DNA from: Cladocopium goreaui
Taxonomy: Eukaryota > Sar > Dinophyceae > Suessiales > Symbiodiniaceae
Direction: 5' to 3'
Assembly: GCA_947184155.2 (NCBI GenBank)
Contig: CAMXCT020001491.1
Location: 603,501 to 667,500 of the forward strand
DNA length: 64,000 bases
How positions within the stretch are numbered: position 1 is the stretch's first letter; the number at the start of each line of letters is the position of its first letter. A model generated the notes under the pieces. That model searched no databases. It saw only the letters and a list, made by a program, of their open reading frames with translations, and had not been told where the DNA came from. Positions 1-64,000 of this stretch are shown piece by piece. A program made the position numbers and the translations under genes.

Positions 1-790
1 TAGTATTAGGGGGAAGGGGTTATACCTCATTGTTATCATTATAGAGAATCATCATATCATAATCATACATCATATTTATATCTCATTGCATATTGTAAAA
101 TATGATTTTTACTGTTATGACTAATCATAGGGATATAATGGGAATATTTCATGTACTGGGATGTATATCATATCAGCAAAATTAGGATCCAAATTGGGAG
201 GATGAACCCCATAAAAAATAGTGTTTGAACCATCTGGATCCAATGAAACTTCCAATACCGTATATATGTGGATCAAAAAAATCCAGTGAGATGGGTCTAC
301 CCAATTCTATCCCAATCGACCCCTTCGATTTTTTAAAAAAAATGGTATCATGCAGATTGATTCTTCACCTTCATAGATGAAGATGCAGTTGTCATATCAA
401 TTCTCAGGCGCTTTATAAGTCAATGGTTTTTATATACATATTGGTTTTACACATATGGGAAGTTCTTAAATTGGGTGATCCCCAAGTCACCATGGGTTTC
501 AATACTATTTCAGGGTCATCCATGACGACTGAATGATTTGGGGTACCCCCATGACTGTGGCCATAGCAATAGACCGTGGCACTGCAGTTGCAGGACGACT
601 TTGATGATTTTCAGTGCCAGATGGACTGCCAGATGGACACATCAAAAGCTATTTCAAAAAAAAACTACCACATTCTGGCACTGATTTTGCCCCATCTGCT
701 GGTACAATTTCAAAGACATCACATACCATGCGGAATTTTTCTCAATGCTCTTGAAGTGGCAAAGCCATTCCCATTCCAACGGCACTTTCT
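1..790. other. Left edge, no gene recognised
   Basis: AT-rich to 480. Frames of 101 and 74 codons around 576-881 run into F1 and have no splice sites or codon bias, so I do not call them. Confidence 0.55.
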
Positions 791-797
791 GGCAATC

Positions 798-906
798 TAC
801 CCTCTGGTAAACATACAAAAAACTATGGAAAATCACCATTTTCATGGGAAAACTCACTATTTCTATGGCCATTTTCAATAGCTTTGTGTATGTTTACCAA
901 AGGGTA
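798..906. mobile_element. F1 palindromic MITE/introner-like element
   Basis: Ends TACCCTCTGGTAA and TTACCAAAGGGTA, with an inner palindrome (ACTATGGAAAATCACC). No coding capacity. Lies about 10 nt past the donor of the exon at 917-1025. Confidence 0.85.
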
Positions 907-916
907 ACCATCACAC

Positions 917-1025
917 CCCTTCTGGCAGAACGTTTCCGGCGGCGCCTATGTTTTCTTCTTTTGGTGATGCGTCGGATGATGGCATCAGCCATATCTCCAG
1001 TAACTAAGCCATCGTTTTCTCTTTC
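917..1025 (-). CDS. Unassigned exon with very basic tail
   Basis: Acceptor CTTGAG|GAAA, donor G|GTGTGA. ERENDGLVTGDMADAIIRR then ITKRRKHRRRRKRSARR. The run of Arg/Lys could be a nuclear localisation or RNA-binding signal. The exon sits between F6 copy 1053-1167 and F1 copy 798-906, with under 30 nt on each side. Confidence 0.55.
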
Positions 1026-1052
1026 CTCAAGTCGGCATGGTGAAACCAGCTG

Positions 1053-1167
1053 AAGAATCAATAGAGGGGCCGGTTTGGTATACCATCTATCATCATTTAC
1101 CTGTTGTTAAAGAGGTAAACAAACCCCTCTATTAATCAACCAACCAACGGGAAAAGGACATCTATGG
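1053..1167. mobile_element. F6 element (ATAGAGGGG ends)
   Basis: AATAGAGGGGCCGG and ACCCCTCTATTAA form inverted repeats, followed by a shared GGGAAAAGGACATCTATG. It lies just 5' (minus sense) of the acceptor of exon 917-1025. Confidence 0.7.
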
Positions 1168-1221
1168 CTGGAATCATGGAATTTATTGACCTGACAGGTT
1201 TTGCTGAAGAATTTTGTTATA

Positions 1222-1332
1222 CTGGTGGTTGGTGGTATACCTACCCCTCTGAAAAATATGAGTTCGTCAGTTGGGATGATGACATTCGTAACATATGGAA
1301 AAATAAAATTCATGTTCCAAACCACCAAGCAG
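1222..1332. mobile_element. F2 palindrome-ended element
   Basis: Ends CTGGTGGTTGGTGG and CCACCAAGCAG, flanked on both sides by TATA, an apparent 4-bp target duplication. Inner sequence has CCCCTCTGAAAAATATGAG. Confidence 0.85.
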
Positions 1333-1605
1333 TATATGTTGTTGTTGCCCGCATTCTCAACTAGCATCAACTAGGAAAATAGCAGAAAATAGCCATCACT
1401 TAGACTTGCCATTTGGGGGTCATACTCAGACTTGCCCGGTTAGCTCAACTCAGCCCAGTGACCTCTGAAAACCTCTCCAAAAATTTACCATTCGTCACAC
1501 ATCTCCCATGATGTAAAAAAATGACTTCCCCATGAATTTTGCATAGTTACCCCAGTTACCCCCATGATGTTCCCATGATTCTGCAATTCTTGTCGCCATT
1601 TTCGC

Positions 1606-1672
1606 CATTTGCCGACCAGGAAGCTAAGTAGACATAGATCCGATGCAGTTTTCTCTCCACCAGATTATCCAC
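1606..1672 (-). CDS. Unassigned exon, NLVERKLHRIYVYLASWS
   Basis: Acceptor TCTGAG|GTGG, donor G|GCGAAA (GC type). VD then NLVERKLHRIYVYLASWS-AN. Amphipathic helix; could be part of the channel or the next gene. Confidence 0.52.
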
Positions 1673-1877
1673 CTCAGACATAGATCCGCGGTGGCATGCC
1701 ATGGCCCATGGGCCATCACCATGGCCGGAAACGACCCCAAAAGAAACTTGAAAATTCCAGCTTGAAAGGTGATCTTCCCTTATCTTCTCGTACCAGAGGT
1801 GCAAAAGCTGGGTGAATTTGAGTGAAATTGATGGATTTTGATTGGATGCATCACTGGCAACTCTTCCATTGGTGGTT

Positions 1878-1980
1878 TACCCTCTGGTAAACAAACATAA
1901 CTATGGAAAATCACCATGTTTGATGGAAAACTCACTATGAATGGCCATTTTCAATAGCTATGTTAGTTTACCAGAGGGTA
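1878..1980. mobile_element. F1 element
   Basis: Full copy; the two ends are near-perfect inverted repeats for about 25 bp, continuing as AACATAACTATGG and AGCTATGTTAG. Confidence 0.87.
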
Positions 1981-2041
1981 ACTATGTTTGACTCACATCA
2001 TTTCAACCACTAGTCTACCAGCATCCCCCAAGATGTCAGGC

Positions 2042-2092
2042 GACGTCTTTGCTGTTCTCTTCAGGCCTCGGCTTCAGGGAAGTCGGCGCCAG
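2042..2092 (-). CDS. Possible small coding island
   Basis: A minus frame reads APTSLKPRPEENSKDVA and stops (TGA). GC-rich island, but no clear splice site. It could be a last exon or not coding. Confidence 0.18.
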
Positions 2093-2458
2093 AATGCTAC
2101 AACCACAAACTACCACAACAAATTATAGAAATCTATGATATTATTATAGATAGAATTGTGGTTTTATAGATTTTCTAGATGGTATTATAGAAAAATGATG
2201 GCATTATTTATAGAAAATTTCTATACACTTAGTATTTATTAACTACAATGGTCATTATATAACTAGATTAGTTAGTAACCACTGTCAGTTTTAAAAATGA
2301 AGGTAAAGTAAGAGTAGCCATCATGATAGAAAGGAAAACGATCAATAGCCACAACGATGGGAATAAAAAATATATATCCTGTATCAATCATTGTGACCAT
2401 AACAATAGTAATGACAACAAGAACAGCAATATTAGCTGGCTGAACTATACTAATTCAC

Positions 2459-2567
2459 TACCCTCTGGTTATTTAACATAGCCATGGACAATCACCATTT
2501 TTAATAGGTAAACTATCTATTTCTATGGGCCATCTATACCATGGCTATGTTAAATAACCAGAGGGTA
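2459..2567. mobile_element. F1 element, TTATTTAACATAG subtype
   Basis: Subtype with GGTTATTTAACATAGCCATGG inner arms. It ends five bases before an F3 element. Confidence 0.87.
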
Positions 2568-2571
2568 TCCT

Positions 2572-2829
2572 ATCAATGGGAATTTCAGGATCCAATTGAT
2601 GGAGGTACGTGAACGTACCATATGTTTGGCCATATGAATTCTGGGGATATTCCCTTACATTGCCCTAAAAAATAGGCCTTATATATGGTAGGTACCCTCT
2701 GGTGAATTAACATAGCAATGGAAAATCACCATTCTTAATGGGAAAATCCACTATAAATAGCCATTTTCCATTGCTATGTTAGTTCACCAGAGGGTACCTC
2801 CAATTTGGGATCCTGAAATTCCCATTGAT
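2572..2829. mobile_element. F3 element interrupted by F1
   Basis: Inverted ends ATCAATGGGAATTTCAGG and its complement. Compared with F3 copies at 21037, 23420 and 26027, the site GGTAGGTACCTCC is split at its TA by an F1 copy, which shows both the age order and the F1 target. Confidence 0.85.
2693..2796. mobile_element. F1 element nested in F3
   Basis: The flanks are GGTAGG-TA and TA-CCTCC. Uninterrupted F3 copies have a single TA there, so F1 duplicates TA on insertion and the mobile part is CCCTCTGG to CCAGAGGG. Confidence 0.92.
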
Positions 2830-2960
2830 CCTATAGCTGTCATCATACGGCTATGGGGATGATCCCCAGCGAGCTCGCCAGCTACGGGATGACTTGTTTC
2901 CATGAAAAGCTGCAGGAGTTAGAGATGGAGAGATCCCAGTCCTAAGTGCAGTCACCACAC

Positions 2961-3110
2961 CTTAGTATGTATGTATATATATGTGTGTGTGTATGTGTAT
3001 ACATGCATGTACATATATATATATGTGTGTGTATGTATGTATATATATATATGTAAATATACATATGTATATATGTATTTATTTATTTATACATGTATAT
3101 ATTTATTTAT
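2961..3110 (+). repeat. TATG/TATA microsatellite
   Basis: Mixed (TA)n, (TG)n and TATG runs. Confidence 0.9.
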
Positions 3111-3367
3111 ATCACCATCCTCTGGGCAAAAGTTTTTGGTATAGCAATTCTCAAATCAGAAAGATTCGCCAGTTTGATCGGACAAATGATGAAATGATGA
3201 TGCATGAATATGTATATATAACATAATACAACAATAATCAATAATAATCCTGAAGTAGATAGAGTCTAGGATTGTCAAAAAATATGCCCATCTTTATTTG
3301 GTGGATAATTCTCGAATTCAGCCATCAGTGCCATCAAACGCTTCGCCAGAGCACTTCCGGTGCCAAC

Positions 3368-3404
3368 CTGCGCACATCTTCGGCAGCATGGCGGAGACAC
3401 GGAC
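3368..3404 (-). CDS. Candidate channel exon, VRVSAMLPKMCA
   Basis: Acceptor GCCCAG|GTCC, donor G|GTTGGC. Twelve codons, VRVSAMLPKMCA, in the phase expected after the S4 exon. It may be the S4-S5 linker. Weak by itself. Confidence 0.4.
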
Positions 3405-5332
3405 CTGGGCATGGTGGGAAGATACATATAATTGGATCATACAGGATGGGGGCCCTCAAGATGGTGAAGATACCCTCTGGTAATTTTAACATAGCTATTG
3501 AAAATGGCAATTTATAGTTGATTTTCCATTGAAAAATGGTGATTTTCCATAGCTATGTTAGTTTACCAGAGGGTAGATGGTTTTTATGGTGATTAATATA
3601 GTGATTAATATAGTGATTAATGTAGTGATTCCAGGGAAAATTTAGAGGATTATACCAAAGCCATATGCCATATGGGTCTATTGGGGCCCCCTTCAGATAG
3701 CGTTCAGTTGAGATACATGGCTATGGCGATAATTCTCTGGTTTATGGTAGATACAACGAACTAGTCCATGGGGTTTTTAAACCAACAAACATAACTGGGG
3801 AGCACCATCCTGCATATCATATATATATATGTGTGTGTGTGTGTCTCGAAATGGGGTATACCCCAAAAATAGCTATTTAGGATGGAAAATCAGGGAAAAT
3901 GATGATAAACTACCGGACTCTTGGATACCCAATTTTCGGACAAAGCCATGCAATATATAAATATATAACTGGAGAATGTAATGAGATATTATTATATTAT
4001 ATATATATATATATTAATATATTAAATATCATTAGAAAATGGTGATTGGGACAATTTCACAACCAACTTCTTAACGATACTGCTGATGGTTCTGTTCCAG
4101 GTCCTTTCAACATTGAAACAGTCTATAAATGGAACAAAAGGATTGTTCATGCGCTTCATTATGATGTTGAACAATGGTTTAGGATCCGATGATTAAAAAA
4201 AAGTGGGGAAGTCTTTTTCCCTATCGTTTCTCAATGGGTTGTAGTGTTCCTATGCTTCAAATATGGCTCGCATATTCCCACCATGCAATGTTCGATATTC
4301 CCAGCATTTTCACCTCGGCTGGGGGGTTCGGGATGTCCCAGGCATGTCCAGAGGGCAAAAAAAAATTGGAATCCCCATCTGGTTGGTGGTTTTTCGCCAC
4401 CCCTCTGAAAAATGATGGACTTCGTCAGTTGGGATGATGACATTCCCAATATTATCCCCAATATTATTCCCAATAATTACCATATTCCCAATATATATAT
4501 ATATATATATGATTATTCCCAATATATGGGAAAAAAATAAAATTCATGTTCCAAACCACCAACCAGCCATAGTTTGTGAGTTTTTTTTGAATCGATGTCA
4601 GCATACTGAGCCACAGCTAGCAGCCCAGCGGCCATTCGCGTGAAACGATTGAGCCTTGTTGCCTGTCGAGAAACTCCCTATCTGTGGTGAGGAAAAAAAC
4701 AGGTGAAACCCCTCCAAAAATGGGAGATTTATGGGGTATTCATGGGATATCAATTGGATCATGGGATATGAATGGGATATTTATGGGACGATTAGGATGT
4801 TCATGGAATGTGAATAGGATTTACCCCCCGGTAACTTGTTAGGTCGGATCTGCGAACTGGAAGCCATGGCCCATTTAGTCAGATGGATTTACCTATTAAA
4901 AAATGTGATTTTCCATAGCTATCTTAATTACCAAAGGGTATCCATTAACATGTGATTTCAGTGCTACGTCGCTACGTCATAGGGGTTTTGACCAAATTGT
5001 GGTTTCTTTACCAGCGTCAGAAAATGGAAACCCAAACAGGATGGTTTCAGCTGGCTTGACCCGATGTCCATCCTTCATCCTTCCTAGCCCGAGCCACGTT
5101 CACAACGGATATAGCATTCAAATCAACCTTGTTAGCATCATTTTCCCAACTGGATGTTTCTGAAACAAGGTACCCAAAATTAATCCAATGATTTTATATA
5201 TATATATCCAATATTGTGATTTTGAATATATATATATATATCCAATATTGCTAGTGAGAATGTATATATATATACAATATGTATATTCATATATCCAAAA
5301 ATATATCCAAGAACTTATATATATATCCATCC

Positions 5333-5364
<32 letters not shown>

Positions 5365-5538
5365 CTCTATCTAATCTAGTCTAATCTAGTCTAGTCTAGT
5401 CTAGTCTAATCTATCTATCTATCTATCTATCTATCTAATCTAGTCTAATCTAGTCTAGTCTAGTCTAGTCTAGTCTAATCTATCTATCTATCTATCTATC
5501 TCATCTAGTCTAGTCTAGTCTAGTCTAGTCTAGTCTAG

Positions 5539-5573
<35 letters not shown>

Positions 5574-8500
5574 CTCTATCTAATCTAGTCTAATCTAGTC
5601 TAGTCTAGTCTAGTCTAATCTATCTATCTATCTATCTATCTATCTAAATATCATATCTAATGGTTTATCCTCATCCACATCAGAATGTGCCCAGATTTCT
5701 GGCCTTGGAGGATCGCACCACCAAACGGATCGCCTATATATCGAGGCAGCCGTTCCGTTTGGGATGACCCTCGTTGGGATCAAGCATTCCATGGCAATAT
5801 CAATGGGAATATCATGGGAATATGCCCATAGGATCCATGGCTAACATTGGGGGTATATTGATGAAATCCATGTTACCATATATATAGCATACATGGATCC
5901 TATGGGATGGGAATATCCCCATAGTTTTGATGGCTCAAAACCCTTTACACTGGTAATGACTAACAGTTTGCGACATAGAAAATGGCCATAGAAATAGTGA
6001 TTTACCCGTTCATAATGGTGATTTTCCATAGCTACGTTAGTTTACCAGAGGGTAGCATTGAAGATGGGCTTTTTGGGGGGGCGTAGTGTTTTCTCGGAAA
6101 CCAATGACGAAGGAAATGATAAAGAAATGATAAAAGGAAGCGACATGAAGCAAGAGGAAAATGATCTTCAAAGCACGGGGCTACCCAAAAGACTAAGAGG
6201 GATGCGCAACCGCCATTGGCACCTTGATTTGAGTAATCCAGCAACTGAAAAATGCCATGGTCGATGGATTGGGAACCAAATGGATAATAAAAAAACAAAC
6301 CAGGGTGTTGTAGAATTTCCAGGTCTCTAGTGGTTCTATCTATTTTGGACATTCTCGGGGTCGCTAAAAGCTACGTTTCAGGGAGCCGAAATAGTCCTGT
6401 TACTAGCCAGCTGACTTCCAAAGTGGGACAGGGTAGCCATGCCGGTCCACCAAACCCCGAAAAATGTCCAGGAACCTGTGAGGAAAAAACACATCACATC
6501 AAGTCAACCCATCACCATTTTTCCACATTTTTCCAGCTATTTCTACATCCATCCATTTTTCAATGGGAGATCTTCAGGATCCAATACATGGAGGTACTGT
6601 ACATTACTGTACCATATGTTTAAGGCCATATTTTGTGGGGATCTTCCCATCCCATCCGTCATCATCCCCATCCCCGTTAATGATAATAAATTATCACTAT
6701 AGTGATTTAATATGTTAGTGATTTAATAACTAATGATTAATAACTAATGATAGTGATATCACTATAGTGATTTAATAACTAATGATTAATAACTAGTGAT
6801 TAATATTACTATAGTGATTTAATAACTAATTATAGTGATATCACTATAGTGATTTAATAACTAATGATTAATATTACTCATAACTATAGTTAATAATATA
6901 ACTATATCACCATCCCCATCCCATCCCCATCCCGGTCGTCCTTACCTTCATGAGGCGCGTGGAGCGACCCGCCACCAAGGTATCGCTGTTGAAGAGCTGC
7001 TGAACAAACCAGGTCTCTGGCAACAGCGAAATCCTCGGTTGTGCCGCGCCAAGGGATGGCCATGGTTCCCCACCGGCCATGGGAAGCCAAGGGATGGCCA
7101 TGAATGTCATGGGAATGTCACGGGAATTCATGATGCACATGTATAGATATAGATATATACATATATATATATAAATATAATATATATATAATATGATGAT
7201 CATATAAAAACTGAGATCATATCTATCGACTTACTCAACTTGATATGAGTGCCCCATAGTTGGTTTATCTCTATGTATACTTACCTGATCTTACCTGGGA
7301 TCGATAAACCAACTTATATTATACTGCAACTAGGGGAGCCACCTTGCATCCGGAAAACAACGGATACAGTGGCTTTCCGGTGACGAAATGAGGGAATGCA
7401 GCTTCTTACGGCATATGTATGTGTTATATATGTGATATGATTTGTGTGCGCGTGTCTATATACAGAAAACATCAGAAAACACTAAAAAGAAGAAAACGCC
7501 CACTCAAATAGTGATGAATTGAACCTTTTCTTTTCTGGGGGAGTGACTATGCAATGTATATATTACATACATTGTGAAATGGCTTTGGGATGTGATGGTT
7601 CTCTGATCAAGGTGCCATGATGGGGAAAAGGCAAGGCGGCAAGGCCATCAGGATCTTCACCAGTTAGCAAGTCTCTCAAGGATCAATCACAGCATTGAAT
7701 GGGTCTTATATGGTTATTATATGGTTAATGATGGTTAATGATGGTTAATGATGGTTAATGATGGCTAATGATGGTTAATGATGGTTAATGATGGTTAATG
7801 ATGGTTAATGATGGTTAATGAGACATTGAACATACCCCAATCCCATCTCATTATACTAGTTGGTTGAAAACAGTTTCCCATTCATGTGGCTCAGTTCATA
7901 ATCCTCAATAACCAGGTAGTATCACTGCTCATTTGATAACCAATCAACATGATCCCCATTCTCTCTAGCTATTTGTCTATATTGAAACCATTACGTGTTA
8001 TATCCCCATAAGTTGCTCAGTCTGAGACCCCATTGATGCTTATCCACTCTTGTTAAAATGTGAAGCCAGGATTGCTGTGCACTCCTCACACTGCTGCACA
8101 CTGCAGCTCGCCTAGTTCCAGCTTCAGCTCAGCGACAGTGCCACAATGTCCAGCCAGAAAAAAGCTCTGAAAGAATAGCCAGCTTTGAAGAAACCTCGCA
8201 GGTGGCGCCGCTGGCAGATTTTTGTGAATGCCACAAGTGGCTCCATCTAGACGAGCTTCGTCTGTATATCTAGATATCCTCATAAAAACACCTAGGTACA
8301 ACCATGTGTGTATACTATGTGTATATGTATATATATATATACATATATATGTGTGTGTTGTATGTATATACAACTATATATATATATATATGCTGCATAT
8401 GTTATATACATACGGTTTTATATCCAAAGAATCAACATGAACTGATGAACCTAACATCTAGTTTTCCTCAGCTGTCCAGTGATAACTCCCCAACTGCCGT

Positions 8501-9036
8501 GGCACATTGAAGCACCAGCTCCTTAGAACCGGCGATGATTTGAGGCGATGCCTAACACCAGAACGGCTGGGATTTTCCATGGATCTTCTGTGTGTGTCTT
8601 TTCTAGATAGATCCACCTAGTTATGTATATATATATCAAAAGCAATTATTTGAAGCTGCAGCTACAATGACTGCATGGGTTCTTTTGCCAATCCTGTGGC
8701 CGCCATTGCCCAAAACTCGGACAAGGAAAAAACGGCGCAGAGCGGAAGAGAATGGCTGGCAGCCAATCACGCTAAGTCAAACAATCAATAACTGGTTGGT
8801 GGTTTTTCGCCACCCCTCTGAAAAATAGGAAAGTCAGTGATTATTCCCAATAATTCGAAAGTCATAAATTCATGTTCCAAACCACCAACCAGATAATCAT
8901 CTCAGATGAGAAAGATCCTGCACTTCTGCCACTTTCCAATCCTGCACAGCCCCGCAAGATCATCCCGCAACTTTCCTTGTGGGACATCCAGCAACCGAGG
9001 ATCGATAAAGAACAGACCGAAGATGATCGTGCTGAC
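3368..9036 (-). CDS. Voltage-gated ion-channel-like gene, multi-exon (span)
   Basis: Consecutive exons give a hydrophobic segment, a basic loop, an S3-like helix (FFWLDIVALISLLP) and an S4-like voltage sensor. Joined, the S4 reads STRLMK, AIRLVVRSSK, ATRLNRFTRM, with Arg or Lys at about every third residue. S4 charges sense membrane voltage in cation channels. The pore loop and S5/S6 were not found, so ion selectivity cannot be told; they may lie in unresolved exons or past the left edge. The start is unknown. Confidence 0.75.
3471..3575. mobile_element. F1 element
   Basis: Full copy with ends TACCCTCTGG and CCAGAGGGTA; central loop TTTATAGTTGATTTTCC. Confidence 0.87.
3682..3812. mobile_element. 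F4 element (GGGGCCCCC ends)
   Basis: Starts GGGGCCCCCTTCAGATAG and closes ACTGGGGAGCACCATCC; inner arms of GGTTTATGGT / AAACCAAC type. Confidence 0.68.
4379..4566. mobile_element. F2 element with AT-rich insertion
   Basis: CTGGTTGGTGGT to ACCACCAACCAG, flanked by CCAT both sides. About 80 bp longer than others because of ATTATTCCCAATA repeats and a (TA)n run. Confidence 0.85.
4615..4662 (-). CDS. Channel exon, end of S4
   Basis: Acceptor GACAG|GCAA. ATRLNRFTRMAAGLLA; three further arginines in S4 register. The donor GCT|GTGGCT keeps phase 0 into the next candidate exon; CTA|GCTGTG is possible too. Confidence 0.65.
4822..4940. mobile_element. F1 element, diverged
   Basis: The left end is TACCCCCCGGTAA and the right end TTACCAAAGGGTA. 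The left arm has the TTCGCA/TGCGAA variation (GCGAACTGGAAGCC). Confidence 0.7.
5193..5330 (+). repeat. TA-rich microsatellite cluster
   Basis: TATATATATCCAATATTG-type units, upstream of the TCTA array. Confidence 0.85.
5335..5646 (+). repeat. Alternating TCTA and GTCTA microsatellite
   Basis: Blocks of TCTA alternate with blocks of GTCTA/ATCTA at least four times over 310 bp, a higher-order pattern. Confidence 0.93.
5704..5733 (-). CDS. Channel micro-exon, S4 core (30 nt)
   Basis: Acceptor TATATAG|GCGA, donor AAG|GCCAGA. Ten codons, AIRLVVRSSK, carrying three S4 charges. Both splices are phase 0. A longer version (adding ARNL) would need another donor and gives a poorer join. Confidence 0.72.
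5941..6054. mobile_element. F1 element, left end decayed
   Basis: The right end is intact (TTTACCAGAGGGTA); the left has CCCTTTACACTGGTAATG, with a small insertion. Confidence 0.7.
6055..6560. other. Stretch without a supported exon
   Basis: Open frames on both strands (for example QSIDHGIFQLLDYSNQGANG on minus) lack matching splice sites. An exon is possible but not supported. Confidence 0.4.
6560..6660. mobile_element. F3 element, partial
   Basis: CAATGGGAGATCTTCAGGATCC then GGAGGTACTGTAC, the left two thirds of F3. Confidence 0.6.
6946..7033 (-). CDS. Channel exon, end of S3 and start of S4
   Basis: Acceptor ACCGAG|GATT, donor AAG|GTAAGG (the best donor in the window). ISLLPETWFVQQLFNSDT then LVAGRSTRLMK. 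The join with the exon before gives DIVALISLLPETWF. The first S4 charges (R, R, K) are here. Confidence 0.8.
7221..7346. mobile_element. F4-like element, decayed
   Basis: AGTTGGTTTATC and ATAAACCAACTTATA arms remain; the GC-rich ends are mostly lost (AGGGGAGCCACCTTGCATCC). Confidence 0.5.
7705..7820 (+). repeat. ATGGTTAATG decamer repeat
   Basis: About eleven tandem units of GTTAATGATG, one with GCTAATG. Unit length 10 bp. Confidence 0.93.
8137..8246 (-). CDS. Channel exon, S2-S3 loop and start of S3
   Basis: Acceptor GTCTAG|ATGG, donor CT|GTCGCT. EPLVAFTKICQRRHLR then GFFKAGYSFRAFFWLDIVAL. The basic loop followed by F-x-F-W-L-D-I-V is typical of voltage-gated channels entering S3, where the aspartate is conserved. 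It joins exactly to the next exon, restoring the leucine codon. Confidence 0.75.
8792..8892. mobile_element. F2 element
   Basis: Perfect terminal repeats of 12 bp and flanking ATAA on both sides. Confidence 0.88.
8956..9036 (-). CDS. Channel exon with hydrophobic segment
   Basis: Acceptor ACCCAG|GTCA. VSTIIFGLFFIDPRLLDVPQ then GKLRDDL. The first 12 residues are a plausible end of a transmembrane helix (S1 or S2). The frame is open further (AGLCRIGKWQKC). The phase-0 end chosen uses a GC donor; GAT|GTCCCA 30 nt earlier is the alternative. Confidence 0.55.
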
Positions 9037-9445
9037 CTGGGTTCCACGAATGCTGCGAGTGCTGAGAGGGTCGCTGTGTGTTTCTTTCTGTGGTGGGTTT
9101 CAATGGATTTCAAACGTTTAAAACCCATCTCAGTCGAAGATAGCTTTTTTAAAAAAAATGGAGCAATTGGCTCATCAATTTCCAATCAGGTGGAAAAATA
9201 TGGTTGAAACCTCCCACCACCTAACAAAATCTGCCGAAATGATGCGGATCAGCGGATCATGACCAGCCCATAAGCCCCATAAAGGATCTGAAGGGCCATA
9301 AGCTCCAACTGCAATCAAGCCGTCACCCAAAAATGATATAGTAATGTTGAAATTTGATTATAATTGGGATGGCAATAACCTCCATAAATTGGGATTTTTT
9401 ATCCCGAAAAAACTAAGCTGAAATAACATCTTATATCATCTTATC

Positions 9446-9555
9446 CTGGTTGGTGGTGCAAAAACCATCTTGAAAAATGGGAGTTCGTCAATGGGAAGGA
9501 TGACATCCCATATATGAAATGGAAAATAAAATTCATGTTTGAAACCACCAACCAG
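9446..9555. mobile_element. F2 element
   Basis: Terminal repeats intact; flanks TATC and TATA differ at one base. Confidence 0.83.
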
Positions 9556-9891
9556 TATAGTAATGTTGAAATAGATGGAATTTTGCAAATCACCATCAAA
9601 TAAATAGGGATATACGGATATACTGATATATATATATACATGGATATACTTTTCCCATCTATTTGGACAACTATATTCATAATACATGTACCAAGCATTC
9701 CACCACCAAGCAACGATACTCATCACGAATCTGGATTGCGGCGTCCCATAAATGGTGTCCAAATCCTCGCAATGACGGCAAAACTCGGGTCATTTGACCC
9801 TGCTAGCCGCTTGGGTTTTCCAACCCCCATATGCTGGGATTTAGGGATGTTCATCCCAAACAGATTGGGATTTTGTAGGTTTTGACCCGCC

Positions 9892-9955
9892 AGCTTCAAC
9901 AGCGGTCCTGTGCGAACAGTGCATAGACCTGACGCGGCGGAGTGTTTTGGGGTCA
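9892..9955 (-). CDS. Coding island, frame unresolved
   Basis: A minus frame reads KHSAASGLCTVRTGPLLKLA; a CAG|GTCTATGC acceptor suggests VYALFAQDRC in another frame. GC-rich against an AT-rich background. Confidence 0.27.
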
Positions 9956-10160
9956 TCTGTGGGATGGCTTTCCCAGGCAATTTTCCCCTCTGCCGAGTGG
10001 CTGTGAGGACTAAAAAGAAGGACATAAAACTGTGGCTGTCGACGAAGTGCGAACCTCGGTTTCGAACCCTCATCGAAACATGATTGACGGTCAATGGGCC
10101 AACGACCACATCACTTTTTTGATGATAGTAACCGATGTTTCAACCAAACCCCAAAGGTTT

Positions 10161-10268
10161 TACCCTCTGGTAAACTAACATAATTATGGAAAATCACCAT
10201 TTTCAATGGGTAAATCCACTATAAATGGGCATTTTCAATAGCTTTTTCTATGTTTACCAGGCCGGGTA
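10161..10268. mobile_element. F1 element with GGCC-variant end
   Basis: The right end reads TTTACCAGGCCGGGTA instead of CCAGAGGGTA. The open frame of the island at 10270-10390 runs into this end on the minus strand. Confidence 0.83.
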
Positions 10269-10269
10269 G

Positions 10270-10390
10270 ATGTTTTAGAACCTCCAAGAGGCACAACGGC
10301 CATCCCAAAACATCGGCCCAGTGGCATTCTTCACGGCCTTCCTGGGACGTAAGAAGGGACGGATTCAGGGCCAAGCATCTTAAAGCATCT
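10270..10390 (-). CDS. Coding island, frame unresolved
   Basis: One minus frame reads MADALRCLALNPSLLTSQEG, another KAVKNATGPMFWDGRCA. The first is open into the adjoining F1 copy (10161-10268), whose variant end GGCCTG|GTAAAC could be the donor. Confidence 0.35.
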
Positions 10391-10433
10391 GCCATGGGCC
10401 ATGGCCATGGAAAGATCCACCCATTTTTAAGAA

Positions 10434-10506
10434 CGGTAAACCATAGGTAAACCATCTATTTCTATGGGCCATGGCTTCCATGGCTATGTTAAATAACCAG
10501 ATGTTA
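10434..10506. mobile_element. F1 fragment
   Basis: The right two thirds of a copy of the ATAACC subtype, with end AACCAGATGTTA; the left end is missing. Confidence 0.55.
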
Positions 10507-11033
10507 TCTGATCCTATCTGATGTGTATGTATATGTCTTGCATTTACTTGCTGCCTTTGGGATTCATATACTTACAGTATCTTACAGTTAGTATTTATGT
10601 ATGTTTATGCACATGCCCTTCCCAAATAGGTACAGCAGTCGATATCCCTTCCGTGTACAAGACCGCAAAATCGGACAAAATGCTAAACAAACAAATACAT
10701 GCAATCAAAAAAGTAAATATACACAGAATTAATTTCAACCATAGTTCACCTGTCTCAAAAATAAAAAAGAACCGTTGTTACTAACTCAATTTAAATTCAC
10801 ACTAGAAAAATCCCATCACAAATCCCCCGGTCCTTTTTAATCCATCGTTTCACATTTCCTCCTCGAAACAAACTATGGTTTTTCGCCCAATAAAAAACAT
10901 AGATGCCCACATCGTTTCCTGGACAAAAAAAGATGTTTCCAAACCAAAAAAAAATCGTTTGGCACCAAAAAAACATGGCATTTTCTCCCAGCAAATCATG
11001 GATTTTCCTGGGTTGTCATGGATTTTTGCAAAG

Positions 11034-11147
11034 TGGGGCCCCCTAGATAGCTAAGTTGGTTTATAACTCCAATAACTATACTTTATGGTACGTATAACTA
11101 TAGTTAATGGGGTTTATAAACCATCTTATAACTGGGGGGGCCCACAT
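11034..11147. mobile_element. F4 element
   Basis: GTGGGGCCCCCTAGATAGC to ACTGGGGGGGCCCAC with matching inner arms. Confidence 0.75.
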
Positions 11148-11163
11148 TGTGTGGCATCTTTTC

Positions 11164-11255
11164 CTGGCAAAAAGTGACCGCCAGCAACGAGGTTCGGAGC
11201 TGAAGACCTCCATCTGCGACATCTCTGTCTGGCCGCTGGGCTGTCGTGTCACCTC
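11164..11255 (-). CDS. Unassigned exon, SGQTEMSQMEVFSSEPRCW
   Basis: Acceptor CGCCAG|GAGG. EVTRQP, SGQTEMSQMEVFSSEPRCW, RSLFAR. Polar and methionine-rich, like a cytoplasmic linker. The end is taken at a GA donor; CG|GTCACT inside would shorten it. Confidence 0.42.
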
Positions 11256-11264
11256 CTGGCGTTT

Positions 11265-11318
11265 TTTGGGCCATGGCCATGGCTGAGCCATGGCTATGTT
11301 AGTCATAACCAGAGGGTA
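11265..11318. mobile_element. F1 right half
   Basis: Only GCCATGGCTATGTTAGTC to CCAGAGGGTA is present, directly downstream in plus sense of the exon at 11164-11255. Confidence 0.55.
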
Positions 11319-11329
11319 CTATTATTATT

Positions 11330-12215
11330 GTTAATATGATATATATATATTTATTTATTTATTTATTTACTGATATCATTCGTATTTTTTTGTCACAGTC
11401 CTAGTATTATGGGTATAGTATAGTATAATATACTATATGAATCATAGCATTATCATATATAATAATAATTAGTATACTATGTTATTTGTATTATGATATG
11501 TTATTTGTATTATGATATGTTATTTGTATTATTAGCATTAACTATTTATATAGATACATATCATTAGCATTAGCATTATCATAGTCATAGTTAATAATAA
11601 TAGGACTATATAGTGGTTATAGTACTGCTGTTGACTATTTCATATTATTACTATAGGTTGTTGAATTATGATCACATGATGATTATTATTAGTTATTATT
11701 GGTCACTATAATTGTATCATAGGTGGTTGCTATGTTACGGATCAGTATGAATAATACACAATTATTCTTATCAGTATTGTTAATATATTGTTATTACAAC
11801 TATAGGTGATTGATATAACTAATGACAAGCTTCAAGTCGCAGCTTCAATTATCATTACTATTCCTATTGTTGTTCTTATTACTATAGGTGGCACACCCAA
11901 TGACATAAACCTATCGTTTGGGGATGGTCTATCTATACCACCCATTAAAAAAATGTGATGACTTGGGGATGGTTCATCATTGTTGGCTTTACCACATGAC
12001 TATTATCATAACATATCACAACAATTGTGATTGATATAACTAGTGTGATTCATTTTCATTATTCATTATCAGTATTATAAATATTTTGTTATTAGAACTA
12101 TAGGTGATTGATTCACAGAATGTTGATACTACTGATACTACTGTATAACATCAGTAGTATATATATATATACATTGTTTATCATGACTATAGCTTGTTGA
12201 TATGACTAACGACCA
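11330..12215. other. AT-rich stretch without a gene
   Basis: Contains degenerate TTATTTGTATTATGATATG repeats (11480-11530) and recurring ACTATAGGTGATTGATAT blocks. No coding island or full element seen. Confidence 0.6.
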
Positions 12216-12231
12216 TCGTAACAACAGCTAC

Positions 12232-12323
12232 GCTTTTCACGACGTGGAAAAAGCTCCTCCACGACATAGGCAGCCCGGAACTCGGAGCGCAGCACTTCAT
12301 CCAGGTTTAACGAGCGGGTGCTC
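12232..12323 (-). CDS. Unassigned exon, LDEVLRSEFRAAYVVEELF
   Basis: Acceptor CACCAG|GAGC, donor C|GTAGCT. STRSLN, LDEVLRSEFRAAYVVEELF, PRREK. Clear codon bias. It may belong to the N-terminal part of the channel gene downstream, but that is only position. Confidence 0.55.
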
Positions 12324-12419
12324 CTGGTGCTAAGGGGTTGTGGATGGGTCACAAGTTCAAGCGGTGAAGATGTGGGTTTTGTATCTATACAGAGGCATAT
12401 ATATACTCATATGTAGATA

Positions 12420-12540
12420 TATGACATACATAGATAGATTGATTGATAGATTGATAGATTGATAGATAGATTAGTAGATGAGTAGATTAGTAGATTAGAT
12501 AGATAGACATATAGGCTATACATATATATATAGAGGCATA
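12420..12540 (+). repeat. GATAGATT microsatellite
   Basis: GATTGATAGATT and GTAGATTA units, degenerate. Confidence 0.85.
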
Positions 12541-12899
12541 TTGGGAGTCTTTAACTAAATTGATCCCATGACTCGGATGATTTGGAATACCCCCGGTCTG
12601 ACCGTTTGGAAACCTCCATAGCGAATATATCGATTCTAAAATGGGGTAGTTTGGATTATTTTTCATGATATCAACTATATCAATTCTACGGGTAATTTTT
12701 CGCTAGTATGGATTATCTAACAAGGTTTTATAGTGTTCTTTTTGTTAAGATGATATGGGGGTTACGTTTTTTTGATGGGGCACATTGGTGGGCAAACACG
12801 GAGATTTTTCTTGGCCACCCATGGGTGATTCACTGGTCAATTCCTCGAGAAATTTCAATTCACAGGATCCGGTGGAAGTCGATCCGTGGCTGGGAAACC

Positions 12900-13025
12900 T
12901 ACCATCTGGTTATGACTAACCTTTCGCCATGGAAAAATCCACCATTTATAATAGGTAAACCATAGGTAAACCATCTATAAATAGGCCATGGCTTCCATGG
13001 CTATGTTAGTCATAACCAGAGGGTA
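12900..13025. mobile_element. F1 element, TATGACTAAC subtype
   Basis: The left end is TACCATCTGG, one mismatch, and the right end is intact. The inner part has a duplicated AGGTAAACCAT. Confidence 0.82.
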
Positions 13026-13137
13026 AATGGAGGTTGATTTAGCTGGGAAAATCATTGATCAGTTGATTTAGTTTTAGTTTCTAGCTGGGGAAAAAAATGG
13101 GGCTAGGTTTATAGTTTCTAGCTGGGAAAATCATCTA

Positions 13138-13226
13138 TCATTGGATTGGTTTGGGAAAATCTACACCGGAAACCATGGTCTTTACCATCAAATATAGGGC
13201 TTTCCGGTTAAAATTTTCCCATCATC
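13138..13226. mobile_element. F7 palindrome, diverged
   Basis: TCATTGGATTGGTTTGGG arm and a decayed partner TTTTCCCATCATCCAAT. Confidence 0.55.
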
Positions 13227-13857
13227 CAATTCTCTGAATCTATGAATCTATAATGATTACCATAGTTGATTCATAGATGTTCCATAAAGTACTATCATGT
13301 TCTATGAACATATAGTTGTTCTATGGGTAACACTATACGAATCTATAAATTACTGTCCATGACCATGTTCTAAATTACCAGAGGGTAACACGATATGAAA
13401 GAACCGGACCAAGTTCTTGCTTGGTGTTACTTCGAACCTGCCCAATTTTCTTGGGTCACTTCCCCTCTGGTTCGCAATATATACATGACTGGCTCATAAA
13501 TTTCTACTGGGATATAATCGTTTCCTTCAAAAATGGCTAGGAAATATGATACTGAAACTATCACGAGAATCACTCCTGTAAAGTATCATGCTATATTCCC
13601 CTTGCCAAGGTTTACCCATAGTTCTATCAGCATCTATCAACTATATCCCACGTAAAATTCACAGTTACCCCCCAACATCTTGGATAGTAACCTCCAATAA
13701 ATCATAATAAAATCAGATAATTCCAGTTTAAATTCCCATGTCAGTCTTGCTAGTTTAACCCCCAAACCTTTCATACCCACATAAATATGCATTTTTTAAG
13801 AAACAACACAGATCCAAAATATCCATAAATCAATAATTGTAGTGGTTTATTCTTCTC

Positions 13858-13968
13858 CAGTTCTCCAATCGCCAGCAACTTCCAGTTCTCCCGCATTCCC
13901 AGCCGAGGCACGATCGCAGGAATTGACCTTGCGGACTCAAGGGGCTCGAGTCGGCATCCGAGATACAC
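13858..13968 (-). CDS. Unassigned exon, VYLGCRLEPLESARSIPAIV
   Basis: After CCCAAG|GTGT the frame reads VYLGCRLEPLESARSIPAIV then PRLGMRENWKLLAIGELE. The frame is open upstream as well. Left edge approximate. Confidence 0.42.
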
Positions 13969-14040
13969 CTTGGGCGGCGCATGGCGCATGGCGGCGCTTG
14001 GATTTAGGACATGGGACTTCTGAATCTGGGTAAATGAAAT

Positions 14041-14144
14041 CATATTTCACTAACCTGAATTAAGGCTATCTTGGGGATGATTTCCCTTATTAACCATGAT
14101 TCCAGTGAGGGAGAACAGTGAGGTCGTTATAATTTACCCAGATG
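14041..14144. repeat. F5 interspersed repeat
   Basis: About 105 bp beginning ATTTCACTAACCTGAATTAA and closing GAGGTCGTTATAATTTACCC. Not palindromic. Two close copies elsewhere in the window. Confidence 0.7.
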
Positions 14145-14275
14145 AATGCGATATAACCTGGTTTGTTCGCCGTGATAAAGCGAACCAAGCTTTTGATATT
14201 TGGGTAAATTGGGAATGAAATATGGTAACATGTTTAGTAACTTCATGCAATTTTGCCATTGAAAATCTATCAATA

Positions 14276-14326
14276 GCTGATTGGTGGTTAAGCCACCCAT
14301 CTGGAAAAAAAAACGTCGATTCCATT
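14276..14326. mobile_element. F2 left-end fragment
   Basis: CTGATTGGTGGTTAAGCCACC and the start of the inner part; no right end follows. Confidence 0.45.
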
Positions 14327-14367
14327 ACAATCATCGTCTCAGGCAGGCTTTTTCAACTGACAAAAAT

Positions 14368-14477
14368 TACCCTCTGGTAAAGTAACATAGCTATTGAAAA
14401 TTGCCATATAAATAGTTGATTTACCCCTTAATAGCATGGTGATTTTCCATAGTTTTTTGTATGTTTGCCAGAGGGTA
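14368..14477. mobile_element. F1 element
   Basis: Full copy; the right arm has the ATAGTTTTTTGTATG form also seen at 34016 and 40153. Confidence 0.85.
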
Positions 14478-15231
14478 ATGGAGCTGTAGCACGCTGTAGC
14501 CGTATAGATGGTTGCTAAGGTTTCACAGTGATGATCCAAATGAAGCGATTGAAATCCCCGAGCTAGGCCGAAGTTGCTGGGAAAATCATTGAACTAAATG
14601 GGGAAATTTCCGGCAAACCATGTTTGATTACCGGAGGGTGCAGGAAACCATCGTCAAGACGAAAGGCGAATTGGGAGGTCCTTTTTACATGGTCTCGTAA
14701 GTGGGGTTGAATCACTGCTGTGATTGTTTGAAGATCAGATACGCATTGCTGATCATTCCGAAGTGGCTGTGGAACACAGAGTCATAGGAGTTCTATGGTA
14801 GGATTGGTTGAACCCGGTTGAAGCCAGCCGCGTTTTGCAGCTGCTGGCTTTTTGGCCCTTTTCTTATCCCCGCACCCATGAGAATTACACCCCAATGCAA
14901 AGATCACAAGACTGGAAAAGAACAACATCTCCGACATCTCCCTCTCCTTCATGTGGAGGTTCCCTGAAATGGGGTGCCCCAATAGCTGGATGGTTTATGG
15001 AACATCCCAATCAACATGGGTCATTAAACGTCCCAATATGTCCCATTGAACATCACCCAACCATGAGGTCTATCAATGGCTCAATGGCCAGTAAAGGGTG
15101 GTTTTTCAATATCCCTTAAAAATGGCACATTTACCAATCAAAAATTGAACATTACTTATCATTTACCATTATGATTATCATTAGCTGGAGGGTTTATGGA
15201 ACATCCCAATCAAAAATTGATGATTTAGAGA

Positions 15232-15341
15232 TACCCTCTGCTAATGACTAACATAGATATTGAAAATGGCCATAGAAATAGTGAGTTTTCCCATTAAAAA
15301 TTGTTATGTTCCATAGTTATGTTAGTTTAGAGGCAGGGGTA
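15232..15341. mobile_element. F1 element, decayed right end
   Basis: The left end is TACCCTCTGCTAATG; the right is TTTAGAGGCAGGGGTA. Confidence 0.68.
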
Positions 15342-15358
15342 CCCCCATTTTATGAAAC

Positions 15359-15417
15359 CTCTTCAGTGCAGGTCTCCCGAGGAACTCTTTGCTCCCAAAC
15401 TTGAGCAACTCCGCGGT
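15359..15417 (-). CDS. Unassigned exon, TAELLKFGSKEFLGRPALK
   Basis: Acceptor GCCAG|ACCG, donor AG|GTTTCA. TAELLKFGSKEFLGRPALK-R. A plus frame is open too (SPEELFAPKLEQLRGLARSA), but minus agrees with the neighbours. Confidence 0.42.
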
Positions 15418-16302
15418 CTGGCGCGGTCAGCAAAAATCAGGTTCTGTTCAGATAAATTTCAAGGAGTCCTAACTAGTTGATAACTAGTTGAAGATAACTA
15501 ATGTTAACTTATTTGCTATGATAACTAATTTGTGTTGTTGATAACTAATGTTAATCATAATTGAAATCATAACTAATGTTAAGATCTTTGTTCATAAACA
15601 ATATTACTATAATATAAATCCGTCATTATTGATAACCACCACTGTTGCTATACATGATCAATACCCATTATGAATATCCAAGATTCATATCCATCAATAT
15701 CCATGAATGTCTAGCACCTGCTCAAGTAAGTTAAGTCGTAATGGAGCGTCCCCAACTGCATTCCTCCTGCCAGCAATGTCCAACACCAACAAGCCTTTTG
15801 TCGGCATTGGTTTGGCCAAACTAAAATTACCAATGACTATAACCAAGGGTCAATTGGCATTTGTCATTCAATGCAGCACCCACCCATTGGCCCCATCACC
15901 ATCCACCTTGCTTCCCAGCTTCCTCAGTCGGAAGGCCAGAGGATTTAGGTCAGGTCTTCTATGTGTTTGATCACAGCATCATTGGCACATTGGGGTGGGT
16001 TCAGGGACACCAAAACCGGAAACCATGGTTCTTACAGTTCTTACCTCCAATTTGTGAGGCTCCTGCAGGTTGTCCGATTGTCCCTTCAAAGAATTCATAG
16101 GATAAAAGCACCACTATGCCACCTGCATCCACTTGCAGTTGACAATTCCAAGGAGTCGACATATCTTATCATATCTTAAAGTTCACATCCGGTTCTGGCA
16201 ATTTAACAAGTTGTTCTGGAAGCCATGGCCCATTGATAGTAGCCATTTACCTAATATTTACCCTTATATTTACCTATAAAAAAGTTAGGTTAACATGGTA
16301 GG

Positions 16303-16415
16303 TACCCTCTGGTAAACTAACATGACTATGGAAAATCACCATGCTATTGGGTAAATCAACTATTTCGACTGGGCCATTTTCCAGTTCGCAAACTGTTGGT
16401 TTAACAGGCCGGGTA
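16303..16415. mobile_element. F1 element with GGCC-variant end
   Basis: The left end is standard and the right is TTTAACAGGCCGGGTA. It adjoins the candidate exon at 16427. Confidence 0.82.
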
Positions 16416-16426
16416 GTAGTCCCTCA

Positions 16427-16530
16427 CCCTCCAAATTCTCCAAGGATCTGGTCGCTTCCGACGCGCCACAGAGACGGCCACGCGGGCATGGCGTCGGCGC
16501 GTCGGCCCGGTCGCCGCTTCGGCCCTTTGG
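16427..16530 (-). CDS. Candidate exon, PAWPSLWRVGSDQILGEFG
   Basis: One frame has ATG and reads MPAWPSLWRVGSDQILGEFG before a GTGAGG donor; another reads RADAPTPCPRGRLCGASEAT. Both are GC-rich. It abuts the variant (GGCCGGGTA) end of F1 copy 16303-16415. Confidence 0.35.
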
Positions 16531-16603
16531 AAGGGCGGCTTGGTGGAGAGATGTCAAGGGGAAAAAACTGGGGGAAAAATCAGGTTTTGGAGCTGGGTTT
16601 TGA

Positions 16604-16665
16604 GATGTTTTGATGGGTTTTGGTGGGTTTTGATGGGTTTTGATGGGTTTTTGATGGGTTTTGGA
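16604..16665 (+). repeat. TGATGGGTTT decamer repeat
   Basis: Five to six units of TTTTGATGGG with one TTTTGGTGGG. Confidence 0.85.
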
Positions 16666-16809
16666 AGCTCTTCAGAATCTTGGGCCGATGGATGCTGCTA
16701 CCGCACCGTAATTAATGGTTTCCTTCAGTTTAGGTGTCACTTAAATGTGCTTTTTGGCGCAAGCGCGGTGATTGCAGCGATTGCGTGGCTGGCGTGGCTG
16801 GTATGGCTG

Positions 16810-17450
16810 GTGCCGAGGTGAAATCATGAACACTGCAGCCAAAACACCGCAGCAAGTCAAGTTTGGATTGGTGAGCCCCGGTCTCTGCACCCGTTAACGC
16901 GGTAAGGTAGTACTGTAACTAGTGGTTCGGTGGTTCTGGGTGAAAATCCTCCAGATTAGAAATTTTGATGACATTGAATTATGAAAATTGTCACTGCCAG
17001 AAAATTATGTAAAATTCTTCCAGAATTATGAAAATTATGACATTGTCCACTGCCACTTTTCTTGTGGAAGTCACCAATGGTGCCATGCCATGAGAATCCC
17101 AGTCGGTCGGTGGGATCCTGGATCTTCTCATGCCCGATTCATTACGTGAAACTTCAAAGATACTTTCAGGAAAATGATGGAAACTTGCCTTCCAAGATAA
17201 TTCCAGGTGTTTTTCGTGATGTTTACACCGGTGCATCCACGACCTCACTGGTGACCCTGGTGTCTACCGTTTTCTTCGTATGCTGCTGGTTGGAATCCAG
17301 ATTCACCAGATCCCAATCCACCTCTCATCAGGCCCCAACCTGCTTTCACGCCAAGGTGAACAACAGGGCCGGTAAAACAAGGGAAAACCCTTCCGGAAAC
17401 GAAGGGTGTCCAACATACTCCAACATCATTGTCATTTAACATCCAAACAC
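16810..17450. other. Stretch with weak coding signal
   Basis: A plus frame of 125 codons from 17062 and several minus frames overlap. GC content is intermediate. No frame is favoured. Confidence 0.35.
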
Positions 17451-17529
17451 AGGGGGCGCGTTTTGTGATTTTTAAATCTTTGGGATTGGTGGGCTCAATT
17501 CCCTGGAGAAAATGCTGCTGAACGTACTG

Positions 17530-17720
17530 GGATCAGCATTTCTCGTGTTGGAAATTCTCTGGAGATGTCTGGAGATCTGTTCGGCTATCATCCGTTCCAC
17601 CTTTGGACGGTCCATCAAGTTGCACAACAAGCAGAACAAGCAGAACAAGCAGCGACTCCCAGCCCAAATCCCCATCCGATGCGCGGCTTTTGGGAGGCTC
17701 AAAGACCATCTGCACACTGT
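17530..17720 (-). CDS. Possible coding island around an AACAAGCAG repeat
   Basis: Minus frame reads KVERMIAEQISRHLQRIS; a plus frame is open for 128 codons (LEILWRCLEICSAIIRST). The plus frame crosses a 9-bp tandem repeat and has no clear splice sites. Neither is convincing alone. Confidence 0.22.
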
Positions 17721-18373
17721 ACAAGTCTATTTCCAGGCTCCGTTCCGCAAGTTTTCAGGGATGGGATCCCCATTCCCCTGCATGGTTTGTAGGGGGTCCC
17801 ATTGGAAGGCCCTGAAAAATGCCACTGATCTTCTGCCCAAAACTGCGGGGGGGGGTGGCAGAAATCATCACTGCCTGATCTCCCGATGCCAGGCATGAAA
17901 AAAATCACGGCACATCGCAGCCAGAGCTGTACATGGCCATAAAACTTTTCGATTGAAGATTCCAGCCAGTTTGCTCACTGGAAATTGAAGGACCTGAACT
18001 CCAAGATATGGCTCCGGGAAATAAGTTTTTTCTCCAGTTCTTAGTCCATTGAGGGGTTTTCGCCCATTCAAATTGTGGTAACACAACGCTGTTTGTCTCG
18101 CAAAAACAGCTACAATAACTAGTTTTTCTCACCTAGTCGCAGCTTATCCTCATTCTCATTCCAACTGTTCGGGCCCGATTCCAAGCACGAACAAAAGTGT
18201 TTCAACATGACAGAAAAAGACGAAATCTGAAACTAAGCACTTCAAAGTTCGTTTCCAGCCCTTAGCTGGAATTCTATGGAATTCTACCAGATATTTCCAG
18301 TCAGATTCCAGCAATTTCCAGGTCGCGTCGCTGTTTCCACCGCGCGTCAGGTCTTCCAACGCCGCGCCGCGGC

Positions 18374-18468
18374 CTTTTCCGCCGGCACCTCAGGGCACAC
18401 CTCCATGGCACGCAGGAACTGCCGCAGCAGCAGACCGCGCTCCTTGCGATGCGAAGGCCATGCGGAGC
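18374..18468 (-). CDS. Unassigned exon, ERGLLLRQFLRAMEVCPEVP
   Basis: Acceptor CAACAG|GCTC. SAWPSHRK then ERGLLLRQFLRAMEVCPEVP then AEK before a possible AAG|GCCGCG donor. If that donor is not used the frame ends eight codons later at TGA, which would make this a last exon. Confidence 0.55.
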
Positions 18469-18545
18469 CTGTTGTTATCATCGTGCTGGCCGTCATTGTT
18501 ACTGTCCTCCTGATCAGATCTTCTTCCTTTTTCATTTTTCTGTGT

Positions 18546-18600
18546 CTTCTTCTTCTTCTTCTTCGTCGTCGTCGTCGTCGTCGTCTTCTCCTTCTTCTTT
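18546..18600 (+). repeat. CTT/CGT trinucleotide repeat
   Basis: (CTT)n then (CGT)n then (CTT)n; reads poly-Asp/Glu on the minus strand, next to but outside the exon at 18374-18468. Confidence 0.88.
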
Positions 18601-19173
18601 AGTCTTTAAATTGGCCACGTTGGGCTCTCCCCCTAGCTTGAGACAATTGAAAACAAAACTATATGTACTCTTGCCTGGAAATGGAACGCGCGCCATCTCA
18701 AAAAATGATGCTCTTATCGTACTTGTTGAACATGGAGATTTTGTTTGTTGCCATGGTTGCTGCATATTGCTGCAACCTATGGGCCAAAAGCCCTGCTACT
18801 CTGCTGTTTGGTCCCGAAAACATAGCTGATATGATATAGTGGTCCTGGATTCCAAAGAAAATGTGAGAAAGTGTGAGAGGTCGCAATCCTGAATGTGAAA
18901 AAGATAATCTTAGATAGTAGCGGGCATACCTTAATTAATACTACTGCAGTCGTGTTTGAAAAAGATACGTGTTTACCGTAAAAACCACATGTTTGACCCA
19001 TCCTCTGGCCAGTGCTGGCTATATCCCCATTAAATCCCCCATTGAATCAGCATAGATTCCCATAAAATCCCATAAATATCCCATAAATATCCCATCAATA
19101 TCCCATTAACTCCCATTAATATCCTCCAAATGTCCCAATTTCTCCCAGAAAAAAAAAAGGAAAAAGGATTCAC

Positions 19174-19259
19174 CTGGTGCGCGGGACCTTAGGTCCCACG
19201 CCGTCCTTCATGGCTTTCTGTTTCACCTCGTCACCTTTGAAGTCCCAGTCTTCCCAGTC
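19174..19259 (-). CDS. Unassigned exon, DWEDWDFKGDEVKQKAMKDG
   Basis: Acceptor ACCCAG|GACT, donor AG|GTGAAT. DWEDWDFKGDEVKQKAMKDG then VGPKVPRTR. An earlier acceptor would add a few residues (MTPSSTQ). Confidence 0.6.
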
Positions 19260-19431
19260 CTGGGTGGAGCTGGGTGTCATTCCTGATGTTTTTTTTCTGA
19301 ACAAAAGTTCGTGGAAAAAGTGAGGATTTATAGAATTGGCATTTTTTGCGAACTTTTGAAGAAACATAACAAATCCTAGCTATAAGATCTATAGGCTAAT
19401 ATTCAGACTTTAGTTGGGATTTATAGAAGAT

Positions 19432-19536
19432 TACCTTTTGGTAAATTAACATAGACCCTGCCAGATAGGGGTTGGAAGACTAGTTTCCACTATAAATTGG
19501 TCATTTTCAGGATCTATGTTAATTTCCCAGAGGGTA
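19432..19536. mobile_element. F1 element, CATAGACCCTG subtype
   Basis: Inner arms ACATAGACCCTGCCAG and GGATCTATGTTAA differ from the main type; shared with 27581 and a relic at 24899-24990. Confidence 0.8.
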
Positions 19537-19921
19537 TGTTCTATAAATCCCAACTTAAGAGTAGATTTGATGTGGGATTTACCCTGGCTGCCAGCATGTA
19601 GGGATGGTGGAACAATCATGAAAAAACATCACTGATGACTGGGGGATGGTGCAAATGGCAGCCGGGGTTTCCTACATTAATAATGATCATATCAATCACT
19701 ATATCTATAATGATAATGATTGATAATTATCACTATAGTTTTAAAAAATTACCTTATCATCCACTATAAGCGAATATTCTCCACTTTTACATAGTGATGA
19801 TGATATCATCCACTTTTTTTGTTAATAGTATGGTATACTTAAAATAGCTATTACCCACTGTTATCCACAGTAGATCAGCATATCATCAGCCTCCCATTGT
19901 TCCCCAAATCAAAAAAAACAC

Positions 19922-20018
19922 CGTCGCGGCGATTGCGTCCTTCAAAGTGAACTTCTTCAGGTCGCGCTGCTCCTCCCAGTCGTTCCAACCCTTCTTCTGC
20001 ACCGCGTCTGCGCAGAGC
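19922..20018 (-). CDS. Unassigned exon, KKGWNDWEEQRDLKKFTLK
   Basis: Acceptor GTACAG|GCTC, donor ACG|GTGTTT. LCADAVQ, then KKGWNDWEEQRDLKKFTLK, then DAIAAT. It shares a W-x-D-W plus charged pattern with the next exon (QDWEDWDFKGDEVKQKA), so the two may be related repeats of one domain. Strong coding signal; family unknown. Confidence 0.6.
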
Positions 20019-20089
20019 CTGTACGACGCAACGTGGAACCGGACAACGTGGAACATGAAAAATGAACCGTTTTCAAGAACACAGAGAGA

Positions 20090-20245
20090 GATATAATATA
20101 TATATATATATTTGTTTATTTATGTATTTATCTATTTGTTTATTTGTTTATTTATTTATCTGTTTATTAGTTTATTATTTATTTATCTATTCAACTCTCT
20201 CTCTCTCTCTATATGTATATATATATATATATGTGTGCGTGTTTT
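20090..20245 (+). repeat. TTTA, TC and TA microsatellites
   Basis: (TA)n, TTTATTTG units, (TC)n and (TA)n in sequence. Confidence 0.88.
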
Positions 20246-20466
20246 GGAGGCTCCGGTGTGAGTTGTTCATAGTTGTTCGGAAGAATAGACGCCTCGGGTG
20301 GGTCTGTCCGTGGCTGTCGACCTGTTCTGAAGTCACCAGGAGTCACGAGAAAAATGTTGTGTCTGGGATGTTTGTTATCACAGCCCAGAAGATAGTGATC
20401 ACCAAACTCTCACTTCTTTTTGAGTTACCGTTTTTGCTGGGGCTTTCCAAGGCCAAACAATTCCAA

Positions 20467-20523
20467 GACACAAGTAGTACAAGTAGTACAAGTAGTACAA
20501 GCAGTACAAGTAGTACAAGTAAT
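20467..20523 (+). repeat. ACAAGTAGT nonamer repeat
   Basis: Six tandem units of ACAAGTAGT, one with GCAGT. Confidence 0.9.
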
Positions 20524-20592
20524 GTGGGTAGAACAATAATAAACCATCCCCCAGTCATCACCATTCAAGTCCTGGTCCTTGCGACATCTGGC

Positions 20593-20644
20593 CCTCGATT
20601 CCCAGCCTCAGCACCCGTGCAGCTTTGCCGCTCCAGACAGGGCC
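20593..20644 (-). CDS. Unassigned exon, GPVWSGKAARVLRLGIE
   Basis: Acceptor TTCAAG|GGCC, donor G|GCCAGA (GC type). GPVWSGKAARVLRLGIE. The frame is open on both sides (MDFK before, GQMSQGPGLEW after). Confidence 0.42.
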
Positions 20645-20869
20645 CTTGAAATCCATCGGCAGCTCTTCCTGTCGGTCTGTCGCTGTGGTCAGAAATGTCT
20701 CTTTTTTGGCATGTCAATATGTCCATCATATCCTCCATTCTCCTTCCCCTTAAGCATGTCTAGATATTTAAAAAAAAACATGTCAAGTGATCAAGTGTGC
20801 TTATTCAAACGTAGGAAATCTAAGGAAATCCAAGGAAATGCCACCATTTGACTCCAGATTTCATGTAGC

Positions 20870-21005
20870 CAAGTGGGTAGGGGGTCAAAAGTGTGGCCAA
20901 TGCATCTGCGATCCCCGCTGATACAAGTTTGACCCATAGCCAAGACCGCCTCGAAAAGTCTTGCCACGACCCTCCATTGGACCATGGCATGTGTGCACCA
21001 CTTGA
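20870..21005 (-). CDS. Coding island, frame unresolved
   Basis: All three minus frames are open for 30 or more codons, for example QWRVVARLFEAVLAMGQT and GKTFRGGLGYGSNLYQRG. Composition is GC-rich relative to its surroundings. No splice pair singles out a frame. Confidence 0.28.
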
Positions 21006-21036
21006 CCAGTAAATGACATATCTTGATATCACTGGC

Positions 21037-21172
21037 CATTTCAGGAACCTAAATTGGAGGTACCTACCATATATAAGGCCTATGTAAGGGCTATGTAAGG
21101 GGATATACCCCCAAAATATGGTCTGATATGGTACAGTACCTCCATTTTAGGATCCTGGAATTCCCATTGATG
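21037..21172. mobile_element. F3 element
   Basis: Complete copy: ATTTCAGGAACC to GGATCCTGGAATTCCC, with the uninterrupted GGAGGTACCTACC site. Confidence 0.78.
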
Positions 21173-21270
21173 ATACAGCTACGTCATGAAAAAACCATGG
21201 AAGTTCAACAAAAATTGTCTTTAAAAAAAAGCAGTTCATCCATCTTGCTGGGCCAGAAGATATCTACAAT

Positions 21271-21384
21271 GTGGGGCCCCCCAGTTGTAAGTTGGTTTGC
21301 AAACCCCATTAAGTATAGTTATAAGTACGATAAACCATAGTTATTGGAGTTATAAACCAACTTAGCTAACGAACTGGGGCACCA
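21271..21384. mobile_element. F4 element
   Basis: GTGGGGCCCCCCAGTTG to GAACTGGGGCACC. Confidence 0.75.
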
Positions 21385-21402
21385 CCTTTTTTTATGCGCC
21401 GC

Positions 21403-21481
21403 CTGAAAGTACTTCACGGTGCTTTTCAGGATCTCCTTCTCCTGCGGCCAGACCGCCGCAGATGGGTTGGTGACCTTCAAA
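21403..21481 (-). CDS. Unassigned exon, AVWPQEKEILKSTVKYFQ
   Basis: Acceptor GTCCAG|TTTG, donor CAG|GCGGCG (GC type). Reads LKVTNPSA then AVWPQEKEILKSTVKYFQ, a helical charged segment. One of the clearer unassigned exons. Confidence 0.55.
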
Positions 21482-21916
21482 CTGGACAGCAGAGTAGCCC
21501 TTTTCCATAGCTAAACAGACAGAAAGCTATGGAAAATCCACCTACCAGTAATTTTTAGATCGTTTCCCAGGAAAAAAAAAATATGGATTTCCACGGCTAT
21601 GAAAGGGTTTTCTGGAGGGTATCCAAAGGCAACTGATGGAATGGCAGTATTCAAAAAGCTGATTTCATCCACGCTTATCATTAAATGAGTTGAAAAAGCT
21701 ACCAGATCATTGATCACTTGACCCAGGCTCGATTGATTGTTGCAGTGTTTCAGGGGCATAGGGAACCCGGGAACCCCACCATTGATGGCTGCATGGATTG
21801 TGCCTCTGCCCATTCCTTCAAGGTGCATCCATTCCTAGAGCGAAATTCGAGAGCTCAGTGGGAGGGCTGGTTTTTTTCTTTCAAGAAATCACCCAGAGCC
21901 CGGGGCACTTTCATAA

Positions 21917-21999
21917 TGATCCTCTGGTAAACTAACATAGCTATGGAACATCATTTTTGATGGGTAAATCTCACTATAGATAGGTAAATCATAATTATC
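21917..21999. mobile_element. F1 left part, cut by F2
   Basis: Starts GATCCTCTGGTAAACTAACA and runs for about 80 bp until an F2 copy begins at 22000. F2 probably inserted into it. Confidence 0.55.
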
Positions 22000-22104
22000 C
22001 TGGTTGGTGGTGACTTAACCAGCTTGAAAAATATGAGTTCGTCAATGGGAAGGATGACATCTATGAAATGGAAAATAAAATTCATGTCTGAAACCAGCAA
22101 CCTG
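22000..22104. mobile_element. F2 element inside F1 remnant
   Basis: CTGGTTGGTGGT to CAGCAACCTG, flanked by TATC on both sides; the left flank is an F1 left half. Confidence 0.82.
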
Positions 22105-22118
22105 TATCTTTCATGGAC

Positions 22119-22226
22119 TACCCTCTGGTAATTTAACATAACTATGGAAAATCACCATTTTTAATGGGAAAATCCACTATTTCTATGGCAATTTTCAATA
22201 GCTATGTTAGTCATTACCAGAGGGTA
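22119..22226. mobile_element. F1 element
   Basis: Full copy with clean ends; mixed subtype, left arm AATTTAACATA and right arm TTAGTCATTACC. Confidence 0.87.
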
Positions 22227-22235
22227 TCCTGGAAA

Positions 22236-22294
22236 GTTTCCAGAAAATTCCCGGTCTTCGGAGTCTTCGGCCCAGGCTGATCGCATTGCCGCCA
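22236..22294 (-). CDS. Candidate exon, WRQCDQPGPKTPKTGNF
   Basis: Acceptor CTGCAG|TGGC. WRQCDQPGPKTPKTGNF. The frame is open upstream (LAFESGLQ), so another acceptor is possible. The donor is not settled and the left edge is approximate. Confidence 0.33.
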
Positions 22295-22381
22295 CTGCAG
22301 GCCACTCTCGAAAGCCAGTGCCTTGTTATGGGACTCGACAAACTCAAGAAATCACAAGGACAGAAGTTCAATTTCTTAAAG

Positions 22382-22499
22382 TACCCGGTCTGGTAAACAT
22401 ACCAAAAAAACTATAGAAAATCACCATGCTATTAATGGGTAAATCAACTATTTCTATGGCCATGTTCTATGTTGCAAACTGTTAGTTTACCGGAGGATA
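22382..22499. mobile_element. F1 element, GGTC variant left end
   Basis: The left end is TACCCGGTCTGGTAAAC and the right TTTACCGGAGGATA. The right arm carries GTTGCAAACTG. Confidence 0.75.
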
Positions 22500-22751
22500 T
22501 TTAAGAAACATCAACCCATTTTCATGAATTTTATATTATAGTATATTAATATTAATAGATATCCTAGAAGCTAAGATACTTTATGGTTCACTCCCCAAAA
22601 TCGTATGTGGCTTATAACCCCGCTTGTAAATGGACATTGCCCCCCTACTTTTAGATAACCATGGATCATCCCCAAAAAGAAACGAGAAATATCTTGGCAT
22701 TTCAGAACATATAGAAACATCAACCATTGAAGTACTTAAATAACCATTAGA

Positions 22752-22870
22752 TACCCGGCCTGGTAAACATACAAAAAAACTATGGAAAGATCCACCATGC
22801 TTTTGATGGGAAAATCCACTATTTCGACTGGGCCATTTTCAATAGCTATGTTAGTCATTACCAGAGGGTA
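22752..22870. mobile_element. F1 element with GGCC-variant left end
   Basis: TACCCGGCCTGGTAAAC at the left; the right is TTACCAGAGGGTA. Confidence 0.83.
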
Positions 22871-23035
22871 AATTGGTTTATCATCCCCATAAAACTATAG
22901 ATATATCACTAGGTTTATATATCTATAGGTTTATCCCCATAAAAACTATAGGTTTCAATGGAAAATCACCATTTTTCATGGGAAAATCCAGAGGGTAACC
23001 CCCAAAAAAAACGGGCTGCGTCTCTGGCGTCTTCT

Positions 23036-23119
23036 AAGCTCCCAGACCAACAGCTGGAGTTCCTGCAAAGGGCCGTCCTTCCAGCCGATCTCTGGCTTTG
23101 GCCTGATTTCTGTGGCTGC
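23036..23119 (-). CDS. Unassigned exon, GPLQELQLLVWELRRRQ
   Basis: After AAGAAG|GCAG it reads AATEIRPKPEIGWKD then GPLQELQLLVWELRRRQ. The plus strand is open too (LPDQQLEFLQRAVLPADLW), so strand rests on the context. Left edge approximate. Confidence 0.38.
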
Positions 23120-23139
23120 CTTCTTGTGGCGATCATGGA

Positions 23140-23195
23140 AAAACATGGATAGAAACATGGAAAAACATGGAAAAACATGGAAAAACATGGATAGA
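23140..23195 (+). repeat. AAACATGGAA repeat
   Basis: Tandem AAAAACATGG units interrupted by ATAGA. Confidence 0.85.
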
Positions 23196-23419
23196 AATAT
23201 GATGATAAATGGGATTATATGTTTATAATTATGTATATACATATTGAATGGCAGGAGAAAGTTGATGATGGTTGATGAATTCCTTTTTTTCTGATAGGAA
23301 AATTTCAGCTTGGTGAGTTGGGTTTCTCGATGTGTCCCGGATTATTTTTGTTGGGGTAAATTGATGGTATATCATATAAATATATATATATATATAAATA
23401 TGATAATGGAATTCAACGG

Positions 23420-23558
23420 ACATTTCAGAAAACTAAATTGGAGGTACCTACCATATATGTTTGGCCTATTTTTCAGGCCTATGTAAGGGAATATCCCTAG
23501 AAAATATGCACTTATATGGTACAGTACCTCCATTTTAGGATCATGAAATTCCCGTTGA
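23420..23558. mobile_element. F3 element
   Basis: Complete; inner TTGGCCTATTTTTCAGGCC hairpin and the empty TA site used for comparison with 2693. Confidence 0.8.
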
Positions 23559-23684
23559 TGGAATGCAATGAAGGGTTTACCGAATAACTATGGCATAATA
23601 CTAACTGGGCGACATGAAGGGTATGCTTGACCAATGACCAATGCTTGCTTCTTGGGAGTCTGGAAAATTGCTGGCTTTTCCACA

Positions 23685-23786
23685 TGACCCTCTAGTAAAC
23701 ATTCACAGATTGCGACATAGAAAATGGCCCAGTCGAAATAGTGGATTTAGTGATTTTCCATAGCTATGTTAGTTTACCAGAGGGTA
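23685..23786. mobile_element. F1 element
   Basis: The left end is GACCCTCTAGTAAAC; the inner part lacks one palindrome arm (GTGGATTTAGTGATTTTCC). Confidence 0.78.
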
Positions 23787-24545
23787 TATAATTGCTGGCT
23801 TTACCACATTACATAAATCAACCAACAATGAAGGGACGCATCTTGAAATCTTCAGCAAAATCACCAACTGGATGAACCACAAGTCTCACACCTAAAGTAT
23901 GCGCAGAGTTCTGCAGTGGAGAAATATTAGTGCACACCTAATAAACCTAAATCCCCATCATTTTTTCCAAAGACACACTGGAAAAACCATCGCACAAATC
24001 TTCCAAAAGTCACTCAACTGGATCACAATCGCTGACCGTCACCGCGAATCTTCAGCCAAAGACTTGATTTGTTTCCAAACCCCCCCAGATATTTAATAAC
24101 CATAGTCACCATCAATGCCCCACGAAAAAAGATTGAAAAAACAATTATAAATTCACGTAAATCCATATATAGCCGTATTCATATTCATAACTTTGCTGGC
24201 CAAACCCCACATAAACCCACATCCATCCCCCATTTCATCCCCTGTAAATCGTCATAAATCCATATGACATTCACTTAAAATCACATCAAGATCCATTCAA
24301 ATCCATATAACATCATCATAAAGCCCATAAACCGCCATAAAATATCATAGAATATGGATTTTATAGGGTTTCATCTTGATAAACCCCTATTAAAAAATGT
24401 GTAAAATCCCTATAAAAACCCTATAACACTCTATAACACCCTATAAAATCCCTATAAAAACCCTATCAAAATTCTATAAAAACCCACCATTTTTCACACA
24501 AAAAAAAAAAAAACGAAAAAACGAAAAAACGGGCCATCTCCTGGC

Positions 24546-24622
24546 CTCGGCAGCTCCAACTGCAGCGCCAGCTGCTGCAGCTGGTGTCTTTGACCCAGGC
24601 GTTGCACCCAGGGCTGCAGGTC
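24546..24622 (-). CDS. Unassigned exon, Gln/Leu-rich
   Basis: Acceptor TGACAG|GACC, donor AG|GCCAGG (GC type). Reads DLQPWVQRLGQRHQLQQLA then LQLELP, a glutamine- and leucine-rich amphipathic helix that could form a coiled coil. Confidence 0.5.
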
Positions 24623-25244
24623 CTGTCATGTTGAGTCGCGATTTTTTGTGGTTCAATGAGGTTTTATGCACTGAGGTTATATGGGGATGGGTCAAAACCC
24701 TGGTACCTAGTGAACCCCAAAATAGCTGGGAAATGGATGTTCATCCCATCAAAAATGGTATCTATAGGTATTGACCCATACCCATATAAGTGATATAGCT
24801 ATAATTTGTTGTGAATTTATTATTATGAGGTTAACTTTCCTCTGAGGTTGACTGAAACAGAGGTTCTGCAGCTGTCACAATATACCCCTCCCCCAAATCA
24901 ACATAGACCCTGCCATGAGTCAGGGTTTGGAAGACGATTTTAGACTTTGGCTATTTTCAGGGTCAAGGTATGAATTTGATGCAGGGTAACAAACAATCAT
25001 TGGGGATACTATGAGTATCGCATATGGGGAATAATAGCGAAATATATTGAAATAGAGAACCCAGTATTTCACAACTAACCCATCATCATACATAAATCAT
25101 ATTCGAAGTTTTGGTGGTGAACAAGCCACCAAATAACTCCAAGTCTTAATGTGGAATAACTCCAAGTGGAAACAAGTGGGTATGGGTCAATTTTTCCGAC
25201 CCATTCAGAAAACCACAGATGTCTGTCTATTGCTAGTATGAACA

Positions 25245-25345
25245 ACAATGATGATGATGATGATGATCATCATCATCATCATCGTCATCCTCCTCATCCT
25301 CATCCTCATCCATATCCATATCCATATCCATTAATATCCATTAAT
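25245..25345 (+). repeat. GAT / CATCCT / CCATAT repeats
   Basis: (GAT)n changes to (CAT)n, then CCTCAT and CATATC units. Confidence 0.88.
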
Positions 25346-25393
25346 AAATCACTACCATCATCATTGTGACAGTGGACGAACGTCGGCAGTCAC

Positions 25394-25435
25394 CCCAAGG
25401 CTTGATCCTCATCGCTCTCGAAGCAGGAGAGGGGC
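25394..25435 (-). CDS. Unassigned exon, PLSCFESDEDQAL (42 nt)
   Basis: Acceptor TTTCCAG|GCCC, donor GG|GTGACT. PLSCFESDEDQAL is acidic. Split codons at both ends. Confidence 0.42.
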
Positions 25436-26026
25436 CTGGAAACAATTTTTATCGCCGCGTCGCCAGAAAATGAACGGCTTGCACCCTAAAAATGGATGGT
25501 TTATACGGTTTATATGTGGGTTATATAAGCCAAAAATGGCTGATGTCACTCAAAAATGAATGATATGGGAACAAACAATGGCTGATTGAACTCAGAAATG
25601 AATGATATGTGAACAAACAATGGCTGATTGAACTCAAAAATGAATGATATGTGAACAAACAATGGCTGATTGAAGTCAAAAATGCATGATATTTTCATAT
25701 TTTAGCAAACAATGGATAGCTCTTGTTGAACCAAAAATGGACGGCTTTCACCCGCAAATTGGATGGTTTAAGCAAATAACATCAAATAAACTGATAGGAA
25801 AAAACAAATACAGCTCGGAAATTGCACCTGGAACCCACAACGTCCCACAACTGGCCACGTCCAATATGAAAAGAATTTCCTTCCAAACTCAACATTTTTA
25901 TGTTCCATGTTCTTTCACGCCTGTAGAAAGGGTGGGAACCTAGTGTGACAAACCATCTCCTCACTAGTAATCTTCAACCTACCATCGAAAAAAAGAATGG
26001 CTAGTCACAACACCAAGGGTCCATGG

Positions 26027-26175
26027 CCATTTCAGGAACCCATTAATTGGAGGTACCTACCATCTATTTTTGGCCTATTTTTCAGGCCTAAATTTCAGGG
26101 AATATCCCCACAAAATGTGGCCAAAGATATGGTACTAACGTACCTCCAATCTGTTGGATCCTGGAGATCTCCCAA
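26027..26175. mobile_element. F3 element
   Basis: Complete, same inner hairpin, right end diverged (GGATCCTGGAGATCTCCC). Confidence 0.75.
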
Positions 26176-26222
26176 CACCAAAGGCTTGGTCAAGATTGAG
26201 ATGACTGGGAGCTCAGGGCAAG

Positions 26223-26359
26223 TCTCTGGTAATTTACGATGGCTATTGAAAATAGCTCATATATAATAGATGATAAGAATAATGATTTGAAATCTACCTA
26301 TGAAAAATTGTGATTTTCCAGTTTGCAAACTATGAAAATTGTGAAATTACCAGAGGGTA
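26223..26359. mobile_element. F1 element, long and diverged
   Basis: About 137 bp; left TCTCTGGTAATTTACG, right AAATTACCAGAGGGTA, centre expanded by AT-rich bases. Confidence 0.65.
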
Positions 26360-26499
26360 AATCCCATTCTATCCTATCATCTTCCTAGTACAATCCCCAT
26401 TATACTCCTGTTATGTCCCTAGAATGATGCTATATTCCATTAAAATCATTAAATCCCATGAGTCATTCTCTCCTGAGATCCCATCCCATTGGTGAGGCC

Positions 26500-26574
26500 A
26501 ATTGGCCCAGTGGGCCCGGTGGGCCCAGCCTCCATTGGTATCCAAAGTTTCCCTTACTCTGGTCCACTTCACCC
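26500..26574 (-). CDS. Candidate exon, GEVDQSKGNFGYQWRLGP
   Basis: After acceptor ACCCAG the frame reads GEVDQSKGNFGYQWRLGP then PGPLGQLASPM. The donor is not identified, so the left edge is approximate. The plus strand here reads GPVGPVGP, a shadow of the same GGGCCC-rich bases. Confidence 0.38.
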
Positions 26575-27261
26575 CTGGGTCAGCCGAGGCCGGGAGGGAA
26601 ATGCATGGAAATCCTCCACGATCTTCAAGTGTAGGGGGAAAATCATCGGAAAATCATGGAAAATCCACATCATAAATTATGCTCAACAGGAAAATAGAGG
26701 GGAAAACATAGGAGACCCACATGCTGACGACATTCAATCGGGACAGTACATTAGATGCCAACCAGGCTAGAGATATTTCACCGATCATTGGGTAGATCGC
26801 TTTTTTGGGGGGAACGGAAACCCGTGGATTCCCTGGATTTTTGTATACAGGAACCTCAAAAAATGATTGAACATGTTCAAATTACCACTATTCTGGGTGT
26901 TCCATATTAATCATATTAGGTGGATGAGATGAATTTTATCCATTGAGATTACTGAGATTATATCTTCAGCAGTAGCTGACACCCAACTCTTGTTCGTTAA
27001 ATCTCAACGTTGGTTTGTTGGTTTAACCAACCAACGTTGCTTCCGTTGCTTGGTTCAAATCCTTCGAATCCCACGGTGAAAATATCAAAATATCTAATTA
27101 CTCTATGGGCCGCGGTCAATATGTGGTATAGAGCTCCAAGTCATCAATTTTTGAAGTGTATTATCGTTTTCCAAGCCCCAGCTCAATTTCCAAAAAATAA
27201 CGATGTCTCGAATACTACTCTCCATTCACCGAAATTTCGGCTGTAGCTCATATCCCTACAA

Positions 27262-27403
27262 TGTGGGGCCCCCCAAGATAGCTAAGTTGGTTTATAAACC
27301 ATTGTACTCCCCATTAACTAGTTCGTTATATCATGTGATATCTACCATAAACCATAGAATTCAGCCACTTATAAACCAACTCAGCTATCTATCTTGGGGG
27401 ATA
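27262..27403. mobile_element. F4 element
   Basis: TGTGGGGCCCCCCAAGATAG to CTATCTTGGGGGATA, the longest matching ends of this family. Confidence 0.78.
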
Positions 27404-27580
27404 TCCAATTGATAGTTTCAACTTATACCCATCCATTCCCTGTTTTCTCCGCCGACAAGTCGACAAGTTCTCCGTTGATTTCGGGTTACATCTCCCGTTG
27501 CGGATCCCATGTTGGATGCCAGCTTTTTTCGGAGCTGTGTCCGGTGGAATCCCCAATCCCCGTTGGAAATGGATAGCAGA

Positions 27581-27685
27581 TACCCTCTGGTAAATTAACA
27601 TAGACCCTGAAAATCACCAATTTGTAATGGAAACTAGTCTTCCAACCCCTATCTGCCAGGGTCTATGTTAATTTACCAGAGGGTA
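27581..27685. mobile_element. F1 element, CATAGACCCTG subtype
   Basis: Ends intact. Its centre is the reverse complement of that at 19432, so the two copies lie in opposite orientation. Confidence 0.85.
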
Positions 27686-28047
27686 ACTATAGTTGGGGAT
27701 TGGTAGTTAACTAATGTTAACTATAGTTTGATAGTTGCTTAAATCGCCAAAAAAAAACATGGTTTGATAGTTAAACCTCAACTGTTGTTGGTTGACTCCA
27801 CCATTGTTGATAGTTAGTTTGCCAAAAATAGCCTGGTCATAGATGATATCCATTTACATGTCGCTATTGTTGGTTCTATTCCCATTATATATCACCATTT
27901 TCATGTTCCATTAAATCACCTCACCCATTGTTTATCCCACTAAAACCTCCATGAAATCCCCCAACAACCTATAAAAAATCCCCATAAATCACCAGAAGGA
28001 GCAGCCCCTTCCTACTGAATCCAGCAGGAACATCTCCAGCAAGGCAC

Positions 28048-28113
28048 CCTCTGGGCTCTTGCGGTTGCCATTTGTCGCCCATGAAGATCTCACCATCGCG
28101 CAGTGGATCGATC
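28048..28113 (-). CDS. Unassigned exon, IDPLRDGEIFMGDKWQPQEP
   Basis: Acceptor AACCAG|GATC, donor GG|GTGCCT. IDPLRDGEIFMGDKWQPQEP-R reads like a compact enzyme loop region. A second frame with GTGAGA donor (LKPGSIHCAM) overlaps but is less protein-like. Confidence 0.5.
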
Positions 28114-28197
28114 CTGGTTTGAGCTGCGAGAACTTGATGATCTTTGCGATCCTTTTACCTATGGATTTATATATTGCATGCGCACTATAAACAATAG

Positions 28198-28300
28198 TAA
28201 TATATATATATATATGCATATACATATATATATACATATGTATAATACACATCATATATACATATAGTTACATATTTATGTGTGCATGTGTGTATGTATT
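28198..28300 (+). repeat. TA/TG microsatellite
   Basis: (TA)n with TGCATATACA, then GTGTGCATGTGTG. Confidence 0.85.
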
Positions 28301-28499
28301 TCCCTTAATGGCCAAACATGATAATGATGGGACATGCTTTTCAAATGGGACCGGAATATCAAGCCACCAAGCCACCAAGCCAGTCCAAATAAATGGCCAA
28401 CTGATTCCCCACAAAAAAGACGCGCTTCTTCAGTACCCCAACTTGTGAAATACGAAGAAAGAGCCCCCAACCATTGTCCAAAAGCAGTAGCCACAGACA

Positions 28500-28598
28500 T
28501 TCAATGGATTGGTTTAAGGGAAAATCTACAGGAAACCATAGATTTTCCCATGAAATATGGGGTTTTCCTGTAAATTTTCCCTTAAACCAATCCATTGA
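28500..28598. mobile_element. F7 palindromic element
   Basis: CAATGGATTGGTTTAAGGG to CCCTTAAACCAATCCATTG, ends perfectly inverted; loop GATTTTCCCATGAAATATGG. Confidence 0.78.
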
Positions 28599-29059
28599 GA
28601 CATGGAACCATATGAAACCTATGCCTATGCAGAATCTGGATCGATGGCTCCAAGCGGAGCGTCCATAGATAGCGCCCGGCTTTTGATGTTGCTTTCTAAA
28701 CATCCTCCGGATGCGATTTTTGCCATAGAAGAGGACCCACCCCAAAAAAAAAATAGAATAGCAGGATCCTCTTGGAAAAGTAGACATGTCGCTTTTCGAA
28801 CTTTTGTGTGGCTAATGGATTTCAGCCAAAAAACACCCTATAGCCCCCAGAGCCGCTCCATTTCTGCGTTGAGTGAGCTCCAGCTAGGGATGGTGAACTA
28901 TTTTGCTGGGATCCCTCCACAGGCACAAACTAGAGGGTGAAGCCACTCTTCCCACTGGAAGAAACTTCCAAAGAGAAATAGAACCAGCACTGAACCGAAG
29001 TTTCGTTCGGTGTACGAAAAATTTCGGGGAGAGTGGATTGAGTGGATTAACAGAAATAG

Positions 29060-29195
29060 CCTCTGGTAATGACTAACCGTTTGAAACATAGAAAATTGCC
29101 CATAGAAATAGTTGATTTACCCATTAAAGATCGTGATGTTCCCATTAAAACTGGTGATTTTCCCAGTGAAAATGGTGATTTTCCAGTTCGCAAAG
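29060..29195. mobile_element. F1 element, right end lost
   Basis: Left GCCTCTGGTAATGAC; the centre holds a tandem expansion of GTGATTTTCCCA-like arms; no closing TTACCAG. Confidence 0.55.
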
Positions 29196-29307
29196 TGTCA
29201 ACGTTGACCCTTTGCTGCGGGGATGGGATCTCACCAATCGTCTGGTGGAATTCCTCCAGCGGTGTCCATCAATTATTATAACATGTGGTCCATCCAAATA
29301 TGTCACA

Positions 29308-29405
29308 AAAATATATGTAATATATATATATATATATGTATGTATATATATATGTATATGTATATGTATGTATGTATATATATATATATGGGTAAATTAT
29401 ATATA
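29308..29405 (+). repeat. TATG microsatellite
   Basis: TATATGTATG runs ahead of the F5 copy at 29404. Confidence 0.87.
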
Positions 29406-29511
29406 ATATTTCACTAACCTGAATTAATTAAGGCCATTTGGGGATGATTTCCCTAACATAAACCATGATTCCAGTGAGGGAGAACAGTGAGGTCGTTATA
29501 ATTTACGCAGA
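29404..29511. repeat. F5 interspersed repeat
   Basis: Same order of blocks as 14041, with one AATTAATTAAGG expansion. Confidence 0.7.
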
Positions 29512-29816
29512 TCCTTGCCATGGATTCTCAAAGTTTCAATGAGAAATGATTTAAGATTCTGCGGGAAACTATGGTGTTTCCCGGCCCCCCCCCCACACAG
29601 ACAAAAAAAAACAAAAAACGATGGAGGTGTCCGGTGAAGTTTCCATTAATCCAATCCAATGATCTTCAACCCATCATTCCCATCATTGGTAACATCCACC
29701 ATTTTTGCTGGTTTTCACCAGCATTTTTGATGTTCACAATGTTCACCCATTTCTGATGGTGAATCATGGTTTTTTTCCACCAAATTTTTTGATGGCGATT
29801 CGGCTGATGTTTGATC

Positions 29817-29937
29817 TACCCTCTGGTAAACCAACAAAGTTTGCGAACTGGAACATCGCCATTTTTCAGTGCGGTAAATCAACGAACGAAATGGGTCATG
29901 GCTTCAAGTTCGCAAACTGCGAAATTATCAGGGGGTA
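29817..29937. mobile_element. F1 element, TTCGCAAAC subtype
   Basis: Left end intact; right TTATCAGGGGGTA. Both arms carry GTTTGCGAAC in place of the CATAGCTATG arm. Confidence 0.75.
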
Positions 29938-30790
29938 ATTCCCATATCATCCCATTATTCACCATTGTTAACCCATTGTTAAACCATTAAATCACCATTA
30001 AATCACCATTTATAGTGCTTAAATCACCATTTTCCTATGGTTTTATAGTAGAATCACCATTAAATCACCATGAAAAATCACCATAGATGGTGAAATCCTA
30101 CGGTTTAGCAACCTTCCAAATGACGAAAACCCTCAGCTCTGGCTTCACCCACCACTGCACATGAGATCTTCACGCGTCACCGAAGCCGCCGTGTGGAGAG
30201 GCCGGTGTCGAAAAAAAGCTCAATCCACTATGGATGTTGATCCATTTGAATCATTAAATTCGATTAGAATTCGAACAGACTATATAGAATGATTATAGTT
30301 ATATAGAATGATTATATAGTTATAACTTATAACTTATTTTTTAATGATTCAATTCGATTAGACTGGTCAGATAGATTGATCAATTGGTTATCAAAATATG
30401 ACTAGTTAGAGTTGATCACTCTATTGGTTATTCCACCAATAGTTATAGTTGATCATGAAATTAATATGGTTATTTGAGGAACACCTATGCTGATTATATG
30501 CTGATTATATGCTGATTCATTGCTTAATTATTGATCATTCATCACTAGTCATTATCCATCAGGGCGGCTGTCCGCCTGTGGCTGAAAACCATTAGATTAG
30601 TGGACGATTTTTCAGCATCATAGCAACCCCCAAGATAGAAATTACTGATAAATTGAGGCTGTTCGATCTTTTTTGGGGGTTACTGTACGTCTATTCCAAT
30701 TCATATCTAAAATCTAAAAAATGATGTAAATCATCCTTACCCACCAAACCGCTTTTCCAGTGGACCCTTTGTTCCTGTTTCTTCCCTCAC

Positions 30791-30832
30791 CGACGAAATC
30801 GATCCGCACGGGCAGCGCTGCTTTGAGTGAGA
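30791..30832 (-). CDS. Unassigned exon, SLKAALPVRIDFV (42 nt)
   Basis: Acceptor CTGCAG|TCTC, donor G|GTGAGG. Thirteen codons, SLKAALPVRIDFV, with split codons on both sides. No family recognised. Confidence 0.48.
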
Positions 30833-30959
30833 CTGCAGAAAGCTGTCCGCCATGGCAATGGGAAAGGAAAATGCCAATTCTGGGGACAGAATTGACCAAT
30901 ATCACAGGGCACCAAGGGGTGCCAAAATGGGGGTTATCACAATCATCTCCTTTTTGTAA

Positions 30960-31032
30960 ACATAAATGGACATAAATAGAACATAAATAGAACATAAATA
31001 GGACATAAATAGGACATAAATAGGACATAAAT
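30960..31032 (+). repeat. ACATAAATAG decamer repeat
   Basis: Seven units of GGACATAAAT/GAACATAAAT. Confidence 0.9.
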
Positions 31033-31233
31033 GCCCTCCGGTACTCTGGGATTTCAACCTCGCTATGGTTTTTTGATGGCCCATTCAATATCTATGCATG
31101 GCCCAAAATCAACCCGTTTCCAAACAGTGGGTGTTCATCTGAACTCAACAGTCAGATGTTTGGCAGATTAGTTTGGGGACTTGGTTGGCTTCTGAATGCC
31201 TGTCCATTTCAAGGCGACGAACTAAAAATTTGA

Positions 31234-31343
31234 TACCCCCTGGTAAACGCTTACATAACTATGGAAAATCACCATGCTATTAATGGGTAAATCCACTACT
31301 TCTATGGCAATTTTCAATAGCTATGTTAGTTTACCAGAGGGTA
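31234..31343. mobile_element. F1 element
   Basis: The left end is TACCCCCTGGTAAACG; the right is TTTACCAGAGGGTA. Confidence 0.85.
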
Positions 31344-31794
31344 GATCTATTTTTGAAAAAACTGGGGTATTGGGCGTGGAACTATGTAAAGACGTTGTAA
31401 AGAATCACTGCGCTGAGGGTGGAGTAAAGCACTGGAATAAGCTCATTTTACTCAGAATTCCATCGAACATGGTTCAGAATGCAGAATGATCATGGGTGAG
31501 CCCAGTGGCTGGTTTCCATATATCCTAGAAATGTGAAAGTCAATCGGGACAATCATTCCATTTTAAGGATGGAAAACAAGAAATGTGGAAAGCCACCTGC
31601 CATTCATATCCCATTGATATCCTATCAACACAGATCTGGGGCTACAACATTGCACAAGGTATACTGTACAACAGTAGGCATATGCAATGACCACCCTAGA
31701 AAAAGACAGAAAAGCAACTTACCACTACTTTCGCATGATTCTACTCGCTTCTATCTTTGTCGGGGGGTTGTTATATGTCACATTCACATACAGG

Positions 31795-32011
31795 ATGAGG
31801 CCCCCCCAGTTATAAGTTGGTTTACAAACCCCATTAACTATAGTTATATCAGTTATATCTACCATAAACCATCCATATATCTACCATAAACCATCCATAT
31901 ATCTACCATAAACCATCCATAAACCATCCATAAACCATCCATAAACCATCCATAAACCATACTTAAGCCACTTCTATCTCAACTGAACGCTATCGACTGG
32001 GGGCCCCATCC
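31795..32011. mobile_element. F4 element with internal expansion
   Basis: Starts TGAGGCCCCCCCAG, ends CTGGGGGCCCCATCC. Its centre is swollen by about ten tandem CATAAACCATC units (31862-31962). Confidence 0.75.
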
Positions 32012-32036
32012 TATATCTCTGATATTCTCTGATTTC

Positions 32037-32092
32037 CTTTCCGCTCCCTCCGGAAGCTTCCGAATCTGATCGCCCCGCCGCTTCCAGGCAAG
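32037..32092 (-). CDS. Unassigned exon, LAWKRRGDQIRKLPEGAE
   Basis: Acceptor CACCCAG|CTTG. LAWKRRGDQIRKLPEGAE-R, a basic segment. The end at AG|GAAATC would be a GA donor. The frame is open further (FRHTQ before, KSENIRDIG after). Confidence 0.42.
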
Positions 32093-32154
32093 CTGGGTGT
32101 GTCTGAATTTTGGGCACCCAATTTCTCCACACGTCCTAGAACCGGAACACATGT

Positions 32155-32250
32155 GTATATATATATATATAATACACACATATATATATATGTATATTAT
32201 CTATCCATAGGTACATATATATACATATATACATATATAATACACATATT
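32155..32250 (+). repeat. TA/CACATA microsatellite
   Basis: (TA)n and ACACATATATA units. Confidence 0.85.
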
Positions 32251-33128
32251 TTTTGTCATGCTGCATGTGGGAGCGAAGGTTCGCTGCGGCAGGTTATGCG
32301 CTTCTGAAGTACTCCTGGAATCAATAATACACACATATATACATATCTCTCTCTCTCTCTCCATAAATCCAACCAAGCATGGGCCTTTTGCCACCACTTT
32401 TTGTCACCAAAAATGATACAAATCCGTGCCCAAAAGATGTATCTTGATGTTGTTTCGGTTGTTTCGGTTGTTTCGTTTCTCCAAATTGAGTGCCCAAGGC
32501 CAGTGGAAAACATGTCTCACACCCATCAGATCCGTCCTGCCTGGTTGAAAAAACCATCCGTTTTGGGTGAAAATCTGAGATGTAAAAGAAACCTTTTAAG
32601 TGATACAAACATAGGGAGAACTGTGATGTTTTTTAATGAAACTCTTGGGAAACCATCTTGATCATCTCCTATGTTTTTTCCCTTAGTGGTTCACATGTCC
32701 ACAGTTTCTCCTCAAGAATGTGTGATGACTCCCGGTGATACGTTACATGTCTTGTGGCCCCACTTCCATCCGGAGAAAATATTTGGTCTAACCTTGATGT
32801 CATACAGCCAGGCCCATACGAAGTGCCTGGCTTTCTTGGGATTCCGGCTGAAAACCAAGGGATATTTTGGGATCTCCCGTGGCAAACGAGATCCCAACCT
32901 CTTTCGGAGTCCCATCAAAAAAAAAACGGGCAACTTGCGGCTTGGAATTAATTTATCCATGTCTATCCGTGACCGAGTCTAAGTCGAGCCAAGCCCAGAA
33001 TGGATCTAACCCTCCAAAACTTGGGATAAACGAACAAGATGAAAAGATGCTGCCTGAGCGTCAAATTTTGCTTGAAAGAAGCGGTTTTAACCGCTTTTCC
33101 CTTGTTGTTCAAGTCATTTACCTCGTTC

Positions 33129-33239
33129 TACCCTCTGGTTATGACTAACATAGCCATGGAAAATCACCATTTTTAATAGGTAAACCATAGGTAAACCATC
33201 TATAAATGGGCCATTTTCCATGGCTATGTTCAGAGGGTA
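33129..33239. mobile_element. F1 element
   Basis: TATGACTAAC subtype; the right arm has a deletion, so the end reads TATGTTCAGAGGGTA. Confidence 0.82.
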
Positions 33240-33593
33240 TCCAAAAAGGGGGTGGCCAGTGAAAATCATCCCGATTGATGCCGTGCATCAGCCTCCCACA
33301 AGAATCCAGCGGCCGGCCATCTTTGATTAGCCAAATAAATATGTCCCATTCGATTCTTATCCCATGGACATCCCATATCCCATAAAGTTCCCATAAAATG
33401 TCCCATTGAAATGCATAATATATAATATGTATATATATATGTGTGTGTGTATCATTATATAAATATAAATATATATATATGTCTTCATAATTATTATATA
33501 TATATATCCCATTATCCCATAGATATTCCATGGATCTTCTCATGAAAAATGTCACCAAATATTGTTGCAAACATCAGCGAAACTCAGAAACTC

Positions 33594-33712
33594 ACCCAAG
33601 GCGCATTGGGCACGTTGGGGCCACGCAGATTTAAGCCCGGCCGCAGCGGTGTGCGCGTGGTCCAAAAGAGCTCCTCGGCGAAGCTTCGCCAGGGCCACGG
33701 GGCCAGGATCCC
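33594..33712 (-). CDS. Unassigned exon, SFAEELFWTTRTPLRPGLN
   Basis: Reads ILAPWPWR, SFAEELFWTTRTPLRPGLN, LRGPNVPNAPW and ends at a strong GTGAGT donor. About 30 of 38 third positions are G or C, better than the alternative frame (ALAKLRRGALLDHAHTAAAG). First convincing exon after the ankyrin gene; perhaps the next gene. Confidence 0.5.
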
Positions 33713-33765
33713 CTTTTTTTGGACATGGCAAAAATGGAAGATCAGTGGGATATGAATATGGGAAT

Positions 33766-33832
33766 GTTGGGAAAATGTTGGGAAAATGTTGGGAAAATGT
33801 TGGGAAAATGTTGGGAAAATGTTGGGAAAATG
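33766..33832 (+). repeat. TGTTGGGAAAA repeat (11 bp)
   Basis: Six tandem units of ATGTTGGGAAA, adjoining the donor side of the exon at 33594-33712. Confidence 0.92.
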
Positions 33833-34015
33833 GGGATGCGAAAGGGATTTCAATGGGATATCTTTGGGATATTCATGAGATTTTAAGGGGATGTTGATGG
33901 GAAGTGAATGGGATTTAATGGAATATTGATGGCATATTCATGGGACATTCATGGGAAATTAGATGTCAATGGGATTTGGGATGTGAACAGGATTTAACCA
34001 TCTGGTAATTTAAGA

Positions 34016-34125
34016 TACCCTCTGGTGAACTAACATAGCGAACTGGAAAATCACCATTCTTAATGGGAAAATCCACTATTTCTATAGCCATTTTCCATTG
34101 CTTTTTGTATGTTCACCAGAGGGTA
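34016..34125. mobile_element. F1 element, GTGAAC subtype
   Basis: The left is TACCCTCTGGTGAAC and the right GTTCACCAGAGGGTA, the same GTGAA ends as the nested copy at 2693. Confidence 0.85.
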
Positions 34126-34305
34126 GTTCAATGAGTTACCTATAGACAAGGGTCATCTTCCATAGCTATCTGAAAAATTACCAGCCCGTCACCCGCGATG
34201 GAGAGATGATGGCGAAATTTATGTCACGATGTGCCACGATGTCGTGAAGTTTCTACGTGTTTCATCTTTTGGCGATGAGAACAGTACAACTAGTGGACGG
34301 ATTGA

Positions 34306-34323
34306 TCAGTTGTCGATGTTGGC
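34306..34323 (-). CDS. Possible last ankyrin exon with stop
   Basis: After a CAG acceptor the bases read A-N-I-D-N and TGA in the frame required by the previous phase-0 exon. This would end the protein soon after KDEETK. It rests on 18 nt only. Confidence 0.22.
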   Translation of the reverse strand, partial: ANIDN

Positions 34324-37300
34324 CTGGAATCTTCCCCTCAGATCCATGTGCAAAAATCAGTGTTTGGCCACTGGAATGATGCCATGGATTCCCATAAAAA
34401 TCCGCAGAAAGATGCAATAAAGCTTCCAAAATCACCATAAAATCACCATAAAATCACCATAAAACTCCCATGAATTAGCCATAAATATCACCTCCCATCA
34501 GGTCGTTCCAACCCGCACCTTGGTCTCTTCATCCTTGGCCAACGCCAGGGCGGTCTCGCCGGTGCTCATCCGCAGGCACTCAGCGCGAGGCAGGGCGTGT
34601 GGAGAAATTCCAGGGGAATTATGAGATTTTCATGGTAAAATTAGAATGGTTTGGTGATTCATGGTGATGTTATTGGATTTTATGGGAGTTCAATGGTGGT
34701 TCATGAGGATTTCATGGGAGTTAATGAGAATTTAAATGGGAATTGATGTTGATTTATAAGATTATTCATGGAAATTATGTGGATATACTGAGGATTATAC
34801 ATGCAAACTATACTCTCTCTCTCTCTGTCTTGGGGATTGCTATTTTTGGGATGTTTGTTTGTTTTCTTTTGCTTTTTTTGGGGGGGTACAAATTTCTCAA
34901 CATATTCCTATAACCCCCAGTGTTATTGGTCAAACCTGTAATTTTGCGGAGAAATCCCCAATGTCCTCGTCATTCCTAGCTGCATCCGCAGGCCTCGATC
35001 ACTATATCCAAGGTTGATTCCCATTCCGCTGGGCTGCCGGTGATCTCGAAATATGTTGGATCAATTTCACTTCAACTCCATCCCACCCCCAAAAAAAACA
35101 GATAGAAAGCACCAACTATCACTATTTTGCGAAGGTTTTTGTAACATCACATCTATCCTGTTGGGGGGTTGCTATACGCCCTTCACCAAGGGTTTACCTT
35201 CCCAAATTGGCTCCCAAACGTGATCAGCGCCCGCTTCAAGCAGAAGCTTTACGGCCTTCATGTGACCTGGATTCTGGAACGCATGGATCATTTTCATCGG
35301 GAAGAAAGGGAAAACCAGGAATTTCTATTAGTACCCTCTGGTTATGACTAACATGGCCATGGTATAGATGGCCCATTTATAGATGGTTTACCTGGGTTTA
35401 CCTATTAGAAATGGGGATTTTCGATGGCTATGTTAGTCATAACCAGATGGTACTTGTCTTTGTTGGGAATTACGGGAAAACCCACTTATTTCTACAATTT
35501 TCTACATGATGTTTTACAGGGAAACCCACAGAAATCCACAAAATTCTGCTAGTAATCTCGCGAAAAGATGAAAAATGTACAGTACCATTTGTTTTAGGCG
35601 GACGTGGATTTCACTGGTGTATATGTGTATGTATATATATATATAAGTTCCTTCTTTCTGGGCGTGCTATGATAATCTATAATCAATTGGGTATATCAAC
35701 ACAGTATCCCACAGAATATGTCTGGATATATCATCATAGTTCACCAACCTGGGATAAAACCAGCTATGGGGATGATTCCCAGAATCCAATTCCCATCATT
35801 CCAATGACGTCGTGACGTGAGGTTGCTGTTTTTCATCCATCCTCAACCCAGATTAAACGGGCAGAAAAAAGTGAACAATCATCCCATGCGTGACTGGTTC
35901 ATAAGTGACTGGTTATGTTCCCATATTCAAAAAATGATAGTTGGTGAAACCCCCATTAGTACTCCCTCATTCTAGTTGGAATACATCCATTGATTGATCT
36001 TTATATACGATACCATCATCCAGGAATCCATACATCCATACATCCATACATACATACACACACATATGTGTATATATATATAGTAAGATATACATATATG
36101 AGGTGTGGATATACATATATGAGGTATGGATATATATATATATGCACATACCCACATAAATCATCTCTATGCACATACCCATCTCTAATCTCTGCCTTCT
36201 TGAGCCGCGACCAGCAGTGGTGTGGCACCATCCGAGGTGGCCTTGGTTTTTCAGATGGGACACCGGCGGGCAAAAATGGTGGTTTCATGGTGATTTAATG
36301 GTAATTCTACTATAAAACCATAGGAAAATGGTGGTTTAATGGTGTTTAATGATGTTTAATGATGTTCAATGGGGATTCAAAGGGGGCTCAAATAGTGGAT
36401 TTCTTATGGTGATGACTTATATGACTTGGGATTCTTTTCGTGGTTTCTAAATGGATTAATTGATGAAGAGGATTCGTAATGGTTGTTAATGAGATTTCTT
36501 TGTCAGGGCTCTTTTTTGAGGGGTATTCATGAGCGTGTTCATGGATCATTCATGGATCATTCATGGATTGGATTAGGGGAAAGTTATGACATGTTCCTAT
36601 AATTTTGGGGATAGCTGCTGTGGCCAAAGGTATTTCATAAGGGAAAAGGAACACCTGGTTCTTAAGCACTCTATCCACAATGGGCTCCTGCAAAGTTACC
36701 AGCAATTCTGGGACAAAAGTTTGGTTGCTGGGCCACCCCTCTGAAATCTCAAACCGCCACCGCGGCTGGGTCAAATGCTGGTGATTACGGAATGAAATTC
36801 CCGTGAATTTCCCATGTCTCATTAAATTCCATATAGTTCCTCTTAAAGTCCCATTACTATCTCCATAAATTCCCATAAATGACCTATAATTTTCCCATTT
36901 AAAGGGCCATTCAAAAGGGCGATTTTTCCATGACGCGCCGAAGCCCGCCTTGTTCACATCTGCGCTACCTCTCAACAAGACCTTCACGACCTCGTCCTGC
37001 AGTTCGGCGCGGCGCGGTTTTTGGGGAAGTCTCAGTTGAAAACCATGGGGAAAACATGGGAAAACGGAAAAAAACATGGGAATTGTCCGGTTTAAAAACC
37101 CATGGGAAAGCCATAGGAAATTCCATTCAAAGCATGGGAAAACAATGGCTTAGAGTGCCCATGTCTTCCATCTACTTACGGTGAAAACTGAAAATACAGT
37201 CATCAGTACCATCTGGTTATTTAACATAGCCATGGAAAATCCCTTATAAATAGGGTTTTTAATGGGAAAATCATCTATAAATGGGCCATTTTCCATGGCT

Positions 37301-40300
37301 ATGTTGAATAACCAGAGGGCAATTAGATGTTTCAACCTCCAAAACTTGTGATAGCACTGATGTTCAAATGATGTCCCCGGCTGAAACTGGTAAAATCATG
37401 ACAAATCTGGCTTTGCTGCTTAGAAAAACCCATGTTTGGTCGGGGTTCATTCATGTAAAGTCCCAAAAAATGAACAGTTTCCACATCTACATGCCCAATG
37501 AAACTCCCCTTGGGAATTCTCCTGGTTTTGGTTGGTGCTTAGACCAACCTGGATCCCCCGTGAAATCGAACCCTTGACATCCACAAAATAAAAAAACACA
37601 TTGAAAAGGCAAGAAAATTCACTCAAAATCCATGAAAATCCGCCCGTTTCTTCCCACCAGCGGTCTCCACCTGGTTCCGCAAGGACGCCACAAACAATGG
37701 CGTCTCGTTCGCCGGGGTGGCGCCATTGAGGTCGGCACCTCGGGAAATTTAATGGGATTAGACCATCTAAATGGGGATATGAATGGGAATTTTGAAAGAG
37801 ATTTCATGGGATTTTTCGGATTTTTCGTTGGAAACTATGGTGATTCATGGTGATTTCAATGGCATGGGAAGTTTGATGGGTTTAATGCTCATTTAATCAG
37901 ATTCTAGGGATTTTTTTGCGTGAATGTGTCAATGAAGTTGTATTTTTGCCAAGGCTTCCAACACTTTGCCGTGGGATTTAGTACTCAGATGACCTTTGGT
38001 AATACCCTCTGGTAATTATTTCGTGCCCTCCAATTGATTATATAACAGTAGTTAATACATGTTAATACTAGTTAGTAGTTTATTGGAGGGTCTATTTACC
38101 CTGTGCCAGTTAATTCTTACTGATGAATACCCTCTGGTACGTATACTTGCACATGGCCATGGAAACTGGCACATTTAGTCCGGTTTTACCTAGTAAACAT
38201 GGTGATTTTCCATATAGCTATGTTTTAATACCAAAGGGCAGCAGAATTTGTCAATCGTTTGATGACTTTGGGTCCAGCCAATTGTTTGCCAATCAATAAG
38301 GCTACATTGGCTAAGGATAATAGGGAGAAGTTCAGCGACAAACATGGGCATCTTTACAGATTGAGCAAATTGTGCAAAGTGTGGGGAGGTTCACCAATGG
38401 GGAGGTTAACAACAATTTCGCAAGACGACAGGACTAACCAATGAAGAATGGGGAGACTGACGAAATGTAACCGCTACCACTTCAGATGTTAACATGATGA
38501 TATTGATCAACCGACTTAAAAACCAGATTTGCCTAAGTACGATGTGAACCAACTCACAAATTGGACAAAAAAAAAGGTAGAGATTCAGCAAGATCCTGCT
38601 GCGGGCCCGAAAATTGCAACAGCATGACATAGAAATGACATAGAACGACTCCAGAGATGGCTTTGGAACCAGGGTTTCCTATTGGAAATGATGGCTTTGC
38701 TGATCTTTACCCAACTCACCTTTTGCGAAACATCATCTCGCCATGATTCCACGTGAAACATCCAACGTTCACTGGAAGATAACCCCCGAGTCGAGCTAAG
38801 GATTCTTCAGTAAACATCGGCTCCAGAGCTCGACTTGGACATGTCTGTGCAAAGTATTACTGCTACTGCTGCTACTACTACTGCTACTGTACCATATTTA
38901 TCCATATTTCATACTACTATATAGACTATACATGACTATACCATATTTCATCCTATGTCCAAAACCTGAAACAGCCATTTTATGATTGGGATGATACTTC
39001 TCTCCTAAGACCATGATCTGCACCGCGGCACCAAAAAAGATCCGGAAAGTGGTCCAAACACTGGAAGTCAAACAAGCCAACGAATGACGGAATAAAAAAC
39101 ATAACAACTTGCCAAAACAACTTTCCTGGTGATCCAGCCAGAAACTGTGATCTGGAAAAACGTGACAGCATCCTTTCCTATGCGGTAGATTCACCATCCA
39201 GCCAGGACACCCCCCTCTACAAGCACATTCACAATCGCCACCTGGAGATCGACGACCAACCGGTGGATTTTGGGGAAGTTACTTCTGAAAGCTGGCAATT
39301 GGCAATCTTGGGTGTACTATTTTGGGGATTTACTATGTCTAGAAGTCTAGCAGAAGTATGTCTAGAAGTAATTTTCCATGGTTTTCCACTTGTCCATTTT
39401 ACCTGCTGAGAATTTAAGGACCTTCTACGTTTGATCCCTTGATCTCTGGATGCTAGCGGCCTTATATCTTAGTCTATCCCAAATCACCAGCTACGGATGC
39501 GGAATGAGACCCAAAATTGGCGACTCCAGAAAACCATTGCTGGTTGGTAGTGTCAACCCCTCTGAAAAATATAAGTCAGTTGGGATTATTATTCCCAACA
39601 TATGGCGTCATAAAATTCCATGGTTCCAAACCACTAACCAGATTGCCATCCCTTTTGGGAAAAGGGTCTGTCGAGGTGGTCTGTGGCGGCGTCCGCTGAA
39701 AAATACGAGTCCTGTAGGTTCATGATCCCCCGTTCCAAGATCATATGTGAAGCAACAAAGCGGTGCTACCACTACAACTCCTGATAATTCTGGTTGAGAA
39801 CCCTGGTTCAACTGGATGGCCATTCCATCTGTCACCAAGGCACATAACCCTTGAGGGAAGCCACGTAGAGAGCCGTGGCACCATTGTAGCGTGCCTCCTT
39901 ATCCTCGGTGTGGGGTTTTTGTCGCTGGGAAAATCATCGAACTTCTGGCAGAATTTCCAACCATGTTTGATTGAGGCTAGGAAATGCACCATCTAGTTCT
40001 CATTATCTCAGCTGATTTTGTCTCTCCCGGATTGGCCAGCTGGCAACGGATGGAGGTGAGTTGCATCTACCAGTGGTGCCAGGATTTTCGTCCCAAATGG
40101 CGAAAACCTGCTCAATAATTTCCATCGATTCCATGTCCCATTTCTGTACCCATACCCGGCCTGGTCAACAAACTTTCAGAGTTTGCAACATTGAAGCCAT
40201 GGCCATAGAAAGTTCAGAAAGTTCGTGGATTTACCCATGAAAAATGGGGGATCTTCCCATAGCTTTTTGTATGTTTACCAGAGGGTAATAGTTGGAGGTT

Positions 40301-43300
40301 TACCTCCAGTACTGATATATACATCATCAAACGTAATGGGCCCATGGAATTTGAATGGGGTATAGAACCATAGTTAGTTTACGGAGGGTTTACACAGCTA
40401 TTTATGTTCTGCACTTCTATAATATCCCATACTACTACCATTACTTTATATTCTACGGTGTGGCATAATAGCTTATATAGTTGGAAACAACACCCTTTTA
40501 CATATAAAATATTGTTGTAACATTCCATGTCTCATATGTACTTTTGTGTCCTTTTAGTAATAACTGTAGTGATCATTTACCATCATCTACCATTATGGTT
40601 CAATATTACTATATATTGCTACTATATAGTTATAACCACATACTTATGTAACAATGGTAATGTGTGTCCCGAGACCGATATTATTGTCCCAGGATTACCT
40701 ACGTACTATAGTTATAATAATAGTTGAGAAGAAAAAGTACTTATGTACTTTTATAGGGTTCTTGAAAAGTACTTATTCTCCCACTAGTAAGTTGCAATAG
40801 ATCCAAGATGATAGCTATCTATAGTTATTAACTATAGGTATATCATGATATATCTAAGGTATATATCAATCTATTACATACATAAATCCCTATATACATA
40901 CATATATATATACATATATCCCTATAGTTTCTTTGTCCCAGCATCCCCACGTCGCCCCTCCACCAAGAGCTTCACCACCTCCACATGGCCCGCCTGCGGG
41001 GGGGGTCGTCCTACTGTCGTCTTACCAGGGAGCTTTGGAAACTGAAAAAGTCTTGGGAAAATCTGGAAAAATCATGATATTAGTAATTTTCAAGATTAGA
41101 AACTAGGAAATCTTTACTAATATTAGAAACCACTAATATTACCTTTGGAAACTGGGAAAATTTGTGAATTGACCTTCCTTTAGTAATATTAGATGTTGGA
41201 AAAATTATACTGTTTGATCATTTATATAAGATGTTTAATAGACTTCGGCAATAACTGTGGCAAATTGTACTTTTTTAGGGAATTGAACATGCTTAGTAAT
41301 TACCGATGTTGGTAATGGGGTGGTAATTTAACATGCTTAGTCCTGCTAATGATGTTGGTAAAAAAGAAAAAAACCTGGAAAAAAATGATGTTTTTTGAGA
41401 ATTGGACCTTCTTTAGTGATAATAGATGTTGGTAATATGGCTCTTCAAACACTCAAAATAGTAATAACGATAATAATAGCATTATATAGCATTAGTATAC
41501 AATAATAATGATGACAATAAGTATTATATAAGTACAGTACATCATCAAACTAAACTGGGTCATTGTCCGTAGCTATGTTCAATTACCAGAGGATGAAGAT
41601 TGGACTTGGGAATTCATTCAAGTGATGCAGGGATCCAAGTGATTGGGACTTGTGACTTGGCAGGACTTGAATCAAGAGAACGAATTAGGAACAAAGATTT
41701 AGTTTTTTAAAACAAGATGCAGCCCACGAACCCGAATGCTCACACCTATGTTAATGGTACAGATGTCAAAACACATGGATATGCAGTCACGCACAACACT
41801 TTTCTGCAATAGTTTGTTTGAACAGTCTTGTACATATTTCCCCTGTTACCAGTCTGCAGTGTGGAGTGTAAAGTGTAGAGTGTGGAGTGAGGGGTGTGGA
41901 GTTTGTAAATTGTAGAGTGTGGAGTGCAGAGTGTAAAGTGTAGAAGGTGGAGTGTGGAGTGTAAAAGGTAGAGTGTCGAGTGTGGAGTGAGGGGTGTCGA
42001 GTGGGGAGTGTGGAGTGTAAAGTGTAGAGTGTGGAGTGTGGAGTGTAAAGTGTGGACTGTAGAGTGTGCAGTGTGTAGAGTGTGGAGTGTGGAGTGTGGA
42101 GTGTGGAGTGTAAAGTGTAAAGTGTAAAGTGTAAAGTGTGGAGTGTAAAGTGTGGAGTGTGGAGTGTAAAGTGTAGAGTGTGGAGTGTGGAGTGTGGAAT
42201 GGAAAGTGTAGAGTGTGGAGTGCGCAATGTAAAGTGAGGAGTGTGGAGTGTAAAGTGTGGAGTGCAAAGTGTAGAGTGTGCAGTGTGGAGTGTGGACTGG
42301 GAAGTGGAAAGTGTAGAGTGTGGAGTGTAGAGTCCCGAGTGTAAAATGTAAAGTGTGGAGTGGAGAGTGTAGAGTGTAAAGTGTAGAGTGTGGAGTGTAA
42401 AGTGTAGAGTGTGCAGTGCGGAGTAAAGTGAGGAGTGTAAAGTGTGGAGCGTGGAGTGTAAAGTGTGGAAAGTGGAGTGTGAAGTGTGGAGTGTGGAGTG
42501 CCGAGCGTGGAGTGGAAAGTGTAAAGTGTGGAGTGTGGAGTGTAAAGTGAGGAGTGTGGAGTGTAGAGTGTGGAGTGTGGAGTGTGGAGTGTAAAGTGTG
42601 GAGTGTGGAGTGCAAAGTGTGGAGTGTGGAGTGTAAAGTGTGGAGTGTGGAGTGTGGAGTGGAAAGTGTAGAGTGTCAAAGGTGGAGTGTGGATTGTAAA
42701 GTGAGGAGTGTGGAGTGTAAAGTGTGAAGTGAGGAGTGGAAAGTGTAAAGTGTGGAGTGTAAAGTGTGGAGTGTGGAGTGTGGAGTGGAAAGTGTAAAGT
42801 GTGGAGTGTAAAGTGTGGAGTGTGGAGTGTGGAGTGGAAAGTGTAGAGTGTGGAGTGTAAAGCGAGGAGTGTGAAGTGAGGAGTGTGGCGTGTAAAGTGT
42901 GGACTGAGGAGTGTAAAGTGTAGAGTGTGGAGTGTAAAGTGTGGAGTGTGGAGTGTGGAGTGCAGAGTGTGGAGTGGAAAGTGTAGATTGTGGAGTGAGG
43001 AGTGTGGAGTGTAAAGTGAGGAGCGTGGAGTGTAGAGTGTGGAGTGAGGAGTGTAAAGTGTAAAGTGTGGAATGTGGAGTGTAAAGTGTAGAGTGTGGAG
43101 TGTGGAGTGGAAAGTGTAGCGTGTGGAGTGTAAAGTGTGGAGTGAGGAGTGTAAAGTGAGGAGTGTAAAGTGAGGAGTGTGGAGTGTGGAGTGTGGAATG
43201 AGGAGTGTAAAGTGTAAAGAGTAAAGTGTGGAGTGTGGAGTGTAAAGTGTGGAGTGTGGAGTGTGGAGTGGAAAGTGTAGAGTGTCAAAGGTGGAGTGTG

Positions 43301-46300
43301 GAGTGTAAAGTGAGGAGTGTGGAATGTAAAGTGTGAAGTGTGGAGTGAGGAGTGTACAGTGTAAAGTGTGGAGTGTAAAGTGTGGAGTGTGGAGTGTGGA
43401 GTGGAAAGTGTAGAGCGTGGAGTGTGGGGTGTAGAGTGTAGAGTGTAAAGTTGGAATGTCACAAAGTGCCACGCTGCCACGCCTGCCACGCAAAACGACA
43501 TGACAACCTGCTTAGAAACCCTCGAGCAGGAGATGTTTTGCAGCTTCCCCCATAGACACTGCGACGTGTCTAGAAAACCGGAGACACTTTCGGCTCGTTG
43601 TCAAACAGGTTGGAATGTCACAAAGTGCCACGCCTGCCACGCAAAACGACAGGACAACATGCGTGGAAACATTCGAAAAGGACAGGTTTGCCAGCTTCCC
43701 CCATAGACACGGCGACGCCACGGGAAAACCAGAGACTCGCGACAGAACACGTGGATGCAGAAATAACAGCATTTCGTACGAGACGTCCTCCAATTTTCAC
43801 ATTTTCAACACATTATCAAACAGGTTGGAATGTCACAAAGTGCCACGCCTGCCACGCAAAACGACAGGACAACCTGCTTGGAAACATTCGAAAAGGATAT
43901 GTTTTCCAGCTTCCCCCATAGACACGGCGACGCCACAGGAAAACCAGCGACTCGAGACAAGACACGTGGATACAGAAAAACCAGCATTTCGTACGAGACT
44001 TCCTCCAATTTCCAGAGTTGGCAACATAACAAAAGGACAAGTTTTGCAGCTTCCCCCATAGACACAGCGAAGCCACGGGAAAACCAGAGACTCGAGACGA
44101 GACACGTGGGAGCACCAAAACGAGCATTTCGTACGAGACTTCCTCCAATTTTGACACTTTGCAGCTTCAAAATCGACGTTTTCCTACGAGTTTTCCTTAG
44201 AACCCGAAAATTGGCAACATCAAAATCGATGTTTCGTGCGAGGCTTCCGTCAATTTTCAGCACATCGCACAAAATGCCACGCCTGCCACGGAATTTGCAC
44301 CTTGTCGCCACTTGACGCAGCCCTGCCAATGCGATTTACAAAAAACACGCAACACGACACGTCTAAAGTGCTGCGCCTGCCACGAAAAATGACGATGGAC
44401 ACGTCCAAAGTGCTGCGCCTGCCACGAAAACTGCAACACATCTTCTGAAAACGTCACAAAAGTATTGCGCCTGCCACGCAAAACGACTTTCGACACGTTG
44501 CAGAACACGTCTGAATGTCACGAAGTGCCACGCCTGCCAGGCGAAACGACGCAACGACACGTCTGAAACCTCCAAAAATGACCACCTCTGCAGAACTTCC
44601 CATAGGCACGGCCATACGGAGTTCGTACGAACGGTTGCGAACGGTTGCGGACGGTTGCGAACGGTTGCGGACGGTTGCGGACGCGGACGCAACGTCGAGC
44701 GAACACACCCTCAACCCCCAGACCCCCAGAGTGAAACGGGAACCCTTGCTACGCATTCGGGAAAAAGGAAACCGTTTTTCTTTCCACCATTCTTAACAAA
44801 AATTCTATAAAATGCCATGGAATCATGGAATGAACGGTTTGAGTCAAGGAACAGTGCGGCTTCCGAGTTACACGGGCACATGAACATTCCCGAGTCATCG
44901 TTGGATGAGTTTCCCAGCTGTAAACATCCATGGCTAAGCCATGTTGGCCTACCCAAGCATCATTTTATTCATGGATATTCCAATATTGTTCGTTATATCC
45001 CCATTATATCCATATGATATCCCATTTACCATTATTAAACCCCATGTTTATTAAATGCGCTGGCTATATCCGAAGTGTATCCCCATAAATTCCCATGAAA
45101 TTCCATACAATCCTGACAAATGCCTCATTAAATCACTAGAAAATCACCATTAATGATAATAAAATCACCATTACCCTCTGGTAAACTAACATAGCTATGG
45201 AAAATAGACCATTTATAGATTTATAGATGATTTATTCCATTAAAAATGGTGATTGTCCATAGCTATGTTAGTTTACCAGAGGGTAATCCCCATAAAAGTC
45301 CCATGTTTTATCAACCGGCCCTTCGCCCTTTTCCCCACTACCCCACCTGTACCGCAGCAAACAGGGGCGCCTGGCCATTGTTGGTGGCCTTCAGCGGCGG
45401 TCCATCATGTCGTGGATTATGAGGAAATCATGATGATCCTGGTGATTGATTGAGAATAAGGACGATATAATGACTATCATTGATTAAGTGATGATTATAA
45501 AATTATCAAATATATACATATATATATAGATATAGATATAGAAAGATGATTAGGTTGTAATGCTTCTTAGGATATACTATGATATACTGATTATTAGGAT
45601 TTCATGATTATTGAGATATAATGATCATTGACTGGGAATTGATGGATATTATGACTATTGTTGATGAGTGTGATACCTTCATATAATGATGATTGGGAAT
45701 ATGTATGGTAGAATGCTTATGGAAATTGATGATCTATTGATGTATGAAATAGTGATGGTCCCATGTATCTTGTGATGAATTTGCCTAGCCAATAGATGTG
45801 TTTCTGAAAATGGAAAAAAGTATATGGTATACCTCCAAATTTGCCATGCGTTGAATTGCGAAATATATGAAATAATACTATACTTGGATGTGTTTCCCCT
45901 AAATTGTCAGACAAACCCATCTAATGTTGGCAAAGCAATAGTAAACTATCCCCAATTTTACCGCATACGGGGGGTGTTAAGCATCAATCCATATGAGTGG
46001 TTTATTCTTTCCTTGAGAACAGTACAGGTGCTATCAATCCCAAGCATTTCAACATATTGGAGGTAGCTGTATATCTATTACCCTCTGGTTATTTAACATA
46101 GCCATGGAAAATCACCATTTTTAAAAGGGAAACCATCTATAAATGGACCATTTTCCATGGCTATGTTAAATAACCAGAGGGTATATGTCATTATCATTAT
46201 TTAGCATCCCACGTGTTTTTCACCTAAATCAAACAAAGCCATCTGCTCATGATGATCATCTACAGATCATCTACCGATTGGTGGTCTACTACTGATGATT

Positions 46301-49300
46301 GCTTTACCATGGCTTTACTACAGGATGGTGCCCCCCAGTCATGTTGTTGGTTTACAACCCCCATGAAAACTAGTTCGCCATATCTACCATAAACATCCAT
46401 AAACCATAGCTCATTCAGCCACAGCCATATCTCAACTGAACGTTATCTGAAGGGGGCCCCATCCTGCATGGTTTTCCAAGATTTCCCATATATTTTCCTA
46501 TGATTTTCCAAGATTTCCCATATATTTTCCTATGATTTTCCAAGATTTCCCATATATTTTCCTATGATTTTACCCAACCAACAACTCTTGGCGCGACTCG
46601 TGATGATCCACAGATTCTCACGGAGAAAAACAGCACCAAAAATGCCGGCCTTGTGGCGATCGGCGCCCGCCTGCAACCTGGTTCGGAAAAGCCCGCTCCG
46701 ACGGAGTGACCCAGTGGCCAAGAAAAAAGGGAACTATCCATCTATAGATGTAGATAAATCATAATGTAGATAAATCCATGTTAATCCATGTTAATCCATC
46801 TTAATCATGATTACTAATAGTAATGTCAACCCCGGATTAATAGTCACAATTAATTAGGGGGGTACTCCTCCAATAGTCACAATCCAATACTTAAATGGTA
46901 CCCCCCCAATTTAACAATCTAGGGGATTAATCCAGGGTTGACATTTTAGATGTAGATAAATCATATAGATGCATAGTGTTCTATAGAAAAAAGATGAAAA
47001 AAGGAACTATCTACGAAGATAAATCCAGTTAACTATCCATCTATAGAACATCTAAAAAAAACATATACATACATACATACATATAATATATGTATATACA
47101 ACTATGATTAACTATCCAATGATCTTGGTAAATTAGAATAATTCACTAACCTGAAATTAATAAGGCAAGTTTGGGATGATTCCCCTTACTAACCTTTAAT
47201 CCAGTGAGGGAGAACAGTGACGTCGCTATAATTTACCCAGATAAATTGAATAATGAAAATAATAATGAGAATGAATGAAAAAGGAATGATAGCAAATAGC
47301 AAATGATTATAGATGATAATGTACCACAAATGATAATAAGAATGAAAATGAATGAAAACTAATGAAAAATCTAAGAACGAAAAATAATGAACATAAGAAT
47401 GAAAAAGGAAGGATAGCAAATGACAATAGATGATGATGTAATCTGTAATGCATTATACTACAAATGATTCGCTTATGATTTGCGGACTGAGTATAGATGA
47501 TAAATGATCGAATCATAGATGATTCACCACATCATCTTCAGCAAAGCCAGGAGACAAAGAGTACACGCAAGCCCTATGGCCATTCTGCGCGGCTACAAAG
47601 AGCGGCGTGGCACCATCGTTACTGGCCTGGCCGTGTGGTGGTGTAATGCCAACCCTGAAATTATAAATTGTGTTGTATCATTTTAGTCATCTCCCCCATA
47701 AAAACAAAAGTTGAAAAGAAAATCCTACTAAAATTGTGATAATTCACTTGTTTTAATCTTTTTGGGGTTATATAATGTTATATACTATAGATGGTGGTTC
47801 CACCAATAGTGATGTATTTCGTTGAATTGCTAAAAAAAAAATGTTAACCCCTCTCTGAATGAACTGGCGGCGCATTAATCCTGCATTAGGATTATTCAAC
47901 CGCAACGTTGATTGCTCTTTCCACAGGAAAGCTGCAGAGAAAGATCTGCACACCCTTGTTTTCCTGCAGGGTATGCCGGTAGCGATGCCAGTAACGCCGG
48001 CGCCTTGTTCTTGCTGGCACCCACACGCAGCAGCAGAGTGATGCACCTCGGTATAATGTCCTTTTGGTAAAAATAGAGGGGCCGGGAGCTGGTATACCAT
48101 CTATCATCATTTACCTGTTAAAGGGGTAAACAAACCCCTCTATTAACCAACCAACAAATGGGAAAAGGACATCTATGATGTGCAAAACTGCTGCATCTTT
48201 GGCATTTTTTGGGGGGCCTGGAGAGCCCATTGGAATCACCAGAAGCGGAGGCCGCGAGGCCTGGTTCTTTGCCAAGTTTCTGAACATTTCCTCTGGCTGC
48301 AGCGATCTTCAGGGGGGTCGCGCCATCCAAGTTCTGCTTCTCCTGCCAAATCGGCTTAAAATCCGATCCCAAAATCTGAATCAAGTGCTGTAAAGGGCTG
48401 TCGCACCGTCCTTACGAGCCTTTGCTTCGAGCAGTAGTCTTAGAATCCTTGGGGGGATGCAATCTGCAGAACCCCTGGAGGCAAAGTTGGTCATGAATTC
48501 ATGACTCTCAGCAAGCCAAACATGAAAACCCCCAAAACTGTCTGCATGAAATGTATAGAAATTATTCATGAATTGACCCTCTGGTTATGACTAACAGTTC
48601 GCCATGGTATAGATGGCCCATAGAAATAGATGGTTTACCTATGGTTTACCTATTAAAAATGGTGGATCTTTCCATGGCAAACTGTTAATTTATGTGCCCT
48701 GCAGGTTAGACCCATCTGGTGATCAACCTCAGCTCCCAGATCAGTGGGCTTCTGTTGGGATCCCAACATTTTCTGCGGAAAACCATGGGATAAAACACCA
48801 AGGTACCCCTGGGAGTCTGCTAAAATCATGACAATTCCCATGACGGATCCATGGTGCTGATATATATGCTAACATAAATGGGGTATATTGATGGGATCCA
48901 TGTTACCATATATATATATAGCATATATGGATCCTATGGGATTGGACAGGAGAACCACAGTCAAAACATCAGAAAGCCACATTCAAATCATTCTCCAAGG
49001 GGATTGGTTTTCATGGTTTTCATCGACTTGGGCGACTTCGCTGAGTGTCTCATGGTGATTCCTCTCTGCCGCTTTGAAAACGGGCGTTTCGCCCCAGCAA
49101 TTGCTGGGGTCCTGGCAGCGCCCGGGATGACCCGATCTACATTTAGATTCAACGAGACGACGATGATCATGAACGAAAACTGAAGAAATAGATGGAAATA
49201 GCAATGTCTCATGATCAATTTCGAATAATCACACACATTTTCCGGCCAGAATCATTCTGATTCGAAGATCCCCATGGCAAGGCCTTCCCCCAATCGTGTT

Positions 49301-52300
49301 TCACCGGCCTTCTCCACATCGTTTTCAAGGAGGAACTCCACGATCTCCTGGCTGTTTGAGGTTTTGGGATACATTGGGAAAAAAAATTGGGTATGCCCCT
49401 ATATTAATTTCACATGGTAATGGAACATCCAAACTTTTCATGGATAATCATCTCTAAATAGGTGATTCCCCATGTAAAGTGGATGGTGTAAAATGACCCC
49501 CACAGGGTTGGATACTGGGATTGTTTTTTTTTGTGAGGTTTACCACATGAATTCTAACTCCCGTGATCATTCTCCCCCATGGCAAAATCCTCCTGCAGGA
49601 AGTGAAAAGTGCCGTTTTTTTTGGGGCGCACCGGCTGTTGACAGAACCCTGCAAAACAAAAGTCTTCCAAAACACCAACGTGACCAGAAATGGAGCATAT
49701 AAACAATCCCCAAAATTCAATGGGAATTCCAGGATCCTAAAATGGGGGTACTGTACCATATGTTTGGCCATATTTTGGGGATATATCCCCGTATACAAAG
49801 GCCTGAAAAATAGGCCTTACATATGGATACATATGGTAGGAACCGATTGGTAGGTACCTCCAATCAATCGGTTCCTGAAATTTCCATTGAAAAATGGAAA
49901 GTATCCACATCTACCACCATTGAATGTCCCGGGATGTTTAAACTCTGATGTTAAATTTTGGGCCAACTTAACCCCAAAATATTCTCGTCATCTCACCCGG
50001 TTCGTTCCAAGTATGGTTTCAAAAACACTAGGTATATTTGAAATAACCCAAAAATATATATATATATATTTAGAGGGAAAAAACTAGGTAGCACTATTCT
50101 GGTAGGATGTTGCTAACTTCCATCTTTTTCAGGGTTTACCCTATGGCTTACTATTAACTCCAACTATATAGTCACGGGCGGGTAATAAGCAGATTTCCTC
50201 CCCTGCCGGCAGACAAGCAGATTGCTCAACTGCCTCACTCGCCGGTAATCTATCTGCTTATTACCCCTAAAAATGTGTAAAATGAAAATCTGCTTATTAC
50301 TGTTGTCCCCAGACACTGGGTCGGTATAGTTTATCATAGCGATGGTCTCCTCTGATCATCCTGCCTTTTCCTTTGAAAACCTCTTGTTTTCGTGTGTTTT
50401 CTTCTGTTTTCTTTTCTTACCCTATTAGTACAAGTGTGTTTTCTGTAACAGGTGTTTCACATTTCCACCCAGGTATGGACCAAAAGCTAGCAGTGTCAAC
50501 CTTTCCAACGCATGAGTTGCACCAAAATATTATGGTTTTTAATTGTGGGTGGAAAGCAATGAAAAACAAACACAAAGGAAATAGCTAAAATCAGGTTTTC
50601 TTAGATTATATCATTTTTCCTTTGGTATCCTTTGATTCCCTTTGATTTCCTTTGGTTTCCTTCGGTTTCCTTTGGTTTGGGACTAGGTGGATTCTATGGT
50701 TTCCTTTGGTTTCCTTCGGTTTCCTTTGGTTTGATTTGTTTTCCTTTGGTTTCCAAGAGAGAAACAAAGGAAAAGAAAATCCAAGGAAAAAACAAACCAA
50801 TCAAGGACACTCTAAGGAGGCTGAAAACCGATAGAATGCATCAATCATGCCTGTTACTAAGGAGGCTGCTAGAGCTAGAGTTTAGTTGTTTTCCGTCAGT
50901 GACCGAACTTCTGATTCTGTATACGCGTACAAACCTACAGCAATAAACCAAAATGCAATTTCCCCGACACGAGCAAATTGATCAGGTGCCCCGTATACAA
51001 TGAAAATGAGTTGCTTCTTACAGTCTGAGTGGACCTACTCCATTCAGTGTACAATATGTTTCTGGTGGGTATCATGTAAAGGGGCCTAGAAATTTGCCAG
51101 CCCAGAGTAAAGAAACAATGTGTGGCTCTTGGTCTTGCAGCGACCCTTTCTTGTGGCTCTTGGTTTTCAGGTGACCCTTTCTTGTTGCAATTATTCCTCA
51201 AAGCTTCTTTACAATTCAACGCTTTTGACATTGTCTTGGACTCCTAGAAACGGCAGCCCTTCTATACTGTGCTGTGACGATTGATTGAGACTGCTTAAAC
51301 AAATTATTCTGGTATATTCTAGTCTGATTCAGTTTCTGCCCGGCAATTTCTTGAATTTGGTGCCCTAGGAAGTCCCAATTTTCAAGCAACTGTAATAAGC
51401 AGATTTCCACATCTGCTTACTACAGTCAGGGTAGTTTAAGGCGTAGTGCAGATCAACCAACTATAATAATGCATGCTTTCAAGCAAATGTAGGTGTCCTC
51501 GGGCTGGTTTTTTTGTGTTTTTTTCCGGCAATTTCTCTCGGAATGCCGTTTAAACATACATTTGGGGCTTGATTTTGGGCCCGTCCTTTTGTCACAACCC
51601 TTTCTCATTCCAAAACTCCCTTAAGACTGCTTTACAAACGAACGCTTTTGACACTGCCTTGGACTCCTAGAAACGGCAGCCCTTCCGCTGTTAAACACAT
51701 TATTCTAGTCTGCTTCAGTTTCTAGGCTGTGGCCCGGCTATTTCTTGAATTTGTTGCCCCAGGAAGTCCCAACTTTCAAGCAGCTGTAATAAGCAGATTT
51801 CCAAATCTGCTTTCTACAGTCAGCGTAGTTTAAGGTGTAGTGGAGATCAACTATAATGCATGCTTTCATGCATTTGTAGGTTCCTGGGACTGGTGTTTTG
51901 TGTTTTTTCCGGCAATTTCTTTCAGAATGCCTTTCAAACATACATTTGCGGCTTGATTTTGGGTCCGTGCTTTTGTCGCAACCCTTTCTTGTTCCAACAC
52001 TCCCTTGAGACTGCTTTACAAATGAACGCTTTTGACACTGCCTTGGACTCCTAGAAACGGCAGCCCTTCTATACTGTGCTGTGACGATTGATGAGGACTG
52101 ATTAAACACACCATTCTATTATAGTCTAATTCAGTTTCTAGGCTGTGGCCCGGCTATTTCTTGAATTTGTTGCCCCACCAAACGAAGTCCCAATTTTCAA
52201 GCGGCTGTAAGAAGCGGATCTCCAAATCTGCTTACTACAGCCAAGGTGTAGTGGAGATCAACTATAGTGCATGCTTTCAGGCATGTGTAGGTTACCTCGG

Positions 52301-55300
52301 GCTGGTTTTTTTGTGTTTTTTTCCGGCAATTTCTCTCGGAATGCCGTTTAAACATACATTTGGGGCTTGATTTTGGGCCCGTCCTTCTGTCACCCGTCCT
52401 TCTGTCACAACCCTTTCTCATTCCAAAACTCCCTTAAGACTGCTTTACAAACGAACGCTTTTGACACTGCCTTGGGCTCCTAGAAACGGCAGCCCTTCTA
52501 TACTGTGCTGTGATTGATTGAGACTGTTTAAACAAATTATTCTGGTATATTCTAGTCTGATTCAATTTCTGGGCTGTGGCCCGGCTATTTTGAGTTTGTT
52601 GCCCAAAGAAGTCTCAACTTTCAAGCAGCTGCAATAAGCAGATTTCCAAATCTGCTTATTACAGTTTGTGCAGCAGAGAACAATGCTTGCTTTCAGGCAT
52701 TTGTAGGTTCCTCGGGCTGGTGTTTTGTGATTTTCTAGCAATTTCTCTCAGAATGCCTTTCAAAAATAAATGTGCGATTTGGGGCTTGATTTTGGGCCTG
52801 TGCTTTTGTCGCAGTCCTTTCTTATGGAGGGCTATTGATTTTAGGTTTCTTTTGAGCAGGTTCAGGTATTTTCTTTGGATTCTTGAATTTCTTCTGCTCC
52901 TGCTTCTCTGCTTTTCTACTTCTCTGCTTTTCTGCGTGTTTGCTCTTTTGTTCTCTGCTTGTATGCTTTTCCTGCTTTTCCGCTATTTTGTTTTTTTCCT
53001 GCTTTTCTGCTTCTCTGCTTTTCTTGCTTCTCTCTGTTCTGCTTCCCTGTTTTTTTCCTTTTTCTTCCTGCTTCGCTGCTTTTCTACTTCTCTGCCTTTC
53101 TATTTCTACTTGTCTTTTTCTGCAGTCATGCATTTTCATGATATTTCTCAAGGACAAAAATACGCACACCATTCCCATATTTCGTGTTACCTTTAGTCGA
53201 ATTTGAATTGTGCAAGCAGCTGCAATAAGCAGATTCCCGATTTCACCAATTCCCACATAATGGGAATCTGCTTATTACAGGTCTGATTTAAGGGTACCCC
53301 ATTCTAGCAGATCCTTATTTGAGCGTTTTTGAGGGTTTTGGGGGTGTGATAAGCAGATGAAAATCTGCTTATAACCTGTCCGCGACTATAAGGACCTAAA
53401 TGGATTTTATAAAACTACAGTTAGTATGTTCGAATGGTACCACCTGCATGAAATTGTAGTATGTTATAGTTTTATGAAAACCAACTTTAAAGTCTGGTAG
53501 GTGGTTTCAAACAGCTATTCAATCATACACCACCTAGTATTTTAGTGATGTTTGAAACAACCTGCTATAAGAATTTAAGATCAATCACCACAATTACAAA
53601 TCATAGTATGTTTAAAAAATGACAAAATCTCAATAGCTAGATTTTCTATACCATTCTAAACCACTATAGTATGTTTCAATGGTATGTTTGAAACCACTTC
53701 TATACCAGCTATTCCAAATGGTAAACCCCTGGCACGGCCATGCCAGAAATCGCCTGGTGACCATGCTGTGCCGCCAGCATCAAAGGCGTTTCCCCCTGGT
53801 TGTTGGACAAGTTCATGTCCTGTGGCACGTTTACCAGAGGATAACCCACTAAAATCTGTTTTTCTGTTGGAGACGTCCTCCACATGGCAAAAATCAACCC
53901 AGCGGCTCTTACGATTTTTCACCAAGCGACAGCATCTGCGTAGCAAAGCAGCTGCATCATTTCCATATGGCCTGACTTTGGGGGGTTCCATAGTCATGGG
54001 GATACCCAATAGCTGGATTTTTTTTCCAATTGCTGGGATCCAATTATTGTGGTATCCAATAGGGATCCCCATCTTAAAAATGGTAACTAGGGGTAGCCCG
54101 AAAAATTGGGAAACCCCCTAATTTTGTAAGTCCATGGTGAGCACGCCATCAGAATCTCACATCCCAAAAAACAATATGTGCCCTCACCTTCTCCCCATGT
54201 GTGCGCGTGGTTCTTTCCCTTTAAAACCATTCAAGTGCCTTCCATTTGTTCCCCACTTTCACCCCAAATTTCTCAGTAATCATCTAACTTCCATCTTTTC
54301 CCCATCTAAATCCCCCATATCCCCCAAAGACACTCCACGGTCGTCAGCTCATGCTGCACCTCGTCGACAGGCTTTCAAGGCAGCCGTCTCCCCCGCGCGG
54401 TCCATGGAGTTAGGCTCCTTGCGAAGCTCGCGGTGGGTTTGTTGGGATGATTCTTGGGTGCCCCTCTGGTAGTTTAACATACTATATTACAGAGGGGTAT
54501 CAATACTACTATCATCAATATATAATTAATACTAAATATCTGTAATATCAACTATCATCATGAATATCAATATCATACTATCATCATGAATATCAATATC
54601 TATATGAAAAATGGCTATTCATTACAGATATTGATATTCATGATGATAGTTGATGATAGTTGATGATAGTTAATAATAACTGGTTGTATAGCTCAATGGA
54701 TTGGTTTAAGGGAAAATCTTGACCGGAAACCATAGATTATAGATGTTCCCACTAAATATGGGGTTTTCGGGAAATGTTTCCCTTAAACCAATCCATTGAA
54801 TGGTTGAATGTTGACACATGCATACATATAGTTCATATGTGATTGAATATTGAATGATGATTCTTGCGTGATACCCCCTAATTTAATGTAGATGGGTCTT
54901 GATGTACTGATTAGGATGGTTGAATCTTGACATATGGATACAATCAAATCACCATTTATAATGGTTACATCACCATTTTCCTATGGTTTTCCTAATGTTT
55001 GAATGATGATTCTTGGGTGACATTTTTCTTGGTATCACTGGATGGGAAAAATCCGCAGGAACCCATCGTTGCCAGTTGCCAATCTTGGTGCACCGTAACC
55101 CGGGCCTGGGGCAACATGAGACAAGCTTCCGCCTCGCAGAAAGTGGTCCGGAGACAAAGGAATTTGGACTCGGTGTGAAAATCAGATGCTGTGAGTGAAT
55201 GAATATACATATATATATATATTATGTATGTGTGTGTGTGTATGTGTATGTGTGTATGTGTGTATGTGTGTGTATGTGTGTATGTGTATGTGTGTGTATG

Positions 55301-57884
55301 TGTGTGTGTATGTGTGTATGTGTGTATGTGTGTGTATGTATGTGTATGTATGTGTATGTATGTGTATGTATGTGTATGTGTGTGTATGTGTCTGTATGTC
55401 TGTATGTCTGTATGTCTGTATGTCTGTATGTCTGTATGTCTGTATGTCTGTATGTCTGTATGTCTGTATGTCTGTATGTCTGTATGTCTGTATGTATGTC
55501 TGTATGTCTGTATGTCTGTCTGTCTGTCTGTCTGTCTGTATGTATGTATGTATGTATGGGTCATTTTTAACCTCAACCTATTTTGAATATATGGGAATAT
55601 ATATATATATGAACCATTTTGGACCTCAACCTATCTAACTAGGAGGTGAATGGAGGCGACTAGGAAAGTAGCGGTGGCAAAGTACTGTACTCCAATCACT
55701 TCGTGAACAAAAAAAAGTGCCCTACTGCATGTCTGTGGATTTCCTGGATATTTTGGAGAGAGTTCAAGAAACTGGGAATTGCCACAGGAGGCATGCTCAC
55801 GTCCAGGACGTATCCAAACTCTGAGTAAGGCCAACTCATCCGCAACTTGAAAGTGAGAGAGATAGGTGTTGTTCTGGACATGGAAGAGCCAGCCACCATT
55901 TTATAATAATGATATGCTATCCCAAAAAAAAAGTCGCAGAAACATTGATCGACTTTTTTTTGCTCAGTCAGCTGGGTACGAGGCTTCATTTCATGCTATT
56001 CTGGTTGGTGGTTGAGCCTACCCCTCTGAAAAATATGAGTTCGTCAGATTGGATCATCATCCCCAATCTGGCTGGGGGAAATAAAATTCATGTTCCAAAC
56101 CACCAAGCAATATTTAAATTAGTGAAGCCCAAAAATGTTTGACTTACAACTTACAACAGTAAGCACAGGGTTTTGGGGGTTACCGGATTGTTAAACATCA
56201 ATTTGAATATCTTGAAACACACCACATCGGCACGTAGCCAACTTACTAACTCCGCTAGCCCAACATTCTTAGCGCACCCTGAAAATATGGCCCTGTAAAT
56301 GGTGGTTTTCAGATGGAAAGTATTAGAACATGGGGGGGTTACCCTCTGGTAATTCAACATAGCTATTGAAAATGCTCATTTAGTTTGTGGATTTACCCAC
56401 TCAAAATGGTGATGTTCAACAGCAAACTGTTAGTTTACCAGAGGGTAAGTGGGGATATGATCCTGGTGGCAATGGTTTTCAGCACCTGCTGGATCTTTCC
56501 CGCTTCGGCCATTTGTCGCAGCGCAGCCCCGTGGGAGTCCACCTGTCACATCTCGTGCAGATCACCGGGTCGAAGATCATGTATCTGATAGAATCTATCC
56601 ATGGTTTTAATGATCATGGTATTATGATCATATTATCATATTATTATCTATTATGAGTTCGGGATATGTTGGGATTATGTTGGGATTCTGAAATTCCCAA
56701 CATTTTTTGGGAAGTCATAAAAAGATGTTCCAAACTTCCAGTCACCACCAGTGATAGAATCGATCAACCCATGAAACCGAAACCCTCCAGTATTCCCCGA
56801 AGTCAACAGCTGTGGCGCACGTAATCCATGATGTGCAGCTCAATCTCCCGGGGCTTTCCCAGGTCCTTAGGCTCTGCAGCTCAGGAGATTTACGCTGGTT
56901 CAAAAAAGGCCCAAATGGAAATGAGACCCGAGTCATGTGTAGAGATGTACCTATGTACTTTCTACATATTATATAAATACATTAATTAATCAATTAATTA
57001 ATTAATGGGTTTATTAATCAATTAATGAATTAAATAATATATATATATATGTGTGCGTGTACATCTATATACGTACATAGAGATATACAAGATAACATGT
57101 CAAAGATGATGTACGAAATTATATGAATCATATTTAATCATTAACATTCATTAACTATTATAAAAGTAGTCGTAGTCTTCCAACCTCCTACGAGTACCCA
57201 CAGTTCCCTGTTTTGGGACATGGAGATTTGGGATGGCCCTGGGCCCTGCCATGGCCACGACTTAATTTGTTTAGCACCCCAGATTTTTTTTTAAAAAAAA
57301 AGGATCGAAAAGCTTGAAATTGACCACTATCTTCCACTGATTATGCTAGTTTAACCATCATTAACCACTAATTAATAAATATAAATATATGTTATGTTAT
57401 CTTCCGAGGATTTCTTCATCTTCGCCGTATCCAAGGCTCGGCCCAAGAGGCATGCAGCGGCAGCGCCTCGTTGGACAAGAAGAGCTTCTGCCGTAGGTTG
57501 GGAATTCCCATCCTGGCGGAATTTTCGGAAAATCCATGGGAAATCCATGGAAAATCTGGAAATCCATGGGAAAATCCATGGGAAATATCTGGAAATCGAT
57601 GAGATAAGTAGATGGGATTTTTTTGTGGAAATTTATAGCCATATTTAGGGGAAATACAGTTGAAATAGGTATTGAAATAGTTGAACACTTGCCGATCTAC
57701 TACTATACTGATCTTGAAGTTCCCACTTCCAAGGTCGGTTGCCGCAAGATTTATTGAGTGGGAGGAGAGAAAAAAACACAAGCGACTATCACTGAGGACA
57801 ACACTTCAACCATCCCAGAGCCGTGACCTAACTCCATCCAGTCGATCCTTGATCTCACCTCTTCTTTCACAATCTCCACGAAAC
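34306..57884 (-). CDS. Ankyrin-repeat protein gene, many small exons (whole-gene span)
   Basis: About two dozen minus-strand islands join into a run of ankyrin repeats. Ankyrin repeats are about 33-residue helix-turn-helix units that bind other proteins; the partner is unknown. Motifs seen include GETPLMLAAQHGH, DGATPLFVAAQNG, VEVVKLLVEG, VVKVLLRGSADVNK and KAVKLLLEAGAD. Each repeat is divided by two introns, one before the D/N-G-A-T-P-L turn and one near the A-A-x-x-G-H turn. Most exon ends join in frame at AG acceptors with GT, GC or GA donors. I could not fix the start codon; the 3' end near 34306 is a guess. Family assignment is firm; exact edges of a few exons are not. Confidence 0.85.
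34519..34578 (-). CDS. Ankyrin exon, MSTGETALALAKDEETK
   Basis: Acceptor GCTGAG|TGCC, donor AAG|GTGCGG. Reads CLR then MSTGETALALAKDEETK. Joined to the previous exon, GADH plus CLRMST gives the normal seven residues between GAD and G-E-T. The charged KDEETK tail suggests the end of the repeat stack. Confidence 0.8.
35220..35266 (-). CDS. Ankyrin exon, HMKAVKLLLEAGADH
   Basis: Acceptor ATCCAG|GTCA, donor CAC|GTTTGG. Joined it reads AAQEG-HMKAVKLLLEAGADH, a full-strength match. Confidence 0.87.
35332..35452. mobile_element. F1 element
   Basis: TATGACTAAC subtype, right end AACCAGATGGTA. Sits 66 bp upstream (plus right) of the ankyrin exon at 35220-35266. Confidence 0.82.
36015..36145 (+). repeat. 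CATCCATA and TA-rich repeats
   Basis: CATACATCCATA units, then a duplicated ATATACATATATGAGGT. Confidence 0.85.
36196..36241 (-). CDS. Ankyrin exon, ATSDGATPLLVAAQEG
   Basis: Acceptor CCAAG|GCCA, donor G|GCAGAG. ATSDGATPLLVAAQEG follows ADVNK directly. The final glycine codon is split and completed by GT of the next exon. Confidence 0.88.
36949..36996 (-). CDS. Ankyrin exon, DEVVKVLLRGSADVNK (48 nt)
   Basis: Acceptor CTGCAG|GACG, donor AAG|GCGGGC. Sixteen codons, DEVVKVLLRGSADVNK, are an almost 'consensus' helix-2 half. Phase 0 on both sides. Confidence 0.88.
37207..37322. mobile_element. F1 element
   Basis: TTATTTAACATAG subtype; ends TACCATCTGG and CCAGAGGGCA. Confidence 0.8.
37671..37738 (-). 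CDS. Ankyrin exon, NGATPANETPLFVASLRN
   Basis: Acceptor CCGAG|GTGC, donor CAG|GTGGAG. Reads GADL then NGATPANETPLFVASLRN-Q. The turn has a short insertion: NGATPA before NETPLF looks like a duplicated T-P motif. Confidence 0.84.
38128..38240. mobile_element. F1 element, diverged
   Basis: Left TACCCTCTGGTACG, right ATACCAAAGGGCA. Another left end (TACCCTCTGGTAATT) without a partner lies near 38003. Confidence 0.7.
39211..39241 (-). CDS. Ankyrin exon, VAIVNVLVEG (31 nt)
   Basis: Acceptor CTCCAG|GTGG, donor G|GTGTCC. One of the smallest exons of the gene. It ends in phase 1, and the codon is completed by GT of the next exon to give LVEG-GADLNG. Confidence 0.8.
39540..39641. mobile_element. F2 element
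   Basis: CTGGTTGGTAGT to ACTAACCAG; the right-end mutation mirrors the left. Flanked by ATTG on both sides. Confidence 0.86.
39844..39897 (-). CDS. Ankyrin exon, RYNGATALYVASLKGY
   Basis: Acceptor ATAAG|GAGG, donor TAT|GTGCCT. Eighteen codons: EA then RYNGATALYVASLKGY. It joins the next exon as LKGY-VAIVNVLVEG. Confidence 0.83.
40153..40287. mobile_element. F1 element with GGCC-variant left end
   Basis: Left TACCCGGCCTGGTCAAC, right TTTACCAGAGGGTA. The inner arm is lengthened by AGTTCAGAAAGTTCG. Confidence 0.78.
40943..40993 (-). CDS. Ankyrin exon, AGHVEVVKLLVEGRRGD
   Basis: Acceptor CCGCAG|GCGG. The join AAVQ-AGHVEVVKLLVEG restores a complete repeat. The donor GAT|GCTGGG is chosen because it keeps phase 0 into the next exon; a GT donor inside CGACGTGGGG would not. 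Confidence 0.85.
41561..41594. mobile_element. F1 right-end fragment
   Basis: GTAGCTATGTTCAATTACC followed by AGAGGATGA; the left part is gone. Confidence 0.45.
41855..43452 (+). repeat. Heptamer minisatellite, AGTGTNN, about 1.6 kb
   Basis: Roughly 230 units of AGTGTGG, AGTGTAA, AGTGTAG and variants (AGTGAGG, AGTGGAA). The plus strand has almost no cytosine. Because the period is 7, the minus strand reads as TLHTPHS-type repeats in all frames, creating false ORFs of 289, 551 and 568 codons. It lies in the intron between ankyrin exons 45347 and 40993. Confidence 0.93.
43453..44565 (+). repeat. Degenerate tandem array with GCCACGCCTGCCACGC core
   Basis: Three units of about 200 bp (starting near 43452, 43609 and 43824) contain AAAGTGCCACGCCTGCCACG, then GCAGCTTCCCCCATAGACAC and a GAGACTCG segment. 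From 44030 the units break into shorter pieces of about 45 bp with the same core. Open frames here (RGRRGTL, SFCVAGVALC) repeat with the DNA and are not genes. Confidence 0.85.
44631..44692 (+). repeat. CGGTTGCGAA decamer repeat
   Basis: About six units of ACGGTTGCGA/G in tandem, very GC-rich compared with the intron around it. Confidence 0.88.
45172..45285. mobile_element. F1 element
   Basis: Full copy with standard ends. It lies 61 bp past the donor of the ankyrin exon at 45347-45388. Confidence 0.87.
45347..45388 (-). CDS. Ankyrin exon, ATNNGQAPLFAAVQ (42 nt)
   Basis: Acceptor CTGAAG|GCCA, donor CAG|GTGGGG. Fourteen codons, ATNNGQAPLFAAVQ. It is followed by a 4.35 kb intron containing the heptamer minisatellite and the degenerate tandem array. 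Confidence 0.82.
46079..46183. mobile_element. F1 element
   Basis: TTATTTAACATAG subtype, near-perfect palindrome over its whole length. Confidence 0.88.
46323..46465. mobile_element. F4 element
   Basis: GGATGGTGCCCCCCAG to GGGGGCCCCATCC. Confidence 0.75.
46650..46695 (-). CDS. Ankyrin exon, LFRTRLQAGADRHK
   Basis: LFRTRLQAGADRHK is a helix-2 half followed by donor AAG|GCCGGC. The acceptor is not certain; GGAG|C and CCAG|G are both possible and both need the preceding exon to end in phase 2. The right-hand splice joins in frame to the exon at 45388. Confidence 0.7.
47137..47243. repeat. F5 interspersed repeat
   Basis: Same family; GTGACGTCGCTATAATTTAC at the end shows two changes. A weak fourth copy may lie near 35746-35830. 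Confidence 0.68.
47579..47626 (-). CDS. Ankyrin exon, ASNDGATPLFVAAQNG
   Basis: Acceptor GGCCAG|GCCA. Joined to the previous exon it reads ASKNK-ASNDGATPLFVAAQNG, a textbook repeat. The 3' edge is uncertain: the frame continues with H-R, and no donor joins the next exon cleanly, so the end given is the last supported codon. Confidence 0.85.
48004..48060 (-). CDS. Ankyrin exon, CITLLLRVGASKNK
   Basis: Acceptor TTACCAAAAG|GACA, donor AAG|GCGCCG. Reads DIIPR then CITLLLRVGASKNK, a helix-2 half ending like G-A-D-x-N-K. The acceptor lies a few bases downstream of F6 copy 48068-48177. Confidence 0.83.
48068..48177. mobile_element. F6 element
   Basis: Near-identical to 1053-1167 including the outer GGGAAAAGGACATCTATG. 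Again it sits immediately 5' of an exon acceptor (48060). Confidence 0.72.
48286..48342 (-). CDS. Ankyrin exon, NLDGATPLKIAAARGN
   Basis: Acceptor TGGCAG|GAGA, donor AAT|GTTCAG. Nineteen codons: EKQ then NLDGATPLKIAAARGN, a strong first-half match. Phase 0 at both ends. Confidence 0.85.
48420..48447 (-). CDS. Ankyrin exon, ILRLLLEAK (28 nt)
   Basis: Acceptor CCCAAG|GATT, donor AAG|GCTCGT. ILRLLLEAK is a helix-2 core. A classic GTAAGG donor sits five bases downstream, but using it would put the next exon out of frame, so the GC donor is preferred. Confidence 0.75.
48576..48692. mobile_element. F1 element, right end decayed
   Basis: Left GACCCTCTGGTTATG; the right arm ends GCAAACTGTTAATTTATG without CCAG. 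Confidence 0.6.
49050..49111 (-). CDS. Ankyrin exon, WGETPVFKAAERNHHE
   Basis: Acceptor CTGCCAG|GACC. The peptide DPSNC then WGETPVFKAAERNHHE is a repeat first half extending into helix 2. The in-frame join to the next exon needs a GA donor (CATGA|GACACT), giving HHE-ILRLLLEAK. A shorter version ending after AAER also keeps frame but loses the N-H turn. Confidence 0.75.
49309..49347 (-). CDS. Ankyrin exon, EIVEFLLENDVEK (39 nt)
   Basis: Acceptor AGCCAG|GAG, donor AAG|GCCGGT. It joins the previous exon in phase 0 as QHGHQ-EIVEFLLENDVEK, across a 4.4 kb intron that holds the roughly 400-bp tandem array. A GT donor lies four bases further on but would break the frame. Confidence 0.82.
49720..49890. 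mobile_element. F3 element
   Basis: Longer copy in opposite orientation; the end includes a local inverted repeat AACCGATTGGTAGG / CAATCGGTTCC. Confidence 0.75.
50183..50308. repeat. Palindrome cluster GTAATAAGCAGAT
   Basis: GGTAATAAGCAGATTTCC faces ATCTGCTTATTACCCC, with a third arm ATCTGCTTATTACTG. A (CCCGCC...GGCGGG)-like inner stem is also seen. The same arm occurs in each unit at 51.2-52.7 kb. Confidence 0.72.
50618..50775 (+). repeat. TTTCCTTTGG/TTTCCTTCGG repeats with inverted copy
   Basis: About ten decamer units, then the complement CAAAGGAAA near 50765, so the transcript could fold. Confidence 0.75.
51220..52690 (+). repeat. Tandem array of roughly 400-bp units
   Basis: CTTTTGACACTGCCTTGGAC recurs near 51223, 51647, 52030 and 52461 (spacing about 424, 383, 431). 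Each unit also has GAAACGGCAGCCCTTC, an ATAAGCAGATTTCC palindrome and TTTCCGGCAATTTCT. Units differ by small indels. Lies in the intron between ankyrin exons 53754 and 49347. Confidence 0.87.
52890..53125 (+). repeat. CT-rich low-complexity tract
   Basis: Irregular CTTCTCTGCTTTTC repeats. The plus frames read Phe/Leu/Ser-rich and the minus frame Lys/Glu/Arg-rich for over 100 codons. Composition alone explains these open frames. Confidence 0.75.
53219..53375. repeat. Palindromes with AATAAGCAGAT arms
   Basis: Two hairpins: GCAATAAGCAGATTCCC / GGGAATCTGCTTATTAC, and GATAAGCAGATGAAAATC / ATCTGCTTAT. They mark the end of the array region. Confidence 0.72.
53754..53819 (-). CDS. Ankyrin exon, NNQGETPLMLAAQHGHQ
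   Basis: Acceptor CCACAG|GACATG, donor CAG|GCGATT (GC type). Twenty-two codons, DMNLS then NNQGETPLMLAAQHGHQ, give a near-consensus first half. The acceptor sits 8 nt after a sequence like an F1 end (CCTCTGGTAAAC), so part of an F1 copy may form the intron end. Confidence 0.88.
53931..53971 (-). CDS. Ankyrin exon, HMEMMQLLCYADA (41 nt)
   Basis: Acceptor GTCAG|GCCA, donor GTCGCT. Joined to the previous exon it reads RRG-HMEMMQLLCYADA, a helix-2 half with the G-H turn restored across the splice. The following intron is the shortest in the gene, 111 nt. Confidence 0.8.
54360..54417 (-). CDS. Ankyrin exon, SMDRAGETAALKACRRG
   Basis: Acceptor CAAG|GAGC, donor G|GTGCAG. The peptide EPNSMDRAGETAALKACRRG is a first-half repeat (x-D-x-x-G-E-T-A-x-x-x-A-C-x-x-G). 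It ends in phase 1 with G, which combines with GC from the next exon to restore the glycine of the G-H turn. Confidence 0.8.
54694..54798. mobile_element. F7 palindromic element
   Basis: Same 19-bp ends as 28500; centre diverged (GATTATAGATGTTCCC). Confidence 0.78.
55106..55132 (-). CDS. Ankyrin exon, AEACLMLPQ (27 nt)
   Basis: Acceptor TGCGAG|GCGG, donor CAG|GCCCGG (a GC donor). Nine codons, AEACLMLPQ, fit a second ankyrin helix. It joins in phase 0 to the exon at 54417 to give LMLPQEPNSMDRAGETA, as expected for the passage into a new repeat. The reading frame around it is open for longer, so the exon might extend. Confidence 0.55.
55205..55558 (+). repeat. TGTATG to TGTATGTC microsatellite
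   Basis: (TGTGTATG)n passes into (TGTATGTC)n and ends (TGTC)n(TGTA)n. Creates open frames of 120-194 codons on both strands that are not genes. Confidence 0.95.
55722..55869 (-). CDS. Coding island upstream of the AEACLMLPQ exon, frame uncertain
   Basis: One minus frame reads LRMSWPYSEFGYVLD and meets a good GTGAGC donor. A second frame over the same bases reads ADELALLRVWIRPG. Further open sequence (PPVAIPSFLNSLQNIQEI) follows the first frame. I cannot decide which is used. Its place between ankyrin exons suggests it belongs to that gene. Confidence 0.35.
56001..56110. mobile_element. F2 element
   Basis: CTGGTTGGTGGT to CCACCAAGCAA, flanked by TATT on both sides if the right end is placed after GCAA. 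Confidence 0.8.
56340..56447. mobile_element. F1 element abutting an ankyrin exon
   Basis: Both ends intact. The minus-strand open frame of the exon at 56542 continues into the right end, where TG|GTAAAC could act as donor. Confidence 0.87.
56486..56542 (-). CDS. Ankyrin exon, DSHGAALRQMAEAGKIQQ
   Basis: Acceptor GACAG|GTGG. The peptide DSHGAALRQMAEAGKIQQ matches the ankyrin pattern D-x-x-G-x-x-L-x-x-x-A-x-x-G-x-x-x-x-V. The donor shown is CAG|GTGCTG. The same frame stays open through VLKTIATR and into the end of the F1 element at 56340-56447, whose TG|GTAAAC could also serve as donor. Confidence 0.6.
56821..56873 (-). CDS. Candidate ankyrin exon, KDLGKPREIELHIMDY
   Basis: The island opens after the acceptor CTGCAG and reads KDLGKPREIELHIMDY before a GTGCGC donor. 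IELHIMDY fits a second ankyrin helix. With this donor it joins in frame to the exon at 56542, giving IMDY-VDSHGAAL, the normal link into the next repeat. The open frame runs a little further (VRHSC then a stop), so a later donor is possible. Confidence 0.55.
56940..57410. other. AT-rich intron-like stretch
   Basis: TTAATTAATCAATTAATT repeats and a (TA)n/(TG)n run near 57040. No coding island. Confidence 0.6.
57420..57487 (-). CDS. Unassigned exon, LFLSNEALPLHASWAEPW
   Basis: After acceptor CGGCAG the frame KLFLSNEALPLHASWAEPW has high third-position GC. A second frame (RGAAAACLLGRALDTAKMKK) is also open, so the frame choice is tentative. Confidence 0.4.
57859..57884 (-). CDS. Candidate ankyrin exon, GFVEIVKEE
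   Basis: A 26-nt exon after a CAG acceptor, ending at a strong GTGAGA donor. It reads (G)FVEIVKEE, the usual start of the second ankyrin helix (G-H/F-x-E-I-V-K). It starts in phase 1, as a helix-2 exon does elsewhere in this gene. The exon before it was not identified, so membership in the ankyrin gene is inference. Confidence 0.5.
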
Positions 57885-58217
57885 CTGCTGGGCCAACTGC
57901 TGGGGTCACGGCTTCTTGGCGGCTTCCCTGAAAAGTGTATCGATGTGCCATCAGATATGCTCACAATGTCCGAATAATATCAAAGAAACTCGTCCCCAAA
58001 GTTCGAACGGTTTCCCTATCTGAAAAGCGCCCATAAACTGTTGTCTGGAAACACTGCTGTTGGTGCATGACAACTGCCTCCAACAAAATATTCCCCCTTA
58101 TCAGACTCTATCTCTTGTTGTCTCCTCTTCAATCAAGGATACCTTCAAAGACACTTGACGTGGTAAATCCCAAAACGGCAAGCTCCAAACTACCAAAAAT
58201 AAATAAAAAATAAAAAC

Positions 58218-58322
58218 ATGATCTCCATCTACCTATCTACCTATCTACCTACCTACCTATCTACATCTATCTACATCTATCTACATCTATCTACCTACCT
58301 ATCTACCTACCTACCTATCCCC
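58218..58322 (+). repeat. CTAC/CTAT microsatellite
   Basis: CTACCTATCTACC units with CATCTATCTA inserts. Confidence 0.9.
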
Positions 58323-58362
58323 CAACCAACCTCCAACCACCCCAACATCTTTTCCAGGCCAC

Positions 58363-58549
58363 TTCGATCGTCCTTGGTCCTCAAGAGATCCGGGTCCAAG
58401 GTCAGCAGCGTCCGCGGCCCGTCGCCGCAGGGTCTCTGCAGGTGGACCATCCGCAGCTCCGCGCTGCGCGCGCTGAGCGCGCTGCGCAGAGCGCCCCTCC
58501 GCGGCTTGGGCTCCGTCTTCCGCGGCATCAACGAGGCGACGCGGCGAAG
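58363..58549 (-). CDS. Unassigned exon, about 187 nt
   Basis: The longest GC-rich island here. Reads LRRVASLMPRKTEPKPRRGA, then LRSALSARSAELRMVHLQRP, then TLLTLDPDLLRTKDDRS. Strong GC bias at third positions supports this frame. The frame is open upstream into the end of F1 copy 58595-58702, whose AACCAG could be the acceptor. Confidence 0.5.
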
Positions 58550-58594
58550 CTGGGGAGCTGGGAAGCTGCGGAGGTGATCTGGGCTGGGATGGGG

Positions 58595-58702
58595 TACCCT
58601 CTGGTTATGACTAACATAGCGAACTGGAAAATCACCATGTTTAATGGGAAAACTCACTATTCATGGCCATTTTCAATAGCTATGTTAGTTTACTAAAGGG
58701 TA
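58595..58702. mobile_element. F1 element next to a coding island
   Basis: Left end TACCCTCTGGTTATG; its complement ends in AACCAG|AGGGTA, in frame with the exon at 58363-58549. Right end TTTACTAAAGGGTA. Confidence 0.83.
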
Positions 58703-58739
58703 AGTTGGGGAAGTTCCTGAAGATTTGAGTTTCTGAAAA

Positions 58740-58856
58740 ACCCTCTGGTAATGACATTCACAGTTTGCGACATAGAAAATGGCCATAGAAATAGTGGATT
58801 TACCCATTGAAAATGGTGATTGTCCATAGCTATGTAAAAGTTTACCAGGCCGGGTA
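58740..58856. mobile_element. F1 element with GGCC-variant right end
   Basis: Starts ACCCTCTGGTAATGAC and ends TTTACCAGGCCGGGTA, directly adjoining the open frame of the exon at 58896. Confidence 0.82.
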
Positions 58857-58895
58857 GTTTCTTCGTGGGGTCTGAAGGCCAATGGGTTTTGGCAC

Positions 58896-58967
58896 CTGGC
58901 CAATGGCCATGATGGCGCGATGGCTGTCGTTGAACCTGACCCGTACCAATGGATGAGATCGCAGCTT
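58896..58967 (-). CDS. Unassigned exon, HPLVRVRFNDSHRAIMAIGQ
   Basis: Acceptor CTATAG|AAGC, donor CAG|GTGCCA. KLRS then HPLVRVRFNDSHRAIMAIGQ. The same frame continues through PKPIGLQTPRRN straight into the variant end of F1 copy 58740-58856, where TG|GTAAAC is a second possible donor. Confidence 0.5.
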
Positions 58968-59261
58968 CTATAGGCTCTCACTGGGATCATGTTTGTCAAG
59001 GTCTTAGAACTTCTGTGAACTTCTGCTACCTTTATCTCTTGAGCCGTCTGAGAGAGAGAGAGAGAGAGATCAATCATGCAAAAGTCAATTTCCGCTTGCA
59101 TGTCATGCTGCCAGGCATCAGACGCGTTAGCAAAAGGTTGAGTTTGGCTAAAATGAGTTGGCTTCAATTCAGTGATTCACTGAGTGAGTACATCCCAAGT
59201 AAGTCGCCCGTTTCTTATTCAATTTCAACATTCCAAGTGCCACGTCCCACGTGCTCTCCAC

Positions 59262-59450
59262 AGGTTACAATGCCCAAGAGTCAGGTAGACAAAGACATAG
59301 GTGTGGCTGTTTTCCTGAACGCATCCGTGGTTGCCAGAGACCCCTGCTGACACGGCAACCCTTCCAGGTCGATGTCAACTTGGCTGCAGGGTCAACTAGG
59401 GAGATTACTGGGAGATTCAGATGCTGCTTGAAAACATCACTGGCTGTCAC
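59262..59450 (-). CDS. Unassigned coding island, two competing frames
   Basis: One minus frame gives DVFKQHLNLPVISLVDPAAK, the other IDLEGLPCQQGSLATTDAF. Both are open for more than 30 codons. Plus-strand frames are open as well. I report the island but not a frame. Confidence 0.3.
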
Positions 59451-59506
59451 TTCTATGGTCTTAGAGTCGTAGCATAAATTTTAAGATCAACAGAAATCAA
59501 TCCCCA

Positions 59507-59590
59507 CTTATGCTTCTTGAACTGCTTCCGACTCTCTGAAATTAGCACCCAGAGCTGCGCAGCATGGGCATATTCAATTTCATCCAATTT
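59507..59590 (-). CDS. Unassigned exon, LDEIEYAHAAQLWVLISES
   Basis: After acceptor AATCAG the frame reads KLDEIEYAHAAQLWVLISES, then RKQFKKHK. Helical, amphipathic and charged at the end. The donor was not settled; CTCTGG|GTGCTA would shorten it. Confidence 0.42.
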
Positions 59591-59833
59591 CTGATTGTAG
59601 GTCAAAAATATCCATAATATCACATCCCCATTCATATCCGGTGTTCAATCCCAATGGTTTAATCACACGATTTATCCAACTAACATCAATCCAATCCCTA
59701 TCTTTCAATGGTTAAATCCCAACAAAAAGCCCATTTAAATCATCAAGTCCAATCCCTATCCATAGTTAAATCCCATTAAACCCCATGAAATCCCATGAAA
59801 TCCCCTAGAGACTTGCCATATCCCAGCGGCCAC

Positions 59834-59926
59834 CCTCAGCTGCTTGGAGCGATGCGGATCGTTCTCCAAAAAGCTGAGCCCCGCGGGCACCGGCCAGCGC
59901 CTCTCCTGGCGCGGCAGCCGCATCGC
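59834..59926 (-). CDS. Nudix-gene exon, LPRQERRWPVPAGLSFLEND
   Basis: Acceptor CGCAAG|GCGA, donor AGG|GTGGCC. AMR, then LPRQERRWPVPAGLSFLEND, then PHRSKQLR. Phase 0 at both ends, consistent with the exon before. No known motif. Confidence 0.62.
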
Positions 59927-62900
59927 CTTGCGGTGAGGCTAGGCCATCGAGATTAGGGATTTGATAAACTACCCGGCCTGGTAAACGTTTACATAGCAAT
60001 GGAAAGATCCACCATTTTTCATGGGAAAATCCACTATTTCTATGGCCATTTTCCATTGCTATGTTAGTTCACCAGTGGGTATAAATGATGGTTTTCTATA
60101 GTTTATCTATGGTTTTTTTCTGATTTATCTATGGGATATTTTTATGTGTTTTTTTACGATGAAACCCATGATGAAAACCATAAATCAACCATAAACTATA
60201 GAAAATCAGTTTAAAAAAAAAACTATAGTAACTATAGTAAAAAGAACCATGAAGATCCATGAAGATCCATGAAGAATGTGATAGAATGTGTCTTTTTTCC
60301 ACCATGCAACCATTCAACCCCCCAGAAAACATGGTGTTTCTTCTCCCATGTTCCGCAGCATGGGTGGGCACCTGGCCATCGGCGGCCACCTGCACGCACA
60401 GCGGCTCGAAGATGATGGGCGTGTACGGCATCTTGGAGCCTTCGGGCCTCGATGTCCCCAGATATGGCCTATGAAGACATGGGGGAAAATGATGAGCAAC
60501 CACTGGAGGATGGTGATTTATCATGATTTATCCCAGTGGTGTAGCAAACAAATGATGATAAATCTGGATTTATCATGATTTATGTAACCCGTACTGGATT
60601 TATCATGATTTATCTGTGAGTGTAGCAAATCCCAGTTTTAAGGGGTGAAACGTGATGAAACAAAGAGTGAATATCAAACAATGTAATGCGATAATGGAAA
60701 CAACCAAGTTTGGCCTGCACTGGCCCCAACAAGTATGGCCGGCATCTGTGGATGCAAACTGCTGAGTTTAAAAGACATGACTCCATCTGCTCTGCCAAAA
60801 GAGCGTAACGTCTCAACTGGGCCCCAGGATCAACAAGCACCACCTCCAAAGTAAGAAGTAGGAAAAAACATCTAACAGATCCCTTCAAAAATCCACCAAG
60901 TGGGGAAAATTATCTACAAATCCATTTAAAATCATATAAAATCATCTACCAATCCATATAAAATCCATATAAAATCCATCTTCAGTGAAAGATTGTTACC
61001 TCAGATCCTCCTGATTCGCCGGGCGCCCCATCTCCCCATCTCCCCATCTCGGCTCGCCCACACTCCGCCCATCTCTTCGAGCGCCTCACCTCAAATGTTA
61101 TGGAGAAATTGTGAGAAAGTTGCTTCACAGAATCGAAACTCATATATGATACACTATATATATATACATAGATATATAGATAGTACATATATATATATAT
61201 ACATATATATGTGTGTCTTATAAGTTATGTGTATATGTATATGTGTGTGTGTGGTTGTTTATTTATTATTTACTAATTGCTTATTTATGACATAATATGT
61301 TGGTTCAGTTCATTTGCAGGGTAAACTTCCGATGGTTGCTTGCATTCCCACTTTTTACCGAACCCAAAAAGACAAAAGGAGGAGGACTATAGGATTGGAA
61401 CTGTCTAAATACCAACTCCTATACGTACCCTCTGGTAAACGTTTACATAACTATGGAAAATCACCATGTTTAATGGGAAAATCCACGAACTTTCTATGGC
61501 CATGGCTTCTATGTCGCAAACTGTGAATGTCATTACCAGAGGGTAGTTCTCCAGTCCTCCAGGTTCACATTTCAGGCATAAATTCTTGGCTCATAATGTT
61601 CATCTGTTCATTCGATTGCTGTCAGATAGACTCATTATGGCTCCATACAAGGTACTTTGACCGATTTTCCCACCAAATACTCACCTTCATTGTGCCAAAA
61701 CCACCCATGCTAACCAGTATAATATCAAATAATATCTAAATAACCTAAGAATGACTGGTTGGTGGTATACCTACCCCTCTGAAAAATATTAGTCAGCTGG
61801 GGTTATTATTCCCAACATATGGAAAGTCATAAAATTCATGTTCCAAACCACCAACCAGATGAACAGTCCTAGTAAAAATCTCAAAGTACCACCCTCTCAA
61901 CATCTCTTAGCCCCGTGAAATTCCCGGAAATTCTGGGACTTTCCCCGTCGGAGAAACGCAATGCCGCGCGCCGCAGCACCCGCTGGCGCAGGTCCTCGCT
62001 CACGCGCTGCGAGTCGTAGATCCACCACTGGCGATGAAAGCGATGAAAACAGCATCCGTTGATCAGAAAATGTCCGTTGATGATCTATGTATCAATTTAT
62101 TAGTAGTTATAGTTATATCTATATGCATCCATTGATTTAGCATCTATTTATCTATATATCTATGTCTATAATCAATCTGTGTGATACATAAGCTGTATTT
62201 CTACCTCAGCCTGTATATCTATTTGAACCATGAGTTTTGCATCTTTGGAGATCTCAAAAAGACGGCCCGTACCTCATCGTGCTCCAGCTGGCCGCCCACT
62301 AAGCCCCAGGTCTGCGGGTTCTTAGCAGGGCGTCTACCGTGAAGGTGGGAGAACGGAAATTCCACCAAAAAAAGGCCCAAAATATCTGAAAATCTGGAAA
62401 ACATCTGGAAAACTTGCTGGCTTTGAAGTGAAAATCTGGAAATCATCTGGAAAAGTTGCTGACTTTGAAGGGTATATAATGATATGATATGATATGATAT
62501 GATATGATATGATATGATATGATATGATATATATATATATAATGTGGGCACAACCTGATTTACAGTATCACATGGTGACGAGTTGCTGGTGAATTTGCAC
62601 CGGAGATGGTGTGTTTCTCAAAATTTCCGAGCATCTGAGAGGTGCTTGGCGCGGTACTGCAGCAACACCTTGAAGCCGATTCACCAGGGGTCAGCGGGGG
62701 GCCAAATTGGTTCTAAGATCCTTGAGGCATCTTGAGGCATCTTGAGGCTTTGATGCTGGATTTGTGCTTATCAAGTCATGTTCACATCCGATGCGGCTGA
62801 CACCTCAGAACATGTGAAACAAAAAACATTGAAAAAAACAGTTCGCAGAAAATGCCAGACCTTATCCTCTGGTAAACTAACATAGCTATTGAAAATCACC

Positions 62901-63087
62901 GTCTTTAATAGGTAAATCAACGAACTAAATGGGCCATTTTCATTGGGGAAACCCTCAAAAAATGCCCAACCTCCATCCCAGGCCCCAGTTCCAACCCACC
63001 AAAAAACCACCTGTCCCCGTCGGCCTCAAAGTCCTCACCATCCGTGGGCCGCAGCAGCAATACGAAGGCACCCGGCCGCATTGTGGG
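59834..63087 (-). CDS. Nudix hydrolase gene, multi-exon (span)
   Basis: Seven or more exons assemble to a Nudix domain. Nudix enzymes hydrolyse nucleoside diphosphates linked to another moiety, using the box G-x5-E-x7-R-E-x2-E-E-x-G to bind a divalent metal. Here the box is split: WGLVGGQLEHDE (62273-62320), RVLRRAAL (61958-62006) and R-EALEEMGG (61064-61089). The spacing between the first E and R-E is longer than the classic seven, an insertion of roughly a dozen residues. Upstream AFVLLLRP and VLLQYRAKH are typical of the first strands. The substrate cannot be told. Confidence 0.78.
59970..60081. mobile_element. F1 element with GGCC-variant left end
   Basis: Left TACCCGGCCTGGTAAACG, right GTTCACCAGTGGGTA. 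Confidence 0.82.
60372..60447 (-). CDS. Nudix-gene exon, MPYTPIIFEPLCVQVAADGQ
   Basis: Acceptor ATCGAG|GCCC, donor CAG|GTGCCC. PEGSK then MPYTPIIFEPLCVQVAADGQ. High third-position GC. Function of this part is unknown; position suggests the C-terminal half of the Nudix protein. Confidence 0.65.
60777..60843 (-). CDS. Nudix-gene exon, VVLVDPGAQLRRYALLAEQM
   Basis: Acceptor TTGGAG|GTGG. Reads VVLVDPGAQLRRYALLAEQM in the phase needed after EEMGG. The frame stays open for about 30 further residues, so the donor is uncertain; T|GTCTTT was taken. Confidence 0.6.
61064..61089 (-). CDS. Nudix box exon, EALEEMGG (26 nt)
   Basis: Acceptor TTTGAG|GTGA, donor GGA|GTGTGG. Codons GAG GCG CTC GAA GAG ATG GGC GGA encode EALEEMGG, the catalytic R-E-x-x-E-E-x-G once the split arginine is added from the exon before. 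A micro-exon carrying the metal-binding glutamates. Confidence 0.8.
61152..61265 (+). repeat. TA/TG microsatellite
   Basis: (TA)n with ATAGATAG, then GTATATGTGTGTG. Confidence 0.85.
61426..61545. mobile_element. F1 element
   Basis: Left TACCCTCTGGTAAACG, right CATTACCAGAGGGTA; the right arm has GTCGCAAACTGTGAATG. Confidence 0.85.
61755..61858. mobile_element. F2 element
   Basis: Intact 12-bp ends, flanked by ATGA on both sides. Confidence 0.87.
61958..62006 (-). CDS. Nudix exon, RVSEDLRQRVLRRAAL
   Basis: Acceptor TCGCAG|CGCG, donor C|GTTTCT. RVSEDLRQRVLRRAAL plus a split arginine codon completed by the next exon. The segment supplies A-A-L-R ahead of E-A-L-E-E. Confidence 0.78.
62273..62320 (-). 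CDS. Nudix exon, NPQTWGLVGGQLEHDE
   Basis: Acceptor CTAAG|AACC, donor GAG|GTACGG. NPQTWGLVGGQLEHDE holds the conserved T-W-G-L-x-G-G and the first glutamate side of the Nudix box. The usual proline (WGLPGG) is replaced by valine. Confidence 0.82.
62475..62545 (+). repeat. ATATG pentamer repeat
   Basis: Ten or more units of GATAT followed by (TA)n. Confidence 0.93.
62633..62668 (-). CDS. Nudix exon, VLLQYRAKHLSD (36 nt)
   Basis: Acceptor TTCAAG|GTGT, donor GAT|GCTCGG. Twelve codons, VLLQYRAKHLSD, the second strand and the R-x-x-x region before the Nudix helix. It joins in phase 0 to NPQTWGLVGG. Confidence 0.72.
62865..62945. mobile_element. F1 left part
   Basis: Begins ATCCTCTGGTAAACTAACAT and stops after GGGCCATTTTCATTG; the right end is absent. 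Confidence 0.55.
63039..63087 (-). CDS. Nudix exon 1, MRPGAFVLLLRPT
   Basis: Contains ATG at 63081 followed by RPGAFVLLLRPTD, the usual first strand of a Nudix fold. An acceptor (GACCAG) lies just before, so ATG may be internal. The donor G|GTGAGG is good, but the next exon joins in frame only if a GA donor four bases earlier is used; this junction is unresolved. Confidence 0.6.
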
Positions 63088-63427
63088 CTGGTCGCTGGTG
63101 GAAATGTTGGCTTTGTGTGGTCATCATTTCAATGACAAGTCTATTTGGCGTGGCCAAAACTATTACTTTTGAAGCTGAAAAGATGTTTTGAGCTGTGGCA
63201 AAAGCCAAGTTGTGATTTTCGTTGCTGGTGGCGTGTCGCCAGTCCGACTGGTGCGTGGCTAGCGATCCTGTTGTTTTGAGATATGCAGCTGCATGCCGAG
63301 CTCCAAATGGATGATGCTGAAGGTAAGTGAAGGAAAGGTGATAGGTACACGGTATACATGATGATACTGATGGAGGTACTGATGAATCCTCTTGTGCTGA
63401 TAATCATAGATAACAATAGGCATTGGC

Positions 63428-63458
63428 GTTGATGATGATGATGATGATGATGATGATC
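63428..63458 (+). repeat. GAT trinucleotide repeat
   Basis: About nine GAT units; reads poly-His/Ser on the minus strand. Confidence 0.9.
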
Positions 63459-63777
63459 CAATAACAATCATCAACCCCCTGGGAAGAAAACAGTTCAACA
63501 CTTGCCTCACCAGCCTGGACGCTGTGGTCATGATGACCTGCCACTGGGGTGAAAGATCACCAGCGCGGCAGGAGACAGATAGATGAGACAGGCAACGGAA
63601 GGATCTTCACTCGGCTTCCATCAAGGGATGGCAGGGAAGCAGTGTCCAGTAGCATGAGCCAAATGAAGCGGGCATGCGGATGTCTATGATTCAATGATAC
63701 ACCAAATATATCCACTTTTCCCTCCTTTCTGCCCCCTAAAGTTTCATGCTTGTGATTGTGCTTCTCGAAGCCAGGTC

Positions 63778-63869
63778 AAGAACTCAAATAGGTCCACTTG
63801 GCCTCCTCGTCAGCCACATGGCAAGCCACACAAGCTGCCCGAAGCGCATGTTGAGTGTGGTGGTTGTGC
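63778..63869 (-). CDS. Coding island at the right edge
   Basis: Two minus frames are open. One has ATG and reads MRFGQLVWLAMWLTRR with high third-position GC, like the start of a protein. The other reads HALRAACVACHVADEEAKW and stops (TGA). It could be a first exon of the Nudix gene or the last exon of a gene beyond the window. Confidence 0.3.
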
Positions 63870-63977
63870 TGGTGTCAAAAGCTGGGGGCGCTCACTCTTA
63901 CGCCTAAATACTCCCTGACTGAGAGTACTACTCTAGAAAAACAACTCATGGAAGTTTCATGAAGTTTCTTTCCATGG

Positions 63978-64000
63978 TTCACTGGATTGGTTTAAGGGAA
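63978..64000. mobile_element. F7 end, cut by the window edge
   Basis: TCACTGGATTGGTTTAAGGG is the left end of F7; the rest lies beyond the window. Confidence 0.5.

Follow-up and report, generated by a model that had tools for sequence, protein, structure and literature searches.

A very intron-dense ankyrin gene of a dinoflagellate, with about two predicted introns per repeat, probably shaped by stepwise intron gain

Applying a half-repeat junction search to a 64,000-nucleotide stretch of a dinoflagellate genome (the window, positions 603501-667500 of contig C1491), we recovered on the minus strand, from 54405 to 35198, an ankyrin gene model of 18 exons, 907 nt and 302 residues with nine repeats, exons of 28-71 nt (the 16 inner ones averaging 49.5 nt) and introns of 68-4406 nt. 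That this very intron-dense gene with dinoflagellate-type introns is real appears close to certain from the sequence, its splicing being predicted. The main origin of its intron pattern was probably, in a reading that we hold with modest confidence, the stepwise gain of introns into an existing repeat array. A repeat protein lets intron positions be compared column by column within one gene, its nine repeats acting as internal replicates of a single sequence. The preliminary description had placed the gene at 34519..57884 with half-repeat exons of 27-68 nt; the supported span and exon sizes are those given here, and pieces near 57884 and 34519 were discarded as gene parts because they gave no in-register extension.

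As the anchor of each half repeat we took either its conserved glycine (column 0) or the position of the helix 2 glutamate (column 14); all combinations of a GT, GC or GA donor with an AG acceptor were then enumerated, provided that they preserved the 33-residue spacing. The first scan solved 16 of the 17 junctions, 13 with one solution each, and a G followed the AG in 18 of 19 solutions, this G being no condition of the search. With a wider search range and AG|G demanded, all 17 were solved, exact 33-residue register being itself a search condition; 13 junctions had one solution and four had two, the better-scoring of which was taken. Donors in the final model are GT (7), GC (6) and GA (4), with the demanded AG|G at 17/17. 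Pairing the true left anchor with a random right place gave a solution in 17.1% of first-to-second-half and 18.9% of second-to-first-half trials, and the observed repeat scores were matched in at most 0.4% of random trials, the exception being A0>B0, the weakest junction of the model (3.0%, P 0.030). A scan already demanding AG and a donor supplied exons B0 and B5, which are thus less independent than the other exons. The predicted exons are as follows.

54360..54405, minus strand: exon A0, helix 1 of repeat 0, MDRAGETAALKACRRG
53931..53971, minus strand: exon B0, HMEMMQLLCYADA, from the scan with AG before and GT/GC/GA after
53754..53819, minus strand: exon A1, DMNLSNNQGETPLMLAAQHGHQ, donor GC
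49309..49347, minus strand: exon B1, EIVEFLLENDVEK, donor GC
49050..49111, minus strand: exon A2, DPSNCWGETPVFKAAERNHH, donor GA, phase 2
48411..48447, minus strand: exon B2, ILRLLLEAKARK, donor GA
48281..48342, minus strand: exon A3, EKQNLDGATPLKIAAARGNV, donor GA, phase 2
48004..48046, minus strand: exon B3, CITLLLRVGASKNK, donor GC
47556..47626, minus strand: exon A4, extending into helix 2, ASNDGATPLFVAAQNGHRACVYS, donor GT, phase 2, unsolved in the narrower scan
46650..46677, minus strand: exon B4, the shortest (28 nt), LQAGADRHK, donor GC
45347..45388, minus strand: exon A5, ATNNGQAPLFAAVQ, donor GT
40946..40993, minus strand: exon B5, AGHVEVVKLLVEGRRG, donor GA, from the AG/donor scan
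39844..39903, minus strand: exon A6, DKEARYNGATALYVASLKGY, donor GT
39211..39241, minus strand: exon B6a (31 nt), VAIVNVLVEG, donor GT, phase 1
37671..37738, minus strand: exon B6b-A7, hairpin and next helix 1 together, ADLNGATPANETPLFVASLRNQ
36949..36996, minus strand: exon B7, DEVVKVLLRGSADVNK, donor GC
36196..36241, minus strand: exon A8, ATSDGATPLLVAAQE, donor GC, phase 1
35198..35266, minus strand: exon B8, HMKAVKLLLEAGADHVWEPIWE

The gene may start at the ATG at 54405, or exon A0 may extend farther upstream, and the 3' end of exon B8 has two options, a splice at AAG|GTAAAC or read-through to the TAG at 35174-35172. No further ankyrin repeat was found on either side of the model. In the first gene model a single NK|A site had served for five hairpin introns, two of which were moved to column 27 by the exact register; the same register changed the start of exon A3, and an A4>B4 junction with a GG donor was dropped once a GT...AG|G solution was found. 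An in-frame DGATAL after exon B2 had prompted the idea of introns as tandem exon copies.

The series of half repeats is not a product of chance. On the minus strand of the window, 12 half-repeat profile matches scored at least 40; the plus strand had 1, and the reversed sequence, counted over both strands, also had 1. Ten of these minus-strand matches are part of the gene; the two outside it (60043 and 34085) resemble a dispersed element with similar matches in L032 and L035. The flanks and the control gene (199,685 bases, both strands) gave 5 matches of at least 41, which were all of the second-half type and scored no higher than 45. With this profile the flanks showed no neighbouring split ankyrin gene. 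The six pieces quoted in the preliminary description all lie in the window on the minus strand, each inside one exon of the final model, and the alternation of first-half and second-half pieces that it proposed is borne out over nine repeats. Its two introns per repeat were likewise recovered: eight of the 99-nt repeat windows hold 2 apiece and the last, where the 3' end is open, holds 1. Most exons carry one helix each, as its splitting of helices between exons implied.

As control we used the CCT eta gene from this genome, which comprises 1.17 Gb in 6202 contigs, and aligned it to a reference protein with a spliced-alignment program. Allowing GT, GC and GA donors gave 12 introns (GC 7, GT 3, GA 2), 10 of which were unchanged when any donor was allowed, and raised the alignment score from 971 with GT alone to 1299; AG|G stood at all 12 acceptors, the G not being demanded. 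These inner exons average 113 nt (n=11) against 49.5 nt (n=16) in the ankyrin gene (Mann-Whitney P 0.0002, one control gene). A 21-mer that we take to be the dinoflagellate spliced leader had 172 exact sites in the genome, and its reversed control had 0. The splice pattern of CCT eta agrees with the rule published for Symbiodinium, namely GT, GC and GA donors, AG then G, and many introns per gene, and the ankyrin gene resembles Symbiodiniaceae introns in all of these respects (PMC4083563, in the part available). Most of its introns fall inside the range of dinoflagellate species-average intron lengths, 377-4709 bp, whereas its inner exons, at 49.5 nt, contrast with exon averages of at least 98.7 bp (98.7-120.4 bp in four species and higher in two others) in the available table of PMC10666404.

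Intron positions within the repeat are similar without being identical. From A0>B0 to B3>A4 the columns are 11.33, 25, 14, 27, 14.67, 27, 14.67 and 29, and from A4>B4 to A8>B8 they are 19.67, 29, 10, 26, 13, 23.33, 13, 29 and 11.33, so that the 17 introns occupy 11 distinct columns, with phases 0/1/2 at 11/3/3. The two fixed sites expected from the preliminary description thus gave way to this scatter: the site right after ADxNK (column 29) is used, by 3 of the 17 introns, and the turn introns are present, spread over columns 10.0-14.67. Eight introns lie in the turn (10-15), eight in the hairpin (23-30) and one, A4>B4 at column 19.67, within the second helix, leaving 16/17 in inter-helix loops. 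These zones were observed before testing, and genes with split helices would escape notice, so the find as a whole carries a selection bias. The second-harmonic statistic was 0.61 (the periodicity R2 was 0.71 earlier, without A4>B4), with P from 0.000 to 0.014 under six nulls; each distributed 17 introns over N|G sites, and they differed in whether AG|G was preferred and a minimum exon imposed. Under the same nulls, evenness of spacing (CV 0.27) gave P from 0.000 to 0.105, which indicates that a 28-nt minimum exon and AG|G preference nearly explain the evenness and explain the alignment to the repeat less well. AG|G sites host 10 of the 17 introns, and 10 of the 27 such sites are used; AGG density is 29.8 per kb in the ankyrin gene, 16.3 in CCT eta and 7.9-23.2 in eight uninterrupted ankyrin frames. 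In repeat 6, NG|A replaces the usual NK|A and no intron sits at the site; the K-to-G change removes the AAG there and the intron lies elsewhere, at column 23.33, which we count in favour of gain.

In the order of events and mode of gain that we infer, the starting state would have been an uninterrupted repeat array. Introns would have been added one by one at N|G sites, AG|G being preferred, until any further insertion would have left exons below about 28 nt. The turn and hairpin codons repeatedly offer AG|G sites, so such saturation would yield roughly two introns per repeat at similar, non-identical places. The minus-strand transcript of this single-copy-looking gene would then be spliced by the dinoflagellate rule (donor GT, GC or GA, acceptor AG then G) into an mRNA encoding at least nine 33-residue ankyrin repeats, and the protein may have a binding or scaffold role. 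The clustering is stronger than under most of the insertion nulls, so AG|G preference and a minimum exon may not explain everything. Protein structure might steer where introns are gained in this lineage, or which of them survive once gained, loops between helices being favoured since imprecise splicing would cost least there; we regard this as unlikely. If true, independent gains would end up at the same module boundaries and look like ancient exon modules.

The preliminary description had left the choice between duplication of a two-exon unit and recurrent insertion, shared phases speaking for the former and unlinked phases and unrelated intron sequence for the latter. With 11 columns, three phases and intron ends that are not significantly alike, the evidence leans to insertion, with a hint of duplication in four neighbour pairs of equal column (B1>A2/B2>A3 at 27, A2>B2/A3>B3 at 14.67, B3>A4/B4>A5 at 29 and A6>B6a/A7>B7 at 13; permutation p 0.054). 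Copying of one two-exon unit in its simple form is not supported, the same columns and phases not being found in all repeats. A tandem duplication of a helix 1 plus helix 2 exon pair followed by paired donor/acceptor shifts, a possible but rather doubtful origin, would account for eight repeat windows having two introns apiece and for the clustering of introns in two loops, and tandem exon duplication is called common in dinoflagellates (PMC8045281, in the part available). Preserving the 33 residues would nevertheless require every shift (up to about 17 nt) to be compensated at both ends, and the repeats are old, with a mean amino acid identity of 35% (range 21-55). Intron ends sharing a column (7 pairs) showed no excess similarity over the others (129; p 0.21-0.46), a comparison in which old introns may have diverged too far. 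The best pair, A6>B6a with A7>B7, seemed homologous initially (z 7.3), but its 15-nt match (P 0.0018) was lost after correction for 136 comparisons.

Introners, transposable elements that insert as ready-made introns, are reported to be widespread in dinoflagellates in the available parts of PMC11453091 and PMC7789003, and the ankyrin gene shares their setting of an intron-dense dinoflagellate gene with AG|G context. That each of its introns is or was an introner nevertheless seems improbable, since the described signature, inverted repeats of 8-20 nt close to each end together with direct repeats of 3-5 nt (PMC7789003 and PMC10666404, in part), was not recovered: 0/17 introns had an inverted repeat of at least 8 nt in the 30 nt next to each end, direct repeats at intron ends were not significant (3.47 vs 3.04, p 0.087), and end pairing of the Amoebophrya-introner type was seen neither in 13 introns of the first model nor in the final 17. 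The 197-nt intron B1>A2 matched itself alone in the genome, and five more introns, searched whole within a 2.8-kb query, yielded solely copies of internal elements among the best 40 of 7570 candidates. By these tests of ends, repeats and one genome search, no intron was assigned to an introner family; old introners may have decayed. High-copy inverted-repeat elements do lie within introns A3>B3 and A2>B2, but they are internal, one ending 6 nt from the acceptor, and do not make up the whole intron. It is very improbable indeed that the gene is a pseudogene in decay or that ankyrin-like fragments line up here by chance: the gene ends were not found and the first junction is weak (P 0.030), but 18 open exons follow one another in order, strand and register, exon GC is 0.58 against 0.42 for the surrounding region, and the match counts depart from those of the plus strand, reversed sequence and flanks. 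The spliced 302-residue protein matches Pfam Ank_2 with an E-value of 1.8e-63, passing the curated cut-offs of PF00023/PF12796 (Ank_2 211.5 bits vs 27.3; Ank 197.5 vs 21.1).

Uninterrupted ankyrin frames, with the same 33-residue repeat as the window gene, are abundant in the genome. An ankyrin profile search gave at least 245 matches and a search with the spliced protein at least 383, the best 150 candidates being scored in each case; hundreds of these matches lie in long open frames elsewhere. When an earlier model of 252 residues was compared, its residues 6-245 were 48% identical to the best-matching uninterrupted frame. These frames lack introns, and in three of the four measured their repeats are 87-88% alike (L004, L006 and L011; 61% in L002), against 35% in the window gene. 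In L002, L004, L006 and L007 the uninterrupted frame runs from an N-terminal stretch RF[KR]..LF..DG, presumably ubiquitin-like, into ankyrin repeats. A genome-wide search with two half-repeat exon patterns, which required TAG or TYNCAG ahead of column 29, matched 0 places, as did the control; since the gene's own exons also fail these patterns, this search says little about other split genes.

Animal ankyrin genes have about one exon per repeat. The window gene is like them in having introns tied to the repeat unit, and unlike them in having two per repeat at no fixed column. Introns matching structural modules have long been taken as evidence of past exon shuffling. In this gene the spacing is module-like, yet columns and phases differ, suggesting that exons of this kind can form late as well, through repeated gain under loose splice rules. 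The gene thereby offers a compact test case for the filling of intron-rich genomes with introns. A literature search of limited depth on ankyrin intron positions found no description of such a gene.

Among the best 40 of 7570 candidates, the 2.8-kb gene core had a full-length genome match at itself only; the other 47 core matches listed all lie in introns, and 37 of the 48 correspond to an inverted-repeat element of about 125 bp. Copies of the A3>B3 element share 90-96% identity and occur on many contigs, again among the best 40 of 7570. Relatives of the A2>B2 element lie in other introns of the gene, in both orientations and away from splice sites. A family of elements of about 105-125 bp, with arms like TACCCTCTGGTTATTTAACATAG, also occurs in both orientations.

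48053..48179, no strand assigned: high-copy inverted-repeat element of about 125 bp, intron A3>B3, ending 6 nt before the acceptor
48573..48689, no strand assigned: second high-copy inverted-repeat element, intron A2>B2
34016-34125, 35330-35454, 37207-37319, 45170-45287 and 46079-46183: elements with TACCCTCTGGTTATTTAACATAG arms

Intron A5>B5 contains a 1.6-kb minisatellite (41858-43446) of 21/28/49-nt units with strong G skew, and a 215-nt tandem repeat of about two copies lies at 43601-44011. In intron A1>B1, a tandem array (51338-52812) of units of about 384-429 nt carries in each unit the palindrome TAATAAGCAGATTTCC / AATCTGCTTATTACAG. Contigs C1 and C2380 each bear three full-length, bacterial-looking Cpn60 frames, and from these six frames the assembly probably includes culture bacteria.
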